A DNA stretch of 64,000 nt. It comes from Rhytidiadelphus loreus (Eukaryota > Streptophyta > Bryopsida > Hypnales > Hylocomiaceae). The position numbers were made by a program, and so were the translations under genes. Position 1 is the first letter of the stretch. Each line of letters begins with the position of its first letter. Under the pieces are notes generated by a model, which was given only the letters and a program-made list of their open reading frames with translations, ran no database searches and was not told where the DNA came from. Location: the NCBI GenBank assembly GCA_947034895.1, contig OX344761.1, positions 29,338,863-29,402,862 of the forward strand, in the 5' to 3' direction. Below, one piece after another: positions 1 to 64,000 of the stretch.

Positions 1-1052
1 CAAGAAGCTCGGCAAGGGGTTTTAAGTGGAAAAATGCAGCGGTGTAGGCAGCATTTGCACGAGATGGTGGATTGTGTATCACGTGGATCCCCGATACGGC
101 GAAAGTGGTGCCCCTTAGTGCTTTTGAACGTGAAGGGGGGTATGCAAAAGTGCGTAAGGTACGCATTGAAGGAATGGATACAATTCCAAGCTACATCACT
201 TTTGCTGGGAAAGTATCCAAGGCAATAAACCCGCGCGAGGGGAGAGCGCAACGATCCATGGAGGCCCTTGCATGCCCCTTGAACCACCCTGGCATCATTA
301 AGTTTTTTGCCATTCATTCTCGCACGAATGAAGCGTACACTTTGTGGTGGAATGGGGGCCATTTGAATGAGTTGAGGCATTTAGATCGTTCTGTATCACC
401 AACCATTGACTGGCATGAAATGCAAAAAGCCACAAGACTTCCTGAAGAGAAACAAAAAGAACTTGGTCTCTTCCGAAGGCACAAGGCAAAGTTGGCATGG
501 GCTTTAGTATATGTGACAAATCTCATGCATAAGTGCCGCGTGCTACACAATGACTTGTCTCCCATGAACATCATGTTGCATTTTCCGGATTATTCAAACG
601 ACATAATCAACATTGGAATTTGTGATTTTGGAATATCAAGTCGTTTTGACGAAAACGCGCCTTCACATTTTGGAAAGCCATCTGAGGCCGAGAGGGATCA
701 ATACCGAGAAGGTCGTTGGTGGGTTGCCCCGGAGTTGTTTTATGCATATGGACCTCCAAATTCCGATACAAGCATACCGATCATGCAACAACGGTATAAA
801 TATACGCAACAGTCAGACTCGTATTCTATTGGGAAGTTGACCGAATGGATGAGAATTGGTGATATGGACGATTGGGACAAGGATTTGTTCAAGAACCGCG
901 AGGGATCAATGTACTTTGGAATGAAGTTGCGTGAACTCGTGAACACTGACCCAAAGAAGAGACCAACGTGTATAGAGATCACAAATTCCCTTATGTCTCC
1001 ACCATGGTCTATGATGCCCTCCGAATTGGTGTTCCCAGACTCACCTTTGTAA
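1..1052 (+). pseudogene. Kinase-like protein gene (E' copy), 5' truncated by window, one in-frame TAG
   Basis: This is the left copy of the kinase gene described at 43097-44762. The reading frame is open from the window edge except for a TAG at 45-47, then runs to TAA at 1050-1052. Visible kinase features are a glycine-rich strand (GGYAKVRKVRIEG), a catalytic loop HNDLSPMNIM, an intact CDFG, and VAPE. The first in-frame start after the TAG would be a TTG at 72, so no credible ATG opens the downstream part. Relative to the right copy there are single-base differences near positions 14 and 136; the latter changes a Glu to Gly only in an overlapping frame. Confidence 0.8.
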
Positions 1053-2815
1053 TAGGATAGTCTAGAGCAAGAGTTTAGTGCTGCAAGCAATGAGCTTGGT
1101 GGCCAATTATGTGTTGCTTACTTTGTAATATTTTCCTATAATATATGAAGGAATTTTATGCTACGCGCCTTGTCTTTAGAAAAACAATTACTCAATGGGC
1201 TATTTGTCAAATTGTATATATTGAATATGGCCTTTTACACATTGTTATGCAAAGTATAACAACTTTTGAATTCAAATGTTCTTGGTCCTTTTTGATTCCG
1301 TAGTATATAATGGACGCAAGGAAAATAAGAAAATGAAAATAAATTAGTTGGTAATTGATGTTGAAGACTTGTATTATTTCTTGAATAAAATGTGCTAGTG
1401 TGCACTTGAAAGGAGTTTTACTTTCATGGTCATTGAATTCAAATAGTTGTTTTTTCAATCCCTAAAAAAATGTAAGTCATACATCATTTACATTCTCTTA
1501 TTATTTTTTCTATTTCCAAAAATAAAAGCAAGTTGGTTTTTTTTTCCTATTTATTCTAATTCAAATATAGGAAACATACATTTTAGACTTTTTTAGACTT
1601 TTCCTTTTTATTCGTACTTTACCTATTTCAAAATAGATGAGAGATGTTTTTTTTATTTATTTAACCTTTTTCGCTCTCTTCCTATTTATTTTATTTGGAA
1701 AAAGGAAGTTCATTGACTTCTTGCGACCCTTTTTTTTTTTTGAGACAATGAAACAAGAGTGGATATTGCAAAAAAGATATGTAGCCATAATCTTTGTCAT
1801 TTATTAAACACGCAATTCGAGAAAACTTGGATGAATTCAATAATAAATGTAAATCTGGTTTTACCATATATATTATTCCTAGTAGCATAATGTTTTCCTA
1901 CCATATTCTTTTTTTTGGTATATGTCATCCAAATTGATAAAAACACACATTCTTTCATAGATGTTTGGAGTATGATATAAGTCCAACAATGACTTTCATT
2001 TATAGATTTGTGTCCGTACAAGAAATTTAGTTATTAGGCATGTAATTTACCAAAATTAGTGTGTGTAACATAGTATGTAATTTGAGTCTACATCCAAAAA
2101 TACATAATGAACATCTCATGTCAAAACAATTACAAAGACATTATTGTTACAATTGCAATGGTTAATACTTAATAATCATAACATTGGTTATTAACAATTG
2201 AATTAGTTATTAACAATAAAATTAGTCATTAACAATGAAATAAGTCATTTACAATAAAATTAAGAATTAACAATGAAATTAATTAATAAGAAAAAAATTA
2301 GTTAACAAGAACTTCTTCTAAAACAATTGCAAAGATTTAACTTTTGTTCAAATAATCAATAAGGAATCCATTTGTACCACAACCGACCTCAACCCTAATG
2401 GCTCCCCAAATATAGTATAAAGTATAAACTAGTATTCCATAAATTTTGCAACACAAATGGGATTGAGCTCACAATCCTTTTTTTTTCCCTTGAGATTTGG
2501 TGCTCAAAAGCAACAAAAAATTTAGGCTAGCTATAAGCTATAGGAATTTTTTAGGAAAATTTTGGATGAAATTGCTAGAAAAACTTCAACTTCTAGAAAA
2601 GTCTTCGATGAAATCGCCACAATGTAAATGAAAATAGAATTTTAGATACTTAGTATCACATTTTCTATCCAATACGTGGATGAATGTTGAAGCTTGGAGC
2701 CCCTCCGTAACATTTAGTATTGCCACTTTCCCAGCGCAAGGAAAAATGGAAAAAAATATCACAATCTATAAACATGTACTAAGAAAGAAATGAAAAGTCC
2801 ATGCATTAATAGATG
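1053..2815. other. AT-rich non-coding spacer in E'
   Basis: This stretch is poly-A/T rich with small direct repeats, for example repeated 'ttaacaatgaaatta'-like units at about 2180-2300. Open frames here are short and none resembles a protein. The same sequence is at 41336-43096 in the other copy. I see nothing else in it. Confidence 0.6.
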
Positions 2816-3180
2816 GACCTGCTGTCGCCCAGGACCCGCGGTCGCCTTTGCAAAGTGGACCCGTGGTCGTCCTGGACCCGTGGTCGCCTAGGACCCGCAG
2901 TCGCCCTGGACCCGAAGTCGCCCTGGACCCGCGGTCGCCCACTCGCCTGGGCTCCTTCGATCCGCGGTCGCGTTGGAGCACCTGTCCAGACCCGCAGTCG
3001 CCCCACTCTAGGACCCGCGGTCGCCCTCGAGCACTTGCGCAGTTGCGCTGACCCGCAGTCGCCCCACTTCCGGACCCGCGGTCGCCCTGGAGCACTGGGC
3101 TGACCCGCACTCGCCCCACTTCAGGACCCACACGCGCCCCAGGGCGACCTCGGGTACATCAGCGTTCTCCTCCACCCGCA
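2816..3180. repeat. GC-rich short-motif tandem array (E type), before the WCHI coiled-coil gene
   Basis: Degenerate units of GACCCGCGGTCGCCC are joined by variable linkers of about 5-25 bp. The motif reads in the sense direction of the gene starting at 3471. The array is CpG-dense in otherwise AT-rich DNA. Open frames across it are translations of the repeat, not genes. The mirror copy is at 40969-41335. Confidence 0.85.
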
Positions 3181-3470
3181 GTCGCCATTAAATTTTCCCT
3201 GGCATTCTGCGCACTGTCTTTCACCTGCTGACGTGGCTGAATGCGTGCACAGAAGCTAGGGGTTTGAGTTGTGGGGGGGGATTTTTGTCCCTTTGCACGG
3301 CTCATTTTATTCACGCTTGGATGACATAGGGTGTTTCACGAGAACATTGTATTTTTGTAAATGTTAAATGTGATAGGATTACGTTTAGCATTTTTTACAC
3401 CTACAGTTTAGGCTTGCAACCCTAAACCGCATAGTACTTAGTTGGCTACTTTTGAGACGAAGTGATCGTT

Positions 3471-4961
3471 ATGGAGGGCGAGGACTCTCAACCGCCACAC
3501 GGTATGTCAAGATACCGACTTCGGCTCAACAAAAAGGCGGTTCGTGACAAGGATCGTAAAAGGAGCGGCAAACCTCGCAAGAAGCGTGTACCCATCTTGT
3601 TGCATCCAAAGATGAAGGCCTTTTTGGGATGGGAAGTAGAACCAGAGCCTTGGACATATGAAACTGTAAACAAATATGTGGATTGGTGCCACATCAACAA
3701 GTTGTTCCCATTTTGGCGACACCCTTTGCACGTGAAGTCTAATAAGGCAAATTTGGCTTACTGCAAGAGTGTTGTCTTCCAGCGAAGGTGTTTGGAAGTA
3801 TGGCAGCAACTCTATTTGGAGTCCCAGCCTTACCGAAATGACAACTTCTCTTTCTATCTTGTGCAAATGGTGTACGTTGAAGTTCAATTGAAGAAAAAGG
3901 TAGATTGGACAACCTTGAAGGAGCTTCCTATCGGTGACCGCCCGGACAGACCGATAGTGCTGGATGAAGAAGGACTTCTTCAAGCAAATCAGAAGCTTTT
4001 AGAGGCAAAGCCTGGCAAGTTGGCTGTTGGTGATGACCAAGTTCAATGGTCTTCAACTTCTAGCTCAGATGAGCACACTCACGAATACGATGGATATTCT
4101 TTTGAGAGTGACAACGAAGACATTGGCAAAGAAAAACAAGAGGCGGCTGAAGACGTTCAAGTTGACAAGAAGGGCAAGAGGAAGCTTGAGGAGCCGCAAT
4201 CATTGTCCAAGATTCAAAAACAAAGCGAAGATGTTCATGTACCGATCAATGTGGACCGTTCTGGTGCAGACATTGGGTCTAGCGGAAGTAGTGACAATGA
4301 TTCGGAAGACAATTTGGAGATGTTGGGCACTAAGATCGAAAGTGCACGAGCAGCTTTGACTTCAACAGTAGCGGATCTTATGAATTTGAAAGAGAAGGTA
4401 CAACATCTTCCAGTGAATCCAACTGTTGTGGATGGGTTGAAGAAGGAGTTAGAGGCGACTGAAAACGCCATTGCTGAAAATGAGAAGATTTACTCTAAGT
4501 TAAACAAAAGTAGAGTAAATTATTTCAAGAAGATCGAAGACGGGCGAGCACACATTTCCGATGATTTAGCGGTGCTTCAAAATAAACTTGATCTTTTGCA
4601 ACGTGATAAATGGTCCCATCAAAGCGAAAGGAGAAGCTTGAATCTTCAAATACGTGAGCTAGAGATGGAATATTATGATGATGCCTTAAAAGAAGCCAAA
4701 AAAGAGGGCATCTTGGCTTTAGCTCCGGATTATGGTAGCAATACAGAAGAAAGAGCAACGCTTTTTTATTTGGTGAAGCTATTGGAGAAAAAACAAGAGT
4801 TGTTGCACGAGGGCATATTGGACTTGGAGCGCCACATCCTTTATTTTAAGGAATGGCGCAAGTGGGCCTATGAAGGCATAGGTGCCACCCATGCGGAACT
4901 TCAAAGAATGAGACCGGAGCCCAAAGAAAGTGACTTTGTGAATAGTGAAAAAAATGCTTAG
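3471..4961 (+). CDS. WCHI-domain coiled-coil protein (E' copy)
   Basis: This is an intact 496-residue frame and the protein is identical to the copy at 39188-40678. I chose the ATG at 3471 because the frame opens three codons earlier with GTG. A basic N-terminus (about residues 20-42) leads into the WCHI domain (about 50-165: W-x-YETVNKYVDWCHINKLFP, then NKANL, an RRCLEVWQQLY helix, and VDWTT). An acidic Ser-rich linker follows and then a long coiled coil (about 285-450). It ends with TAG. The family is not one I recognise; function is unknown. The array at 2816-3180 lies just upstream. Confidence 0.8.
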   Translation: MEGEDSQPPHGMSRYRLRLNKKAVRDKDRKRSGKPRKKRVPILLHPKMKAFLGWEVEPEPWTYETVNKYVDWCHINKLFPFWRHPLHVKSNKANLAYCKSVVFQRRCLEVWQQLYLESQPYRNDNFSFYLVQMVYVEVQLKKKVDWTTLKELPIGDRPDRPIVLDEEGLLQANQKLLEAKPGKLAVGDDQVQWSSTSSSDEHTHEYDGYSFESDNEDIGKEKQEAAEDVQVDKKGKRKLEEPQSLSKIQKQSEDVHVPINVDRSGADIGSSGSSDNDSEDNLEMLGTKIESARAALTSTVADLMNLKEKVQHLPVNPTVVDGLKKELEATENAIAENEKIYSKLNKSRVNYFKKIEDGRAHISDDLAVLQNKLDLLQRDKWSHQSERRSLNLQIRELEMEYYDDALKEAKKEGILALAPDYGSNTEERATLFYLVKLLEKKQELLHEGILDLERHILYFKEWRKWAYEGIGATHAELQRMRPEPKESDFVNSEKNA

Positions 4962-6632
4962 TGGTTGGATCTAGTGTGGTAGAAAAAAACAATTTGGCCT
5001 TCCAATTTTTGATTTTCCAAAGGTTTTGTGGAATAAAGAAATTCACACCTTTGTTTTTGAAATGTACATATGTTTTTATTATATTTTGAATACGAGGGCT
5101 ATGAATTTGGTGTCTTTGCAAGAATGGATGTCAGAGATGGTACCTACGGGCTGAAATTTGGGACTGAATTTTTGAAACTTTATTTGAAGATAGAAAAAAC
5201 GATTACCTTGTGGTAATATAACTTTTTTTCCAATCGGTGCCCGGGAACAAAAGTTATGCCCATATAGTCCAAACTCCAAAGCAGGGGAGAATGGGCAGCA
5301 AAAAAATGTGACAAGCATTTGAATTTATTTTTCTAAGTTTTTTTCCCTCATAGATTATAATTTTGTCTATCCGGAAAGCTTTTTTTCATTTCATTTGGAT
5401 ATTTTATGAGAAAGTTATGGACAATCTTGTTTATTGGGCAATTAGAGCTTCTGGTGGGAAAAATACCTTGTAAGATTAATTTAGGAACGCAATTTTGGCA
5501 ATTGTTCAAGAAAAGAAGTTTGACATGGTTTAGTTTGCTTGCAACAACAATTTGACCATGGGGATTAGTGCATTTTAATTCTATCTTAGAAAGAAAATAG
5601 ATTTTCATTCAATCTCATATGTACTTCTATTCTACAAGTTTTTTAAGAATGAAAATTAAGTTTTTTTGAAAACCTTTTTTTTATTTAGACTCTCAACTCA
5701 ATTCTCCACTATACTTGTTTAAAGCTCAAAACTCTGTAGTGCAAGAAATTAAAGTGAAAAATGTTAAAAGTCAAATAATGTAGTCCAGCAATGTGCTGAA
5801 AAAATTGTTTTTTTCACTCTAAATGCGGATATCTTGCAATCTGTAAGATGAAAAATTCTGAAATTTTTTCCACACATTCTCATACTAGTAAGGTGTAAGA
5901 TCCTATGGTTATGTGTGGGAAAAAAACAATTTTCAAAAACAATTTTGGATACTTTAAGAAATTGTTGAGTAGAAGTAGGTAAGATGTAGTTGTAAAATTT
6001 AAATAATGAATATCTCTAAAATGAAATGAAAATGGTGAGAGTGTGCTATCAAGTGAAGTTAACTATGTGACCGGACCTAATTTTTTTTTAGATTGTAGAA
6101 ATTGCCTGGAGAAACAAATCCTACAAGCAACTTTTAAAAGAAGAAGCTGTAGACTCAAGTTGCCCGCCAAACAAAATGGTCCATAACTTTCTCATAAAAA
6201 ATCTGAATGGAATGAATCAAATTTTTCCATGTAAACAAAAACATGTTGTATGAGAAAAAAATCCAAAAGGAAAAAATTCATTAAAAGATTTGAAGATAGC
6301 AATTTTGTGGGGACCGTGTATGGAATCATTGTGCGAGGCATTACAACAAATGTATTTGCATTTCACCAATTACATTTTAGGCTACAAATGTATAAGTATG
6401 CCCAAACCTTCAAAACCAAAGCAATAGAAGGTTGTTGTCCATAAGCATAGTAGTACAATACACAGCCAAGGCGGTATAGTTTTAGAAGCCAACATCTTAA
6501 CCCTAACTTTTGCTAGAGTACTACATTGTGCGAGTATGGATATACTATGGCCCTTATACTATGGGCCTTACATCTTGTATACTACTACGATTAACTAGAA
6601 CCACCGTTGAAGTAAGTATCTCATAGAAATAT
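4962..6632. other. AT-rich spacer between convergent genes of E', with a dispersed conserved block
   Basis: No gene is visible. About 5150-5330 holds a block (core 'tttcagcccgtaggtacc', 'aagttatgcccatat') that recurs, diverged, near 14150-14290 and 61700-61920. A related 'cataactttctcataaaa...aatggaatgaatcaaa' phrase occurs near 5400, 6180-6240 and 21700-21750. The mirror region is 37516-39187. Confidence 0.6.
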
Positions 6633-9134
6633 TTAGTTCAAGTCCATTGGATTGTTCTGAGAACCACTCGTTGCACCTTGTTCGTAATCATTGGACTCTC
6701 CAACAACGAGTTTCTTCTTAGCACGAGTCCTTGAAGCAGGTCCATTTGCTTCTAAAATAGATTCCAAGACATTGGAGTTCTTGAGAGCTTCAAGTGTCCT
6801 TTTAGTTTGCGGAGAGTGTAACTCCAATAGATAATCGAGTGCTTGGCTTTGATAATAAGGCCCGTATGTTGAGTCGAGGTAAGCCATACTATTCAAGTCT
6901 TTTGGAGTGGCATTTTCATCACGATTAGCCCCTTGTTCACCTTCAAAATTCCAACGGTGTCCTTCCGGATGAGCACCCCACTTGAAGGTTTGGGATGTCT
7001 TATCAAAATATCCACCAAGGCATTGAAAAAAACCCGCCCTCTTCCCTGCATTGTGAGCTCCTTTTCCCATAAGGTTGAATGCCACTCTTAGAATTTCACG
7101 CGGGTCCGTTTCCCAATTCAATTGTGAGGCAGCAGCTCCCATTTCTTGATCATGTAGGCCTTCTCGCCAACTCCAAAGCAAGTCTCGTCCCCAAAATCGT
7201 GTCTCTGCCGTCGTGTCTCTATTGTGTTCCCAAGAAGGTGGCATGTAAGTCATCAAGTTGAACATGGTATACAAGTGATCATGGAATGGTGCTGCACAAA
7301 TCACACATCGTCGTCTAATCAGACATTGTGTGATGAGACACTGAGGATGGTACACATGTGTACATGATCCAAGTGCCCATCCTCCTTCTGGCCCAAATTG
7401 TTCTAGACATATGGGGCATTTGGTATGATCCAAGACGAAATGAGCTGGCTTTAGCCACAATAGACTTTGGTCTTTTTCGTTGAAGTGACTAGACATCTGA
7501 TTTCCATGGTCCCAACCATTTTGTGCCCAGTCTATGACATTTTTTTCCGCCACGTCAAGCATGGACATGTTATCCGGAAACATGTCCTCCATCAATGCCC
7601 ATGATGTCAATCCATTCTCTCATTTAGGGGCATTTGCTACAAAGTTCTTCGAAACTTTGTCTAGCTCTTTCGCAACTTGTTGAGATCGATCCACGGAGAG
7701 AATGCACGCGACCTTCCAATGATAGTATGTTGCTGCCAACACTGCCAACTTCTCTCGAAGCATTCTATTTTCCTCAGCCAAATCAAGTTCCTTTGATGAT
7801 TGTAGATGTAGAATGGCAGGAAACGAAAGTGAATCCTGAGTCCCTTGCAAACCATCAACGTGCGGATTGCTAGAATCTCTTGAGACGAACGGAAGTGGTG
7901 CCATTGGAAGAATTGAAGAACGCTTCGTACGCTTGGCAGGGGGAGAAAGGTGAATGACATCGCTGGTGAGGTCCCCAACAAGCTTGTCCAAGTGATGTGG
8001 ATCCTGCTCAACAAAGGTTTCGTCCATGTCCGACAATGTGAAAGTCTGACGCTCTTTTTCTCGAAGGCCTTGTAATTCTTTGGATTGTTGAGAAATGAGA
8101 GCATTTTTTTGTTCACATGTAGACCGCCATTTCTTCACATCACCTTCTAAGGTTGCAATTTGTGCATCCTTGGTCTTCAAGAGGTCGAGAGCCTTCGCCA
8201 ACGTCATCGCATTGTGAACAACATTAGATTCAGACTGTGGAATGGGAATGTGACTTGTGGCACATACGGGTGAGTCGTCACTTAAAGCAAAGTCGAAGAC
8301 GTTGCTGGCGTCTTGTGGTGGCAAGATTGGAGTCGCAATTGTGGTTGAGGCTGATGCCAATCTAATTTTCGTGGTGGACCGTCGCACCTTGGCAAGATGT
8401 TTCATCTTCTTTCCCTACGATGATGAAGCGGCTTGAACATTTGGATCTGGAACTGGAACTGGAACTTGGACGGGGGTGATAATCTGCTCCTTCACTCGTA
8501 CAAGCTTAGGAATCCGTGTGCCATCTGAATCATTATCCTCTTCTGATTCTTCCATGTCCACCTCTTGAGTTTCTTTGTTTTGTGGATCACTTCGAAAAGG
8601 CCCAAGTCCACCCTCCGGAAATTTCAGAACCCCTCTTGGAATTATTCCAACTTCTGGACGCTCCACGTAGGTACTTTCTTTGATCGTGGTCCAATCAACT
8701 TGTTTGTTCAAGGCGACCTCAACATAGGCACCTCTAGCAATGAACAAAGGGGCCTCATTCCTATCTACAAAAGGGGTTTTGTAGAGGACCTGCCACAATT
8801 CTAAACACCTTCGTATGAAAGCTGGATTTTCACAATACTTCAAATTTGCCTTGTTATTGTGTCGGTTGTGATGATGGCGCCATGCCGGAAAGAACTTCCC
8901 GATGTGACACCATTCAATGTAGTCTTCGCACACCTGCATACTCCAAGGCTCTGGCTCCTCGTTCCACTCTTTGAAAGCTAGGTGGTTATCATTGTTCAAC
9001 ACATGCCATCGCTTCTTGTGAATGTTACCCCTCCTTTTTCTAGTCTTGTCTTTGGCAGCCTTCCTAATTGCACCAGGAGTGCGTACAGTGGAAAAAACCG
9101 GAAGGGACCCATCACTGCTACCTCCAGTTGCCAT
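6633..9134 (-). pseudogene. WCHI-RING protein gene (E' copy), two in-frame stops
   Basis: This mirrors 35014-37515 and is described there. One reading frame of 834 codons runs from ATG (9134) to TAA (6633) and is interrupted only by TAG at 8415-8417 and TGA at 7620-7622. The three pieces read separately would be 239, 261 and 325 residues, but only the first has a convincing upstream promoter. The third would have to start at a TTG. This argues for one ancestral protein with an N-terminal WCHI domain, a coiled-coil middle and a C-terminal RING-H2 finger. Confidence 0.75.
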
Positions 9135-9288
9135 GAGATTTGCGGACGTCGCAAAATTCTAAGAACCAAATGATAGCAAAAAATAGTATATATATTATCC
9201 AAAAGGGTCACGCATGCAGCCAACAAAGGTTGCAAGACAGAAAGCCTCAATGGAAAATGAAGGTGATAGCATGATGATGGGCTACTGG

Positions 9289-9296
9289 CTATATAG
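9289..9296 (-). promoter_or_regulatory. TATA box of the WCHI-RING gene (E' copy)
   Basis: CTATATAG on the minus strand, 155 bp upstream of the ATG at 9134 and directly beside the gene-proximal end of the tandem array. Identical to 34852-34859. Confidence 0.6.
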
Positions 9297-9299
9297 GGC

Positions 9300-9740
9300 G
9301 AGTGACTTCGGTCTAGGGGGGCGAGTACGGATAGGGCAACTGCGTATCCAGCGACTGCGGGTCTGGGTAGGGCGACTGCGGGTCCGACGTGGGCGACAAC
9401 GGGTCTCGAGAGGGCGACAGCGGGTCCAAATTGGGCGACTTCGGGTCCACCACCGGGTCTAGGTACCTTTTGCGCACCCGCGGTCGCCCACCCAAGAACA
9501 CTTCCTGAACCCGCGGTCTCCTTGCCAAACCCGCAGTCGCCCACCCGCGGTCTCCCTCAGAAATCTGCAGTCGCCCACCTGCAGTCGCCCTCGCCCACCC
9601 GTAGTCGCCCACCCGCAGTCGCCCTCGTCCACCCACAGTCGCCCACACACAGTCGCCCTCTTCCACCCGCAGTCGCCCACACGCAGTCGCCCTTGTCGAC
9701 CCGCAGTCGCCCACACGCAGTCGCCCCTACCCGCAGTCTC
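9300..9740. repeat. Subterminal tandem array of E' (two opposed motif orientations)
   Basis: The gene-proximal part (about 9310-9460) carries the motif sense to the WCHI-RING gene. The distal part (about 9475-9735) carries it in the opposite sense, reading outward to the terminus. Units are about 15-20 bp. The other copy (34330-34835) has three extra 20-bp units. Apparent proteins here are repeat translations. Confidence 0.85.
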
Positions 9741-9918
9741 CTATCCGTACGCGCCCTCCAGTTTGCCAAGTGGATGCCATGTGGCATCCACTTGGAGGGG
9801 GGTAATTTCCTGTAAAGTCAAAGGTAAATTTGACTTTTCGTGACGTCGCGCGGGCTCTACTAGACGTCGCGCGACGTTTGTCTGTTGCGGTGTCGCGCTG
9901 TCGCAGCGAACAACCCTG
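9741..9918 (-). repeat. E' terminus: GACGTCGCG-rich subterminal segment and terminal inverted repeat
   Basis: After the array comes a segment with several GACGTCGCG/CGCGACGTC palindromic motifs (9841-9880), ending in ACAACCCTG at 9910-9918. Reverse-complemented, this is CAGGGTTGT, a typical hAT-type end. The other E end (56601-56778) has the same layout and the same 9-bp tip but is otherwise diverged. Confidence 0.8.
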
Positions 9919-9926
9919 CTATTGCC
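9919..9926. other. Half of an 8-bp target-site duplication (partner at 56779-56786)
   Basis: CTATTGCC follows the E' terminus. Its exact reverse complement GGCAATAG follows the other E terminus at 56778. In normal configuration both flanks of one hAT insertion would be direct repeats on the same strand, so this half has been inverted. Confidence 0.85.
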
Positions 9927-11435
9927 TGCTTTGAGGTTGCTAAGGAGTCACATGAGGTCCTCCAGTGGTTGTTTAAACAGACACAGTTTCCAGCATTGAT
10001 TAAGGCACAAGAGGGGGGGCAGCTATTAAATGTTGACGGTATTGGCAACTTCAAAGTACAGTGGCATTTGTCTGCGGATATGAAGACCATCAAATGCCTG
10101 TACGGATTGAAGCATGGAGCCAATGCCATTCATTCTTGCATCTATTGTAACCAAGCGCGGACAAAGCCAGTGGTGGGAACATCGGCAAGTGCTACTTCAG
10201 AGGCTAGGAGAAGAAAGCATACGTGGCATGGAGGTCTATTTGCTGGTAATGTCCTCTCGAAACCAGTATCCATTGAAGAAGAATCTCGATGGAAACCTAT
10301 TTTGCCCATCCCACTTGAGAGGGTGCATATTTGTACACTGCATGCTTTAACAAGGATGATGGAGAAAATCCTTCACTTGCACTTCATGTTCATTTGGAAC
10401 ATGGAGAATGAGGCCCGTCAACAAGTTGCTATAGAAAATATGGAGAGGACGTTGTCAGCAGCCGGGCTTCATGGTGGCAACGTGCGCATAATGAAGGACA
10501 CAGTGCTCAATGGTGCTTCCAACAGTGTCCCTGTCAAACCCTCCCTCAGTGGCGTGACTGCTGGTAGGATGTTCCAACCATCCACTTAGTCAGGGCAAGA
10601 TCAAGTTTGGAAGGACATCTTGCGCTCAGAAAACAACACACTCAATCAAGGTAGGCAATATCTTGAACGAGTAGAAATGTGGAAAGCGTTGGAAACAATA
10701 TATCCATATTTGGTCGGTTTGTCTTTGGATCAAGAGCAAATTGACACTTTCAAGGGCAAGATTGAGACTTGGGGGCGCCTTTATGTTAAGTGCTTTGGAG
10801 AAGACCACGTCACTCATTATATGGTAAGTTCTGAACATGCATGGTAACTCTTTTTCAGGGTGATGTTGGAATTAAAATGGAAGTTATGCTTTCTATGGTT
10901 TAGTGTTTACTGTTGCGTATTGCTAAAGTAACTAAACTGTTTCGGAATGATTCAAATGTAGGGTGCCATTTTCTTAAGGATGTGTGACTAATTTGGGTCA
11001 TTTTTGTCTTTGAAGCATAACCTTGTGCGGCATGGTCCATGGTATGTGCAAACATATGGGAGCCTTGCTGTTTGGAACAACCAAGGGATGGAAAAATCCC
11101 ATCATGCAGCGAAGGCGGCTAATCAACATCACACTCAGCATGGTGGCACCAAAGATAGAACAAGTGCCATCGTGCAACAATATCAACATTGGTATAGAAA
11201 CATTCAACATAGATTTGCAAAGAAGGTGGACTTGCTAGAATCGAGGAACATCAAGACAGTGCACAATGACCCTACAATGGCTACCCAGTTGCAGAAGAAG
11301 AGGATGGCCTATAGTACATCAAACGGGCTAGATGCAGCTAGAAGGTGGAGGGAGAATAGAACACGAAAAGGGAGAGCTTGGGTGAGAGTTGCAGCAGAGG
11401 AGGGTGTTGAAGACAATGACATGAACAGCCTCTAG
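9919..11435 (+). pseudogene. Gene G, 3' half (large spliced protein of unknown function), split by E
   Basis: The frame enters from the E junction as PIACFEVAKESHEV and continues the frame that ends ...ETEIWPIA at 56779 on the other strand. The open frame extending upstream to 9885 is only read-through into the E terminus. An in-frame TAG lies at 10587-10589, with coding character continuing in the same frame. An intron at 10824-11015 (ATG|GTAAGT ... TTGAAG|CATAAC) joins VTHYM to HNLVRHGPWYV in phase 0. The last exon ends at TAG 11433-11435. Visible features are a CIYC zinc-knuckle-like pair and a ..YGSLAVWNNQGMEKSHHAAK.. segment. It reminds me of multicopy proteins of unknown function in other eukaryotes, possibly transposon-derived, but I cannot name the family. 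Confidence 0.75.
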
Positions 11436-11751
11436 AATCGGAGTATTGAAGCAAGGTAGTTGTTGACAACGTACTCGAATTAGATGAACCATGTAGAAGC
11501 ATCTGACATGTAGGAGTTTGGACATATAAGTTACAATAGTGATGTTGAAAACACTAAATGTTAACATTATATATTCTAGAATTCAAATGTTCAAAACTAT
11601 CCATTTTCACAACTGTCACTTGTGAAGAGTTGTACATGCTTATATCATTGAGCATGATAGTGCAAGTTTGAAGTAAGTTAAAACTTAAAGTATACTAGAA
11701 ACACTACTTTGGACCAGTCCCCATTTGAAATCCTGCAGCATTCAGCCATTG
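11436..11751. other. Short spacer between gene G and RING gene 1
   Basis: AT-rich; no gene or repeat structure recognised. The in-frame extension of the neighbouring minus-strand exon (to about 11700) ends here. Confidence 0.5.
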
Positions 11752-13747
11752 CTAGGTTTCCTGTTGATGGAGATCTCCCTCCCCGTGTCCAATTGAAAGA
11801 TTGAATTCAGAGTGTCTTGATGATAAAGCTCCATCTGAAAGTTTTCGGAAGTTGGTGCCACTTGGAGAATCCCACGAAATGTTGAAACGCATTGTCCCTG
11901 GAGAGTTCGGAGACGCTACTGCTAGAAGTTCCTGACGCTGTTGTGGATGTCCGTCTGCAGCAATCACAGCTGAAAACGTCTCTCCTAAGTTTTCTACAAT
12001 GCAATTATCAACCAATGTGACACCATCACCGAGCTCTCACATCATTGGTGGTATGGAAGGTTTAGGGTTTGCTCCCCACCCTTCACTTCTTCAAGGCCTG
12101 GCTCCATGACTGCAAGACATACAATGCATGTACATATGGTTTAGGTATTAATGAACTAAGAAAAAAAGAAGCATGCTTAGCCAGAGAGGTCAGTGGAATC
12201 AGCTCACCTGTCTTTAGGGGTGCTTCAGCCTCCAGCCTTTTTTTCATGCTGCCAACATCCTGCTCCATTCGTGCTGTAAGAGGAACCCCAAATTGAGCCA
12301 TCCAAGCTCCACAGAATGCGGTCTCACAAAAAGGACACGTATGTGAATTCTCTTCCAGCAACAAGGCAATGCATATAGGGTGAAATCCACAACCACAAGA
12401 AGCAATGATGACAGACCGTGCTACAAAACCTTTCTTCTTACAGCCTGCACAGAATTTGGGTCCTGTAATTGACAATGAAGGTTCAAAACGAGATGCTGGA
12501 TATACAAAAGGAGCTCTTGGTCGCATTGCAAAGGAAGAACCTTTGAGCTGCCGAAACTTCTCTAGGGCGGTGGCAACACACGTTTTTGAATGTGCAACTG
12601 CCTTCAGTGCCTCCGGCAACGCTGAAGCTTGATTGGCCCGACAAGAGTCAAGTGATTTCGCATGCATCTCCCTCGTTGAAATCAATTTGTCCACCAATTG
12701 TTGTCCCTCCCTCAACTTTGCCATGGCACTCTCGTGCGCGCCTTGGCGTTGCATCGCATAAGCCTCGTCAACCAAAGCCGTATACTGCGCGTTTAGGGCC
12801 CGTTCATCTCTCTCTAGGGCAACCAGAGCCTCAACTGATTCATCCATTGCCTTCATGAGCTGGTTGCGTGAGGTTCTAGCTTCTTCAGTTAGTTTCAGGA
12901 ATCCACGCAATTTGCTTTCCGCCCTTGCTACTGCTGAAGAACTTGTCCTGCTATGTGAATGTCTCTTGCTGCTTTCGTGCCGCCTGGTCCCCGGAGACCT
13001 GTTGGAAACAGTTGTAGACATAGGCAACTGACTGCTGGTTGTGCTCTCGGGAGGTCGGTAGTAAAGAGATACTGCTGCGCACAAAGTAGCAAGTTGTTGG
13101 CGCATTGCTACAGGACCTAATTTGTGTCGGTTTAGGTTCTTCTGCTCCATGCGCACCTTGCGCCTTTTAACTGCCTCTTTCACCCAGTCTATTTCAACCT
13201 TGTGTATGAACATGGCAAAGCAAGCGCATAAGAACCTCAAAGAAAAGGAGTTGTTGCAAGGCTGCCCTCCATACACTTGCTGATAGTGTTCCAGGAATTG
13301 TGCCGCTTGGGCATTGTCTGTTGCCAACGCCATTGGAAACCTGTACTTGTCATCTGCCTAGTGTTTCCACTTCTCCTGGATCTCAATGTCAGTAACTCCC
13401 GTCTTCTGCAATACTTGGTCTACTAGAATGCCACGGGAGCAGAGACCAACGATAGTGCCAAAGAATTGCTCATTGTACACACCATGACGACCTTGAAGCA
13501 CGGGTGCAACAGTACACATGTGCTGCTTCATCAATTCCGGAATTCCTTCCATTGGAATTGGCTCTTGGAATTCGTCGTTCATAACGCCTACTGCAATGTT
13601 TCCACCGTCGTCATCATCTTCAGGGACCACATCCTCGACCAAATTGGGTGGTGTAGAATCACAATCCTCCATGACCATTCTCCCATCTTCTATGCCCAGC
13701 CTCCTCCTCCTCGCGGCACAAGCTCGAGTGTTTCTTCCGGGACTCAT
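11752..13747 (-). pseudogene. RING-finger protein 1 (WCHI-related fold), one intron, one in-frame TAG
   Basis: ATG at 13747. The frame is interrupted by TAG at 13358-13360, but the protein aligns straight through it with the gene at 16900-18720 (KH*ADDKYRFP against GANKSRFP). The N-terminal part has APVLQGRHGVYNEQFF. This is followed by a helical segment (YQQVYGG...FLCACFAMFIHKVEIDW) resembling the second half of the WCHI domain, a coiled coil, and a C3HC4-type RING at about residues 435-480 (CAGC...CGFHPIC...CPFC). A strong donor at 12207 (ACAG|GTGAGC) and an acceptor before 12035 join in phase to a last exon ending at TAG 11752-11754, which might itself be a mutated codon. It is probably E3-ligase-like; the partner is unknown. 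Confidence 0.65.
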
Positions 13748-14786
13748 GGAGCACGATGAAAAAGCCTTGAATCAACAGAAGTATCCCACTCGCAATGGGA
13801 GCTCACAAGCAAGTGAGATTGTTCCAAGCAGATGAGATTGCTCCAAATCCGATTGACAAAGGGCGCCCAGAACACTCCCATACAGGCTCAGTCCACGATT
13901 GGCAGAACCAAATTTGATCGGGAAAACTGAAACCAGGGAGACCCCATACAGTCAAACATTGGAGGCATGATGGTACTACTGAATGCTTGTACTCAGTGTG
14001 GTGGCAACAAGTCGAGGTCATATGAAAGGCTATTAATGCTGACTCTAATCACTGAATGGTGGAAGCATGTCACAGACCTCTTATAAATCATCGCGATTTG
14101 AGTAATCATAGTTGGGTGTTGTAAAATTTTTAGTCAAGTGGAAATGCCCAACATTTTTTGTTCCCGGGTACCGATTATAAAAAAAATAATATTCCCACAA
14201 AGCTCATCACTTTTTTGAAAAAAAGTTTCAAAAAATTACGACAAAATTTCAGCCCGTAGGTACTTGCCCAAAAACATATTTGTCCCCCGAAGGAACAATG
14301 GTCCTTTAGGGATTAACCCCTAAAGGACCAAGGGGTGGTTTTTTGGCAATAAAACTTTTTTGGGCCAGTGTATGTGGGCAAAGATTTCCATATTTTTGGC
14401 CCAAATTTTAATACAAAGTGTGGACAAAAAAATCTAAAAGGAATTTTCATTCTACTCACTATAAAAATCCAAAATTGTATTAATTGTATTAAATGTAATT
14501 TATTTGTGTTACAAGTTTTTTCTTAGATATAAGTAGAACAAAATTATAAAGATATCTAAAAGTTTAAAAAAAAAAAATCATTCAAATGTCTTATTTGTTC
14601 TTTAATATATAAATTTGTTTATTAAAATATATAATTTTTGAATTAGGCATGGCAAGTTTTGATAAGTTCATAAAATATTTTCATCATTATTTTTATAGGA
14701 CAAAAGTGAAATGCAAAAGAAATGAAATTTTTTTTGATGAAATTTTCTAAGAATTTGTTTAAAATAAAAAATAAGGTTCTCCAATG

Positions 14787-14817
<31 letters not shown>

Positions 14818-16690
14818 GTTAAATTAATTAATTAATTATTGGTTTATTTATTTATTTATTTATTTTAATCTTGTTATCAATACTTTTTTATCAAAAAAAT
14901 ACATACACATATATGAATATAGATTGAGGGATAATGGCAATTTGTTTTTTTGGCTTCAAATATCTATAATTAACTCAATATATTTATAAATTTGCATTTT
15001 TCATGGTGGCAATGACAATGACCTCAAAAAATGCAATTGCTGCATCTTTTGCACTATAATCCTTTGAAACAAGCTCCATACATGAAGTGAAGCCATAAAT
15101 TTCATTTATTTATTAAATAATCCCAGTTTAGTAATTTATAAAAATTATAAAAAGGTTCTTTTGGTATAACAAATTTCTGAATTTTTCATGATTTTATTAT
15201 CATAAGAAATCATAAGTACACTTTGGTATAGCATTAACCTTGGAATTTTTTATCTATTTTTTTCATTTTGTTTTCTACCTATATTATATATAATTACATA
15301 TATATTTACATTATATATAAAATATGTATAGATTTATATTTATATGCAAAAATGGAATTTTGTAAATTCATTAATTTAAAATAATTGAATAAATGGGACT
15401 CCATTTCATTAAATTTGAAAACCAAATATTCAACATCTAAGCCAATATCTAAGCCAAGAAGTCTCAGAGGAATTGTAAGGTGTTTCTACTAATTCTTAAG
15501 TTAATTTTTACTTTTGTGTATTTTTGTATGGGTTTTGTCCACCTCTCAAGACTACAAGGGTGTGCATTGTGAAGAATTGCTTCCAAAGCACCCTGTAGAC
15601 TTGAATGGTACCCATCGGAGCAAGGCCCACAATTTCATTTCTTTTCATTTCTTTTTTGAGGTGTGTGTGTCTACCCTTCAAGATGATAAGGGAGTGCATT
15701 GTGAAGAATTGCTTCCAAAGCACCCACCTGATAGACTTGAATGGTACTCACTGAAGTAAGGCCCACAATTTCATTTTGTTTTAAATATTTTTTTGGGTCA
15801 CTGGGATGTTCTCCTGGTTGTCAACATAGTCTACTGTAGTGTGTACTTGCATGTCGACTTGTCCAACCGAGTCCTACAAGAGTAGCACCATAACCTTGTG
15901 CGGGCACCTTCAGATTCATTCCCGATCCCTTCGCTCTCAGAAGACATAAAAAAATGCACCACCTTCTTACCTAAACCTTGAAGACTCCCTTGACGCAGAA
16001 TCCAAGAAAACATCTCTATTCTAGAACCGTCAGCAGACGTACTCTCTAATTGCTAGCAACCAGACCAACCCGTTTCATGTACCCTAAGTAGAAGACATAC
16101 CCTGAACTGTCGTGAATACTCGGATCCACCTCGTAGGATGCCTTGTATCCGGAGAAATACAACAAAAACTGCCTTTGGCAAGGCCGGGCTTCTATATTTT
16201 TGAGCATTTTTTTTTTTAATTTTTTAATTTTCTTTGCTACTTTACAAACAACAATGTAGTTCTCCGTATTCCCAACAAAACCCTAATGCCACACCTGAAA
16301 CAGCTGAGTTCCAGAATCATAGGCCAAAAGTGCTTGCTTCCTGCAAAAGGGGTTAAGAGAGTGCACTAAATCTTGAACCCTAATAAATCCTTTGATATTG
16401 TGAATGTTGGTTCGCCTTAATGTTGACAACATAATTCTCACTTAGTAGTTAGTACACTTTGAAAGAAGTCACTTGGCTTTACTCCCATGTCTTGGTGTTC
16501 GGTTTGCTTCATCATGAGTCCTCATGGTACATGATTAAAATAAGCTTAAGAGGTCCACTCACCCGTTTCCATCAAAGTACATGATTAAAATAAGCTGAAG
16601 ATGTCAACTCGTACCCGCTATGTTTACTGCCAAAGCCACCACTGTAATTAATTTCTGTCTTGTAAAACCCTGAACCCATCTTCCTCCTGA
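13748..16690. other. AT-rich intergenic region with simple repeats and diverged repeat blocks
   Basis: No gene is supported. It contains a diverged copy of the dispersed block (14150-14290), a (TA)n run at about 14786-14806, TAAT and TTTA microsatellites at about 14820-14865, and the tandem duplication listed separately at 15500-15775. Short direct repeats 'gtacatgattaaaataagct' are at about 16530 and 16577. Confidence 0.6.
15500..15775. repeat. Two-copy tandem duplication, 132-bp period
   Basis: The phrase gtgcattgtgaagaattgct starts at 15562 and again at 15694, with flanking similarity on both sides. The copies have diverged. No coding function is evident. Confidence 0.7.
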
Positions 16691-16899
16691 CGCCAAGCAT
16701 GCTTCAGAGAAAAACCCTAAACCATTCTATTTTCTGTGTCTACAGCTTCGGAGCTCTACTACTTGTTTCCATCACCTTGTTTTCTCTCTCCGCTACTTGT
16801 TGCCATCGCCTTCTTCTCTCTTCCTTTGCGCCTTCTTCTCTCTTCCTTTGCCGTTGTTCTCTGTATAGAAAGCCTCTCTTGCCTTCCTATGCTTCCAAC

Positions 16900-18720
16900 A
16901 TGACTACTGGGGGCAGGAGCTCACGATCAAAAAGCCTTGTGAAAGACAAAGTGGCTCTTCTTGAAAAGGAGCGGATGTCTCCGAAGACTGCAGGGAAACA
17001 ACCGAAGAAGGTGGTCACCAACGACGGTGGAAGTGGCTCAGTTTGGGATGAGCCATTTGGCTTAGCGGGGTTTCCAAAGGAGTTGCGACGGTCGTTGGTT
17101 GCGGTGGCACCATGCTTGTTAGGAAGAGAGAACACAATTTACGATGAGAAGTTTTTTCACAAAGTGGTAGGACTTTGCAACACCGGTCTTCTGCCCAAAG
17201 ACGTGACGGACGTCCATGTTCCACCGGAGCTCTACGAGGACGACTGGACTACTGGGGAGGGTGCGAACAAGTCAAGGTTCCCACTCGATAAGTGTGGCGA
17301 TCCAGTTGCCCGAGATTTATTCCTTAAACTTTACCAGAGAGTATACGGCGATGTCCCCGACAACAAGGCGATTAGCTTGACCTTCCTCCGTGCGTGCGTG
17401 TTTTATTACCAAGACAAGGTGAACAGGGTCAATTGGGCTGCTGCAGCTGCTAAGGTGATTACAGACCGCGGAAAACATGCTGGAAACAACCCTCAGAAAT
17501 TGGGTCCTCCAGCATTGAAGGATCAGTTGGCGGGCATTGTGAAGGAGTGCGCAAGGTATATCAATCAGCATTGTGGAGGTCGGGGCATTGGTGGAGGTGG
17601 AGGTGCTACTGGAGCTGGTAGTGGTGGGGGTGGAGGTACTAGTGGAGAGATTAGTGGCGACAGTGCAGTGCGGAAGGTGGAGCAGCTCTTGAAGGAGATC
17701 CAGTCGAGGACTCGAGCACTGGAAAAATCCGGGCAGGCAATTCAAGCCCTGGAGGTAAGGACTACAAAAGTTGAAGCTACCGGTCAGGAGTTGGAAGCTG
17801 AGGATGAGCGCCTCAATGAAGTTAAGGAGGACCTACGGAAGAAGAGCAAGGGCCATGCTATAGCCGGGGAGGTGACAAAAAAGGCCGAGTGTGACAAACA
17901 ACAACGTCAGGTTAGCAAACAAATTGCAGCTAACAATGACCTTTGGGAGTCCAACCAGGCGTCCTTGGAGAAATTGAAGGTGACCTTAGAGCGTGATCGC
18001 ACTCAACAGGAGCGTTGTGAACAGGACCTGGAAACGATGCGAAAGAAATGGGCAGCTGAGAAAGCATCGCAATACTCCATGAAGCCGAAACATCCTGTTG
18101 GGATTAACGTGTTGGAAGAGGGTGTTGCTCCAAATCTGAAGGTAGACACACCATGTGGAAGCTGCTCGCATCTATTTGTTGCCAACTGTGCTGTGCCTTT
18201 CTCATGTGGTTGCTTGTTTCACCCGTGGTGCTTGTGGGGTGAACTAGTGTCTGGTAGGGCCGTTTGTCCTCGTTGCAAAGAAGTGGCGAAGCAGAGTTGG
18301 TTGGAATCATGGGGGTGTGACGGTTTACAACAAGTGGATCGGGATTCTATCGTCAAAAAAGAAGAATGTATGCCTCTGCCTCCCAAGCTTGCTGTCCGAA
18401 AGAGAGCAGCTGTTGGAAACACTGACTCTTCACCACCAGCGAAGGTTATTAAGCCGAGGGGTGCAAATAAGGGTGCATCATCCCCTAGTGGTTCTTCTAA
18501 AGCTCCGTTGCCCTCGATTGGTCCTCCTGAGGGTCCATCGCCTGTTGCTGGTAAGAGTGGAACACATGTCCCTCAGATTCTGGCTACCCTAAACCCAATT
18601 ATCCTACCAATTCCGTGCTTTGCTAATCGTCCGCGTGGGAGCCCACGCATAGAAGCTATTGCTACAGCGATTGAATGCCTCGGTCGACATAGTACGTGTC
18701 CAATGTTCCTCGAAGATTGA
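16900..18720 (+). CDS. RING-finger protein 2 (WCHI-related fold, coiled coil, RING), intact
   Basis: A 606-residue frame from ATG 16900 to TGA. The frame is open back to an ATG at 16699, but the intervening CT-rich sequence (ttcttctctcttcc) looks like a plant 5' leader, and the paralogue at 13747 also starts close to its conserved region. Layout: basic N-terminus; conserved VAVAPCLLGRENTIYDEKFF and LYQRVYGD...FLRACVFYYQDKVNRVNW (WCHI-related); a Gly-rich spacer (about 228-250); a coiled coil (about 255-395); a C3HC4-like RING at about 418-458 (CGSC...CLFHPWC...CPRC); and a Ser/Pro-rich tail. It is likely a ubiquitin-ligase-type protein; substrate unknown. It is one of the few uninterrupted genes here and lies head-to-head with RING gene 1. 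Confidence 0.7.
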   Translation: MTTGGRSSRSKSLVKDKVALLEKERMSPKTAGKQPKKVVTNDGGSGSVWDEPFGLAGFPKELRRSLVAVAPCLLGRENTIYDEKFFHKVVGLCNTGLLPKDVTDVHVPPELYEDDWTTGEGANKSRFPLDKCGDPVARDLFLKLYQRVYGDVPDNKAISLTFLRACVFYYQDKVNRVNWAAAAAKVITDRGKHAGNNPQKLGPPALKDQLAGIVKECARYINQHCGGRGIGGGGGATGAGSGGGGGTSGEISGDSAVRKVEQLLKEIQSRTRALEKSGQAIQALEVRTTKVEATGQELEAEDERLNEVKEDLRKKSKGHAIAGEVTKKAECDKQQRQVSKQIAANNDLWESNQASLEKLKVTLERDRTQQERCEQDLETMRKKWAAEKASQYSMKPKHPVGINVLEEGVAPNLKVDTPCGSCSHLFVANCAVPFSCGCLFHPWCLWGELVSGRAVCPRCKEVAKQSWLESWGCDGLQQVDRDSIVKKEECMPLPPKLAVRKRAAVGNTDSSPPAKVIKPRGANKGASSPSGSSKAPLPSIGPPEGPSPVAGKSGTHVPQILATLNPIILPIPCFANRPRGSPRIEAIATAIECLGRHSTCPMFLED

Positions 18721-18961
18721 AATAGTTTCTTGCTGGTTGAAGTTGTGTAAATTACTTAGTTGGATTTTACTCCTATTCATCACTCTTTCATGTCTTCCAG
18801 TTTGTTGGAAACGCGTTGGTTCTCTGTCCTAAATCATGAATGTGCTCTGTTGATGTGGTATGCTGAAAACAACAAATGAAACAATTGAAGCAAGGAGGAA
18901 GCTGGAAGAAGAAGCTGCCAACGCAGGAGTGACAATTGTGTCTCAGTCCAAGCCACACTCA

Positions 18962-19288
18962 TCAAACGTTGATGGCTTCTGGATCTAACAGCACTTGGTG
19001 TCTTTCGTAGGCATGTCTCACCAACATGGACTGCAGTTCCGGCTTGTTGGTGACAACCCTTCGCTTGTCCACCTTGAACCGGAAATCCACAATTTGAGCT
19101 TTGTATGCCCCCCTCATGTTGTCACCTCCAAGCCTGTGCGCCTCTCTAGCCCAACTGCCGACCCTTCCTGGATTAAGCCTCACCCACGAAAATCTCTCGT
19201 ATCGGGTGGGAATCCACTCACCATCGTCATTGTGTGTAGTGTGCAAGGTGACTGCACACACCTGGGCACGAGGTTGATGATTCTCCAT
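18962..19288 (-). CDS. Open frame of 108 codons, unrecognised, possibly a gene fragment
   Basis: The frame runs from ATG (19288) to TGA. Its composition looks protein-like (ERFSWVRLNPGRVGSW, KPELQSMLVRHAYERHQ), and the antisense frame is also open, which weakens the case. It lies next to the truncated F kinase gene and may be a remnant of a neighbouring gene. No domain recognised. Confidence 0.3.
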   Translation of the reverse strand: MENHQPRAQVCAVTLHTTHNDDGEWIPTRYERFSWVRLNPGRVGSWAREAHRLGGDNMRGAYKAQIVDFRFKVDKRRVVTNKPELQSMLVRHAYERHQVLLDPEAINV

Positions 19289-19629
19289 CGAGGCTCTTAA
19301 TTGTGGTCAAATGTATGCCTCAAGTCTATTGCAAAGGCGGATCCTTGTTTGAGTGGAGACAAACTATATGCAACCGGATAATTTGAACTCCAATTGTACC
19401 TTCCCGCCAAAGGTACTTCCACCCATCACCCTCACGGTGTGGCGGCTCTACTACTTGTTGTAAGCACGGTACAAACGGGACGTCCTAAGCATGGTACAGA
19501 CGTTGTCAACAACGATTTTTTAATAAAACTCCAAGGACCGTTTTCATGATGCCACCTTTAATAAATGGTTTCCATTCATTTGCAGCTATTGGGTGAAACA
19601 CCTTCACAATCTGATGTCACCACCTGAGG

Positions 19630-19657
19630 TTCCAACATGGACAACTCCATGTTGGAA
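19630..19657. other. Perfect 12-bp inverted repeat with 4-nt loop
   Basis: TTCCAACATGGA-CAAC-TCCATGTTGGAA. It lies just downstream of the truncated F kinase frame. It could be a terminator-like hairpin or a deletion scar; no function can be assigned. Confidence 0.5.
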
Positions 19658-19691
19658 TTAAAATGGATTTTCCATCGTACCTTTCTCGAAA

Positions 19692-20363
19692 TTAGACCAT
19701 TTTCTTTTTGGGCACTCCCACACCCCAATTCTCCTCTAATGCTATCCCTGGACACCCTTCAATTCGAACCCTACGAATTGTTGCATATCCACCCTTCATG
19801 GTTTTTTGGTCTTGAGCGATCACTCGTGCTGTGTCGGGAAGCGCTATGAGGTGTTGTCTGCCCCGATCCAGTTCAGCCACTCCATCAGTGCTATTCCACC
19901 AACCCAAAGATCCTCGTCTGTTACGGCTCTTTGCAAACGGCTTGCATCGTGCAACAAACAAGTCAGCTTTCAGAATGACTTCACGAAAATTCTCATCATT
20001 TTCCCGATATTGAGAGCCATACCTTGCTAGCACCATTGATGCATTCCACAATGCATCGTGGACCCTATTCTCCAAGAATTTTGGAAAGCCTTTCTTCTCC
20101 GTCTCGTGGTGCCATTCCGGAACGCTAAGCGCATTCATCATCAGTTGCCACATGTCCGCCTTGAATTTTTGCAAGCACTCCTTGTTGTACCTAACGTATT
20201 TGTTGTGTAGTGACATCGTCGTTTCCGACTCATAGAAATTGACGATCAACTTGATCAAAAATCTCTTGCATGCATCAGAGGGAATGTCCCTACTTGCCTC
20301 ATTGTGTGAACCTCCTTCATGCTCCATTTGTTTCCTCTTTGCAGCCTTCTTTGTTCGTGGCAT
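19692..20363 (-). pseudogene. Kinase-like gene of element F, truncated after the N-lobe start
   Basis: ATG at 20363 (MPRTKKAAKRKQ); the frame is 223 residues. Residues 25-150 form a helical N-terminal region resembling that of the E kinase. They are followed by LPDTARVIAQ and GGYATIRRVRIEG, which align with LPDTAK-type and GGYAKVRKVRIEG in E. The frame then stops at TAA, and the downstream DNA has no catalytic loop or DFG, so the kinase domain is missing. Upstream lies an F-type array with a TATA-like GTATAAGAG. I call it a broken remnant of the same cargo gene. Confidence 0.65.
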
Positions 20364-20574
20364 CGTGATGAACTTCTTGTACGAATGAATATTCGCAAAA
20401 TGAAATGATAAATTCAAGTTCAAGTGAAACTCGAACCAAAACTGAAAAAAATGGCAATAAGGGGCCCCCAAAATCGCACTCTTGCTTTCCCAAGAAGAAG
20501 AACCAATGGGGGCATGAACCACCAAGCTCTCCGCTTCACTCTTGCAATATGTAAGGGAGAAAACAAAAGTGAGG

Positions 20575-20800
20575 ATCGGACGGGCCCGTCCGACTCTCTT
20601 ATACCTTTCCGACGCCCTTTTCCGACGCACGGTCCGCGTCGGAAATCCGACGCCCACGACGCGGCCGACAGATCGGACGGCCGATCGATCCGATGGCCCC
20701 CACGAGGCGGACGGGCTGCCGTGCGACAGATCGGACGGCACGGCAGTTCGACAGATCGGACGGCGCGGCAGGCCGACAGATTGGACGGCTCCGATAAATG
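20575..20800. repeat. F-type tandem array before the F kinase gene, with TATA-like site
   Basis: Units around CAGATCGGACGGCNCGGC and TCCGACG repeat many times with variable linkers. GTATAAGAG on the minus strand at 20595-20603 lies 230-240 bp upstream of the kinase ATG, at the gene-proximal edge of the array. Confidence 0.8.
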
Positions 20801-22214
20801 GTATTTTCACCCCTTAATCCTTTAGGGGGGCCGAGCATGCCAAATTTGGTCGTTTTAAACTGAATTTTGGAAATTAAAACACTTTCCTAACCTCATTTGA
20901 CTATGAGGTGTAAATGAGATGTGAGGGCACGGGAATTTCGCTTCCAATGAGCCATTGGCCATCAAATTTGGAGCAATAATGACTTATCTATGGCAATTTG
21001 AAGTTGGGATTTAGAAAGTTTCAAAATACATTGTGGGACATGTTTCTCTATCAAATTTATTTGTATATAACGAAAGGGAGCATGAAAACTTCACCATAAT
21101 GTTCATTATAATTTTTCCTATTTTCTATAAAAATTTCATCGTAAAGTGAGCTCTTTTGTAATTACTACGATTTTTCAAAGATAGAAACTCTAGAAAATCT
21201 TATAAATTTCATTTTTTTCCCAAAAAATATTAAAAATTCAGATCTGATAGAAGACATGAATGGTTATTTGTGAAAAATAATAACTTAAATTAAATGATAA
21301 AATTTTGATATGAAAATTTGATTCCAAAAGAATTCAAGAGTTTGCTTGGGGCTCCTTAGGCCCTAAAGGGTTAATCCTTTACTTCCTAAGAAGCCCATTT
21401 TCGGACTCACATTTTTGCAACAATTTCGAAGAGTTTATATGGAGATTTTTATTTATTTTAATAAAAATATTTCTTTTAAACTAATGCATCCAATATTCTT
21501 TTTTTTTTTGCTTGAAACAAATGGACAATTTGCATGCAATATTCTTCACTCAAGCTAATGATATAATGAAATTTTTCATTTAGATTATACTTTCCACGAT
21601 ACGAACATTCAAAGTTTGTAACTTAAAATCATGAATTAGCATTCCAAGTGGAAGAAAAGAATTTCTTTCAAGATAATCCTATGATAGCCCACAAAACAAG
21701 AAAATCCATAACTTTCGCATTATGAATCTAATTGGAATGAATCAAAGCATCCCATTTAGAAAAATCCACGGGCTAATATACAAGAAGAAAAAAAATTCAT
21801 TTTTGATTCGAATTTCTAGTGGATTTTTTGGGTTGTTTGGTCTCACCCATTTTGAAGTTAATAGGTTATGGTGCAAAAAAATTTGCGCACGGACACCAAC
21901 AAAAACATAATGGTAAAAGCTGGGCCATTGCTATACTTAGCTTCCAAAACACCATGGCTTGATTCATTGCATAGCAATGGCATTCAATAATACCATGAAC
22001 ATGAGAAATCTATCATTCTAATAATATATTTCAATACATCGCAATTGTAGCGGTTTTGCATTGTACATGACGACGGACGACCACTCATTGACACCATTAC
22101 ACTATGCTTGCTACATTCTATATTGCATCATTGTATGGAAAACAACTAAATCTAAATTTAGAGCCCATATTGTAAGACAAACAATACAATAGTGTATTAG
22201 TGTTTGATTCGGCT
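20801..22214. other. AT-rich spacer in element F
   Basis: No gene. It contains the dispersed phrase 'cataactttcgcattatgaatctaattggaatgaatcaaa' at about 21700-21750, related to the block in E. Nothing else seen. Confidence 0.55.
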
Positions 22215-23219
22215 TCATTCGGAATCTGAATCCGTGTCATCTCTCTGACTTGGGCCTGTAGGACCACCACCATAAACACCGAGATATGGTCCTCCGCCAT
22301 AGTAGTCGGGAATATATCCGCTTTGCCCACCTCCTGGTCCATAATTTGCGGAGGAATGACCTCCAAAAGTTAGAGGAGGAATTGAATCACCGTGGAGTGA
22401 TCCTCTTTGAGTTGAACCACCATAATAAGAGCCTCCAACGTTTTGAGAGCCATGTTGGGGGTCATGGCCATAGTGTGAACCATAGGACCCATGTGGTGGG
22501 TCATATGCACCACGGTCACGTTGGTAGAATCCATCATACCCATCTTGTCGACCACGGTCCTCTACGCTTCTACGCATCGCTTCTTGCATTTGTTGTTCGT
22601 ATTCAATGTCTTCTCGATCTTTTTTACGCTCGTGCTCCTCTCCCAATGTCACTGGTGCTGGAGCTTCACCCTCATCACCGTCACTCGACCATTCATCTTC
22701 TCCATGTGGCACCACAACTGCAGGAAATCCAAACTGCCCTCGATTGGACCACTCTGGCTGGCAATCACTTGCAGCAGTCCAGCTAGTATAAATCATTGCA
22801 TCATTCCGATTCAAACTATCCACATGTTTCCCATAAATGGTACGCCAATCCACATCTTTGTGGAGTACAATCTCTGTCCAAACCATAGCCATGTTAGAAT
22901 AGTTCATTATATTAGGTTTGGAGTCACGTAAACCCGTTGAACGCATTACTTCTTCGTAACGGTGTAGAAAGTGTCGGCTCGTACATGTGGACATTTGTCC
23001 TTCCCATAAACGAACTTGGCCTTCAGCACGTTCTCGTGACCACATTTTGGAGAGGTGAGTCATCTTCACGTACTTCTTGCATGTGGTGCAGTCCCAAACT
23101 TTCTTTGGCTCTTCTTCCCATCCATCTTCAGCTACGCAATTAGGGTTTTCCCAGTCAACCCAATTCATATCTTGAGATTTCCCTTTCTTACTCTTACTTG
23201 ATGGTTTAGGGCGAGACAT
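22215..23219 (-). CDS. WCHI-domain protein of element F
   Basis: A 334-residue frame from ATG 23219 (MSRPKPSSKSKKGKS) to TGA. The frame extends further upstream but lacks coding character there. After a basic N-terminus, a diverged WCHI domain (about residues 25-140) shows KVWDCTTCKKYVKMTHLSKMW, FLHRYEEVMR and VLHKDVDWRT; WCHI itself reads MTHL here. An acidic and coiled segment follows. The C-terminus is a Tyr/Gly/His-rich low-complexity tail (about 235-325), unlike the long coiled coil of the E proteins. Apparently intact. Function unknown. Confidence 0.65.
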   Translation of the reverse strand: MSRPKPSSKSKKGKSQDMNWVDWENPNCVAEDGWEEEPKKVWDCTTCKKYVKMTHLSKMWSRERAEGQVRLWEGQMSTCTSRHFLHRYEEVMRSTGLRDSKPNIMNYSNMAMVWTEIVLHKDVDWRTIYGKHVDSLNRNDAMIYTSWTAASDCQPEWSNRGQFGFPAVVVPHGEDEWSSDGDEGEAPAPVTLGEEHERKKDREDIEYEQQMQEAMRRSVEDRGRQDGYDGFYQRDRGAYDPPHGSYGSHYGHDPQHGSQNVGGSYYGGSTQRGSLHGDSIPPLTFGGHSSANYGPGGGQSGYIPDYYGGGPYLGVYGGGPTGPSQRDDTDSDSE

Positions 23220-23509
23220 GATAACCTTGATTACAATGAAGATAATTGATGTCCGAATTTTCCCAAAATATTGCACCAAGTGCACCAAGTGCTTCTCACT
23301 TCAAAATTCAAATGCAATGGAGTGAAACGGTTTTCTAATTCACAATTCCTCGCATACAAGAAATTATTCAAACCACATCACTTAAAACCACCAAGTATCC
23401 AAGCACAACCGTTCACACACCAAACCGAAAGGGGCGCGTAGAGCCACAGATTCACATCGGGCACTGGAAAACCCACTTCGGGAGGGAAACGGCTGTGGAA
23501 AAATGAGGC

Positions 23510-23735
23510 GTCGGAAACGCTATTTATGGCTTCCGACGGCGCTTTAGGGTCCGTCCGAATCCGACGGCCTGTTTTCCGACGCCCCCATCGTGCGACCCGA
23601 AACTGTCGCACGATGGATCGCACGATGGATCGCACGATCACCGAGAAAGTGCGGACGCACCGACATGTGGACGAACAGCTCGGACGGGGCGTCGGAAGGG
23701 CGGAGGGGCCGTCCGGCGAGGAGAATTTTGGAAAA
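23510..23735. repeat. F-type array before the F WCHI gene, with embedded TATA box
   Basis: TCCGACGGC/GTCGGA units, including a short GATGGATCGCAC triplication near 23600-23640. On the minus strand CCATAAATAGC (about 23519-23529) is a good TATA box about 300 bp upstream of the gene start at 23219. Confidence 0.75.
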
Positions 23736-25970
23736 CAAGGGAAGTTTTGCCCCTTTCGAAATTGCAGGCTTTGCCCTGCAGCAAGGGCAATGAAGGGGGC
23801 AATTCAGCGTACCCTTTTTTGGCCCCCCCTGTGAGCACATAAAAAATTTTGGAACTGAACCGTACGATCTAAAATGTTACTTGTAACACACTAAACCCTT
23901 GTATAACATGTAGAAGGAAAATAAGAAGAAGAAAGAAGTATGGAATTTTTGAATTCCCAAATTCATGAGGGTTTTGCTATGCCCTTGAAAAATTAGGATC
24001 CCATTGCTTCGAAATGCGTAATTTTTTGGATAAATCATGTACATCCTCTAATTCGCTTTCTTGAAATAATTGTAGAAATTATTGAACTACGGTTATCTCG
24101 GGGGGTCATTTAGAGTGTCCATAAGAAACCAAGTGCGAACAAAACTTTGGACCCCCTATATATTTTTTGAATTTTAAATAAAACAAAATTAAAAAAATAT
24201 GAATAGATTTTCCTACTTTAAAAGTTTATGTTTTGAATTATTGATATTTTTATTTGTAAATAATAATTAGTTACAAATTTTTGAAGTAAAAAGATACACT
24301 GTAGAACTGAAAAATAGCTTTCACACCCCTCTATTATATAAGAAAAAATTGTCTAAAAAATGAACAAAAAATTCCTAAAAATAACTCATTATTGAAAGCT
24401 CATTTTGAATTGAATATTGACTCAATGGTCATCTAAATGTGTCCTCTATAATTATTTCAATTGAAAAACATGCCATTTTAGTTCATTTTCAAGTTTCAAC
24501 CTCTTCTAGAAATCATTTCATATTTTATTTGAGTTGGAAATTTTGGCAATAGAAAGCTATAGTCATTATTAAACAATGTTCAAAATTTTAGGTTGAAATT
24601 ATAGTTTATTAGAAACCACTTGTTCACACGTGATTTGTTATAGTAGAACTAAGTGCACCCCCCAAGACGGTTATGGCCTTATGGGGCACTTACAACTGCA
24701 TTTTCTGAGTAAAGAAAGGGAGATTCCATAATTGTTGACCATGTAAAAGTAGAAAAACTACCTTTCCATAATTTATTTGAAGAAATATTTATTTTTTGCT
24801 CAAATGTGCCCACTTTCTTTCAGTTCCACAAAAACATGTAGAACTTCTTTTCTAGTTAATAGTTATTAATCTCACTAGCAATTGCATGTAGAAATGAACT
24901 CTACCGATTTATAGATTTATTTTGGCAACACTCAAGAACATGCTCTAATAGGCTAGAACTTTGAATAAAGAGATTATCCATAATTCTATAATATAATATA
25001 TTTTTGTGCAATACTGCAAGGTATGAAAGCTTAACATTTGGTCATACATATAATTAATGAAACCTAAATTAATAGATTAATGAATTCAACTTTAGAAAAA
25101 TTGGTGAAGGCCTTCAAGTTGGCCCCTCTCTCCCCCTTCTCAATGAAATGAAAAAATATATCAATATAGGGTATATGGTGAAATTTTTTCCATATTACAA
25201 TGTCATGAATTCATGAATGAGTAGTACATTTTACAAGTAAATAAAAAACTTTCAAATGATCATATGTGACATTCTCCTTCTATTAATTCTCGTACATGAG
25301 TGATCATCATATTCAATTGTCAATTTTGTGGGACAACCTTTCACTTCTACAATTTCCACGGTGCCATGTAATAATTCATACCCGGAAACATAGAAATGAA
25401 TAACTAATTAGTCGACAAGGTTCACATGTAATCATGTATAGTACATTTAAATTATCACATGTAGACTACAAGTTCAATGGATCAATTACACAATGGTCTC
25501 TACATTCAAATTACATTTCAATTTTCAACCAACATTTCCACATTGACTTTTTAAATCATATCTTAAAATCATAGAAGAAGTCATGTACTTTGTGGATCCA
25601 AAAAAATAAATGTCTTCAAATTGCAATGTAATAATGTAGCCATGTAGCCATGTATAGAGGGCAAGCCAAAATTGCTACTAGTGGATATTGGGATGGTGGG
25701 AATACTCGGTGAAATCGTAAAAGTGATGCCGCATGCTGCACCAATTTTTTGTTGAGCACGTGAATATTTTATATGGAAATTTAATAATTTGTAGGGTTTA
25801 GGGTCTAGGGTTAGCATTAAAAACAGTCTCACAATGTAGGGAAGAAAATGAACAATAAGCTTTCACACATTGGATGCTTTCTACATTTCATTGATTATTT
25901 TTGACAGTGATTTAACTATTTCAAGGATCCGTTGTTTGAACAGTGCGTACACAGCTGGAGGATGACAGTT
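23736..25970. other. AT-rich spacer in element F
   Basis: No gene is supported; frames are short and lack protein character. The composition resembles the E spacers. The edge of the array at about 23820 has a C-run with CCCCCCTG that could be mistaken for a terminus, but no target duplication is evident. Confidence 0.5.
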
Positions 25971-26345
25971 CAGCAGGTCCGTGCAGAGGAGACGATGGCC
26001 TGATCGGAGACCTGAAGACCTAAAATCCATCCGACGGCCTGATCCGACAGCCTGATCCAATGGCCACGGCCTGTTCGGTCCGCTTGATCGGACGCAGGCG
26101 ACTCCGAAACTTGGTCTTCCGACGGCCTGATTCGACGGCCCCGGCGTGTTCGATCCGACGGCCTCTTCCGACGCCCTCATCGGACGGCCTCTTCTGATGG
26201 CCTGATCGAACGGCGACGGCCTGTTCGGTCCGCCCGATCGGACGACCAGGTCCGATCCGATGGCCCAAAGTCGGACGGATCGCGGTCCGGAACCGAACCG
26301 GTATTAGGGTTGGTTTCGGACGGCTATATGATCGGACGGGCCCTT
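25971..26345. repeat. F-type array before the F WCHI-RING gene
   Basis: Many copies of CCTGATCCGACGGCC-like units. A TATA-like GCTATATGAT sits at about 26322-26331 at the gene-proximal end, roughly 220 bp before the ATG at 26551. Confidence 0.8.
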
Positions 26346-26550
26346 CATTTCTTTTCACTTCTTCTCTCCAAGCTTGCCAAGTCAGATGTGCTGCTGTTGC
26401 CTCTAGCGCTAGTTGCTCTTACTTGGTGGAGAGAAGGGGTCCAACATATTTTATTACAGTGTGACTTTGGCAGATTTAAATTAGCTACACGTATATTTCA
26501 ATTGATCGAATTTTTTACTTTGAATTGCTCTTCAATTCAAAGTACCAAGC

Positions 26551-29500
26551 ATGGTCGCGGAAGGTGATGGAGGGGCTATTGGGACGACTTCAACACAACC
26601 TCCACCGAAGAAAATTAAAACAAGGGGGGCCGGACATGCGTTGCAGTATGACATTTTAGATGATCCGAACATCAAAGCGGAGCCTGACTGGGAGAAAGTG
26701 GAGGCCGAATATTGGAGCTCTAAAATGTGCAAACAATTTGTCAAAATGTACCACATTGACAAGTTGTGGCCTCGGGATTGCCACGCAGCCCACACAAGAT
26801 ATTTCAATTGTAAGCCGTGGACTTGCAAGGATAGTCATTTTGTACATCGATCAGACGAGGTGTGGAAGGCCCTCTTCGGCAACAAGGCAAGGAGTAAAGG
26901 ATACATAAATTATAGCACGGCATCTATGGTGTATGCAGAACTCATATTGGGTCGGAAGGTGGACTGGAGCACGTTTCCAACGACATCGCAATTGCCGCTT
27001 CAACTTCCAAAAAATCAAAAGGATATTCCCGATTTATACAACCATGGGGCACAAACGGCTGAATCTAAAATAGTATTAAAAAATACTAGAACGCCTACAA
27101 TGAAGGTTTCACAGGGTGTAGGCAACGCAGTACAGTTGGACCCCACACAACTAGGAGCGGAGGCCACCAATGCCTCTTCGGGAGGTGTATTTCGGAAGGT
27201 CAATTTCAAGGATCCGGAGACTTGTTTACCCACCTCGGTTCATGTACCAATCACGGGTGAGCAAAGCATTGCTCCAAACAAGCACGACCTCGTGAAAGAA
27301 GTTGCCCCCTCTTCCTCGTCGCGAGAAGACATGGATGAAGACAAAGTTGCAAGAGCAAATGCTACAATTGAACGGCTTATAGACAACGATGCTCTCGATA
27401 GTTTGAAGTACGTTCCTCCAAACGTGGACTCGCCAACGCCACCTAGTCCAATATTGAGCCCGATCCGTGAAGTTCAACCGTCAGGTCTGTTCGTAGAGCG
27501 ACTTCAAAACGTGGCAACGACCTCCAATATTGATGGCGAGGAGATTGTGCGCAAGCATCCGCTCTTGTGCACTTTAACTCCAAGAAGATTGCAATATGTG
27601 GGTCAAATCCCAAATCTAGAGCATCTTGAAATCATACTTAGGTGCGGAGTTGAGTACCCACCTCAAATGGATGGATCGAGAGAAGGTGAACCCGTGAACG
27701 AGGCCGAGTGCTCTACGGCAACCGAAAACAAACTTGGGCTTCACGATTTTGTGACATCCGCTCAAGCAATAACATGTTCTGTTGAAGCTGTAGCGGAAAT
27801 GGCCCCGTTGGCTATGGAATTGGCCAGAAATTTATCCACATTATCGCATCCACTATTGAAGGGTGGATTGGCTTTTCACAAGTTTGCTAGTGGAGCGCTA
27901 ACACTTCTTGATGAGAAGTACAACTACTTGAAGACAATCGTGGAGCTGGAGCAGAAGAATGACGAGTGGAGTAAAAAGTATGGAAGGGTCGTTGAAAATT
28001 GTGAGTCATTGGGAAGGCAATTGGTGGCGTCAAGGAGGAAGTATAGCGAAAAATATTTGAAGGAACGAAATGAAGAAAAGGGCCTCTCTACAGTGGAGAT
28101 CCAACTACCGAGGTCGCAAGAAACTCAAGAAAGCGATCAACTCTCTCTTCCATTTGAGAAGGCCAAAGTAGTGGAGGAGCTTGAGACCAGAAAGGTGGAT
28201 GAGGTTCCAACTTGGAGCGAGTTGAATTGAAGATTGAATGAGGTAAACCAAGAAAATGCCCTTCTTCAATCGAGGTTGGACCAGATGAAACGAGTGGAGA
28301 ACATGAATGAATGTCTACCGGCGAGCGGATCGGAGTCTCGGTGGTTGACATGGATACAACAACTTCAAGACAAACCGTCTTTAGCATCTCGGGCAATGTT
28401 CAGGGTTCGCACCCTTGCAATGAAGTCGGATGAAGATTGCAATGTCGTTGAGGCTGCTTTGAAGAAATTCAAGAGTGTGGTCGAGCAACATTCTTGGGGG
28501 TCTATGCCAATGACATGTTGGGGAGACATGGATGCCATGTACGAGCGGTTGAACCACGCTAAGAAGGAATCGCTAGCCCACAATCGCGACATCAATTGGA
28601 CTTTTGAAGTAGAGGAAGGATGGACTCCTTACACAACGCTTTCAGCACACATCAAGAAGAACGAGAAGATAGTTGTGCATGGTTCTAATCCAGGCAATGA
28701 AATGTTGAAGGGTCATTGTAGCATTTGCCAAGGTCCTTTTGGGCCTGAAGGAGCCTTCACCATGGGCCATTGTCGCCACGTTTTTCATATCAAATGCGTT
28801 GTGCAAGCATCTCTGTTTCGATCTGCTTGTGCCGAGTGCCGTTCTCCTTTGAGTCCGAGGTTCTACGAGATGTTTGGTATCTTGGAAGGTATGCCCCCCA
28901 GCCACGAATACAATAGATGGACTCTTCCATTTGACCAAGGGCCATACAAATTTCAGAATTATTCGCATTGGGGGAAACCCCTCATATGGGATCCAAAGGA
29001 ACAGAAGCATGAATTGTATGATGCATCCATGCAACCGGTGAATTCCTTCATGTGGATGACCCAAAATATGGAAGTGGAGTTGCGGGCTCGTGCCATTGAT
29101 GATGGCGAGGCTCGTAAATTGTTTTGTCGCAGTATGGGAGGGCATTGGAGCATGCAACACCATAAATTTTTCCGGTTTCCCGAAAAAGAAGTACAGAAAG
29201 GGCCAGATGGCAATTGGATAGAGGTGGAGCATCCTCTTGGCTTCAGTGAACAGTACGAGGCATACAATCACGTTCCCATAGGTAGGGCACTGTTCTTATC
29301 TAAGCTGGAAGAAGCTGCATCAATTCGTGTTCAGGTGGAAACGGATGGAGAATCAAACAAAGGGGATTCGTTTGTGGAGGTGGCCGGGGCATTTGATAGG
29401 AGGGTGGCCGACATCATAGGTCAATGGAGGGCGTTCCTATTGGAAGGAGTCACCGAAGGATTTAGGGTAAACAACCCTAGTGATGACCATATGGTGAATG

Positions 29501-29805
29501 TGTTGGTAAATCGAGTGGATGCTGCTCTGAGAGCCTTAAAGGCGATGGATGTGGATTTGACTCCGAAGCGCAAACAGAAGCGGAAGATTGAAGATGACGA
29601 TGACTATTCACCGGAAACAATACGACAATTTATTGTTGTTGACAGGGCAACCAAATCAAATCGGTTCTCAAGCTCAACAAGCCTTAGGGGAATTTCTCGT
29701 CGCGGAAGTCTAAGGATTGCCGCTCAAGTGGCACAACGCAATACAAAGGGGTCCTCTGGTCTGTCTGGTGGTTCGGGAGATGGCAACAATGATAGAATTA
29801 AATAG
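26551..29805 (+). pseudogene. WCHI-RING protein gene of element F, one in-frame TGA
   Basis: One frame of 1085 codons runs from ATG 26551 to TAA 29803-29805, broken only by TGA at 28228-28230 (SELN*RLNEVN). A CGA-to-TGA change would restore an uninterrupted coiled coil, and the E homologue has the same layout. Domains: WCHI (about residues 45-160: SSKMCKQFVKMYHIDKLWP, VYAELILGRKVDWST), a long Ser/Pro-rich linker, a coiled coil (about 460-590), a RING-H2 at about 723-768 (CSIC...CRHVFHIKC...CAEC), then a conserved C-terminal region. It is likely E3-ligase-like; the target is unknown. Alternatively TGA is read through or the downstream piece is expressed separately. Confidence 0.7.
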
Positions 29806-30429
29806 AAATGGACCAATAGGTCTATTGCAATAGAAGAAATAGAACTCTATATTTGATAGACTTTTGTTTTAATGTCACGAGGTGAAAATAGTAGTAAATA
29901 ATTGTAATCAGGGCATTTCTTGTTTTGCCTTTAATATCTACATATGTATGTCTTTTTTATATATACATATATATAAATATATATAAATATATAACTATAT
30001 TTATTTATTTGTATTCCAATGTTCATGATATGTATGGATCTTTCAATGCATGCTAGTTTGTTGAATCAGTTGGTCAAATGTCGCTTTTTTCTTCTTTCGC
30101 TATGATATAATGATTTGTTCATAGAATATGTAGTATTTTTTCCATTGTAACATTATTTCATTGCAACAATATGAACTCCAAATTTTTTTGGCACAAAAGG
30201 CTCTAATCAATTCCTACAAACTTGTTAGTATTGCTTTGCACAACTAGTGCTGTGCACCACTCGCATACTTGAAGGTATTAATCAGAGCCGGGATTTGAAC
30301 CCGCGACCTCCCCGATTGGAAGAAGGCAAGTCCAAATGTTTGGATAAGCCTTGGACACTTGTGTTGAAAGTGTGAAACAGTTCTATTTGAAATTGAACTA
30401 CGAGAAGTCCCGAATCCGGATAAAAAAAT
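29806..30429. other. Spacer with TA microsatellite and a tRNA-like B box
   Basis: A (TA)-rich simple repeat lies at about 29955-30010. On the minus strand near 30293-30312 the sequence contains GGTTCAAATCC, matching the RNA polymerase III B-box consensus. No matching acceptor stem or A box is found at tRNA spacing, so at most this is a SINE or tRNA relic. Confidence 0.45.
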
Positions 30430-30605
30430 CGGACGTGCTGATCCGACGGCCAATTCGGACGGGCTGGCCAGATCCGACGGCCTAGTCAGATCGAACGGCC
30501 TCTTCCGACGGCCTGTTCGGATGGCCAGTTCCGACGGCCTGTTCCGACGAGCTGGCCCGATCCGACGGAATGTTCGGACGGGATGGTCAAATCAGACGGG
30601 CCATT
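30430..30605. repeat. F-type array before the F transposase gene
   Basis: About ten degenerate TCCGACGGCC(T/A)-type units, many separated by GATC- or TTCG-containing linkers. The array ends about 85 bp upstream of a TATA box. Confidence 0.8.
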
Positions 30606-30689
30606 CTGGGGAGAATGAGTCCGTTGGTACTGTTTTTAAAATTCATCTTTCTGAATAATGGTCAGCGCCACTTGTATTCAGCTGCAAAG

Positions 30690-30697
30690 TATAAGTA
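30690..30697 (+). promoter_or_regulatory. TATA box of the F transposase gene
   Basis: TATAAGTA, about 240 bp before the ATG at 30936 and 85 bp after the array. Confidence 0.5.
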
Positions 30698-30935
30698 GAA
30701 GAAACAAGGCGTATGAAGGCACTCCAAATCCACTGAACACTACGATTTCCAAGGGCTAGGAGCTGCAATTTATTTTGTATCCCTTGCTTGGTAATGCATC
30801 GTTTGGTAGAAGGGGGGCCTTGAATTTCAAGGCTTTGTGCACGACCGTAAACCCAATTTTAAACATTGGTTCACTTGTGTTTACATTTTCCAAAACTTGC
30901 GAATTTGAAGAAGTTCAAGTTTGGAACTTGTGACC

Positions 30936-33900
30936 ATGAGCAAGGATCTTGCCTCTTGGTATGTCGTCCTTTCGGCGAGTAAAATACAATGTAAGGCTTG
31001 CAACAACGTGTTTTCAAAGAAAACGAGCCGTATGTTGAGTCACTTAGGATATGAATCGATTCCCGGTTCTCGTGATAGGAGAGTGAGTTTGTGTCCCAAA
31101 TTGTCATCGGAAACTCGAAGTCTATTTCTTCGATGCAATGGGGCATTTCCACAAAGACCTGTTCGTGGAAATGTGGATGTCAACAACTTGCCTATGGTTG
31201 AAAGCGATATGTCAAATGGGAGGGGCATGCCACGTTCTACGCAAGAAGATTCTTGTACAACACCGGAAGAAATCATTGGAGGGGGTTCCGAAGTAACTCC
31301 AAGTATGCAAACATGTAGCGGACGTGACATTCGTAGGGCCTCAAGCAGTAGGCCTCCAACACAAAGTAGGCTTTTGGATGGCTTTCAAGAAACCAAAAAA
31401 CAGAATTTGAATGCAGTGTGGGCCAATTTCTTCTATGCGGCAAATATACCCTTTTCAGTGGCCCGAAACGTAGCTTTCAGAGAAGCGGTGAAAAAAACCT
31501 CCAAGTATGGTAAGGCCTACTCTCTGCCATCATATCATGATCTACGGCATAAATTGCTTGATCAAGCCAAGGCAAATGTCGTGGGGAAGGTGCATAGAAG
31601 GACCAAAGACAGCGTCAGGAAGTTTGGAGCAACATTGTCCATTGATGGATGGAGCTCAGTTACAAATCGTCCACTGATTAATGCCATGCTTGTATCTTCA
31701 GCGGGTGAGCAATTCCTTGGATCGGTGGATACTAGTGGGGTGGAAAAGACAGCACAATATTTGGCCACAATTTTAGAAAAATTCATAGAGTAGGTGGGTC
31801 CTACGAATGTGGTGCAAGTGAGCGCAGACAATGCTCCAGTGAATCCGGCAGCATGGAATTTGGTATCCACTAAATATCCACACATTTTTTTTCAAGGATG
31901 TGTGGTGCATGCCTTGAATTTGTTGCTCAAAAATTGGGGAAAGGAGAAATGGATTGAAGAGTCGGTAAAGAGAGCCCAAATCGTAGTGAATTTCTTCAAG
32001 AAAAGACACATGCCACTTGCTATATTTCGGAAGTATGAGACAAAGTACAGTTTGTTGAAGCCGATGGAAACAAGGTTTGCCTCTGTGTTTATCATGATTG
32101 ATCGTTTGTTGGAAGTCAAAAGAGCATTGCAACAAAGTGTGGTGGATCCACAGTGGGTGGCATATGTGAATACACTCAACAACAATGGCAAAGCCAAATC
32201 TCGCACGAAGTCTCGTGATGTGAAGAGGTTCATTCTAGAGGAGCATTATTGGGACCGGTGGACAAATTTGCGAGAATTGGTGGCCCCCGTTGTATATGGT
32301 CTACGTGATTTAATGCAAAGATGCCATGCATGGGTAAGGTGTTGCATATTATGAGGAATTTAGAGAAACATGTCCTTAGCCTAGAAGGGCCTCCTTTTTG
32401 TTTGGCAACAAACCTCGCCGAACCATTGGAGCGATCCTTTTTCAAACGCCGTGGAATGGGGGAGACAGATTTACATTATGCAGGAGCTCTTTTGAATCCA
32501 TACCTTCTGCATGATAAGGATCTAGCCGACGACCAAGATGCAATGGACGCATGCAAGCGTGTTCTAATGAAAATTTGCAAACAAGGAGAGTACGCCTCGG
32601 TGGTAAAAGAATTTGTAGCCTTCTGCCATAGGGAACCTCCGTTTCACAACATGTTGAATCCGGATGAGCAACAATTGTCGGCGCATGCTTGGTGGGATTT
32701 TGAAGGTGCATGTGAGAAGCTCATTGCTCCAATAGCCAAGCGAATTTTGGCACAACCGGTATCCTCGTCTTCATGTGAACAAAATTGGAGTAGTTATTCT
32801 TTTGTTCACAACAAATCTCGGAACAAGTTGACAACGCAAAGGGCGGCAGACTTGGTGTATGTGTACACCAATTCCAAGGTCTTGGCAGCATCCAAGGAAA
32901 AGGATGAGAAGAAGTGGTACGATGACAACGTGGATTCGGAAGATTCAGAGGGGTTTATCTCAGACGACGAGGAGGATGGTGGGTCAGTTGGGCCTCTATT
33001 GGATGACGAAGATGCCATGAATTACGACGGGCACAATTTTGATGATGAAATGTTCGATAGTCCAAGTCGGCCCAATGAAGATCTTCGAGCCAATGATCGA
33101 GACATCTATGACTTTCCATTGGATGAGGATAATGATGGGTATGATGAAGATGTACCTTCCATAGCTAGATTTGTGGATGGAAGTGGATTCATGAGTAGCG
33201 AAAAAGTTCTATCGGAAAAAGAAGACGCTTATGTAGAGGCCAATGAGAGAACGATTCCCAATGATGGGACTCAAAGAATGGATGAAGATCTTTTTCCACT
33301 TGAGTCTCCGTTTAGAGGAGTGTTGCAAGCGGAAGAAAATGACAAACACATCGGCAAGGGAGGACGTGAGCCTTGGGAGGTGAATGTCAAAATGAACGTT
33401 GGCAACACGAGTGTTGAGTCAACCATTGTATTGGCAAGTGCGAACAGTGGTCACCCAAGTATTCCAATCCCTAAGGCAAATGAAGCGGAGAAGAATGTTA
33501 ATCTATGTGTGGTGGGGCTTAGAAGTCCAATTTCGTGCATCAATGGAGAAGCCAAGAAGGAACTCATGCAAGATTTTGAAGTACCACCATCTAGCATCCC
33601 TCCACGTGCACAATTGAAAACCCCTAGTCAAATTTTGGATGGCGTTGGGAGCTTAGGGCTTGGAAAACGGATTGCAAATATTTCAAAAGAAAGGCGGCCT
33701 AGTTAAGGTATTTTATCGTCCACGGACGATGACAAGGATGAGACATTGGCTTCAATGTTCATTCGGCATTCTCGTAATGCACCACCACGACGGCCCCCAA
33801 CAATGTCAATGCCTAAACCACAATCTTCAATCTCACCGAAGATAATCATTCATGGAGGCAGTGGAGGGCCCTCAACAATAAAATTAGAGGGCGGGGGATC

Positions 33901-34169
33901 ACCTAGAGCCAATAAGAAGAGAGTCATGCAACCTTTTGCAATCTCCCCGTTGAAAAAAACAAGAGCCATTGGAAACCCTCTTGATGCACGTCCACATGTT
34001 TCAAAGAGGAAAATGAAAAGTGTTGTTGGCATTAAGGAACAAAATGGGAAATCCTTATTAAGAGTAAAAGAAGAACTCAAAAAGGACAAACGAAGAAGAA
34101 GCCTTTCATCCACGCAAGTACAAGAGGGAAGAACGACATGTCTAGGCTCTTTATCAGATGATATGGAAG
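30936..34169 (+). pseudogene. hAT transposase of element F (BED finger/DUF659 type), broken and truncated
   Basis: ATG at 30936. A BED-like zinc finger (CKAC...H...C, about residues 14-50) precedes a DUF659 region (SIDGWSSVTNRPLINAML; QVSADNA; CVVHALNLLLKNW). The C-terminal hAT dimerisation region is SSSSCEQNWSSYSFVHN, and an acidic tail follows. Breaks: TAG 31791-31793 (a Glu in the E homologue), a 1-nt loss near 32310-32320, and TAA 33704-33706, beyond which the tail still matches the E transposase (TDDDKDETLASM against TDDDDDVPLAYV). The frame runs into the E terminus at 34170; any open frame past that point is artefact. The rest probably lies beyond E', left of the window. Confidence 0.8.
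34162..34169. other. Predicted half of the E' target-site duplication
   Basis: TATGGAAG abuts the terminus CAGGGTTG at 34170. If the middle segment is inverted, this flank belongs to E', and CTTCCATA should precede the far E' terminus outside the window. Confidence 0.55.
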
Positions 34170-34329
34170 CAGGGTTGTTCGCTGCGACAGCGCGACACCG
34201 CAACAGACAAACGTCGCGCGACGTCTAGTAGAGCCCGCGCGACGTCACGAAAAGTCAAATTTACCTTTGACTTTACAGGAAATTACCCCCCTCCAGGTGG
34301 ATGCCACATGGCATCCACTTGGCAAACTG
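34170..34329 (+). repeat. E left terminus and subterminal segment
   Basis: The tip CAGGGTTGT is followed by CGCTGCGACAGCGCGAC and palindromic GTCGCGCGACGTC / CGCGCGACGTCACG motifs, then a stretch with 'ggtggatgccacatggcatcc', itself an imperfect inverted repeat (34295-34320). Confidence 0.75.
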
Positions 34330-34835
34330 GAGGGCGCGTACGGATAGGAGACTACGGGTAGGGGCGATTGCGTGTGGGCGACTGCGGGTCGACAAGGGCG
34401 ACTGCGTGTGGGCGACTGCGGGTGGAAGAGGGCGACTGTGTGTGGGCGACTGTGGGTGGACGAGGGCGACTGCGGGTGGGCGACTACGGGTGGGCGAGGG
34501 CGACTGCGGGTGGGCGAGGGCGACTGCGGGTGGGCGAGGGCGACTGCGGGTGGGCGAGGGCGACTGCAGGTGGGCGACTGCAGATTTCTGAGGGAGACCG
34601 CGGGTGGGCGACTGCGGGTTTGGCAAGGAGACCGCGGGTTCAGGAAGTGTTCTTGGGTGGGCGACCGCGGGTGCGCAAAAGGTACCTAGACCCGGTGGTG
34701 GACCCGAAGTCGCCCAATTTGGACCCGCTGTCGCCCTCTCGAGACCCGTTGTCGCCCACGTCGGACCCGCAGTCGCCCTACCCAGACCCGCAGTCGCTGG
34801 ATACGCAGTTGCCCTATCCGTACTCGCCCCCCTAG
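34330..34835. repeat. E subterminal/promoter array (two opposed orientations)
   Basis: About 34350-34620 holds GGGCGACTGCGGGT units, including a run of near-perfect 20-bp GGGCGACTGCGGGTGGGCGA repeats at about 34480-34575 (three more than in E'). About 34690-34830 holds the opposite orientation, sense to the following gene. Apparent Gly/Arg-rich proteins here are repeat translation. Confidence 0.85.
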
Positions 34836-34851
34836 ACCGAAGTCACTCGCC

Positions 34852-34859
34852 CTATATAG
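34852..34859 (+). promoter_or_regulatory. TATA box of the WCHI-RING gene
   Basis: CTATATAG directly follows the last array unit (ACTCGCCCTATATAG); the ATG is at 35014. The array is thus in the position of an upstream activating sequence. Confidence 0.6.
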
Positions 34860-35013
34860 CCAGTAGCCCATCATCATGCTATCACCTTCATTTTCCATTG
34901 AGGCTTTCTGTCTTGCAACCTTTGTTGGCTGCATGCGTGACCCTTTTGGATAATATATATACTATTTTTTGCTATCATTTGGTTCTTAGAATTTTGCGAC
35001 GTCCGCAAATCTC

Positions 35014-37515
35014 ATGGCAACTGGAGGTAGCAGTGATGGGTCCCTTCCGGTTTTTTCCACTGTACGCACTCCTGGTGCAATTAGGAAGGCTGCCAAAGAC
35101 AAGACTAGAAAAAGGAGGGGTAACATTCACAAGAAGCGATGGCATGTGTTGAACAATGATAACCACCTAGCTTTCAAAGAGTGGAACGAGGAGCCAGAGC
35201 CTTGGAGTATGCAGGTGTGCGAAGACTACATTGAATGGTGTCACATCGGGAAGTTCTTTCCGGCATGGCGCCATCATCACAACCGACACAATAACAAGGC
35301 AAATTTGAAGTATTGTGAAAATCCAGCTTTCATACGAAGGTGTTTAGAATTGTGGCAGGTCCTCTACAAAACCCCTTTTGTAGATAGGAATGAGGCCCCT
35401 TTGTTCATTGCTAGAGGTGCCTATGTTGAGGTCGCCTTGAACAAACAAGTTGATTGGACCACGATCAAAGAAAGTACCTACGTGGAGCGTCCAGAAGTTG
35501 GAATAATTCCAAGAGGGGTTCTGAAATTTCCGGAGGGTGGACTTGGGCCTTTTCGAAGTGATCCACAAAACAAAGAAACTCAAGAGGTGGACATGGAAGA
35601 ATCAGAAGAGGATAATGATTCAGATGGCACACGGATTCCTAAGCTTGTACGAGTGAAGGAGCAGATTATCACCCCCGTCCAAGTTCCAGTTCCAGTTCCA
35701 GATCCAAATGTTCAAGCCGCTTCATCATCGTAGGGAAAGAAGATGAAACATCTTGCCAAGGTGCGACGGTCCACCACGAAAATTAGATTGGCATCAGCCT
35801 CAACCACAATTGCGACTCCAATCTTGCCACCACAAGACGCCAGCAACGTCTTCGACTTTGCTTTAAGTGACGACTCACCCGTATGTGCCACAAGTCACAT
35901 TCCCATTCCACAGTCTGAATCTAATGTTGTTCACAATGCGATGACGTTGGCGAAGGCTCTCGACCTCTTGAAGACCAAGGATGCACAAATTGCAACCTTA
36001 GAAGGTGATGTGAAGAAATGGCGGTCTACATGTGAACAAAAAAATGCTCTCATTTCTCAACAATCCAAAGAATTACAAGGCCTTCGAGAAAAAGAGCGTC
36101 AGACTTTCACATTGTCGGACATGGACGAAACCTTTGTTGAGCAGGATCCACATCACTTGGACAAGCTTGTTGGGGACCTCACCAGCGATGTCATTCACCT
36201 TTCTCCCCCTGCCAAGCGTACGAAGCGTTCTTCAATTCTTCCAATGGCACCACTTCCGTTCGTCTCAAGAGATTCTAGCAATCCGCACGTTGATGGTTTG
36301 CAAGGGACTCAGGATTCACTTTCGTTTCCTGCCATTCTACATCTACAATCATCAAAGGAACTTGATTTGGCTGAGGAAAATAGAATGCTTCGAGAGAAGT
36401 TGGCAGTGTTGGCAGCAACATACTATCATTGGAAGGTCGCGTGCATTCTCTCCGTGGATCGATCTCAACAAGTTGCGAAAGAGCTAGACAAAGTTTCGAA
36501 GAACTTTGTAGCAAATGCCCCTAAATGAGAGAATGGATTGACATCATGGGCATTGATGGAGGACATGTTTCCGGATAACATGTCCATGCTTGACGTGGCG
36601 GAAAAAAATGTCATAGACTGGGCACAAAATGGTTGGGACCATGGAAATCAGATGTCTAGTCACTTCAACGAAAAAGACCAAAGTCTATTGTGGCTAAAGC
36701 CAGCTCATTTCGTCTTGGATCATACCAAATGCCCCATATGTCTAGAACAATTTGGGCCAGAAGGAGGATGGGCACTTGGATCATGTACACATGTGTACCA
36801 TCCTCAGTGTCTCATCACACAATGTCTGATTAGACGACGATGTGTGATTTGTGCAGCACCATTCCATGATCACTTGTATACCATGTTCAACTTGATGACT
36901 TACATGCCACCTTCTTGGGAACACAATAGAGACACGACGGCAGAGACACGATTTTGGGGACGAGACTTGCTTTGGAGTTGGCGAGAAGGCCTACATGATC
37001 AAGAAATGGGAGCTGCTGCCTCACAATTGAATTGGGAAACGGACCCGCGTGAAATTCTAAGAGTGGCATTCAACCTTATGGGAAAAGGAGCTCACAATGC
37101 AGGGAAGAGGGCGGGTTTTTTTCAATGCCTTGGTGGATATTTTGATAAGACATCCCAAACCTTCAAGTGGGGTGCTCATCCGGAAGGACACCGTTGGAAT
37201 TTTGAAGGTGAACAAGGGGCTAATCGTGATGAAAATGCCACTCCAAAAGACTTGAATAGTATGGCTTACCTCGACTCAACATACGGGCCTTATTATCAAA
37301 GCCAAGCACTCGATTATCTATTGGAGTTACACTCTCCGCAAACTAAAAGGACACTTGAAGCTCTCAAGAACTCCAATGTCTTGGAATCTATTTTAGAAGC
37401 AAATGGACCTGCTTCAAGGACTCGTGCTAAGAAGAAACTCGTTGTTGGAGAGTCCAATGATTACGAACAAGGTGCAACGAGTGGTTCTCAGAACAATCCA
37501 ATGGACTTGAACTAA
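35014..37515 (+). pseudogene. WCHI-RING protein gene of element E, in-frame TAG and TGA
   Basis: ATG 35014 to TAA 37513-37515, one frame of 834 codons with TAG at 35731-35733 (ASSS*GKKM) and TGA at 36526-36528 (NAPK*ENGL). Domains: basic stretch (27-42); WCHI domain (about 55-160: WSMQVCEDYIEWCHIGKFFP, NNKANLKYC, FIRRCLELWQVLY, QVDWTTIK); coiled-coil segments (about 310-345 and 450-500); RING-H2 at about 572-615 (CPIC...CTHVYHPQC...CVIC); conserved C-terminus. The F homologue (26551-29805) has the same order and also a stop between coiled coil and RING. It is likely E3-ligase-like. CAG-to-TAG and CGA-to-TGA changes would explain both stops; read-through cannot be excluded. Confidence 0.75.
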
Positions 37516-39187
37516 ATATTTCTATGAGATACTTACTTCAACGGTGGTTCTAGTTAATCGTAGTAGTATACAAGATGTAAGGCCCATAGTATAAGGGCCA
37601 TAGTATATCCATACTCGCACAATGTAGTACTCTAGCAAAAGTTAGGGTTAAGATGTTGGCTTCTAAAACTATACCGCCTTGGCTGTGTATTGTACTACTA
37701 TGCTTATGGACAACAACCTTCTATTGCTTTGGTTTTGAAGGTTTGGGCATACTTATACATTTGTAGCCTAAAATGTAATTGGTGAAATGCAAATACATTT
37801 GTTGTAATGCCTCGCACAATGATTCCATACACGGTCCCCACAAAATTGCTATCTTCAAATCTTTTAATGAATTTTTTCCTTTTGGATTTTTTTCTCATAC
37901 AACATGTTTTTGTTTACATGGAAAAATTTGATTCATTCCATTCAGATTTTTTATGAGAAAGTTATGGACCATTTTGTTTGGCGGGCAACTTGAGTCTACA
38001 GCTTCTTCTTTTAAAAGTTGCTTGTAGGATTTGTTTCTCCAGGCAATTTCTACAATCTAAAAAAAAATTAGGTCCGGTCACATAGTTAACTTCACTTGAT
38101 AGCACACTCTCACCATTTTCATTTCATTTTAGAGATATTCATTATTTAAATTTTACAACTACATCTTACCTACTTCTACTCAACAATTTCTTAAAGTATC
38201 CAAAATTGTTTTTGAAAATTGTTTTTTTCCCACACATAACCATAGGATCTTACACCTTACTAGTATGAGAATGTGTGGAAAAAATTTCAGAATTTTTCAT
38301 CTTACAGATTGCAAGATATCCGCATTTAGAGTGAAAAAAACAATTTTTTCAGCACATTGCTGGACTACATTATTTGACTTTTAACATTTTTCACTTTAAT
38401 TTCTTGCACTACAGAGTTTTGAGCTTTAAACAAGTATAGTGGAGAATTGAGTTGAGAGTCTAAATAAAAAAAAGGTTTTCAAAAAAACTTAATTTTCATT
38501 CTTAAAAAACTTGTAGAATAGAAGTACATATGAGATTGAATGAAAATCTATTTTCTTTCTAAGATAGAATTAAAATGCACTAATCCCCATGGTCAAATTG
38601 TTGTTGCAAGCAAACTAAACCATGTCAAACTTCTTTTCTTGAACAATTGCCAAAATTGCGTTCCTAAATTAATCTTACAAGGTATTTTTCCCACCAGAAG
38701 CTCTAATTGCCCAATAAACAAGATTGTCCATAACTTTCTCATAAAATATCCAAATGAAATGAAAAAAAGCTTTCCGGATAGACAAAATTATAATCTATGA
38801 GGGAAAAAAACTTAGAAAAATAAATTCAAATGCTTGTCACATTTTTTTGCTGCCCATTCTCCCCTGCTTTGGAGTTTGGACTATATGGGCATAACTTTTG
38901 TTCCCGGGCACCGATTGGAAAAAAAGTTATATTACCACAAAGGTAATCGTTTTTTCTATCTTCAAATAAAGTTTCAAAAATTCAGTCCCAAATTTCAGCC
39001 CGTAGGTACCATCTCTGACATCCATTCTTGCAAAGACACCAAATTCATAGCCCTCGTATTCAAAATATAATAAAAACATATGTACATTTCAAAAACAAAG
39101 GTGTGAATTTCTTTATTCCACAAAACCTTTGGAAAATCAAAAATTGGAAGGCCAAATTGTTTTTTTCTACCACACTAGATCCAACCA
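37516..39187. other. AT-rich spacer between convergent genes of E
   Basis: Mirror of 4962-6632. It holds the dispersed block (about 38820-39020) and the 'cataactttctcataaa' phrases. A T present here near 38939 is missing in the other copy. No gene is supported. Confidence 0.6.
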
Positions 39188-40678
39188 CTAAGCATTTTTT
39201 TCACTATTCACAAAGTCACTTTCTTTGGGCTCCGGTCTCATTCTTTGAAGTTCCGCATGGGTGGCACCTATGCCTTCATAGGCCCACTTGCGCCATTCCT
39301 TAAAATAAAGGATGTGGCGCTCCAAGTCCAATATGCCCTCGTGCAACAACTCTTGTTTTTTCTCCAATAGCTTCACCAAATAAAAAAGCGTTGCTCTTTC
39401 TTCTGTATTGCTACCATAATCCGGAGCTAAAGCCAAGATGCCCTCTTTTTTGGCTTCTTTTAAGGCATCATCATAATATTCCATCTCTAGCTCACGTATT
39501 TGAAGATTCAAGCTTCTCCTTTCGCTTTGATGGGACCATTTATCACGTTGCAAAAGATCAAGTTTATTTTGAAGCACCGCTAAATCATCGGAAATGTGTG
39601 CTCGCCCGTCTTCGATCTTCTTGAAATAATTTACTCTACTTTTGTTTAACTTAGAGTAAATCTTCTCATTTTCAGCAATGGCGTTTTCAGTCGCCTCTAA
39701 CTCCTTCTTCAACCCATCCACAACAGTTGGATTCACTGGAAGATGTTGTACCTTCTCTTTCAAATTCATAAGATCCGCTACTGTTGAAGTCAAAGCTGCT
39801 CGTGCACTTTCGATCTTAGTGCCCAACATCTCCAAATTGTCTTCCGAATCATTGTCACTACTTCCGCTAGACCCAATGTCTGCACCAGAACGGTCCACAT
39901 TGATCGGTACATGAACATCTTCGCTTTGTTTTTGAATCTTGGACAATGATTGCGGCTCCTCAAGCTTCCTCTTGCCCTTCTTGTCAACTTGAACGTCTTC
40001 AGCCGCCTCTTGTTTTTCTTTGCCAATGTCTTCGTTGTCACTCTCAAAAGAATATCCATCGTATTCGTGAGTGTGCTCATCTGAGCTAGAAGTTGAAGAC
40101 CATTGAACTTGGTCATCACCAACAGCCAACTTGCCAGGCTTTGCCTCTAAAAGCTTCTGATTTGCTTGAAGAAGTCCTTCTTCATCCAGCACTATCGGTC
40201 TGTCCGGGCGGTCACCGATAGGAAGCTCCTTCAAGGTTGTCCAATCTACCTTTTTCTTCAATTGAACTTCAACGTACACCATTTGCACAAGATAGAAAGA
40301 GAAGTTGTCATTTCGGTAAGGCTGGGACTCCAAATAGAGTTGCTGCCATACCTCCAAACACCTTCGCTGGAAGACAACACTCTTGCAGTAAGCCAAATTT
40401 GCCTTATTAGACTTCACGTGCAAAGGGTGTCGCCAAAATGGGAACAACTTGTTGATGTGGCACCAATCCACATATTTGTTTACAGTTTCATATGTCCAAG
40501 GCTCTGGTTCTACTTCCCATCCCAAAAAGGCCTTCATCTTTGGATGCAACAAGATGGGTACACGCTTCTTGCGAGGTTTGCCGCTCCTTTTACGATCCTT
40601 GTCACGAACCGCCTTTTTGTTGAGCCGAAGTCGGTATCTTGACATACCGTGTGGCGGTTGAGAGTCCTCGCCCTCCAT
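39188..40678 (-). CDS. WCHI-domain coiled-coil protein (E copy), intact
   Basis: A 496-residue frame from ATG 40678 to TAG 39188. Basic N-terminus (NLS-like RSGKPRKKRV); WCHI domain about 50-165; acidic Ser/Asp-rich linker with a basic KKGKRKLEE patch (about 170-285); long coiled coil (about 285-450); and a short tail with HILYFKEWRKWAYEG. It is convergent with the WCHI-RING gene and downstream of its own array (40969-41335). A synonymous change separates it from the E' copy. It may be a nuclear DNA-binding or scaffold protein acting with the RING protein, inferred only from layout and shared domain. Confidence 0.8.
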   Translation of the reverse strand: MEGEDSQPPHGMSRYRLRLNKKAVRDKDRKRSGKPRKKRVPILLHPKMKAFLGWEVEPEPWTYETVNKYVDWCHINKLFPFWRHPLHVKSNKANLAYCKSVVFQRRCLEVWQQLYLESQPYRNDNFSFYLVQMVYVEVQLKKKVDWTTLKELPIGDRPDRPIVLDEEGLLQANQKLLEAKPGKLAVGDDQVQWSSTSSSDEHTHEYDGYSFESDNEDIGKEKQEAAEDVQVDKKGKRKLEEPQSLSKIQKQSEDVHVPINVDRSGADIGSSGSSDNDSEDNLEMLGTKIESARAALTSTVADLMNLKEKVQHLPVNPTVVDGLKKELEATENAIAENEKIYSKLNKSRVNYFKKIEDGRAHISDDLAVLQNKLDLLQRDKWSHQSERRSLNLQIRELEMEYYDDALKEAKKEGILALAPDYGSNTEERATLFYLVKLLEKKQELLHEGILDLERHILYFKEWRKWAYEGIGATHAELQRMRPEPKESDFVNSEKNA

Positions 40679-40968
40679 AACGATCACTTCGTCTCAAAAG
40701 TAGCCAACTAAGTACTATGCGGTTTAGGGTTGCAAGCCTAAACTGTAGGTGTAAAAAATGCTAAACGTAATCCTATCACATTTAACATTTACAAAAATAC
40801 AATGTTCTCGTGAAACACCCTATGTCATCCAAGCGTGAATAAAATGAGCCGTGCAAAGGGACAAAAATCCCCCCCCACAACTCAAACCCCTAGCTTCTGT
40901 GCACGCATTCAGCCACGTCAGCAGGTGAAAGACAGTGCGCAGAATGCCAGGGAAAATTTAATGGCGAC

Positions 40969-41335
40969 TGCGGGTGGAGGAGAACGCTGATGTACCCGAG
41001 GTCGCCCTGGGGCGCGTGTGGGTCCTGAAGTGGGGCGAGTGCGGGTCAGCCCAGTGCTCCAGGGCGACCGCGGGTCCGGAAGTGGGGCGACTGCGGGTCA
41101 GCGCAACTGCGCAAGTGCTCGAGGGCGACCGCGGGTCCTAGAGTGGGGCGACTGCGGGTCTGGACAGGTGCTCCAACGCGACCGCGGATCGAAGGAGCCC
41201 AGGCGAGTGGGCGACCGCGGGTCCAGGGCGACTTCGGGTCCAGGGCGACTGCGGGTCCTAGGCGACCACGGGTCCAGGACGACCACGGGTCCACTTTGCA
41301 AAGGCGACCGCGGGTCCTGGGCGACAGCAGGTCCA
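40969..41335. repeat. E-type array before the WCHI coiled-coil gene
   Basis: GGGCGACTGCGGGTC / GGGCGACCGCGGGTC units with linkers of 5-25 bp on the plus strand, hence sense (GACCCGCAGTCGCCC) relative to the minus-strand gene. Mirror of 2816-3180. Confidence 0.85.
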
Positions 41336-43096
41336 TCTATTAATGCATGGACTTTTCATTTCTTTCTTAGTACATGTTTATAGATTGTGATATTTTTTTC
41401 CATTTTTCCTTGCGCTGGGAAAGTGGCAATACTAAATGTTACGGAGGGGCTCCAAGCTTCAACATTCATCCACGTATTGGATAGAAAATGTGATACTAAG
41501 TATCTAAAATTCTATTTTCATTTACATTGTGGCGATTTCATCGAAGACTTTTCTAGAAGTTGAAGTTTTTCTAGCAATTTCATCCAAAATTTTCCTAAAA
41601 AATTCCTATAGCTTATAGCTAGCCTAAATTTTTTGTTGCTTTTGAGCACCAAATCTCAAGGGAAAAAAAAAGGATTGTGAGCTCAATCCCATTTGTGTTG
41701 CAAAATTTATGGAATACTAGTTTATACTTTATACTATATTTGGGGAGCCATTAGGGTTGAGGTCGGTTGTGGTACAAATGGATTCCTTATTGATTATTTG
41801 AACAAAAGTTAAATCTTTGCAATTGTTTTAGAAGAAGTTCTTGTTAACTAATTTTTTTCTTATTAATTAATTTCATTGTTAATTCTTAATTTTATTGTAA
41901 ATGACTTATTTCATTGTTAATGACTAATTTTATTGTTAATAACTAATTCAATTGTTAATAACCAATGTTATGATTATTAAGTATTAACCATTGCAATTGT
42001 AACAATAATGTCTTTGTAATTGTTTTGACATGAGATGTTCATTATGTATTTTTGGATGTAGACTCAAATTACATACTATGTTACACACACTAATTTTGGT
42101 AAATTACATGCCTAATAACTAAATTTCTTGTACGGACACAAATCTATAAATGAAAGTCATTGTTGGACTTATATCATACTCCAAACATCTATGAAAGAAT
42201 GTGTGTTTTTATCAATTTGGATGACATATACCAAAAAAAAGAATATGGTAGGAAAACATTATGCTACTAGGAATAATATATATGGTAAAACCAGATTTAC
42301 ATTTATTATTGAATTCATCCAAGTTTTCTCGAATTGCGTGTTTAATAAATGACAAAGATTATGGCTACATATCTTTTTTGCAATATCCACTCTTGTTTCA
42401 TTGTCTCAAAAAAAAAAAAGGGTCGCAAGAAGTCAATGAACTTCCTTTTTCCAAATAAAATAAATAGGAAGAGAGCGAAAAAGGTTAAATAAATAAAAAA
42501 AACATCTCTCATCTATTTTGAAATAGGTAAAGTACGAATAAAAAGGAAAAGTCTAAAAAAGTCTAAAATGTATGTTTCCTATATTTGAATTAGAATAAAT
42601 AGGAAAAAAAAACCAACTTGCTTTTATTTTTGGAAATAGAAAAAATAATAAGAGAATGTAAATGATGTATGACTTACATTTTTTTAGGGATTGAAAAAAC
42701 AACTATTTGAATTCAATGACCATGAAAGTAAAACTCCTTTCAAGTGCACACTAGCACATTTTATTCAAGAAATAATACAAGTCTTCAACATCAATTACCA
42801 ACTAATTTATTTTCATTTTCTTATTTTCCTTGCGTCCATTATATACTACGGAATCAAAAAGGACCAAGAACATTTGAATTCAAAAGTTGTTATACTTTGC
42901 ATAACAATGTGTAAAAGGCCATATTCAATATATACAATTTGACAAATAGCCCATTGAGTAATTGTTTTTCTAAAGACAAGGCGCGTAGCATAAAATTCCT
43001 TCATATATTATAGGAAAATATTACAAAGTAAGCAACACATAATTGGCCACCAAGCTCATTGCTTGCAGCACTAAACTCTTGCTCTAGACTATCCTA
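41336..43096. other. AT-rich spacer in E
   Basis: Mirror of 1053-2815. Homopolymer runs and ATTAACAA-type short repeats; no gene is supported. Confidence 0.6.
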
Positions 43097-44762
43097 TTAC
43101 AAAGGTGAGTCTGGGAACACCAATTCGGAGGGCATCATAGACCATGGTGGAGACATAAGGGAATTTGTGATCTCTATACACGTTGGTCTCTTCTTTGGGT
43201 CAGTGTTCACGAGTTCACGCAACTTCATTCCAAAGTACATTGATCCCTCGCGGTTCTTGAACAAATCCTTGTCCCAATCGTCCATATCACCAATTCTCAT
43301 CCATTCGGTCAACTTCCCAATAGAATACGAGTCTGACTGTTGCGTATATTTATACCGTTGTTGCATGATCGGTATGCTTGTATCGGAATTTGGAGGTCCA
43401 TATGCATAAAACAACTCCGGGGCAACCCACCAACGACCTTCTCGGTATTGATCCCTCTCGGCCTCAGATGGCTTTCCAAAATGTGAAGGCGCGTTTTCGT
43501 CAAAACGACTTGATATTCCAAAATCACAAATTCCAATGTTGATTATGTCGTTTGAATAATCCGGAAAATGCAACATGATGTTCATGGGAGACAAGTCATT
43601 GTGTAGCACGCGGCACTTATGCATGAGATTTGTCACATATACTAAAGCCCATGCCAACTTTGCCTTGTGCCTTCGGAAGAGACCAAGTTCTTTTTGTTTC
43701 TCTTCAGGAAGTCTTGTGGCTTTTTGCATTTCATGCCAGTCAATGGTTGGTGATACAGAACGATCTAAATGCCTCAACTCATTCAAATGGCCCCCATTCC
43801 ACCACAAAGTGTACGCTTCATTCGTGCGAGAATGAATGGCAAAAAACTTAATGATGCCAGGGTGGTTCAAGGGGCATGCAAGGGCCTCCATGGATCGTTG
43901 CGCTCTCCCCTCGCGCGGGTTTATTGCCTTGGATACTTTCCCAGCAAAAGTGATGTAGCTTGGAATTGTATCCATTCCTTCAATGCGTACCTTACGCACT
44001 TTTGCATACCCTCCTTCACGTTCAAAAGCACTAAGGGGCACCACTTTCGCCGTATCGGGGATCCACGTGATACACAATCCACCATCTCGTGCAAATGCTG
44101 CCTACACCGCTGCATTTTTCCACTTAAAACCCCTTGCCGAGCCTCTTGCCAATTTCTTCACTGCGTTGGACCACCACTCCATTTTTTGGCGGAATGCCTT
44201 GATGTCTTCTGATTCCTCTACTATCGGAAGAAACGGTCGATGTTCCTCCATCAATTTCTTGGCGGAATGCCTTGATGTCTTCTGATTCCTCTACTATCGG
44301 AAGAAACGGTCGATGTTCCTCCATCAATTTCTTGGTATTGAACATCACCGCTTTCAATGTGTTATCAAGCCATTCAAATAGTCTCGAAGAATATGTCAAG
44401 TCAATGTCTGCGAAATCATCGGATCCCTTTAGCTTGGTTAAAATCCGTGCTTGTAAATCGTTTGGCAAGGCCACACTACTAGTTGTAGGACACCTCAAAT
44501 AGCTTGCCTCCAAGAATTGTACACTTTTCCCTGCGTACCACTGGAGACACGCTTCGTATGCATATCGGGTATAACTCGGGGGAGGATAGTTGGAGTCCTT
44601 GTCATGTGCTGACTTCTGCTTCTTGCCCTTCCGTCGCTCTTGACTCCCTCCTTCTTCGTTTTCATTTACAGCTATCGGAACCTCGAAAAAAATTGGATCA
44701 TCAAGGTCCAGATCCCATAAAGACTTTCTCCTTGTAGTGTTGCTTTCATGTGGAAAAGCCAT
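43097..44762 (-). pseudogene. Kinase-like protein gene of element E, broken by duplication and TAG
   Basis: ATG 44762 (MAFPHESNTTRR). A helical N-terminal region (about residues 55-190) is similar to that of the F kinase. A 73-bp tandem duplication (44188-44333) shifts the frame. Downstream, an in-frame TAG (44102-44104) precedes the kinase domain. That domain keeps the Gly-rich strand GGYAKVRKV, a Lys in AGKVSKAI, an HND catalytic loop (HNDLSPMNIM instead of HRD), CDFG, VAPE, and the SDSYSIGKL helix-F Asp, so the fold and catalytic residues look intact. It ends with TAA. It resembles a divergent Ser/Thr kinase; mobile-element kinases such as fungal FunK1 offer an analogy. The target is unknown. 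Confidence 0.75.
44188..44333. repeat. 73-bp perfect tandem duplication inside the kinase gene
   Basis: The unit starting GGCGGAATGCCTTGATG occurs at 44188 and again at 44261. Since 73 is not a multiple of three it shifts the reading frame. Removing one unit would put the N-terminal frame in register with the kinase frame. The equivalent position in E' lies outside the window. Confidence 0.85.
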
Positions 44763-44934
44763 GTTGTACTTAAAAACAATTCAAAACCGTAGTTCAAAAT
44801 TCGTAGATTGAAAGGGTAAAAATTCCCCCCCCAATTGAAACCCCAGCCCATGGGCATGCATCCAGCCACCTGAAGGTAGGTGAAAGACAGTGCGCAAGGC
44901 TAAAGTAAGGTGAGAATCGGAAGTGGGGCTAACG

Positions 44935-45400
44935 CTTAAGTACCCGAAGTCACCTCAGGGCACGTGCGTTTGGGTGACTGCGGGTCGGGAGGGGGCGACT
45001 GCGGGTCTGAAGTGGGGCGACTGCGGGTCTGAGGAGGGGCGACTGCGGGTCTAAAGACACCGGGAATGGGCGACTGCGCGTTTTTGGAGCGCTGAAATGG
45101 GCGACTGTGCATCAAGGGCGACTACGGATCGTAGGCGACCGCGGGTACCAACTAAACCATCCCGAAACGTGCACACGCGGTCGCCCACAAAGAAGTCTCT
45201 TCGACCCGCAGTCGCCCCCTACGCACAGTCGCCCCACTGGAGATTGAGTTTGCATTTTCCAGAAAATCAGTCTCCCTCCTTGACCCGCAGTCGCCCCCTA
45301 CGCGCAGTCGCCCCCTATGCGCAGTCGCCCTGATTCAAATGTGTTTTTTGCTTCGTCGATGACCCGCGGTCGCCTCTGACCCGAGGTCGCCCTAAACCAA
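44935..45400. repeat. E-type array before the kinase gene (two orientations)
   Basis: 44960-45150 has GGGCGACTGCGGGTC, sense to the kinase gene on the minus strand. 45170-45400 has the reverse orientation (GACCCGCAGTCGCCCCCTACGCGCAGTCGCCC). Confidence 0.85.
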
Positions 45401-45700
45401 CAACCAATATGACCCAACACTAATTAGCATCTGCAGCATATTCTAATTGATTTTTCCTTATCTCACATCCAAAATTGGTAATAAATGTTAGGCATCAGTT
45501 CATATCAAAGACATAGCAAGGCAATGGAAGAATTATTCTCACAATGTGAAGGGTTTCCCAAACCCTAAACCCTAGACCCTAGACCTTGGAAAACAATAAT
45601 ACAACTTTTATCTAGAATCAAATCCTTAAACCTACATAAAATACTTACACATCCTACACGAGATGTAGTGTTTTAGACCTAAAACAGAATCATGTCTTTT
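45401..45700. other. Spacer with telomere-like CCCTAAA motifs
   Basis: 45560-45585 reads AAACCCTAAACCCTAGACCC, plant-telomere-like or telo-box-like. It is too short to be a telomere relic with certainty. No gene. Confidence 0.5.
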
Positions 45701-46240
45701 TTGTCTTGTTGAATTTGTAAACAAAATGGAGGAAGTAACATATGATTAAAGGGAATTAGAAACAATAAGGGAGAGGTCCCAAAAAAAACACCATCTCGTG
45801 AATCATGCCCAAATAAATCTAATTACACCTCCCCACTATTAGAATGTATATAAAACTTTCATTTGGAACTTCTTGCCAAAGGAGTGTTGGAGAGCTAATG
45901 CAAAACCTAGGATTTGTTTGTCTTGTTGAATTTGTAAACAAAATGGAGGAAGTAACATATGATTAAAGGGAATTAGAAACAATAAGGGAGAGGTCCCAAA
46001 AAAAACACCATCTCGTGAATCATGCCCAAATAAATCTAATTACACCTCCCCATTATTAGAATGTACATAAAACTTTCATTTGGAGCTTCTTGCCAAAGGA
46101 GTGTTGGAGAGCTAATGCAAAACCTAGGATTTGTTTGTCTTGTTGTAAACAAAATGGAGGAAGTAACATATGATTAAATGGAATTAGAAACAATAAGGGA
46201 GAGGGGTCCCAAAAAAAAAATTAATCTTGTGAAACATGCC
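45701..46240. repeat. 217-bp tandem repeat, about 2.5 copies
   Basis: The phrase ttgtcttgttg...taaacaaaatggaggaag starts at 45701, 45918 and 46135. Copies 1 and 2 differ by few bases; copy 3 is partial with a small deletion. It sits between two arrays; no coding. Confidence 0.85.
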
Positions 46241-46650
46241 CATACCCGCAGTCGCCCAAAGCGCAGTCGCCCTAGAACCCTAGGTCTGATTTTGGAAGTG
46301 ATATGGGGACCCGCAGTCGCCCCCTACGCGCAGTCGCCTTGATGGAAGGGGGGAGATTGCATTTTGAAATAGTTAAGTTGCTCCCACCTTGACCCGCAGT
46401 CGCCCCCTACGCGCAGTCGCTCTGATGGAAGGGGGGAGATTGCATTTTCGAAATTTTTGGTGTCTCCCACCTTGACCCGCAGTCGCCCCCTACGCGCAGT
46501 CGCCCTGACCCGCGGTCGCCCTGATCCGAGGTCGCCCGTGAAAGACGCGAGGCATCCTTGGACCGGACCCGCGGTCGCCCCACGCGCAGTCGCCCCATGC
46601 GCAGTCGCCCTAGTATCCGTGTTAGGGTTAGCGCATGCGCCTGTGGCGAC
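46241..46650. repeat. Additional E-type array in mid element
   Basis: ACCCGCAGTCGCCCCCTACGCGCAGTCGCC units, with a 95-100-bp higher-order repeat ('tgatggaaggggggagattgcattttg' at about 46333 and 46423). It has no obvious adjacent start codon; it may serve the spliced gene or be a former terminus. Confidence 0.75.
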
Positions 46651-46852
46651 CGCGGGTATTTCATGGGCTGTTCCAGCCTGTGGTCCATAATTTTCATAAC
46701 TACGCCTTGTAGTTCACCTACCTTGTAGTGGCTGAATGTGGGCCCAATGTTGTGGAGGTCTCGTGGTTTTTTTGGTTTCCCACAAACAGCCAACAATACA
46801 GCAGACACTTCTTGTATACTTCAATGAACCCAAAATCTTTTCCATTAGTTTA

Positions 46853-48173
46853 GGATAGTGAGAATATCAAAGCCATTTGATGTAGAGGGCCTTGAAACGG
46901 CAATTGCATTCATTGTGGCAAAGTTGTTGAATAATAAGGATGCACACACAAATGGGTGTGAAGTCACCGAAAAAGGGTACACTAAATTCACATTTAAAAC
47001 AATTAGCAATTCAAATGAAAATGATTCATTTGGTTCTTCATTGATTCTCTTTCATTTTTGGGTGTTATAGTAACGTAGGGGGGCCTCAATTGTTATGTAG
47101 CCTATTCAAATTTAATCTTCTTGCATTGCTAATGATTAGTTATTTGGCTCCTTACAGGCTTAATGGCAGGTGTTCAATTTAGCAAGTGCTTAGAGGAAGT
47201 CATAATTATTCTCGACCATGAATATTTCCAGTAAAAATTTGTTTAGTTTGCGTTTGACTTCCTTATTGTCATCCACTTGTATTGTAGACAATGTCTTTTT
47301 AATAGGTGGGAGAATCACTATGACAATGACTATTCTATTGGAATTGATTTGTGATCTTTGAAATAGGATTAAGGACTTTTGGAAAGGCTACAAATTGTAT
47401 TGCTTTGCTCATTATGGCCAATGCAATGAGTCCAAAGGCCATTTCCAAGCCAGCAAAATGGGTGAGTAAAATATTGCCCTTCATTTTGTATAGGTGATTT
47501 GAATCCTTGAATAATGAAATGAACATGTATTAATGAACATTTCTAGTTGGATAGTTAGTGGTGGACATTTCATCTCACTATTAGTGCTTATTTGCTGCAG
47601 GACGAGTGATGTGTTTGATACAAAACACATGCGATATTGTTTGGGGAGCCAAATTTGATGAGGCCATTAGGGAGGGGTGGGCCATGATGGAAGAATATGT
47701 GTGGGTTCGGCAAGGAAAAGATTGCACAAACCTCAGGTTCGGTTGTTCTAGTATAGAACTTGTATTATAAGATTATATGCTAAAAATACCCATATGTAGT
47801 TGTTATGTTTTAATATTCATTGATATGGGGGGCCGGGAGATGCAGGGCTTTATTAGAAGAATTTGAGGATGTCGAGAAACTTTTCGAGTCTGAGAATGGA
47901 TGCTTGTTGTTACAACTCATTAAGGTTAGTGCAATACCACAACACGAGTTAATATACTTGCTAGGTTAGTATTGTTTGTACCCCATTCTGTGAATATCAT
48001 ATGTACTAATGACAATTCCACCTTAGGATGATGAGCACGGGACGGAACGCGCATTTACACAATCTCTGAGCGTTCAAATCAACACCACGGATATCTTTGA
48101 GCAGACCAATAATAGGTTAAACCAAGCTCGCGCAAACTTGGACAACCTTGTGCCACGGGCAAATCGTTCGTGA
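46853..48173 (+). CDS. Small spliced gene inside element E, unrecognised protein
   Basis: Exons 47158-47230, 47367-47461, 47601-47736, 47846-47924 and 48027-48173 (TGA) join in consistent phase through GT..AG introns (donors GTAAAA, GTGAGT, GTTCGG, GTTAGT). The joined frame includes IKDFWKGYKLYCFAHYGQC, RVMCLIQNTCDIVWG and a C-terminal LNQARANLDNLVP. An upstream open stretch (46853 to about 47030; KPFDVEGLETAIAFIVAKLL) is a likely earlier exon, but its donor is weak and no start ATG is convincing. I do not recognise the family. With five exons it is unlike the nearly intronless cargo genes and may be a captured host gene or part of a nested insertion. Confidence 0.55.
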
Positions 48174-49430
48174 CTAGAGACATTGTTGTGGTGCATCAAA
48201 CGGCAGCCTTGTACCATGGCATAAGACCCTATTTTGATTTTTGAGTTGGGATCATAAAAAGAAATAAGTTATTTATGAAGATAATAGTACTAAAGTCATG
48301 CTAGACATGTGAAATAGCAATGTGCTTGACAAAGAACTTCATTTTACATTTCTATACTATGATTTTGCTAAACAATGCATGGATTGTTTATCTCAGATGG
48401 ATGATCATATTTTGCTAAACAGTCCATGGTATATGAATGTTTAATTGATTAGTGCCCAATACTTTAATGGTTTACATATGTGACCCCTCCCAAAAAATAT
48501 ATATCCATAAATGTGACCCCCCCAATAAAATATATACCCATAAATGTTGTGGCTTGTTATTCTTGGTTCACAAGTTTGAAATCCCCAAATATTGAAAATG
48601 TACAAATGTATGCCCTTGATTAAATCCCTTTGTTTGTAAATATGATGGCTACACTTTTAATTAATATGAAACAAGTTTTATTGTTTGGATACCTATGAAT
48701 GTACAGATAAATAAAATTTGAACAAAACCATGAAATCAGCTAGGAAATAGCTATGACAATTAATTGTGACAATTAGTTCCCAACTACACCTTCACGGTGC
48801 TTGATGAAGCACATGATGAAAGTTATATGGGAGCTCATGCTGTCACACCCAATCCTTATGAGATATTTGAACAACCATCTTACTACACCTATCCTATGCA
48901 TTGTATAATTGATTATATTGAGTTTTGTTCTCTCATGCAATTTATAATGTGTCAATCACACTTGACCATAAATGAATAAAAGGTATTTATCCCTCAATTC
49001 CCAAACCCCTTCTTTTGGAGCTCTTCGAAAGTGGTCTACATTGATCAAGAATCCCACATTCTTCATAGTTGGATCTTGTTTTACAATGGATTCACCATAC
49101 AAATTCAAACTAAACATAATAGAGATTGCATTGGAAAATAAAACGCAACCATGTGAATCATGGATGGTAAATTTCTTATGTTTGATTATTTTCTTATTGA
49201 AATTGCAGAAGTGATGTTAGGGTGGGAATCCTCTTTTTGCATGTCAAATCTAATAAGTTGCAACAATAATTAATAAAATGGCTAAAGATGCATAACCCAA
49301 ATTTTTAAATAAAAGATGAAAAGGTGCAATACATTTTTATGAAGTGCATTGGTAACTAAAATTTATGTCCACAATTTTGCGTAAGAGAACTTCAAAGTGA
49401 AAGTCTTAGAGGTTCAGAAATTCAAAATCC
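48174..49430. other. AT-rich spacer in E
   Basis: No gene supported. A short direct repeat 'gtgacccc..ccaaaaaatatatatccataaatg' occurs twice at about 48480-48545. Confidence 0.5.
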
Positions 49431-49640
49431 CGCCCTGTACCCGCAGTCGCCCACCCGCGGTCGCCCCACTGTAGGGGTCCAGAAATTACTCTGTGGTGCC
49501 CCATACACGGTCGCCCATCCCCAATAGCTCCAGACCCGCAGTCGCCTTCGCAATCGGCCCCTTAGACCCGCAGTCGCCCTACCCGCGGTCGCTCTCAGAC
49601 CTGCACGCGCCCCTTCCCGCACTCACCCCAGGGCGATTGT
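49431..49640. repeat. E-type array before the second WCHI coiled-coil gene
   Basis: GTACCCGCAGTCGCCCACCCGCGGTCGCCCC and similar units, sense to the gene at 49908. Confidence 0.8.
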
Positions 49641-49805
49641 GGGTTAATTAGCTGTCTCCCCACCCGACTTCGCCACTTTCCCTTCTTGCTGCGTATTGCC
49701 TTTCACCTACTTTACAGTGGCTGATTGCGTGCCCGGGAGCTTGGGTTTTGAGTTTCACTTACATGTGGCTCATGTTCTTGATTTTACTCCATCACTCACT
49801 AATCG

Positions 49806-49873
49806 CTAGATAATACTTTGCAGTTTAGGGTTAACTTTAGCTAGATAATACTTTGCGGTTTAGGGTTAAGTTT
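49806..49873. repeat. Tandem duplication with telo-box-like GTTTAGGGTTAA in the leader of the WCHI gene
   Basis: GCTAGATAATACTTTGC(A/G)GTTTAGGGTTAA appears twice in a row. A similar phrase (AACCCTAAACCGCATAGTACTT, inverted) is in the leader of the other WCHI coiled-coil gene at about 3418-3440, suggesting a shared leader element. Confidence 0.55.
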
Positions 49874-49907
49874 AGATTCCTTGTCCCAAATCTCAAGAGC
49901 ATCTCCA

Positions 49908-51515
49908 ATGGCGGACCACAAGAAGAAGACCAAGGCAAAAGGAGCCATGCACCCTAGGCAACGACGCATCCTTTTGGACCCAGCGTGTGTGGCCTACCGA
50001 GGTTGGGATCGAATTATGGGCCACTGGACCGCCAAGACTTGTAAGTCCTTCGTGGGGTGGTGCCACATCGACAAGTTATTCCCCTATCATCGGCACTACA
50101 CGAATCGGCGCAACAATATGGCCAATTTGCATCCATGCCGTAATGATGCATTTGTGCAACGTTGTATCGAAATTTATCGATACTTGTATGGCACATATTC
50201 AGTGCCCAGAAGCGAAGTCCCGTATTTCATATGTGCAATGGTGTATGCGGAACTCATTTTGTTTCGAAGCGTGGATTGGAGTTCAATCAAGGGAGTGAAG
50301 CATGCTCGCCTTCCACCGACAAAAGACATCCCAAGGGCGGCTCTATCTGCCAATCCACGTGAAGGGCTAGGCCAGAAGAAAAACTTGAAGGAGGGAGTGC
50401 CCGATGAGCAGTTTCATTGGACGTCATCTGATTCATCTTCGGGAGAGGAAGACAACCTTGGTGAAGACCCTCCAATGCAGCCCCAAAACATGGCGATGGT
50501 GGCTTCTACTTCACAAAATTTACCTCCCCCGAGAATGGAAGAAGAAGGTGAACCAGCTAGGCAACCACAAAATCTTGATATTTTGCCTCTTGCTATGGTG
50601 AATCCGATTATAGTCCCTCGCACTGAAGAAGACGAAGTTTTGCAGTATGTGCTTGCATGCACGCAAGAAGCAGAAGATGATGTTTTTTGGACAGAGATGG
50701 AAACAGAAGAAGATGTGAAGCCTTCTTTGTTCCAATTGGATTGTGTTGATGACATGTATCGAAGTGAGGAATTTGTTGAAGATGGAACTGTCCCTGACAC
50801 AGTAATGTTGGACACCAAAGTTGTTTACAAAGCTCAACTCAAGAAGCTTCTAAATGAGTTGGATGAAAAGCATCTAAAATGTGAGAAGCTTCGCAATCAA
50901 GAAACGCAAACTTTGAGTGGAGATATTGTGAATAGCTTACGTGCTGAACTTGAAAGTCGGCAAGTTCTTTTGTCAACGCAAATAACAAAGATTTTAGACT
51001 TGGAAGCATTTTACCTTAGATTCTCTTCTCGGCATGTTGGAGGATCTAGTTCTTCTAGCAATGAGTTTGCGAAATCACGGCTTGCCAAAATTATGGAAGC
51101 ATGCAAGCTGGAGGAAGATCAGATAGACTTGGAGAAGCGAGGGGTGGAAGAAGCACGATCAAGATTAAATTCCTTGAAAGCATTAAAGGACAAAGCCCCC
51201 CTTGACCGTGTTGCAGAAATGTGTGGTTGGAAAGACGTGGCTACTAAACAAGCATTGTCTCTTACGGAAGTAGTTGACTTGAAAAAGAAGCTTGGGGTTT
51301 CTTTGTCATTGGATCCAAAATTGGAAGAACATCGGGATGCACTGAAGGCGCTTTTGAAGTTCAAAAAATCATACAAGCAATTTTGGTTGGAAAAGAAGTT
51401 GGGGAAGGATGACCGATACCTTAGGAATTTGCAGTTGGAAGGTAGGAAAGTCTTGTATGAGATGGAACGTGAGGCTCATGACCGCAAAGAAAAGGCCAAA
51501 ATGGATGTTGAATGA
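49908..51515 (+). CDS. Second WCHI-domain coiled-coil protein of element E, intact
   Basis: A 535-residue frame from ATG 49908 (MADHKKKTKAKG) to TGA. A basic N-terminus precedes the WCHI domain (about 30-140: WTAKTCKSFVGWCHIDKLFP, NNMANLHPC, FVQRCIEIYRYLY, VDWSSIK). A Gln/Pro-rich and acidic linker (150-300) follows, then a coiled-coil C-terminal half (about 310-530). It is clearly paralogous to the protein at 39188-40678, but the two are diverged outside the WCHI core. It lies upstream of, and parallel to, the transposase gene. Function unknown; possibly DNA-binding with self-association through the coil. Confidence 0.8.
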   Translation: MADHKKKTKAKGAMHPRQRRILLDPACVAYRGWDRIMGHWTAKTCKSFVGWCHIDKLFPYHRHYTNRRNNMANLHPCRNDAFVQRCIEIYRYLYGTYSVPRSEVPYFICAMVYAELILFRSVDWSSIKGVKHARLPPTKDIPRAALSANPREGLGQKKNLKEGVPDEQFHWTSSDSSSGEEDNLGEDPPMQPQNMAMVASTSQNLPPPRMEEEGEPARQPQNLDILPLAMVNPIIVPRTEEDEVLQYVLACTQEAEDDVFWTEMETEEDVKPSLFQLDCVDDMYRSEEFVEDGTVPDTVMLDTKVVYKAQLKKLLNELDEKHLKCEKLRNQETQTLSGDIVNSLRAELESRQVLLSTQITKILDLEAFYLRFSSRHVGGSSSSSNEFAKSRLAKIMEACKLEEDQIDLEKRGVEEARSRLNSLKALKDKAPLDRVAEMCGWKDVATKQALSLTEVVDLKKKLGVSLSLDPKLEEHRDALKALLKFKKSYKQFWLEKKLGKDDRYLRNLQLEGRKVLYEMEREAHDRKEKAKMDVE

Positions 51516-51985
51516 TTTTCATTTTTAGCACATTTTTGAGGACTATGTATATTCCATCTTATGTATATATAAAAGGATATTATCCATTTTGAACATTTTA
51601 ATGCAAGCACATTGAATTCTATGTAGTTCCTTGACAAGAGTACATAAATATAGATATGAATTTTTGGTTATTTATGTTTGCAATGTTGTGAATACTTGAA
51701 TATTCTAGGAATTTTGGCAGGAAAATGACCTTGGGAGTTCGGACTTTCAGAATTAAAAGAGAATTAAAAAAAAAAGGAAAATTCAAAACTTGCCGGATTG
51801 GAAAAGAACTTGTTATTGAAGTTCAGAGCAATTGTCACGGCTAGGGTGAATTGACCTACTCATTGCCACTCCAGGGCAAACACTAGAAATTTTTATTTTC
51901 AAGGCTTATTTTTTTAGTGGAAATTCTGAATTCATAGTTTCAATTATAGACCCCAAATTACCCCAGGGGATGTAAGAATTATCCA
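51516..51985. other. Spacer between WCHI gene 2 and transposase array
   Basis: AT-rich 3' flank; no gene or repeat found. Confidence 0.5.
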
Positions 51986-51989
51986 AACA

Positions 51990-52214
51990 AATGGCAGTCG
52001 CCTGTTTCTGGACCCGTGGCGCCCACTTCTGGACCCGCAGTTGCCCATTACTGGACCCGTGGCACCCACTTCTGGACCCGCAGTCGCCCACTCCTGGACC
52101 CACAGTCGCCCACTTCTGGACCCGTTGTCGCCCATCACCTAACTGATTTCAGATTTTTGGACCCGCATTCTCTCATGGGGCGACCGCGGGTCCAAGGAGT
52201 TTTCTTGTATAAAG
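51990..52214. promoter_or_regulatory. E-type array and TATA box of the transposase gene
   Basis: Seven or more GGACCCGCAGTCGCCCA(C/T)T units at 52008-52195, sense to the gene, then TATAAAG at 52208-52214, about 230 bp before the ATG at 52443. Confidence 0.7.
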
Positions 52215-52442
52215 TTCTAGGGGTACCCCTTGTTTTATCACCTTGGCTCCGTTGATAAAACTCTTGTCTTGGACCTTCGAAAGAGGCTTCATGCGGACGT
52301 TTAACTTCTTCGGAGGGCAACAACCGTGTTTAGAAGGGTTTACAAGACCACTCTAAGCGGGTTGCTTTGTCATTACATCTTCCATAGTATTAGTGTGATT
52401 ATTGTAGTCATTTTCTTTGAAGACCCAGTGTTGATCTACTAC

Positions 52443-55400
52443 ATGGCTGGACAAGGTGTTGGGAGGGGGGGGACCATGAATGATACGCGGAGGTCCACAA
52501 AGGATTGGGACCCTTGGCTAGTACCGTGTACCCCAATTGATAATTCCCCCCATGCTCGAAAATGCGTGTTTTGTGGGTGGAGCAAAGCATTTGTACGAAA
52601 GAGAGCATTGATTCACTTTGGCTATGGCGGCTCGACTACATCGGAGCGTTGTAAGGAGATCCCTAGAATTGTACGAGAAAAGTTTCGGACTGGCGAGGGG
52701 CAAGTTCCAGGGTCCATGAGTTACGAAGAGATGTATGATGCACCGGCTAGACATGATGCACCAGTTAATGTTGCAGAGTCTATTGTCGCACCTGCGTTGG
52801 ATGTCGAAGAAGAAGGGTCTCTCAATCCCTTTGAATCAAATGCAAGACCAAATCCTACGCTTGATTCAGTAGATTCTACTGGAACAACGCTTGAGAGAAG
52901 GAGGAACATGCCATTTGTTTCTCGGCAAAGAAGCATGGATGAATCATTACAGACGGGCCGTAGACAAGAGTTGGATAGGTTGTGGGCTTCTTTCTTTTAC
53001 GAGGCGAACATTTCATTTAATGTTGTGCGCCACCCGGCCTTCGTGAATGCTGTTAAACAAACTGCAGTAGCTGGATTCGTGTACCAACCGCCACCGTATA
53101 ATGCGATTCGCACGAAAATGATAGATGTTAAGAAGGCATCGGTTGAAGCCATGGTCTCGGAGCGGACGAGGGTTTCAATAAGTCAGTATGGAGCGACAAT
53201 TTGTTCAGATGGTTGGTCCGATACTAATTCGCGGCCATTATTAAATATGATGTTGGTGTGTCCCGCCGGGGATGTCTTTTTGGGATCAGTGGATAGTACT
53301 GGGGAAAAGAAGGATATATCTTACACGACTGAGACGATGGCACGATACATTGAGGAAGTTGGGCCTACCAACGTTGTGCAATTGTGTACGGACAATGCTG
53401 CAGTCATGACGGGGGCGATGGCAAGGTTGGAAGAAAGGTACCCTCACATTTATAGGCAGGGTTGTGCAGCACACATTTTGGACTTACTCTTAGAAGACTG
53501 GAGAAAGGATTAGAGAGTAAAGGAGTTGGTAAAAAAGGCTTCATCAATTGTGAAGTTCATCAAGAAATACCAACATACTTTGGCGTTGTTTCGGAGATTT
53601 TCACCAAACAAAGTGTTGAGACTTCCAAGCAAAACACGTTTTGCCACAAATTTCTTGATGATTGATCGTTTGGTAGACTGCAAGCAAGCAGTGCACAACG
53701 TGACACTAGATGAGACATACATGACGTTCGAGTTGAATTTGCAAAACCGCAGAAATGGACATTTCATTATGGGCAAGGCCAAACTTGCAAGGCAAGATAT
53801 CCGTTCAGAAGAGTTCTAGGTTCAGTGCGACAATTTCCTCCATATGGTAGAGCCCGTGCTGCTTTGTCTTCGTCATTTTGATGGAAAAGTCCCGGCAATG
53901 CCGAAAGCTTTAGTAATGATGACAGCCTTGAAGGAGCACATTTATTCTCTCAAGAATGCTCCATTTTTCCTTGATCCAGTGGTGGCAACACGATATGAGA
54001 AACAATTTGATGCTCGTTGGAAGTTGATGATTACTGACCTACACTATGCGGGGGCACTACTAAATCCATACTTGAGTGACGTGGAGGCTATTCATAACAA
54101 TGGCTACACGAAGGGAGTTTTGAATCGAGTCATACGAAAACTGAGCGTACCATTGAACGTGTCAATGGTGGAAGCAATGCAGGAGCTAACTCAATTTGAA
54201 GAGAAGAAAGGTGCATTCGATCCTTTACATGAAGCTCCCGATATCATTGAATGTCAATTATTGCCTCATCAATGGTGGAATCGTGTGGGGGCAATGCTCT
54301 TCCAAAAATTGCAAAGCGAATTCTCGGTTTGACGTGCTCTACATCTTCGTGTGAAAGGAATTGGAGCATGTATTCCTTTGTGCACAATAAAGTGCGAAAC
54401 CGCTTGGCCACGACAAAGGCAGAGACATTGGTGTATATCTACGCGAACAGCAAACTTGAACGTCAAAAACGTGGACACAACCCAGCCATTTTTTACGACC
54501 AGATGCTTGCAGATGGAGACGATGAGGACGAGCGTGATGGGCCTTTGTCTTCAGGGGAAGAAGACGACGTTGTTCCAGATTTTATGAGAGAACGCGAGAA
54601 CCGCAGGGATGAAGAGGATCGGTTGCGCAACAATCCTTGGAATGCAATGGTTAGGCCGCCACATAGTCCTCCACGACCAATATACGGGAATACATTTGAT
54701 TTTAGTGACGATGGGTATGTTTCTCTGGGAAATTCACCTGTACGCAGTCCACCGCAGAACGTCGTGCACAATATGGATGCAATTTCGCTGGCACATGCAT
54801 CACTGAGGAGGGAAAGCACCCCCGACAACAACAACGAAGGCGTACCTATTCCCATGGCACCCGTAGAGGAAGAAGCTAGATCTCCAATATCAACTAGTTC
54901 GCCTCCAAATATGGCCCGCAATTTAAGAAGCAGTACACAAGTTCCAATGAGAAGCGAACATGAAGAAGAGGCCATCAAAGTCAATGAAGTAGTACATGAG
55001 GGAATACCAAATCCCGTTGTATTGAACGCATCTACCCTCGGAACAACTATTACTACAGATGATGATGATGATGTGCCATTGGCATATGTTATGAATCGAA
55101 GTCGGAATGTGCCGTTGAATCCAGAGACGACTACAAATGTGGCAACAGTGAGGAGGTCTATCCCAACCCTTCCAACAAGGCCACCGGTGTGTGGAGGTGC
55201 TCTACGGACGATTGATGAAGAGGTTCACGGCTCAGCTCCACAACCCACTCAACCTTCATCCGTGTCTGGCCCTGGCGAATCATCATTAGGAATCCAGGGG
55301 CGCAACAATAGAGGCCAGAAAAGGCGTATTAGGAGGGTTGACGAGAGGGGACCTCGAAATCCTAAACGACCCACTCAAATTGTCCAACGGTGTACCATTG

Positions 55401-55717
55401 GAGCGGGATGTTCCACCCAGAATGTTGGACAATCAAGTAGAGGAGGGCGACACCCTGCATCCAACATGGATGGAACTACGGATGCATTGAGGCTCACGAC
55501 ATGACTTGTGCAAACTGAAGGGTTCAGTGGTGTAGATACAGAAGTTCGAAATCTGAACTCAGAGGTAGAGCGTGAGGTACAAATCGAAGTAGTAACAAGG
55601 GAAGATGATGAAATCGAAAGCTCGGGCGACAACAGGAGCAACGAAGAGTCTTACGAAGATACAGACCCTAATGCTGATGAGGTGCCGAGCGATTCCACAT
55701 TCACGCCTGGTGACTAG
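52443..55717 (+). pseudogene. hAT transposase of element E (BED finger/DUF659 type), multiply interrupted
   Basis: ATG 52443 (MAGQGVGRGG). BED-type finger (CVFC...H...C, about residues 40-70); DUF659 region with CSDGWSDTNSRPLLNMML, LCTDNAAV and CAAHILDLLLEDW; C-terminal hAT dimerisation STSSCERNWSMYSFVHNKVRN; long acidic/Pro-rich tail. In the family these parts build the RNase-H-fold catalytic core and dimer interface that cut at the terminal repeats. Breaks: TAG 53511-53513 and TAG 53817-53819 (both at Trp positions of the F homologue), a 1-nt frameshift near 54300, and TGA 55502-55504 before a last 69 codons ending in TAG. The gene is probably dead as it stands. Confidence 0.8.
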
Positions 55718-56229
55718 AGTACTAGAGAAGTAGACAATAATTATAGTTATAATTATAGTTATAAGGTTTTAGCTTATATGTTAGGTAGCAAATCTTTGTA
55801 GTTCAAGCTTTGAGCCTTCATCCTGATGTGTAAGGATTTTGTAATGCTTCATCAAGCATATGAGCATATTAGAGTGAGGGACAGATTACCGGTTTTAAAA
55901 TATATGTTGAGTTCTAATTGGTAGGCAGTTAGGTGATGACTGCAACGAGGTTATAAAAGTGCAATGCAAGTATGGCTACATTTGAAGTCCGCCTCAAAGC
56001 AATATCGATGACTAATTAATATAATTGTTGTTGACATTATTATTGTGGCCTTATACTGGGTGAATTTTTGGGATTAGAGAAGTTTGTCCAATTTACATTT
56101 CATGGGCTCTATTATTTGCACTTGTAAATTGTAAACCCCAATATAACGTAGCACCTAATTCTGCGCTTATAAAACACCTATGTGATGTGTTACTTCAAAG
56201 ACTGAATATGCCAAATTCAAATCCTAAAC
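55718..56229. other. 3' spacer of the transposase gene
   Basis: AT-rich, with a small TATAGTTATAAT repeat near 55740-55760. No gene. Confidence 0.5.
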
Positions 56230-56600
56230 TGAACCTGCGGTCGCCCTGGAACACGTGGTCGCTGTCTGCTGCTCCGACCCGCAGTCGCCTTGTAACCCGT
56301 AGTCGCCCCTACTTGACGGACCCGCGGTCGCCCTCAGTATCCGAAGCCGCGGTCGCCCCTTCACCCGAAGTCGCCCTAAAGCCCCTGACCCGCAGTCGCC
56401 CACTCACCCGCAGTCGCCTTCAAGCCTAAACCCGCAGTCGCCTCTATTTTTTCCACCCGCGGTCGCCCCTTCACCCGAAGTCGCCCTAGCGCCCCAGACC
56501 CGCAGTCGCCCCTTCACCCGTAGTCGCCTCAATTTTTCCACCCGAGGTCGCCCAAGGCAGACCTACACGCGCCCACACCCGCAGTCGCCCACGCTGGCTG
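56230..56600. repeat. E right subterminal array
   Basis: ACCCGCAGTCGCCC/ACCCGAAGTCGCCC units on the plus strand, reading outward to the right terminus, the mirror of the outward-reading half of the left array. Confidence 0.85.
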
Positions 56601-56778
56601 TCCACGTCAGTTCCGAAGCCCTGCCACGTAGGCAAAATCTATTTACCATGGGGTAAAATTTTTTACCCCTCCGCGACGCGATGTCAAGTAAACTCGACAC
56701 TTCGTGACACGCGACACGCGACGTCAGACGTCATACACGACGCCTAAACCCAAAAATATGTCAGACAAGACAACCCTG
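56601..56778 (-). repeat. E right terminus and subterminal segment
   Basis: It includes TTTACCATGGGGTAAA (a near palindrome), then CGCGACG, GACACGCGACACGCGACGTC and ACGTC motifs, ending ACAACCCTG. Only the 9-bp tip and the motif layout are shared with the left terminus. Confidence 0.75.
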
Positions 56779-56786
56779 GGCAATAG
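56779..56786. other. Half of the 8-bp target-site duplication of element E
   Basis: GGCAATAG, the exact reverse complement of CTATTGCC at 9919-9926. On the minus strand it encodes part of ...WPIA of gene G. Confidence 0.85.
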
Positions 56787-59084
56787 GCCATATTTCAGTT
56801 TCAGATTGAACTGAAAAATACCTATCATCGGTTTTTAGAATGCTAGTGTCCAAGGCACGATTCATGAGCGTCAAACTGACCCTTTCAAACTTCCTCCCAT
56901 GCACAATCTCTGCTTCGTCCATCTTCAACACAAAAACCAATGGGTGGTCCCCAACTTCTGTACATCCAAGCACCATGATTTTCAATGAGTTAAGTTTATG
57001 CAAATGTCAAGGTATATGAGAGAGTTCTAGCGGTCCTCTGACTATTGGAAACATGACTTAGAAATATCTTCTAGAATGAAGTAGTCACCTTCGGTGGTGA
57101 AACCGTATAGCTTCACCATAGTCCTCTGCACGACTTCGATGTCAACAAACAAGCTGTTCTTTGATGTCAAGACGATTCGTGTTATCTCAGATTTCTTCTT
57201 CCTTCCTTTGGCATTGGTCACTGGAGCTTGTGCCACCATCTCCAACGTACTGTCAATGTGATAATAGTCACCAACAAGATCCTTCAATTTTGAATTGAGT
57301 TCAGTTCGCAACAACTTGACCTGATGAACGTATTGCATATTTCGTCAATATATACACAAACCGCATGTGTCGTCTATGCATTGCCCCCCTATCAAACTAA
57401 TGAGGATTGTTCTTATTCTATTGTTCAGCATTGTCTAGAGATTGAACTGAAGCAACTTGTTTCCAACACGTTCAGTATAGGTCCCTAAACCACAACTCCA
57501 CAGCATGCGCTAAGTGCAGAATTCCTAAACCTTAAACTGCATATATCATGTATTGATTGTCCTAGATTAACTCAGCATCGTGTACAAATTTGTCTCATGC
57601 ATCTAGTGTTTGGAGACACAAACAGTGGAGATTGAACTGATGAACTAGGGTGAGTAAGCCCAAACCTTGTGTGGATTCGGGAGGAATGTTGGCTTCAAGC
57701 GGTTGTCAACAAGCTGCACTCTCCCTTTTATTGTCTTATAGATCTCGCCATATCCTTTCTGTGACACTCCTGTCATGTCACATGCTGCCAGTATCGCTTC
57801 TGTACCCAAGTCCTTACCAATTTTGTCAAGGTAGTAGTTGGCCATTCGAGTTGCAACAAAAGTATTATTAGGATTTGATACCAAGGCCACTATCTCCCCT
57901 TGCGACAGTAATCGCCCAATGGCATCGCCTGTCCCCTCTTGTGTATCCCTGTCGCCACACAAGCGCTTCTTACCGCCTCCACTCTTGTTTCTGTCTTGTA
58001 TAGACTGAACAACTCGGGGTTGCAACAAGCTTCAAATTTTTGCTACACGAGCTCTTGCAGCGCCACCAGTCTTGGATAATTCAGACAAACCCTTGCTTGC
58101 TCTTAGTTGAGCGCCTAGTGGAGTACTCACCATCCTCTCCATTTTCTTCTTTAACTTCCACAACGCCTTCCTGACTTCCGCAAGTTCTTGTTTCCCACAC
58201 GCAAGCTCTTCATGGTGTACTTCATGCACTCGCACCAACTCTTCGGCTGCCTGCAACATTCTGGACTCAAGTTGTTGCTGATGTTGATCAGTAGCTTCTT
58301 GATGCTCTTGTTGGAGAATCACAAGGTTGCTCTTGTAACTAACCTCATTCCTCTCCAACTCTTGTTCAAGTGTTGTACATCGAGCCTTCAGAGATTCCGA
58401 TTCACTCTGGATTTCAACAATCTCTTCTCTGCTAGCAGTAAAAAGGTCCTTTTCACGCTCAGCCCAAATACTGTTAACAACATCAAGATCAGCCACATGC
58501 TTTGCAATTGAATTTTGCAATACTACTTTTTCAAGAAGACAGTCCGCTCGTGTCTTTTCTAATTCCTGTTCCAAGCCTTTCATTGCATCGTTAGTGCTAA
58601 GAAGGTGGTTAGTGTATCCTAAGAATCCAGATTCACCGTGACAAAGGAACTCTATGTAAGTCTTTAATGTTTGAAATTGCGGTGGCTTCCTAGTAACTGG
58701 ATCCGGTGGGTAGAGATTGCCATCCAACCACAAATCCATGTTGGTGGCACCTAACGCTCTAAACGCTGGAAACTTAGATTTAGAAAGTTGTTGGTCCACT
58801 CGAATGCCTTTCTTCACAATAGGGGCAAATCTATTATGAAGAGCTACAGATTTCGTGTAGGAACTACCCTTTTCCTTGTTTGTAACATCCTGAAGTACCA
58901 TCTCTGGAACTAGATTAAAGTTCCGGCACTGGACGTTGGCAACATGAATGAACCAAACTCCCGCAGTAAATGCAGCAATGTGAATGAGCCTAAACTCCCG
59001 CGATATCTGTGGCAATGTCAATGAGCCACCTCACTTGGCGGGAAACAATTCCAACGAACTGTACAATGTGTTCCTTGCGAGCAT
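56779..59084 (-). pseudogene. Gene G, 5' part (coiled-coil protein, three exons), split by E
   Basis: On the minus strand, exon 1 runs from about 59084 (ATG) to 57666, with in-frame TGA at 58032-58034 (VAKI*SLLQPR) and a less certain one at 59031-59033. Exon 2 is 57320-57089 and exon 3 starts at 56957; the introns (57665-57321, 57088-56958) have GT..AG ends and matching phase. Exon 1 encodes a helical N-terminus, a long coiled coil (about 58620-58100), and a conserved GEIVALVSNPNNTFVATRMA region. Exon 3 ends ...YFSVQSETEIWPIA at the E junction and continues in frame at 9919. The complete protein would exceed 900 residues. Family not identified; possibly a second transposase-like gene of element F. 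Confidence 0.65.
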
Positions 59085-59291
59085 CTAGATGTTGACCACT
59101 TTCAGTTCACATTCCCCCACGATCGTCAACTAGTGTGTACAGTGCGAGTACAATAATTTCAGATGGTGGATTCTAAATCCCAACTCCTAAATCCCTGTCT
59201 ACACTTACATCCTAAGTCATTTGGTACTTGTAGGTTATAATAAAATAGTTGCCAAAATACACTATTCAATTAGACATGTTCAGTACGGGCA

Positions 59292-60380
59292 GTGCTAAGG
59301 TACACATGGTTGTTGCCAACTCAACGGTACTCTGCCTCTCTATTGCCAACTCGGCCTATGCCGCCTTGTTCCCATTGGCCCACAGAATTGATGGCAACTT
59401 CTGAAAATGACTATTTGTTGGAAATTAAGGCTTTTGCAAATATCAAACAATTCATTTCTATGGCAAAAGTACTAGGCATGTAGAGACCCGAATTTTGCTC
59501 TAATGCTACATTTTGGGAGTTTGTAGCAAAGCTATCCAATCAACATCGCACACAGCCTCATCTTGCGAGATTAGAACACCAGAACGAGTCAATGGCAGTG
59601 CAGATTCCACATCCTGGAGTTATACGGTTTGCTGCAGTTCATGGAACAACAAATGAAGGGTATTCGTATTGGTGGAATGGCGGAACACTACGGCACATGA
59701 TGCACTTGGATAATGATTATCCAGACAACATTGCCATTCGGTTGCACTATTCGAGGCCAACAAAGGTAGAGTTGATTGAAGCTTACCGTCTCGGACGATT
59801 TAGGAAGAAGCGCACGCAACTCGCATGGGCATTATTGCACATCATGAATGCGGTGCACATTTTAGGACATCTTCACAATGACATCTCTCCAGACAACATA
59901 ATGTTTCACTTTCCTGAAGACGAGTCACGCGTGTACATTGGAGTCTGCGATTGGGGCATGACTACCGTAGCTTCTGAACCAATGAAGTCTTTGTACACGT
60001 TTACATGTGCGAGTGACATGGAGGAGGCTTTGAGAAAGAGGTGGTGGGTGGACCCGAAGATTGCATATGTGCACAAAAGAGATGCAGATGGGTCAATAAT
60101 TCCAAATCTATCACGTGCATCAGAAGAATATGCGGTTTGTAAACTCGCTCAACGCATCAACAAGGATTGCATGTCTGAAGAATACTACAAGTTGCATCGG
60201 GAATCAGCTGAACTGACGAAGTTGAGTCACCACGTTTTGGCCCTTATGTTTCACTCATACATGGAGCGGCCTTGCAGTGAAGGTTCGAATTACCGTGGCG
60301 GTTTGTCTCACATCATTAATTTCTTTTCCGGTCGGTGCAATTGGCCTGTGCCGGATGAGCACTTCCGCCATTCATATTAG
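59292..60380 (+). pseudogene. Second kinase-like gene, N-lobe missing, one in-frame TAG
   Basis: The 59592-60380 part matches the E kinase (HPGVIRFAAVHGTTNEGY, WWNGGTLRHMMHLD, KKRTQLAWALLHIMN, HNDISPDNIMFHF). The frame extends upstream to 59292 with TAG at 59481-59483, but no Gly-rich strand is present, so the domain lacks its first strands or they lie on a lost exon. DFG is CDWG and the APE motif is VDPK, suggesting an inactive kinase even before truncation. The end is at TAG after HFRHSY. It is divergent from gene G, about 200-500 bp away. No array precedes it, unlike the other kinase copies. Confidence 0.65.
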
Positions 60381-61964
60381 TAGTTCAACGTACTTTATAG
60401 TAGTATAGAACTATAGAGGTATGTAGTAAATATAGAATGAGGATGTACGCGTGCACACTATATAGTGCCTAATTATGCAATGTCGATGTATGACCATATA
60501 TGTGGAATATGATAATTATACATTTTGAAAGTTCGGTGTATTTGAGTAAGTAATGCTTATGATTTTTTGTCACATGAAACTATGAAAGATACATATGACT
60601 TGAATGAAAAAGGCACTACTTGTTGTTGTTGAATGCTGAGGTGGCAATTAGCAAGGGTGTGTGGAGATTGTTTTCATTTTAAGCTTTGTAAACCCCATCA
60701 TCCAAGCAGCTTCAAACTTCAGAAGGTCATAGGAATCTCAGATTTTTAAATTTTCCCAAACAAAAATTTCTTGCTTGTCAAATATAAGTATGCCTTTGTA
60801 TCCATCGTTCGGATTTTCAAAATCTCAAAGTATGTGGTGGGAAAACTGATTCAAAGATGACTTAGTGCATTGTCAATATTTGGGACATTGTGGCATAATG
60901 GCATTGCAAATTTTTTTTGGAGGTGTTAGGTGTGTTGGATTTCTTTGAAAATTGGTATGCATATGCCCAACTTCAATACCTACAAGAAATTTTTTTAATT
61001 TTATGGTGTGTAGTGCAAAAAAATTGAGCATGAGGCAGTCAAAGGCATCTGAAATTCTGGGGCATAGTGAAAAAAAAAAGAAAAAAAGACTTTGAATGCA
61101 AATATCTCTTTATCCGTACGGTGAAAACTCCCCAAAAGTTTACCACACCCTCTCATACAAGTTCACTTCAAGATCTTACGGTTACATTTTCAAAGAAAAC
61201 ATTTTCACAACATCGTGAATGATCGCAACTGGAATGGCAGTTTTCAGTGATTTTGGACCCAGAAAATGGCTCGGTCCTTTAGGGCTTAAGAAAGAAATGG
61301 TTAGAATAAAAATGTGTTGAATTCTACAGTTGGGAACGATACAAAATTTTTAAGAATTTTAATTTTTTTCGAAGTCAAATTACTTTCATGAGTTCAAATG
61401 GGGATTCTTTCAGTACTCCCTAAAGTACAAGAATGGGTTAATTTTTGGGCTTAAATCCTTGTTAATTAAAAAAATGACATTTCTATAAAACCCTAACAAA
61501 ATAGTACCATCGTGCATTTCGACGCTATTTAGTATTTAGACCTTGTACCTTTTTCTTTTTCCTTTTGTTAGAATAATTTCCATGACCGTCAATAGGGACC
61601 TTAAACAAAACTTATTGTATACCGAAGTTCAACAATGGGTTCTATTACTTTTCATAGCTCATTTAAACCCCTAAAGGACAAAGCGTCCCTTCCGTTGACA
61701 AATGGATTTCAGGTTGATACCTATGGACTGAATTTGTCTCCTGATTTTCTTAAATTTTTTTTAAGATAGAAAAATGGAAAACCTTTGTGAAAATATAATT
61801 TTTTTCTCAATCGGTACCCCTCTACAAAAGTTATGCCCATGTAACTCAAAACTTGGGAGACCGGGCAACACAAAGATTTTTCAGAATTAAAATTTTTTAT
61901 TTCTAAATTTTTTTCACTCATACATTATACTTTTGTCAAGGAAAAGGGCTGGATTAAACCAGGC
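60381..61964. other. AT-rich spacer with dispersed conserved block
   Basis: 61700-61920 is a diverged copy of the block at 5150-5330 ('aatcggtacccctctacaaaagttatgcccatg'). No gene supported. Confidence 0.55.
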
Positions 61965-62200
61965 CGTCGGAAGAGGATATCCGATCAGCCCGTCGGATCG
62001 GACCTGGCCGTTGGATCAGGCCGTCGGATGATCGGATTGGATGTGGCCATCCGATCAGACCGTCGGAAGAGCATACCCGATCGGACCGTTCGATTAGGCT
62101 GTCGGATCGAACCTGGTCGTCCGATCAGGCTGTCGGAAGAGGCCGTCCGATCAGGCCGTCGAATCGCGAGTGGCCGTCCGATCGGCCAGGCCATCGGAAG
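61965..62200. repeat. F-type subterminal array
   Basis: GGCCGTCGGATCAGG / CCGATCAGGCCGTCGGA units, the same motif family as the arrays at 20.6, 23.5, 26.0 and 30.4 kb. Confidence 0.8.
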
Positions 62201-62328
62201 CCCCGAGCAAGGTAACTTTTTATTTACCCTAGGTAAAAAACAAAAAAATTGGACGTCCGAGGGGGTTCGGACGCGGACGCTGGACGTCCAGACGTACGTC
62301 CTCACGTCCGGATGTCTTGGTAACCCTG
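62201..62328 (-). repeat. hAT-type terminus, probably of element F
   Basis: It has the same plan as the E ends: TTTACCCTAGGTAAA near palindrome, GGACGTCC/GACGTACGTC palindromes, and the tip TAACCCTG (62321-62328), reverse CAGGGTTA. The flank TTGGCAAG would be the target duplication; its partner is not visible in the window. Confidence 0.6.
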
Positions 62329-63700
62329 TTGGCAAGACTCCCAAAATTCTTAGAGTTACTTTTTACTTCACTGATCCGCAGGGTCCTAAAACACGTCACT
62401 TAGAGCCACTTGGTTGTTAGTTCTTAGGTAGTCGCGGGGTAATGAACTCACGTGGAAATCTACATCTGACGTAAAAAGAAAAGCTTAACCGCTAGCCAAC
62501 ACTTTGTTTAGATTTGTTTTCAGCTATACTTCTTAGGATGTCAGGTCAGGGTTGATGTTGGCATATGACCCATGCCTCACCCGCTTGTCAGAAGATAGCT
62601 TCAAGAAGAAGTTGAACTCAACCCCCCGATTGAATCCAATGCCGCTAGACTGGACGTAATATATGCCTGAAATGCTGAAAAGACAGCTAGTTGGGGGGAT
62701 TCTCTTATGACTCACCAGACCGGACGTAATAGACACCATCGAGTTGAAAAGACGGCTAGTTTGAGGGCGTTTTCGTACTGGCTAGACCGGACGTAATAGA
62801 TACCATAGAGTTGAAAAGACGGCTAGTTTCAGGGAGGTTCTGTATTGGCTAGACTGGACGTAATAGATACCATCAAGTTGAAAAGACAGCTAGCTTCAAA
62901 GAAGTTCTGTACTTGCTAGACCGGACGTAATAGATACCATCGAGTTGAAAAGACGGCTAGTTTAAGGGCGTTACTAAGTCTCGCTAGTCGTCGTACACCT
63001 AGTTATAGTACTGACAGACGACTAGCCTGGGATTTCCGCACTTGGCCTTCGCACCTTAGTATAAAAATAGGAGGGAGCCCCTCGTCTTTGTGTGCTGTGT
63101 GTTGTGATGTGCAAGTGCAGTAGATTAGCAGATGGACCACGGTTGGTACAACCCACCGGTGGTCCTTCCAGTAGGACTCTTCAACATTCAGGTTCAGTGT
63201 ATCGAGAAGCTCAACTTCACTACTTTCCTCCGCACTCATTTTGGTCAAGAATTCCTGACCCAGGTGCTCCGTAGCCCCTGGCCTTTGATAGTTCCGGCAG
63301 TCACCTACGGGGAGACTTGGGATAGCGTGATTTACATCCTCATCTAGCACTATGCCGAGCAACCTGTGAGGCACTTCTACTTCCTACCTTCCATCATCTT
63401 CTATCTTCTATCTTCCTCTTAGTCCAAACTTGCTCCGTCAAGGGCGGAATGTAGGTTTTCCAAATTTCTTGTCTATAGGTCCAAACCAACTCCATTTAGG
63501 GCGGATAGTAGGGGACTAGTATAGCATAGCACATCGTCACCGTCATTGCCTCTTTACTCTTCCTTCGTCACAGCCACTTCATCCTCCTTAGTATCGCTGA
63601 CGTCGCCATCCGGTAGCACCACCGTGGATTGCAGTGGTCTGACAGGCCTTCATACCAGGTAGCTGGATCTGAGGCCTGGCCGATCGCATGTGGATCTACA
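62329..63700 (+). mobile_element. LTR-like sequence, left border not determined
   Basis: The U3-like part has five 67-70-bp repeats and the TATA box TATAAAAATA (63060-63069) is well placed for a start in GC-rich leader DNA. The sequence ends ...TCTACA just before a primer-binding-site-like TGGCGCCC. I place the LTR end at 63700. The second LTR and the gag/pol genes would lie to the right of the window. Confidence 0.4.
62640..62990. repeat. Tandem repeat, five units of 67-70 bp
   Basis: GGACGTAATAGATACCAT-type starts at 62652, 62722, 62789, 62856 and 62923; each unit contains GAGTTGAAAAGACGGCTAGTT. Such repeats are common in retrotransposon U3 regions. Confidence 0.8.
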
Positions 63701-63701
63701 A

Positions 63702-63719
63702 TGGCGCCCCTACATCACC
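63702..63719 (+). other. Putative retrotransposon primer-binding site
   Basis: TGGCGCCCCTACATCACC begins with TGG, complementary to a tRNA CCA end, one base after the proposed LTR end. The exact tRNA cannot be assigned by eye. Confidence 0.35.
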
Positions 63720-64000
63720 GCCCTGGTCAACGAGATGGGATCTCTTCTATCTTTTCGCTTTCTTCGCCATCATAGTTAGCATTGGCATCCTCTTCCTCAC
63801 ATTTTGAGCTGCAATCACTAGCAATAGACAACTTTTCCCAACTAATCAGGACATCTTCCGCGAACACCTATATCACCGCACCGCGAACCGAAGACATCGA
63901 GTGGAGGCACAAGCATACCACTGACAACCTCAATGGGAGTCATGCCAGGCCCATGGAATGCAACTTCCGGGTCCCAGCCTTCCTCCCCTTCATCAGCAGC
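63720..64000. other. Window edge, leader of the proposed retrotransposon
   Basis: No long open frame up to the edge; nothing else recognised. Confidence 0.4.

Follow-up and report, generated by a model that had tools for sequence, protein, structure and literature searches.

The window, a 64,000-nucleotide stretch of Rhytidiadelphus loreus DNA, holds most of a structure in which a segment of 24,251 bp (X, 9919..34169) separates two homologous hAT-type transposon copies of about 22.6 kb. The copies lie in opposite orientation, one at each breakpoint. E occupies 34170..56778 on the plus strand (22,609 bp) and ends in CAGGGTTGT...ACAACCCTG. Its partner E', on the minus strand, spans 22,548 bp from window position -12629 to 9918; the inner 9.9 kb alone (1..9918) falls inside the window, and the left limit is genome position C1:29326233. 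In a full alignment of E and E', 35 of 22,457 aligned bases are substituted, and the copies differ in length at 6 places, with differences of 60, 73, 43, 48 and 18 bases among them. BLAST pieces put the identity lower, at 96.8-99.7%, because the pieces are cut and shifted at tandem repeats.

E encodes a hAT-type transposase, with a DUF659 piece at 52326-53510 (plus strand, 5.6e-33) and a C-terminal dimerisation region at 54251-55501 (plus strand; Dimer_Tnp_hAT, 5.3e-5, 23.4 bits against a cut-off of 21.4), and is associated with an 8-bp target duplication. From these sequence features E is classed as a hAT-type transposon with putative activity. A first look found 800 candidates for its right end in the assembly, and the 40 that were scored are all 98-99% alike. 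The 34 transposase relatives include one fern protein (Ceratopteris), at 29% identity. Among the papers listed in searches on large cargo hATs, none was recognised as describing E, the nearest listed being on the fungal ToxhAT of 14 kb (PMC12506042). A search of the window with Rfam at gathering scores gave no match.

Segment X carries the rest of one repeated element, G, at its left and part of another, F, at its right. The first part of G lies outside X at 56787..59505 (minus strand), with a clear terminus at 59505, beyond which the present copy and four others diverge. The continuation, inside X at 9919..14859 (plus strand), aligns to the copy L015 up to the end of the fetched piece; deeper in X, 18568-18841 corresponds to the distal part of the copy L017. 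No second terminus of G was found, and a check by way of its own terminal duplication failed. The initial annotation had called G a gene; it is a member of a repeated, transposon-like family and no single-copy gene. Near the right end of X, pieces of a hAT transposase at 30921..33703 (plus strand; DUF659, hAT dimerisation and a weak BED match) are assigned by position to F, to which they probably belong; the comparison with F copies covered the last 292 bases of X.

Exchanged target-site duplications and uninterrupted relatives

The 8-mer CTATTGCC (9919..9926, plus strand) directly follows the end of E' at 9918, and GGCAATAG (56779..56786, plus strand) directly follows the end of E at 56778. 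The two are exact reverse complements (8/8), as the initial annotation had observed in describing one target-site duplication (TSD) found inverted at two places 47 kb apart. A second pair, lying partly beyond the window, is likewise exchanged. TATGGAAG (34162..34169, plus strand; reverse complement CTTCCATA) adjoins E, and the counterpart CTTCTATA is found beyond the outer end of E', at window positions -12637..-12630; CTTCTATA and CTTCCATA agree at 7/8 positions. Since CTTCCATA is present at the target site in 12/12 F copies read, the odd base is a change in the left copy. The initial annotation had held that CTATTGCC outside E', beside an unrelated gene, would contradict its reading; the outer flank of E' is instead CTTCTATA.

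An 8-mer match by itself is modest evidence, as both G-site 8-mers recur once each in the 64 kb (59340 and 24545); the weight comes from their placement at the exact edges of the elements. Matching TSDs are normal for E, being found at two of the three other copies for which the far end was fetched: one has AGGTGTAC on both sides and another has ACTGGCGG and TCTGGCGG (7/8), while no far end could be located for the third.

Uninterrupted relatives were read at both target sites. Of the 69 candidates for site G, 40 were scored. The other places scored are continuous across the site in 38/38 cases (one of them being the source of the query itself), and only the present locus is split, with an overlap of exactly 8 bases between its two halves. 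Of the 39 other places found, seven were aligned; in every one of these 9919 is continuous with 56779-56786, and the 8 bases occur there once. The initial annotation's statement that G reads in frame across the shared 8 bp holds in an uninterrupted copy, L014 (4781-5929), where the protein reads ...SVQSETEIWPIACFEVAKESHEV... in one frame. At about 98%, both halves resemble the same pair of copies (L014 and L015), so a single G copy was their source. The insertion of E into G with an 8-bp duplication is thus borne out. At site F, the joined flanks are matched by 40/40 scored places (from 261 candidates; those scored are 98-99% alike), and the loci that were read give gapless alignments with those flanks in 12/12 cases. 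Both empty sites are readable because the targets themselves are multi-copy elements, and the sites were accordingly read from paralogous elements rather than from the same locus.

With two TSD pairs exchanged and both target sites uninterrupted in relatives, it follows that the assembly carries 9919-34169 flipped with respect to the state left by two insertions, E into G and E' into F, as the initial annotation had proposed for this segment. A chance match of the 8-mers was rejected, because a second pair is exchanged as well and because both sites can be read empty in relatives. A related explanation, in which two E copies inserted independently into element copies that were already split and rearranged, with the 8-mers matching by chance or target preference, draws on the fact that G and F are multi-copy, so that separate copies could supply the halves. 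It would nonetheless need 8/8 and 7/8 matches at exact edges in exchanged order, and G halves that overlap by exactly 8 bp and are equally like the same copies. Target preference finds little to build on in the flanks of E right ends, in which no common 8-mer was seen by eye (29 readable loci of 30: the present locus and 28 others). We regard independent insertion as very improbable, and it is strongly disfavoured. Reversed-ends (alternative) transposition was rejected as well: that route makes a new TSD at the junctions and loses the piece between the elements, whereas here all four flanks of the two target sites are present and each site is continuous in relatives.

Uneven divergence between the two arms

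Differences between E and E' are not spread evenly along the arms. The stretch of E at 45490..54117, about 8.6 kb, differs from E' by no substitution and by one 43-base length difference at 52021, and is a probable conversion tract. A second near-identical stretch, 34369..44011, has one substitution (40352) and length differences at 34487 and 38939. Between the two lies a patch of about 1.5 kb, 44012-45489, with 10 substitutions. In the middle region there are 0 true substitutions in 7,367 aligned bases (one alignment-edge mismatch falls at 52021), whereas at the outer end 19 of 1,782 bases differ (1.07%). Pairwise comparisons that involve three other copies, including those between the three themselves, gave 1.65-1.90% for the middle and 1.26-2.09% for the outer end. 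The outer values are lowered by the way these three were picked: they rank directly behind E' in closeness to E at the outer end and are no random sample. Between about 79 (equal rates) and 105 (the three copies' pooled ratio) differences would have been expected in the E/E' middle. CpG is denser in the diverged blocks. A mutation hot spot behind the uneven divergence was rejected, as the three other copies have similar middle and outer-end differences. The substitution-free middle set against the 1.07% outer end, a gradient absent in the three other copies, indicates that the arms have exchanged sequence; uneven identity is a sign of exchange and not specifically of crossover.

Among the aligned copies, none is closer to E at the outer end than E', nor to E' than E (1.07%; the next copy is at 1.73% for E and 1.93% for E'), so no other copy tells the source of either half, and the comparison brought out no chimaerism. 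They share 14 non-majority sites there, 5 of which are absent from the 26 other copies kept for outer-end averages; L032 and L040 were dropped (30% and 48% mismatch to E, the sequence upstream there not being E), and L047, without an end match, was left out. This kinship is what would be expected if a single E, present on two sister chromatids, had transposed into the other site as a hybrid element using one end from each, a single step that would yield the inversion, two inverted copies and the same TSD pattern. Copies made in this way are, by the published account, identical at birth, yet E and E' now differ by 1.07% at the outer end and by no substitution over 8.6 kb of the middle. Hybrid element insertion would therefore probably need later conversion in addition, and we consider it improbable.

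The same arms bear on another explanation, that of an assembler which took the loop between long inverted repeats the wrong way: the insertions and TSDs would be genuine, and the segment in the organism uninverted. Arms of 22.6 kb with an 8.6-kb substitution-free stretch are hard to cross, the inner junctions of E and E' read identically in either orientation of the segment, and one repeat path or consensus used twice would also give identical blocks and uneven identity. Against this, the 35 substitutions, the 6 length differences and the patch at 44012-45489 supply anchors about 10-13 kb from each flank, which should lie within the usual reach of long reads, and length differences fall within the identical blocks. 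There is no second contig with the 9918/9919 join, which occurs once in the assembly (24-base pattern, at most one mismatch), a count that says nothing on orientation. An assembly flip is, in our judgement, unlikely, though less so than hybrid element insertion.

Ectopic recombination as the probable cause, and comparable inversions in other genomes

The best supported explanation, and probably the correct one, is that suggested by the initial annotation: homologous (ectopic) recombination between the inverted copies, with conversion of the arms. Two 22.6-kb hAT copies would have inserted about 24 kb apart in opposite orientation, one into a G-family and one into an F-family element, each insertion making an 8-bp target duplication of the kind revealed by the uninterrupted relatives. 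Ectopic recombination between them would then have flipped the 24,251 bp, leaving each copy with one TSD from each site; the exchange of TSDs is plain in the sequence, and a crossover is its likely cause. Pairing of the same arms, with gene conversion, would have homogenised most of their length while the ends and the 1.5-kb patch stayed diverged. Gene conversion would account for the uneven divergence observed, and the homogenised middle is a footprint predicted by recombination between inverted copies.

Events of this kind are already known from Galileo in Drosophila, and the present one is large and well documented. In the work on Galileo, opposite orientation, exchanged TSDs and chimaeric copies serve as the criteria, and inversion 2z3 of Drosophila buzzatii has inverted copies at both breakpoints, exchanged TSDs and a single target copy at each empty site, all as here (PMC2775673). 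Galileo, a P-superfamily element, makes 7-bp TSDs, its breakpoint insertions are 2.9 and 4.8 kb and chimaerism was demonstrated (PMC2775673); the present case has 22.6-kb hAT arms and 8-bp TSDs, and its empty sites come from paralogous elements, not uninverted chromosomes. The alternative-transposition inversions of maize Ac/fAc share Ac-type elements, 8-bp TSDs and inverted segments of tens of kb (80.9-81.8 kb in maize), but they create a new TSD at the junctions and lose what lay between the elements; exchanged, usually non-identical TSDs are given there as the mark of non-allelic homologous recombination as against reversed-ends transposition (PMC8225341). The present locus instead has two sites whose TSD pairs have been swapped, and it retains all four flanks. 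Human inversions likewise involve a segment that can flip between inverted repeats, and their breakpoints fall in high-identity stretches, although the repeats there are mostly duplications and recurrence was inferred from population data (PMC3961182).

When target duplications have traded partners, the sequence speaks strongly for a transposon-linked inversion. At this locus both pairs survive and both empty sites are legible, which suggests that such inversions could be detected within a single assembly, no second genome being needed. Were the assembly flip true, the locus would stand as a warning about long inverted repeats. More tentatively, the arms may still recombine, which would keep them identical over most of their length and make the 24-kb loop a standing flip-flop, and inverted pairs might give rise to small inversions throughout this lineage, because such elements may number in the hundreds (800 candidates for the E end, 261 for the F site). 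Exchange between giant hAT copies, as recorded in these arms, is relevant to the rearrangement of repeat-rich genomes.

Target sites of the two insertions

The segment at 9919-34169 lies between two inverted copies of a giant transposon, E on its right and E' on its left, which interrupt the repeated families G and F, respectively. The 8-bp target-site duplications (TSDs) are exchanged between the two copies. At the G site, GGCAATAG lies outside E (56779) and its reverse complement, CTATTGCC, beside E' (9919), an 8/8 match. At the F site, CTTCTATA lies outside E' and TATGGAAG adjoins E within the segment; the reverse complement of the latter, CTTCCATA, matches at 7/8. Because all 12 F copies read have CTTCCATA at the site, the lone mismatch is most simply explained by a C-to-T change that the left copy acquired later.

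All seven G copies aligned join the sequence from 9919 onward to that from 56779-56786 leftward with a single copy of the 8 bases. The initial annotation held that E had inserted into G, with inverted TSDs and a G frame continuing across the site; the 8/8 pair and the uninterrupted copies bear this out, and one such copy reads ...ETEIWPIACFEVAKE... in a single frame across the site. Both G halves at this locus show about 98% likeness to the same two G copies and are therefore derived from one G copy. A 600-base query spanning the site, taken from the uninterrupted copy L014, gave 69 candidates, 40 of which were scored: the split halves are two of these, one ending at query base 301 and the other beginning at 294, which makes them overlap by 8 bases, and the remaining 38, the place of L014 itself included, run through. 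The F-site query, 592 bases with both flanks joined, gave 261 candidates; all 40 scored match at 99% over at least 590 query bases. On these alignments, uninterrupted relatives support insertion at both sites, and the assembly order differs from the inserted state by an inversion of 9919-34169.

G (56787-59505, and 9919 onwards) is a repeated element with the terminus CATTAGAGCAAAAT at 59505, read inwards. One G-coded protein has the motif CIYCNQAR and no Pfam match, and another has weak RING and ALIX-like matches below cut-off. A further E right end, at L018:1-718 on C3, is separated by about 1.4 kb from the start of a G copy's alignment.

The giant hAT arms

The assembly (eukaryotic, 407 Mb, 489 contigs) places the window at C1:29338863-29402862, so that adding 29338862 to a window position gives the genome position; positions below zero fall in the fetched left neighbour. 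Self-comparison of the window with 37 kb leftward and 9 kb rightward delimited E at 34170-56778 (22,609 bp) and E' at -12629..9918 (22,548 bp), with terminal sequences CAGGGTTGT...ACAACCCTG. Two domains that E encodes, a hAT C-terminal dimerisation region (Pfam, 5.3e-5) and DUF659 (5.6e-33), make it a hAT-type element; 22.6 kb is large for a hAT. It also encodes a protein kinase at 43100-44077 (Pkinase, 1.1e-12) and, at 36538-37512, a RING-like protein whose best match is marginally below the Pfam cut-off. CpG-rich subterminal tandem repeats of type CCCGCAGTCGCC occupy 34362-34640 and 56300-56600, and 60- and 18-base length differences between the arms are located in them.

A stretch of some 120-160 residues, W..YVDWCHI.KLFP.WRH.., recurs in three E ORFs (35014-35730, 39191-40687, 49881-51512) and in one ORF of the F part of the segment (26551-28227), with 35-46% identity to the 39191-40687 ORF. 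Pfam gave these ORFs no match above cut-off, and none of nine relatives of one ORF bears an informative name; the stretch may mark an accessory gene that recurs in giant hATs. The F part (26551-34169) is organised like E, with the shared stretch, DUF659 and hAT dimerisation; the DUF659 proteins of the two share 43% identity over 143 residues, and the RING-like and BED-like matches of the F part are below cut-off.

A search with the outer 300 bases of E returned 800 first-look candidates, and the 40 scored, this locus included, are right ends at 98-100%. E was absent upstream of the right end in 2 of 28 other loci read. Among three other copies whose far ends were sought, one is bounded on either side by the same AGGTGTAC at a spacing of about 22.8 kb, the second has 8-mers matching at 7/8, spaced about 23.1 kb, and the far end of the third was not found.

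Uneven divergence between the arms

In the full alignment of E and E', 35 of 22,457 aligned bases are substituted, 32 by transitions, and the arms differ in length at 6 places. Substitutions number 3 in 34170-34368, 1 in 34369-44011, 10 in 44012-45489, none in 45490-54117 and 21 in 54118-56778; a free stretch that long never arose in 100,000 random placements of the 35. The arms differ by 0.01% (one alignment-edge mismatch) over 46500-54000 versus 1.07% at the outer end (Fisher 5e-13). Three comparison copies were selected by their outer ends, as the ones most similar to E apart from E' itself. Over 46500-54000 they are 1.65-1.84% away from the two arms and 1.81-1.90% from one another; the corresponding outer-end values are 1.73-2.09% and 1.26-1.52%. 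Only E/E' among the ten pairs is clearly uneven (Fisher 0.14 or more for the others), so either the middle was homogenised between the arms or a single consensus served the assembler for both arms there; the diverged patch in mid-element and the length differences within identical blocks speak for homogenisation.

An assembly flip, in which the order of the molecule would be wrong and the remaining sequence facts unchanged, is unlikely. The assembly alone cannot decide between a flip and a true inversion, and the caution over misassembly in the initial annotation was rightly kept. The join at 9918/9919 occurs once genome-wide at up to one mismatch, which shows only the absence of a second contig with the join.

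Origin of the inversion

The inversion probably arose by ectopic recombination: two E insertions in inverted orientation would have recombined with each other, flipping 9919-34169. From this mechanism, already preferred in the earlier reading, one expects copies in opposite orientation, exchanged TSDs, target sites without sequence loss and exchange between the arms, and all four are observed. Chimaeric copies are the third published criterion for such inversions (PMC2775673); here the outer ends of the two arms are closer to each other than to any other copy aligned, so that no other copy tells the halves apart.

Hybrid element insertion, which would make the inversion and both copies in one event, predicts the same TSD pattern, but its copies would be identical at birth, and later conversion would be required to account for the outer end and the middle together; we regard it as unlikely. 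The outer ends of E and E' are mutually nearest, differing by 1.07%; the next-nearest copy stands at 1.73% from E and at 1.93% from E', and among 26 other copies the mean is 2.06% and the minimum 1.14%. Fourteen non-majority sites are common to both arms there, five of them in none of the 26. By the criteria of PMC8225341, the retention of all four flanks speaks against reversed-ends transposition.

The event is of an already known type of inversion. It stands out for TSD evidence that is complete at both sites and for its giant hAT arms, which appear homogenised.
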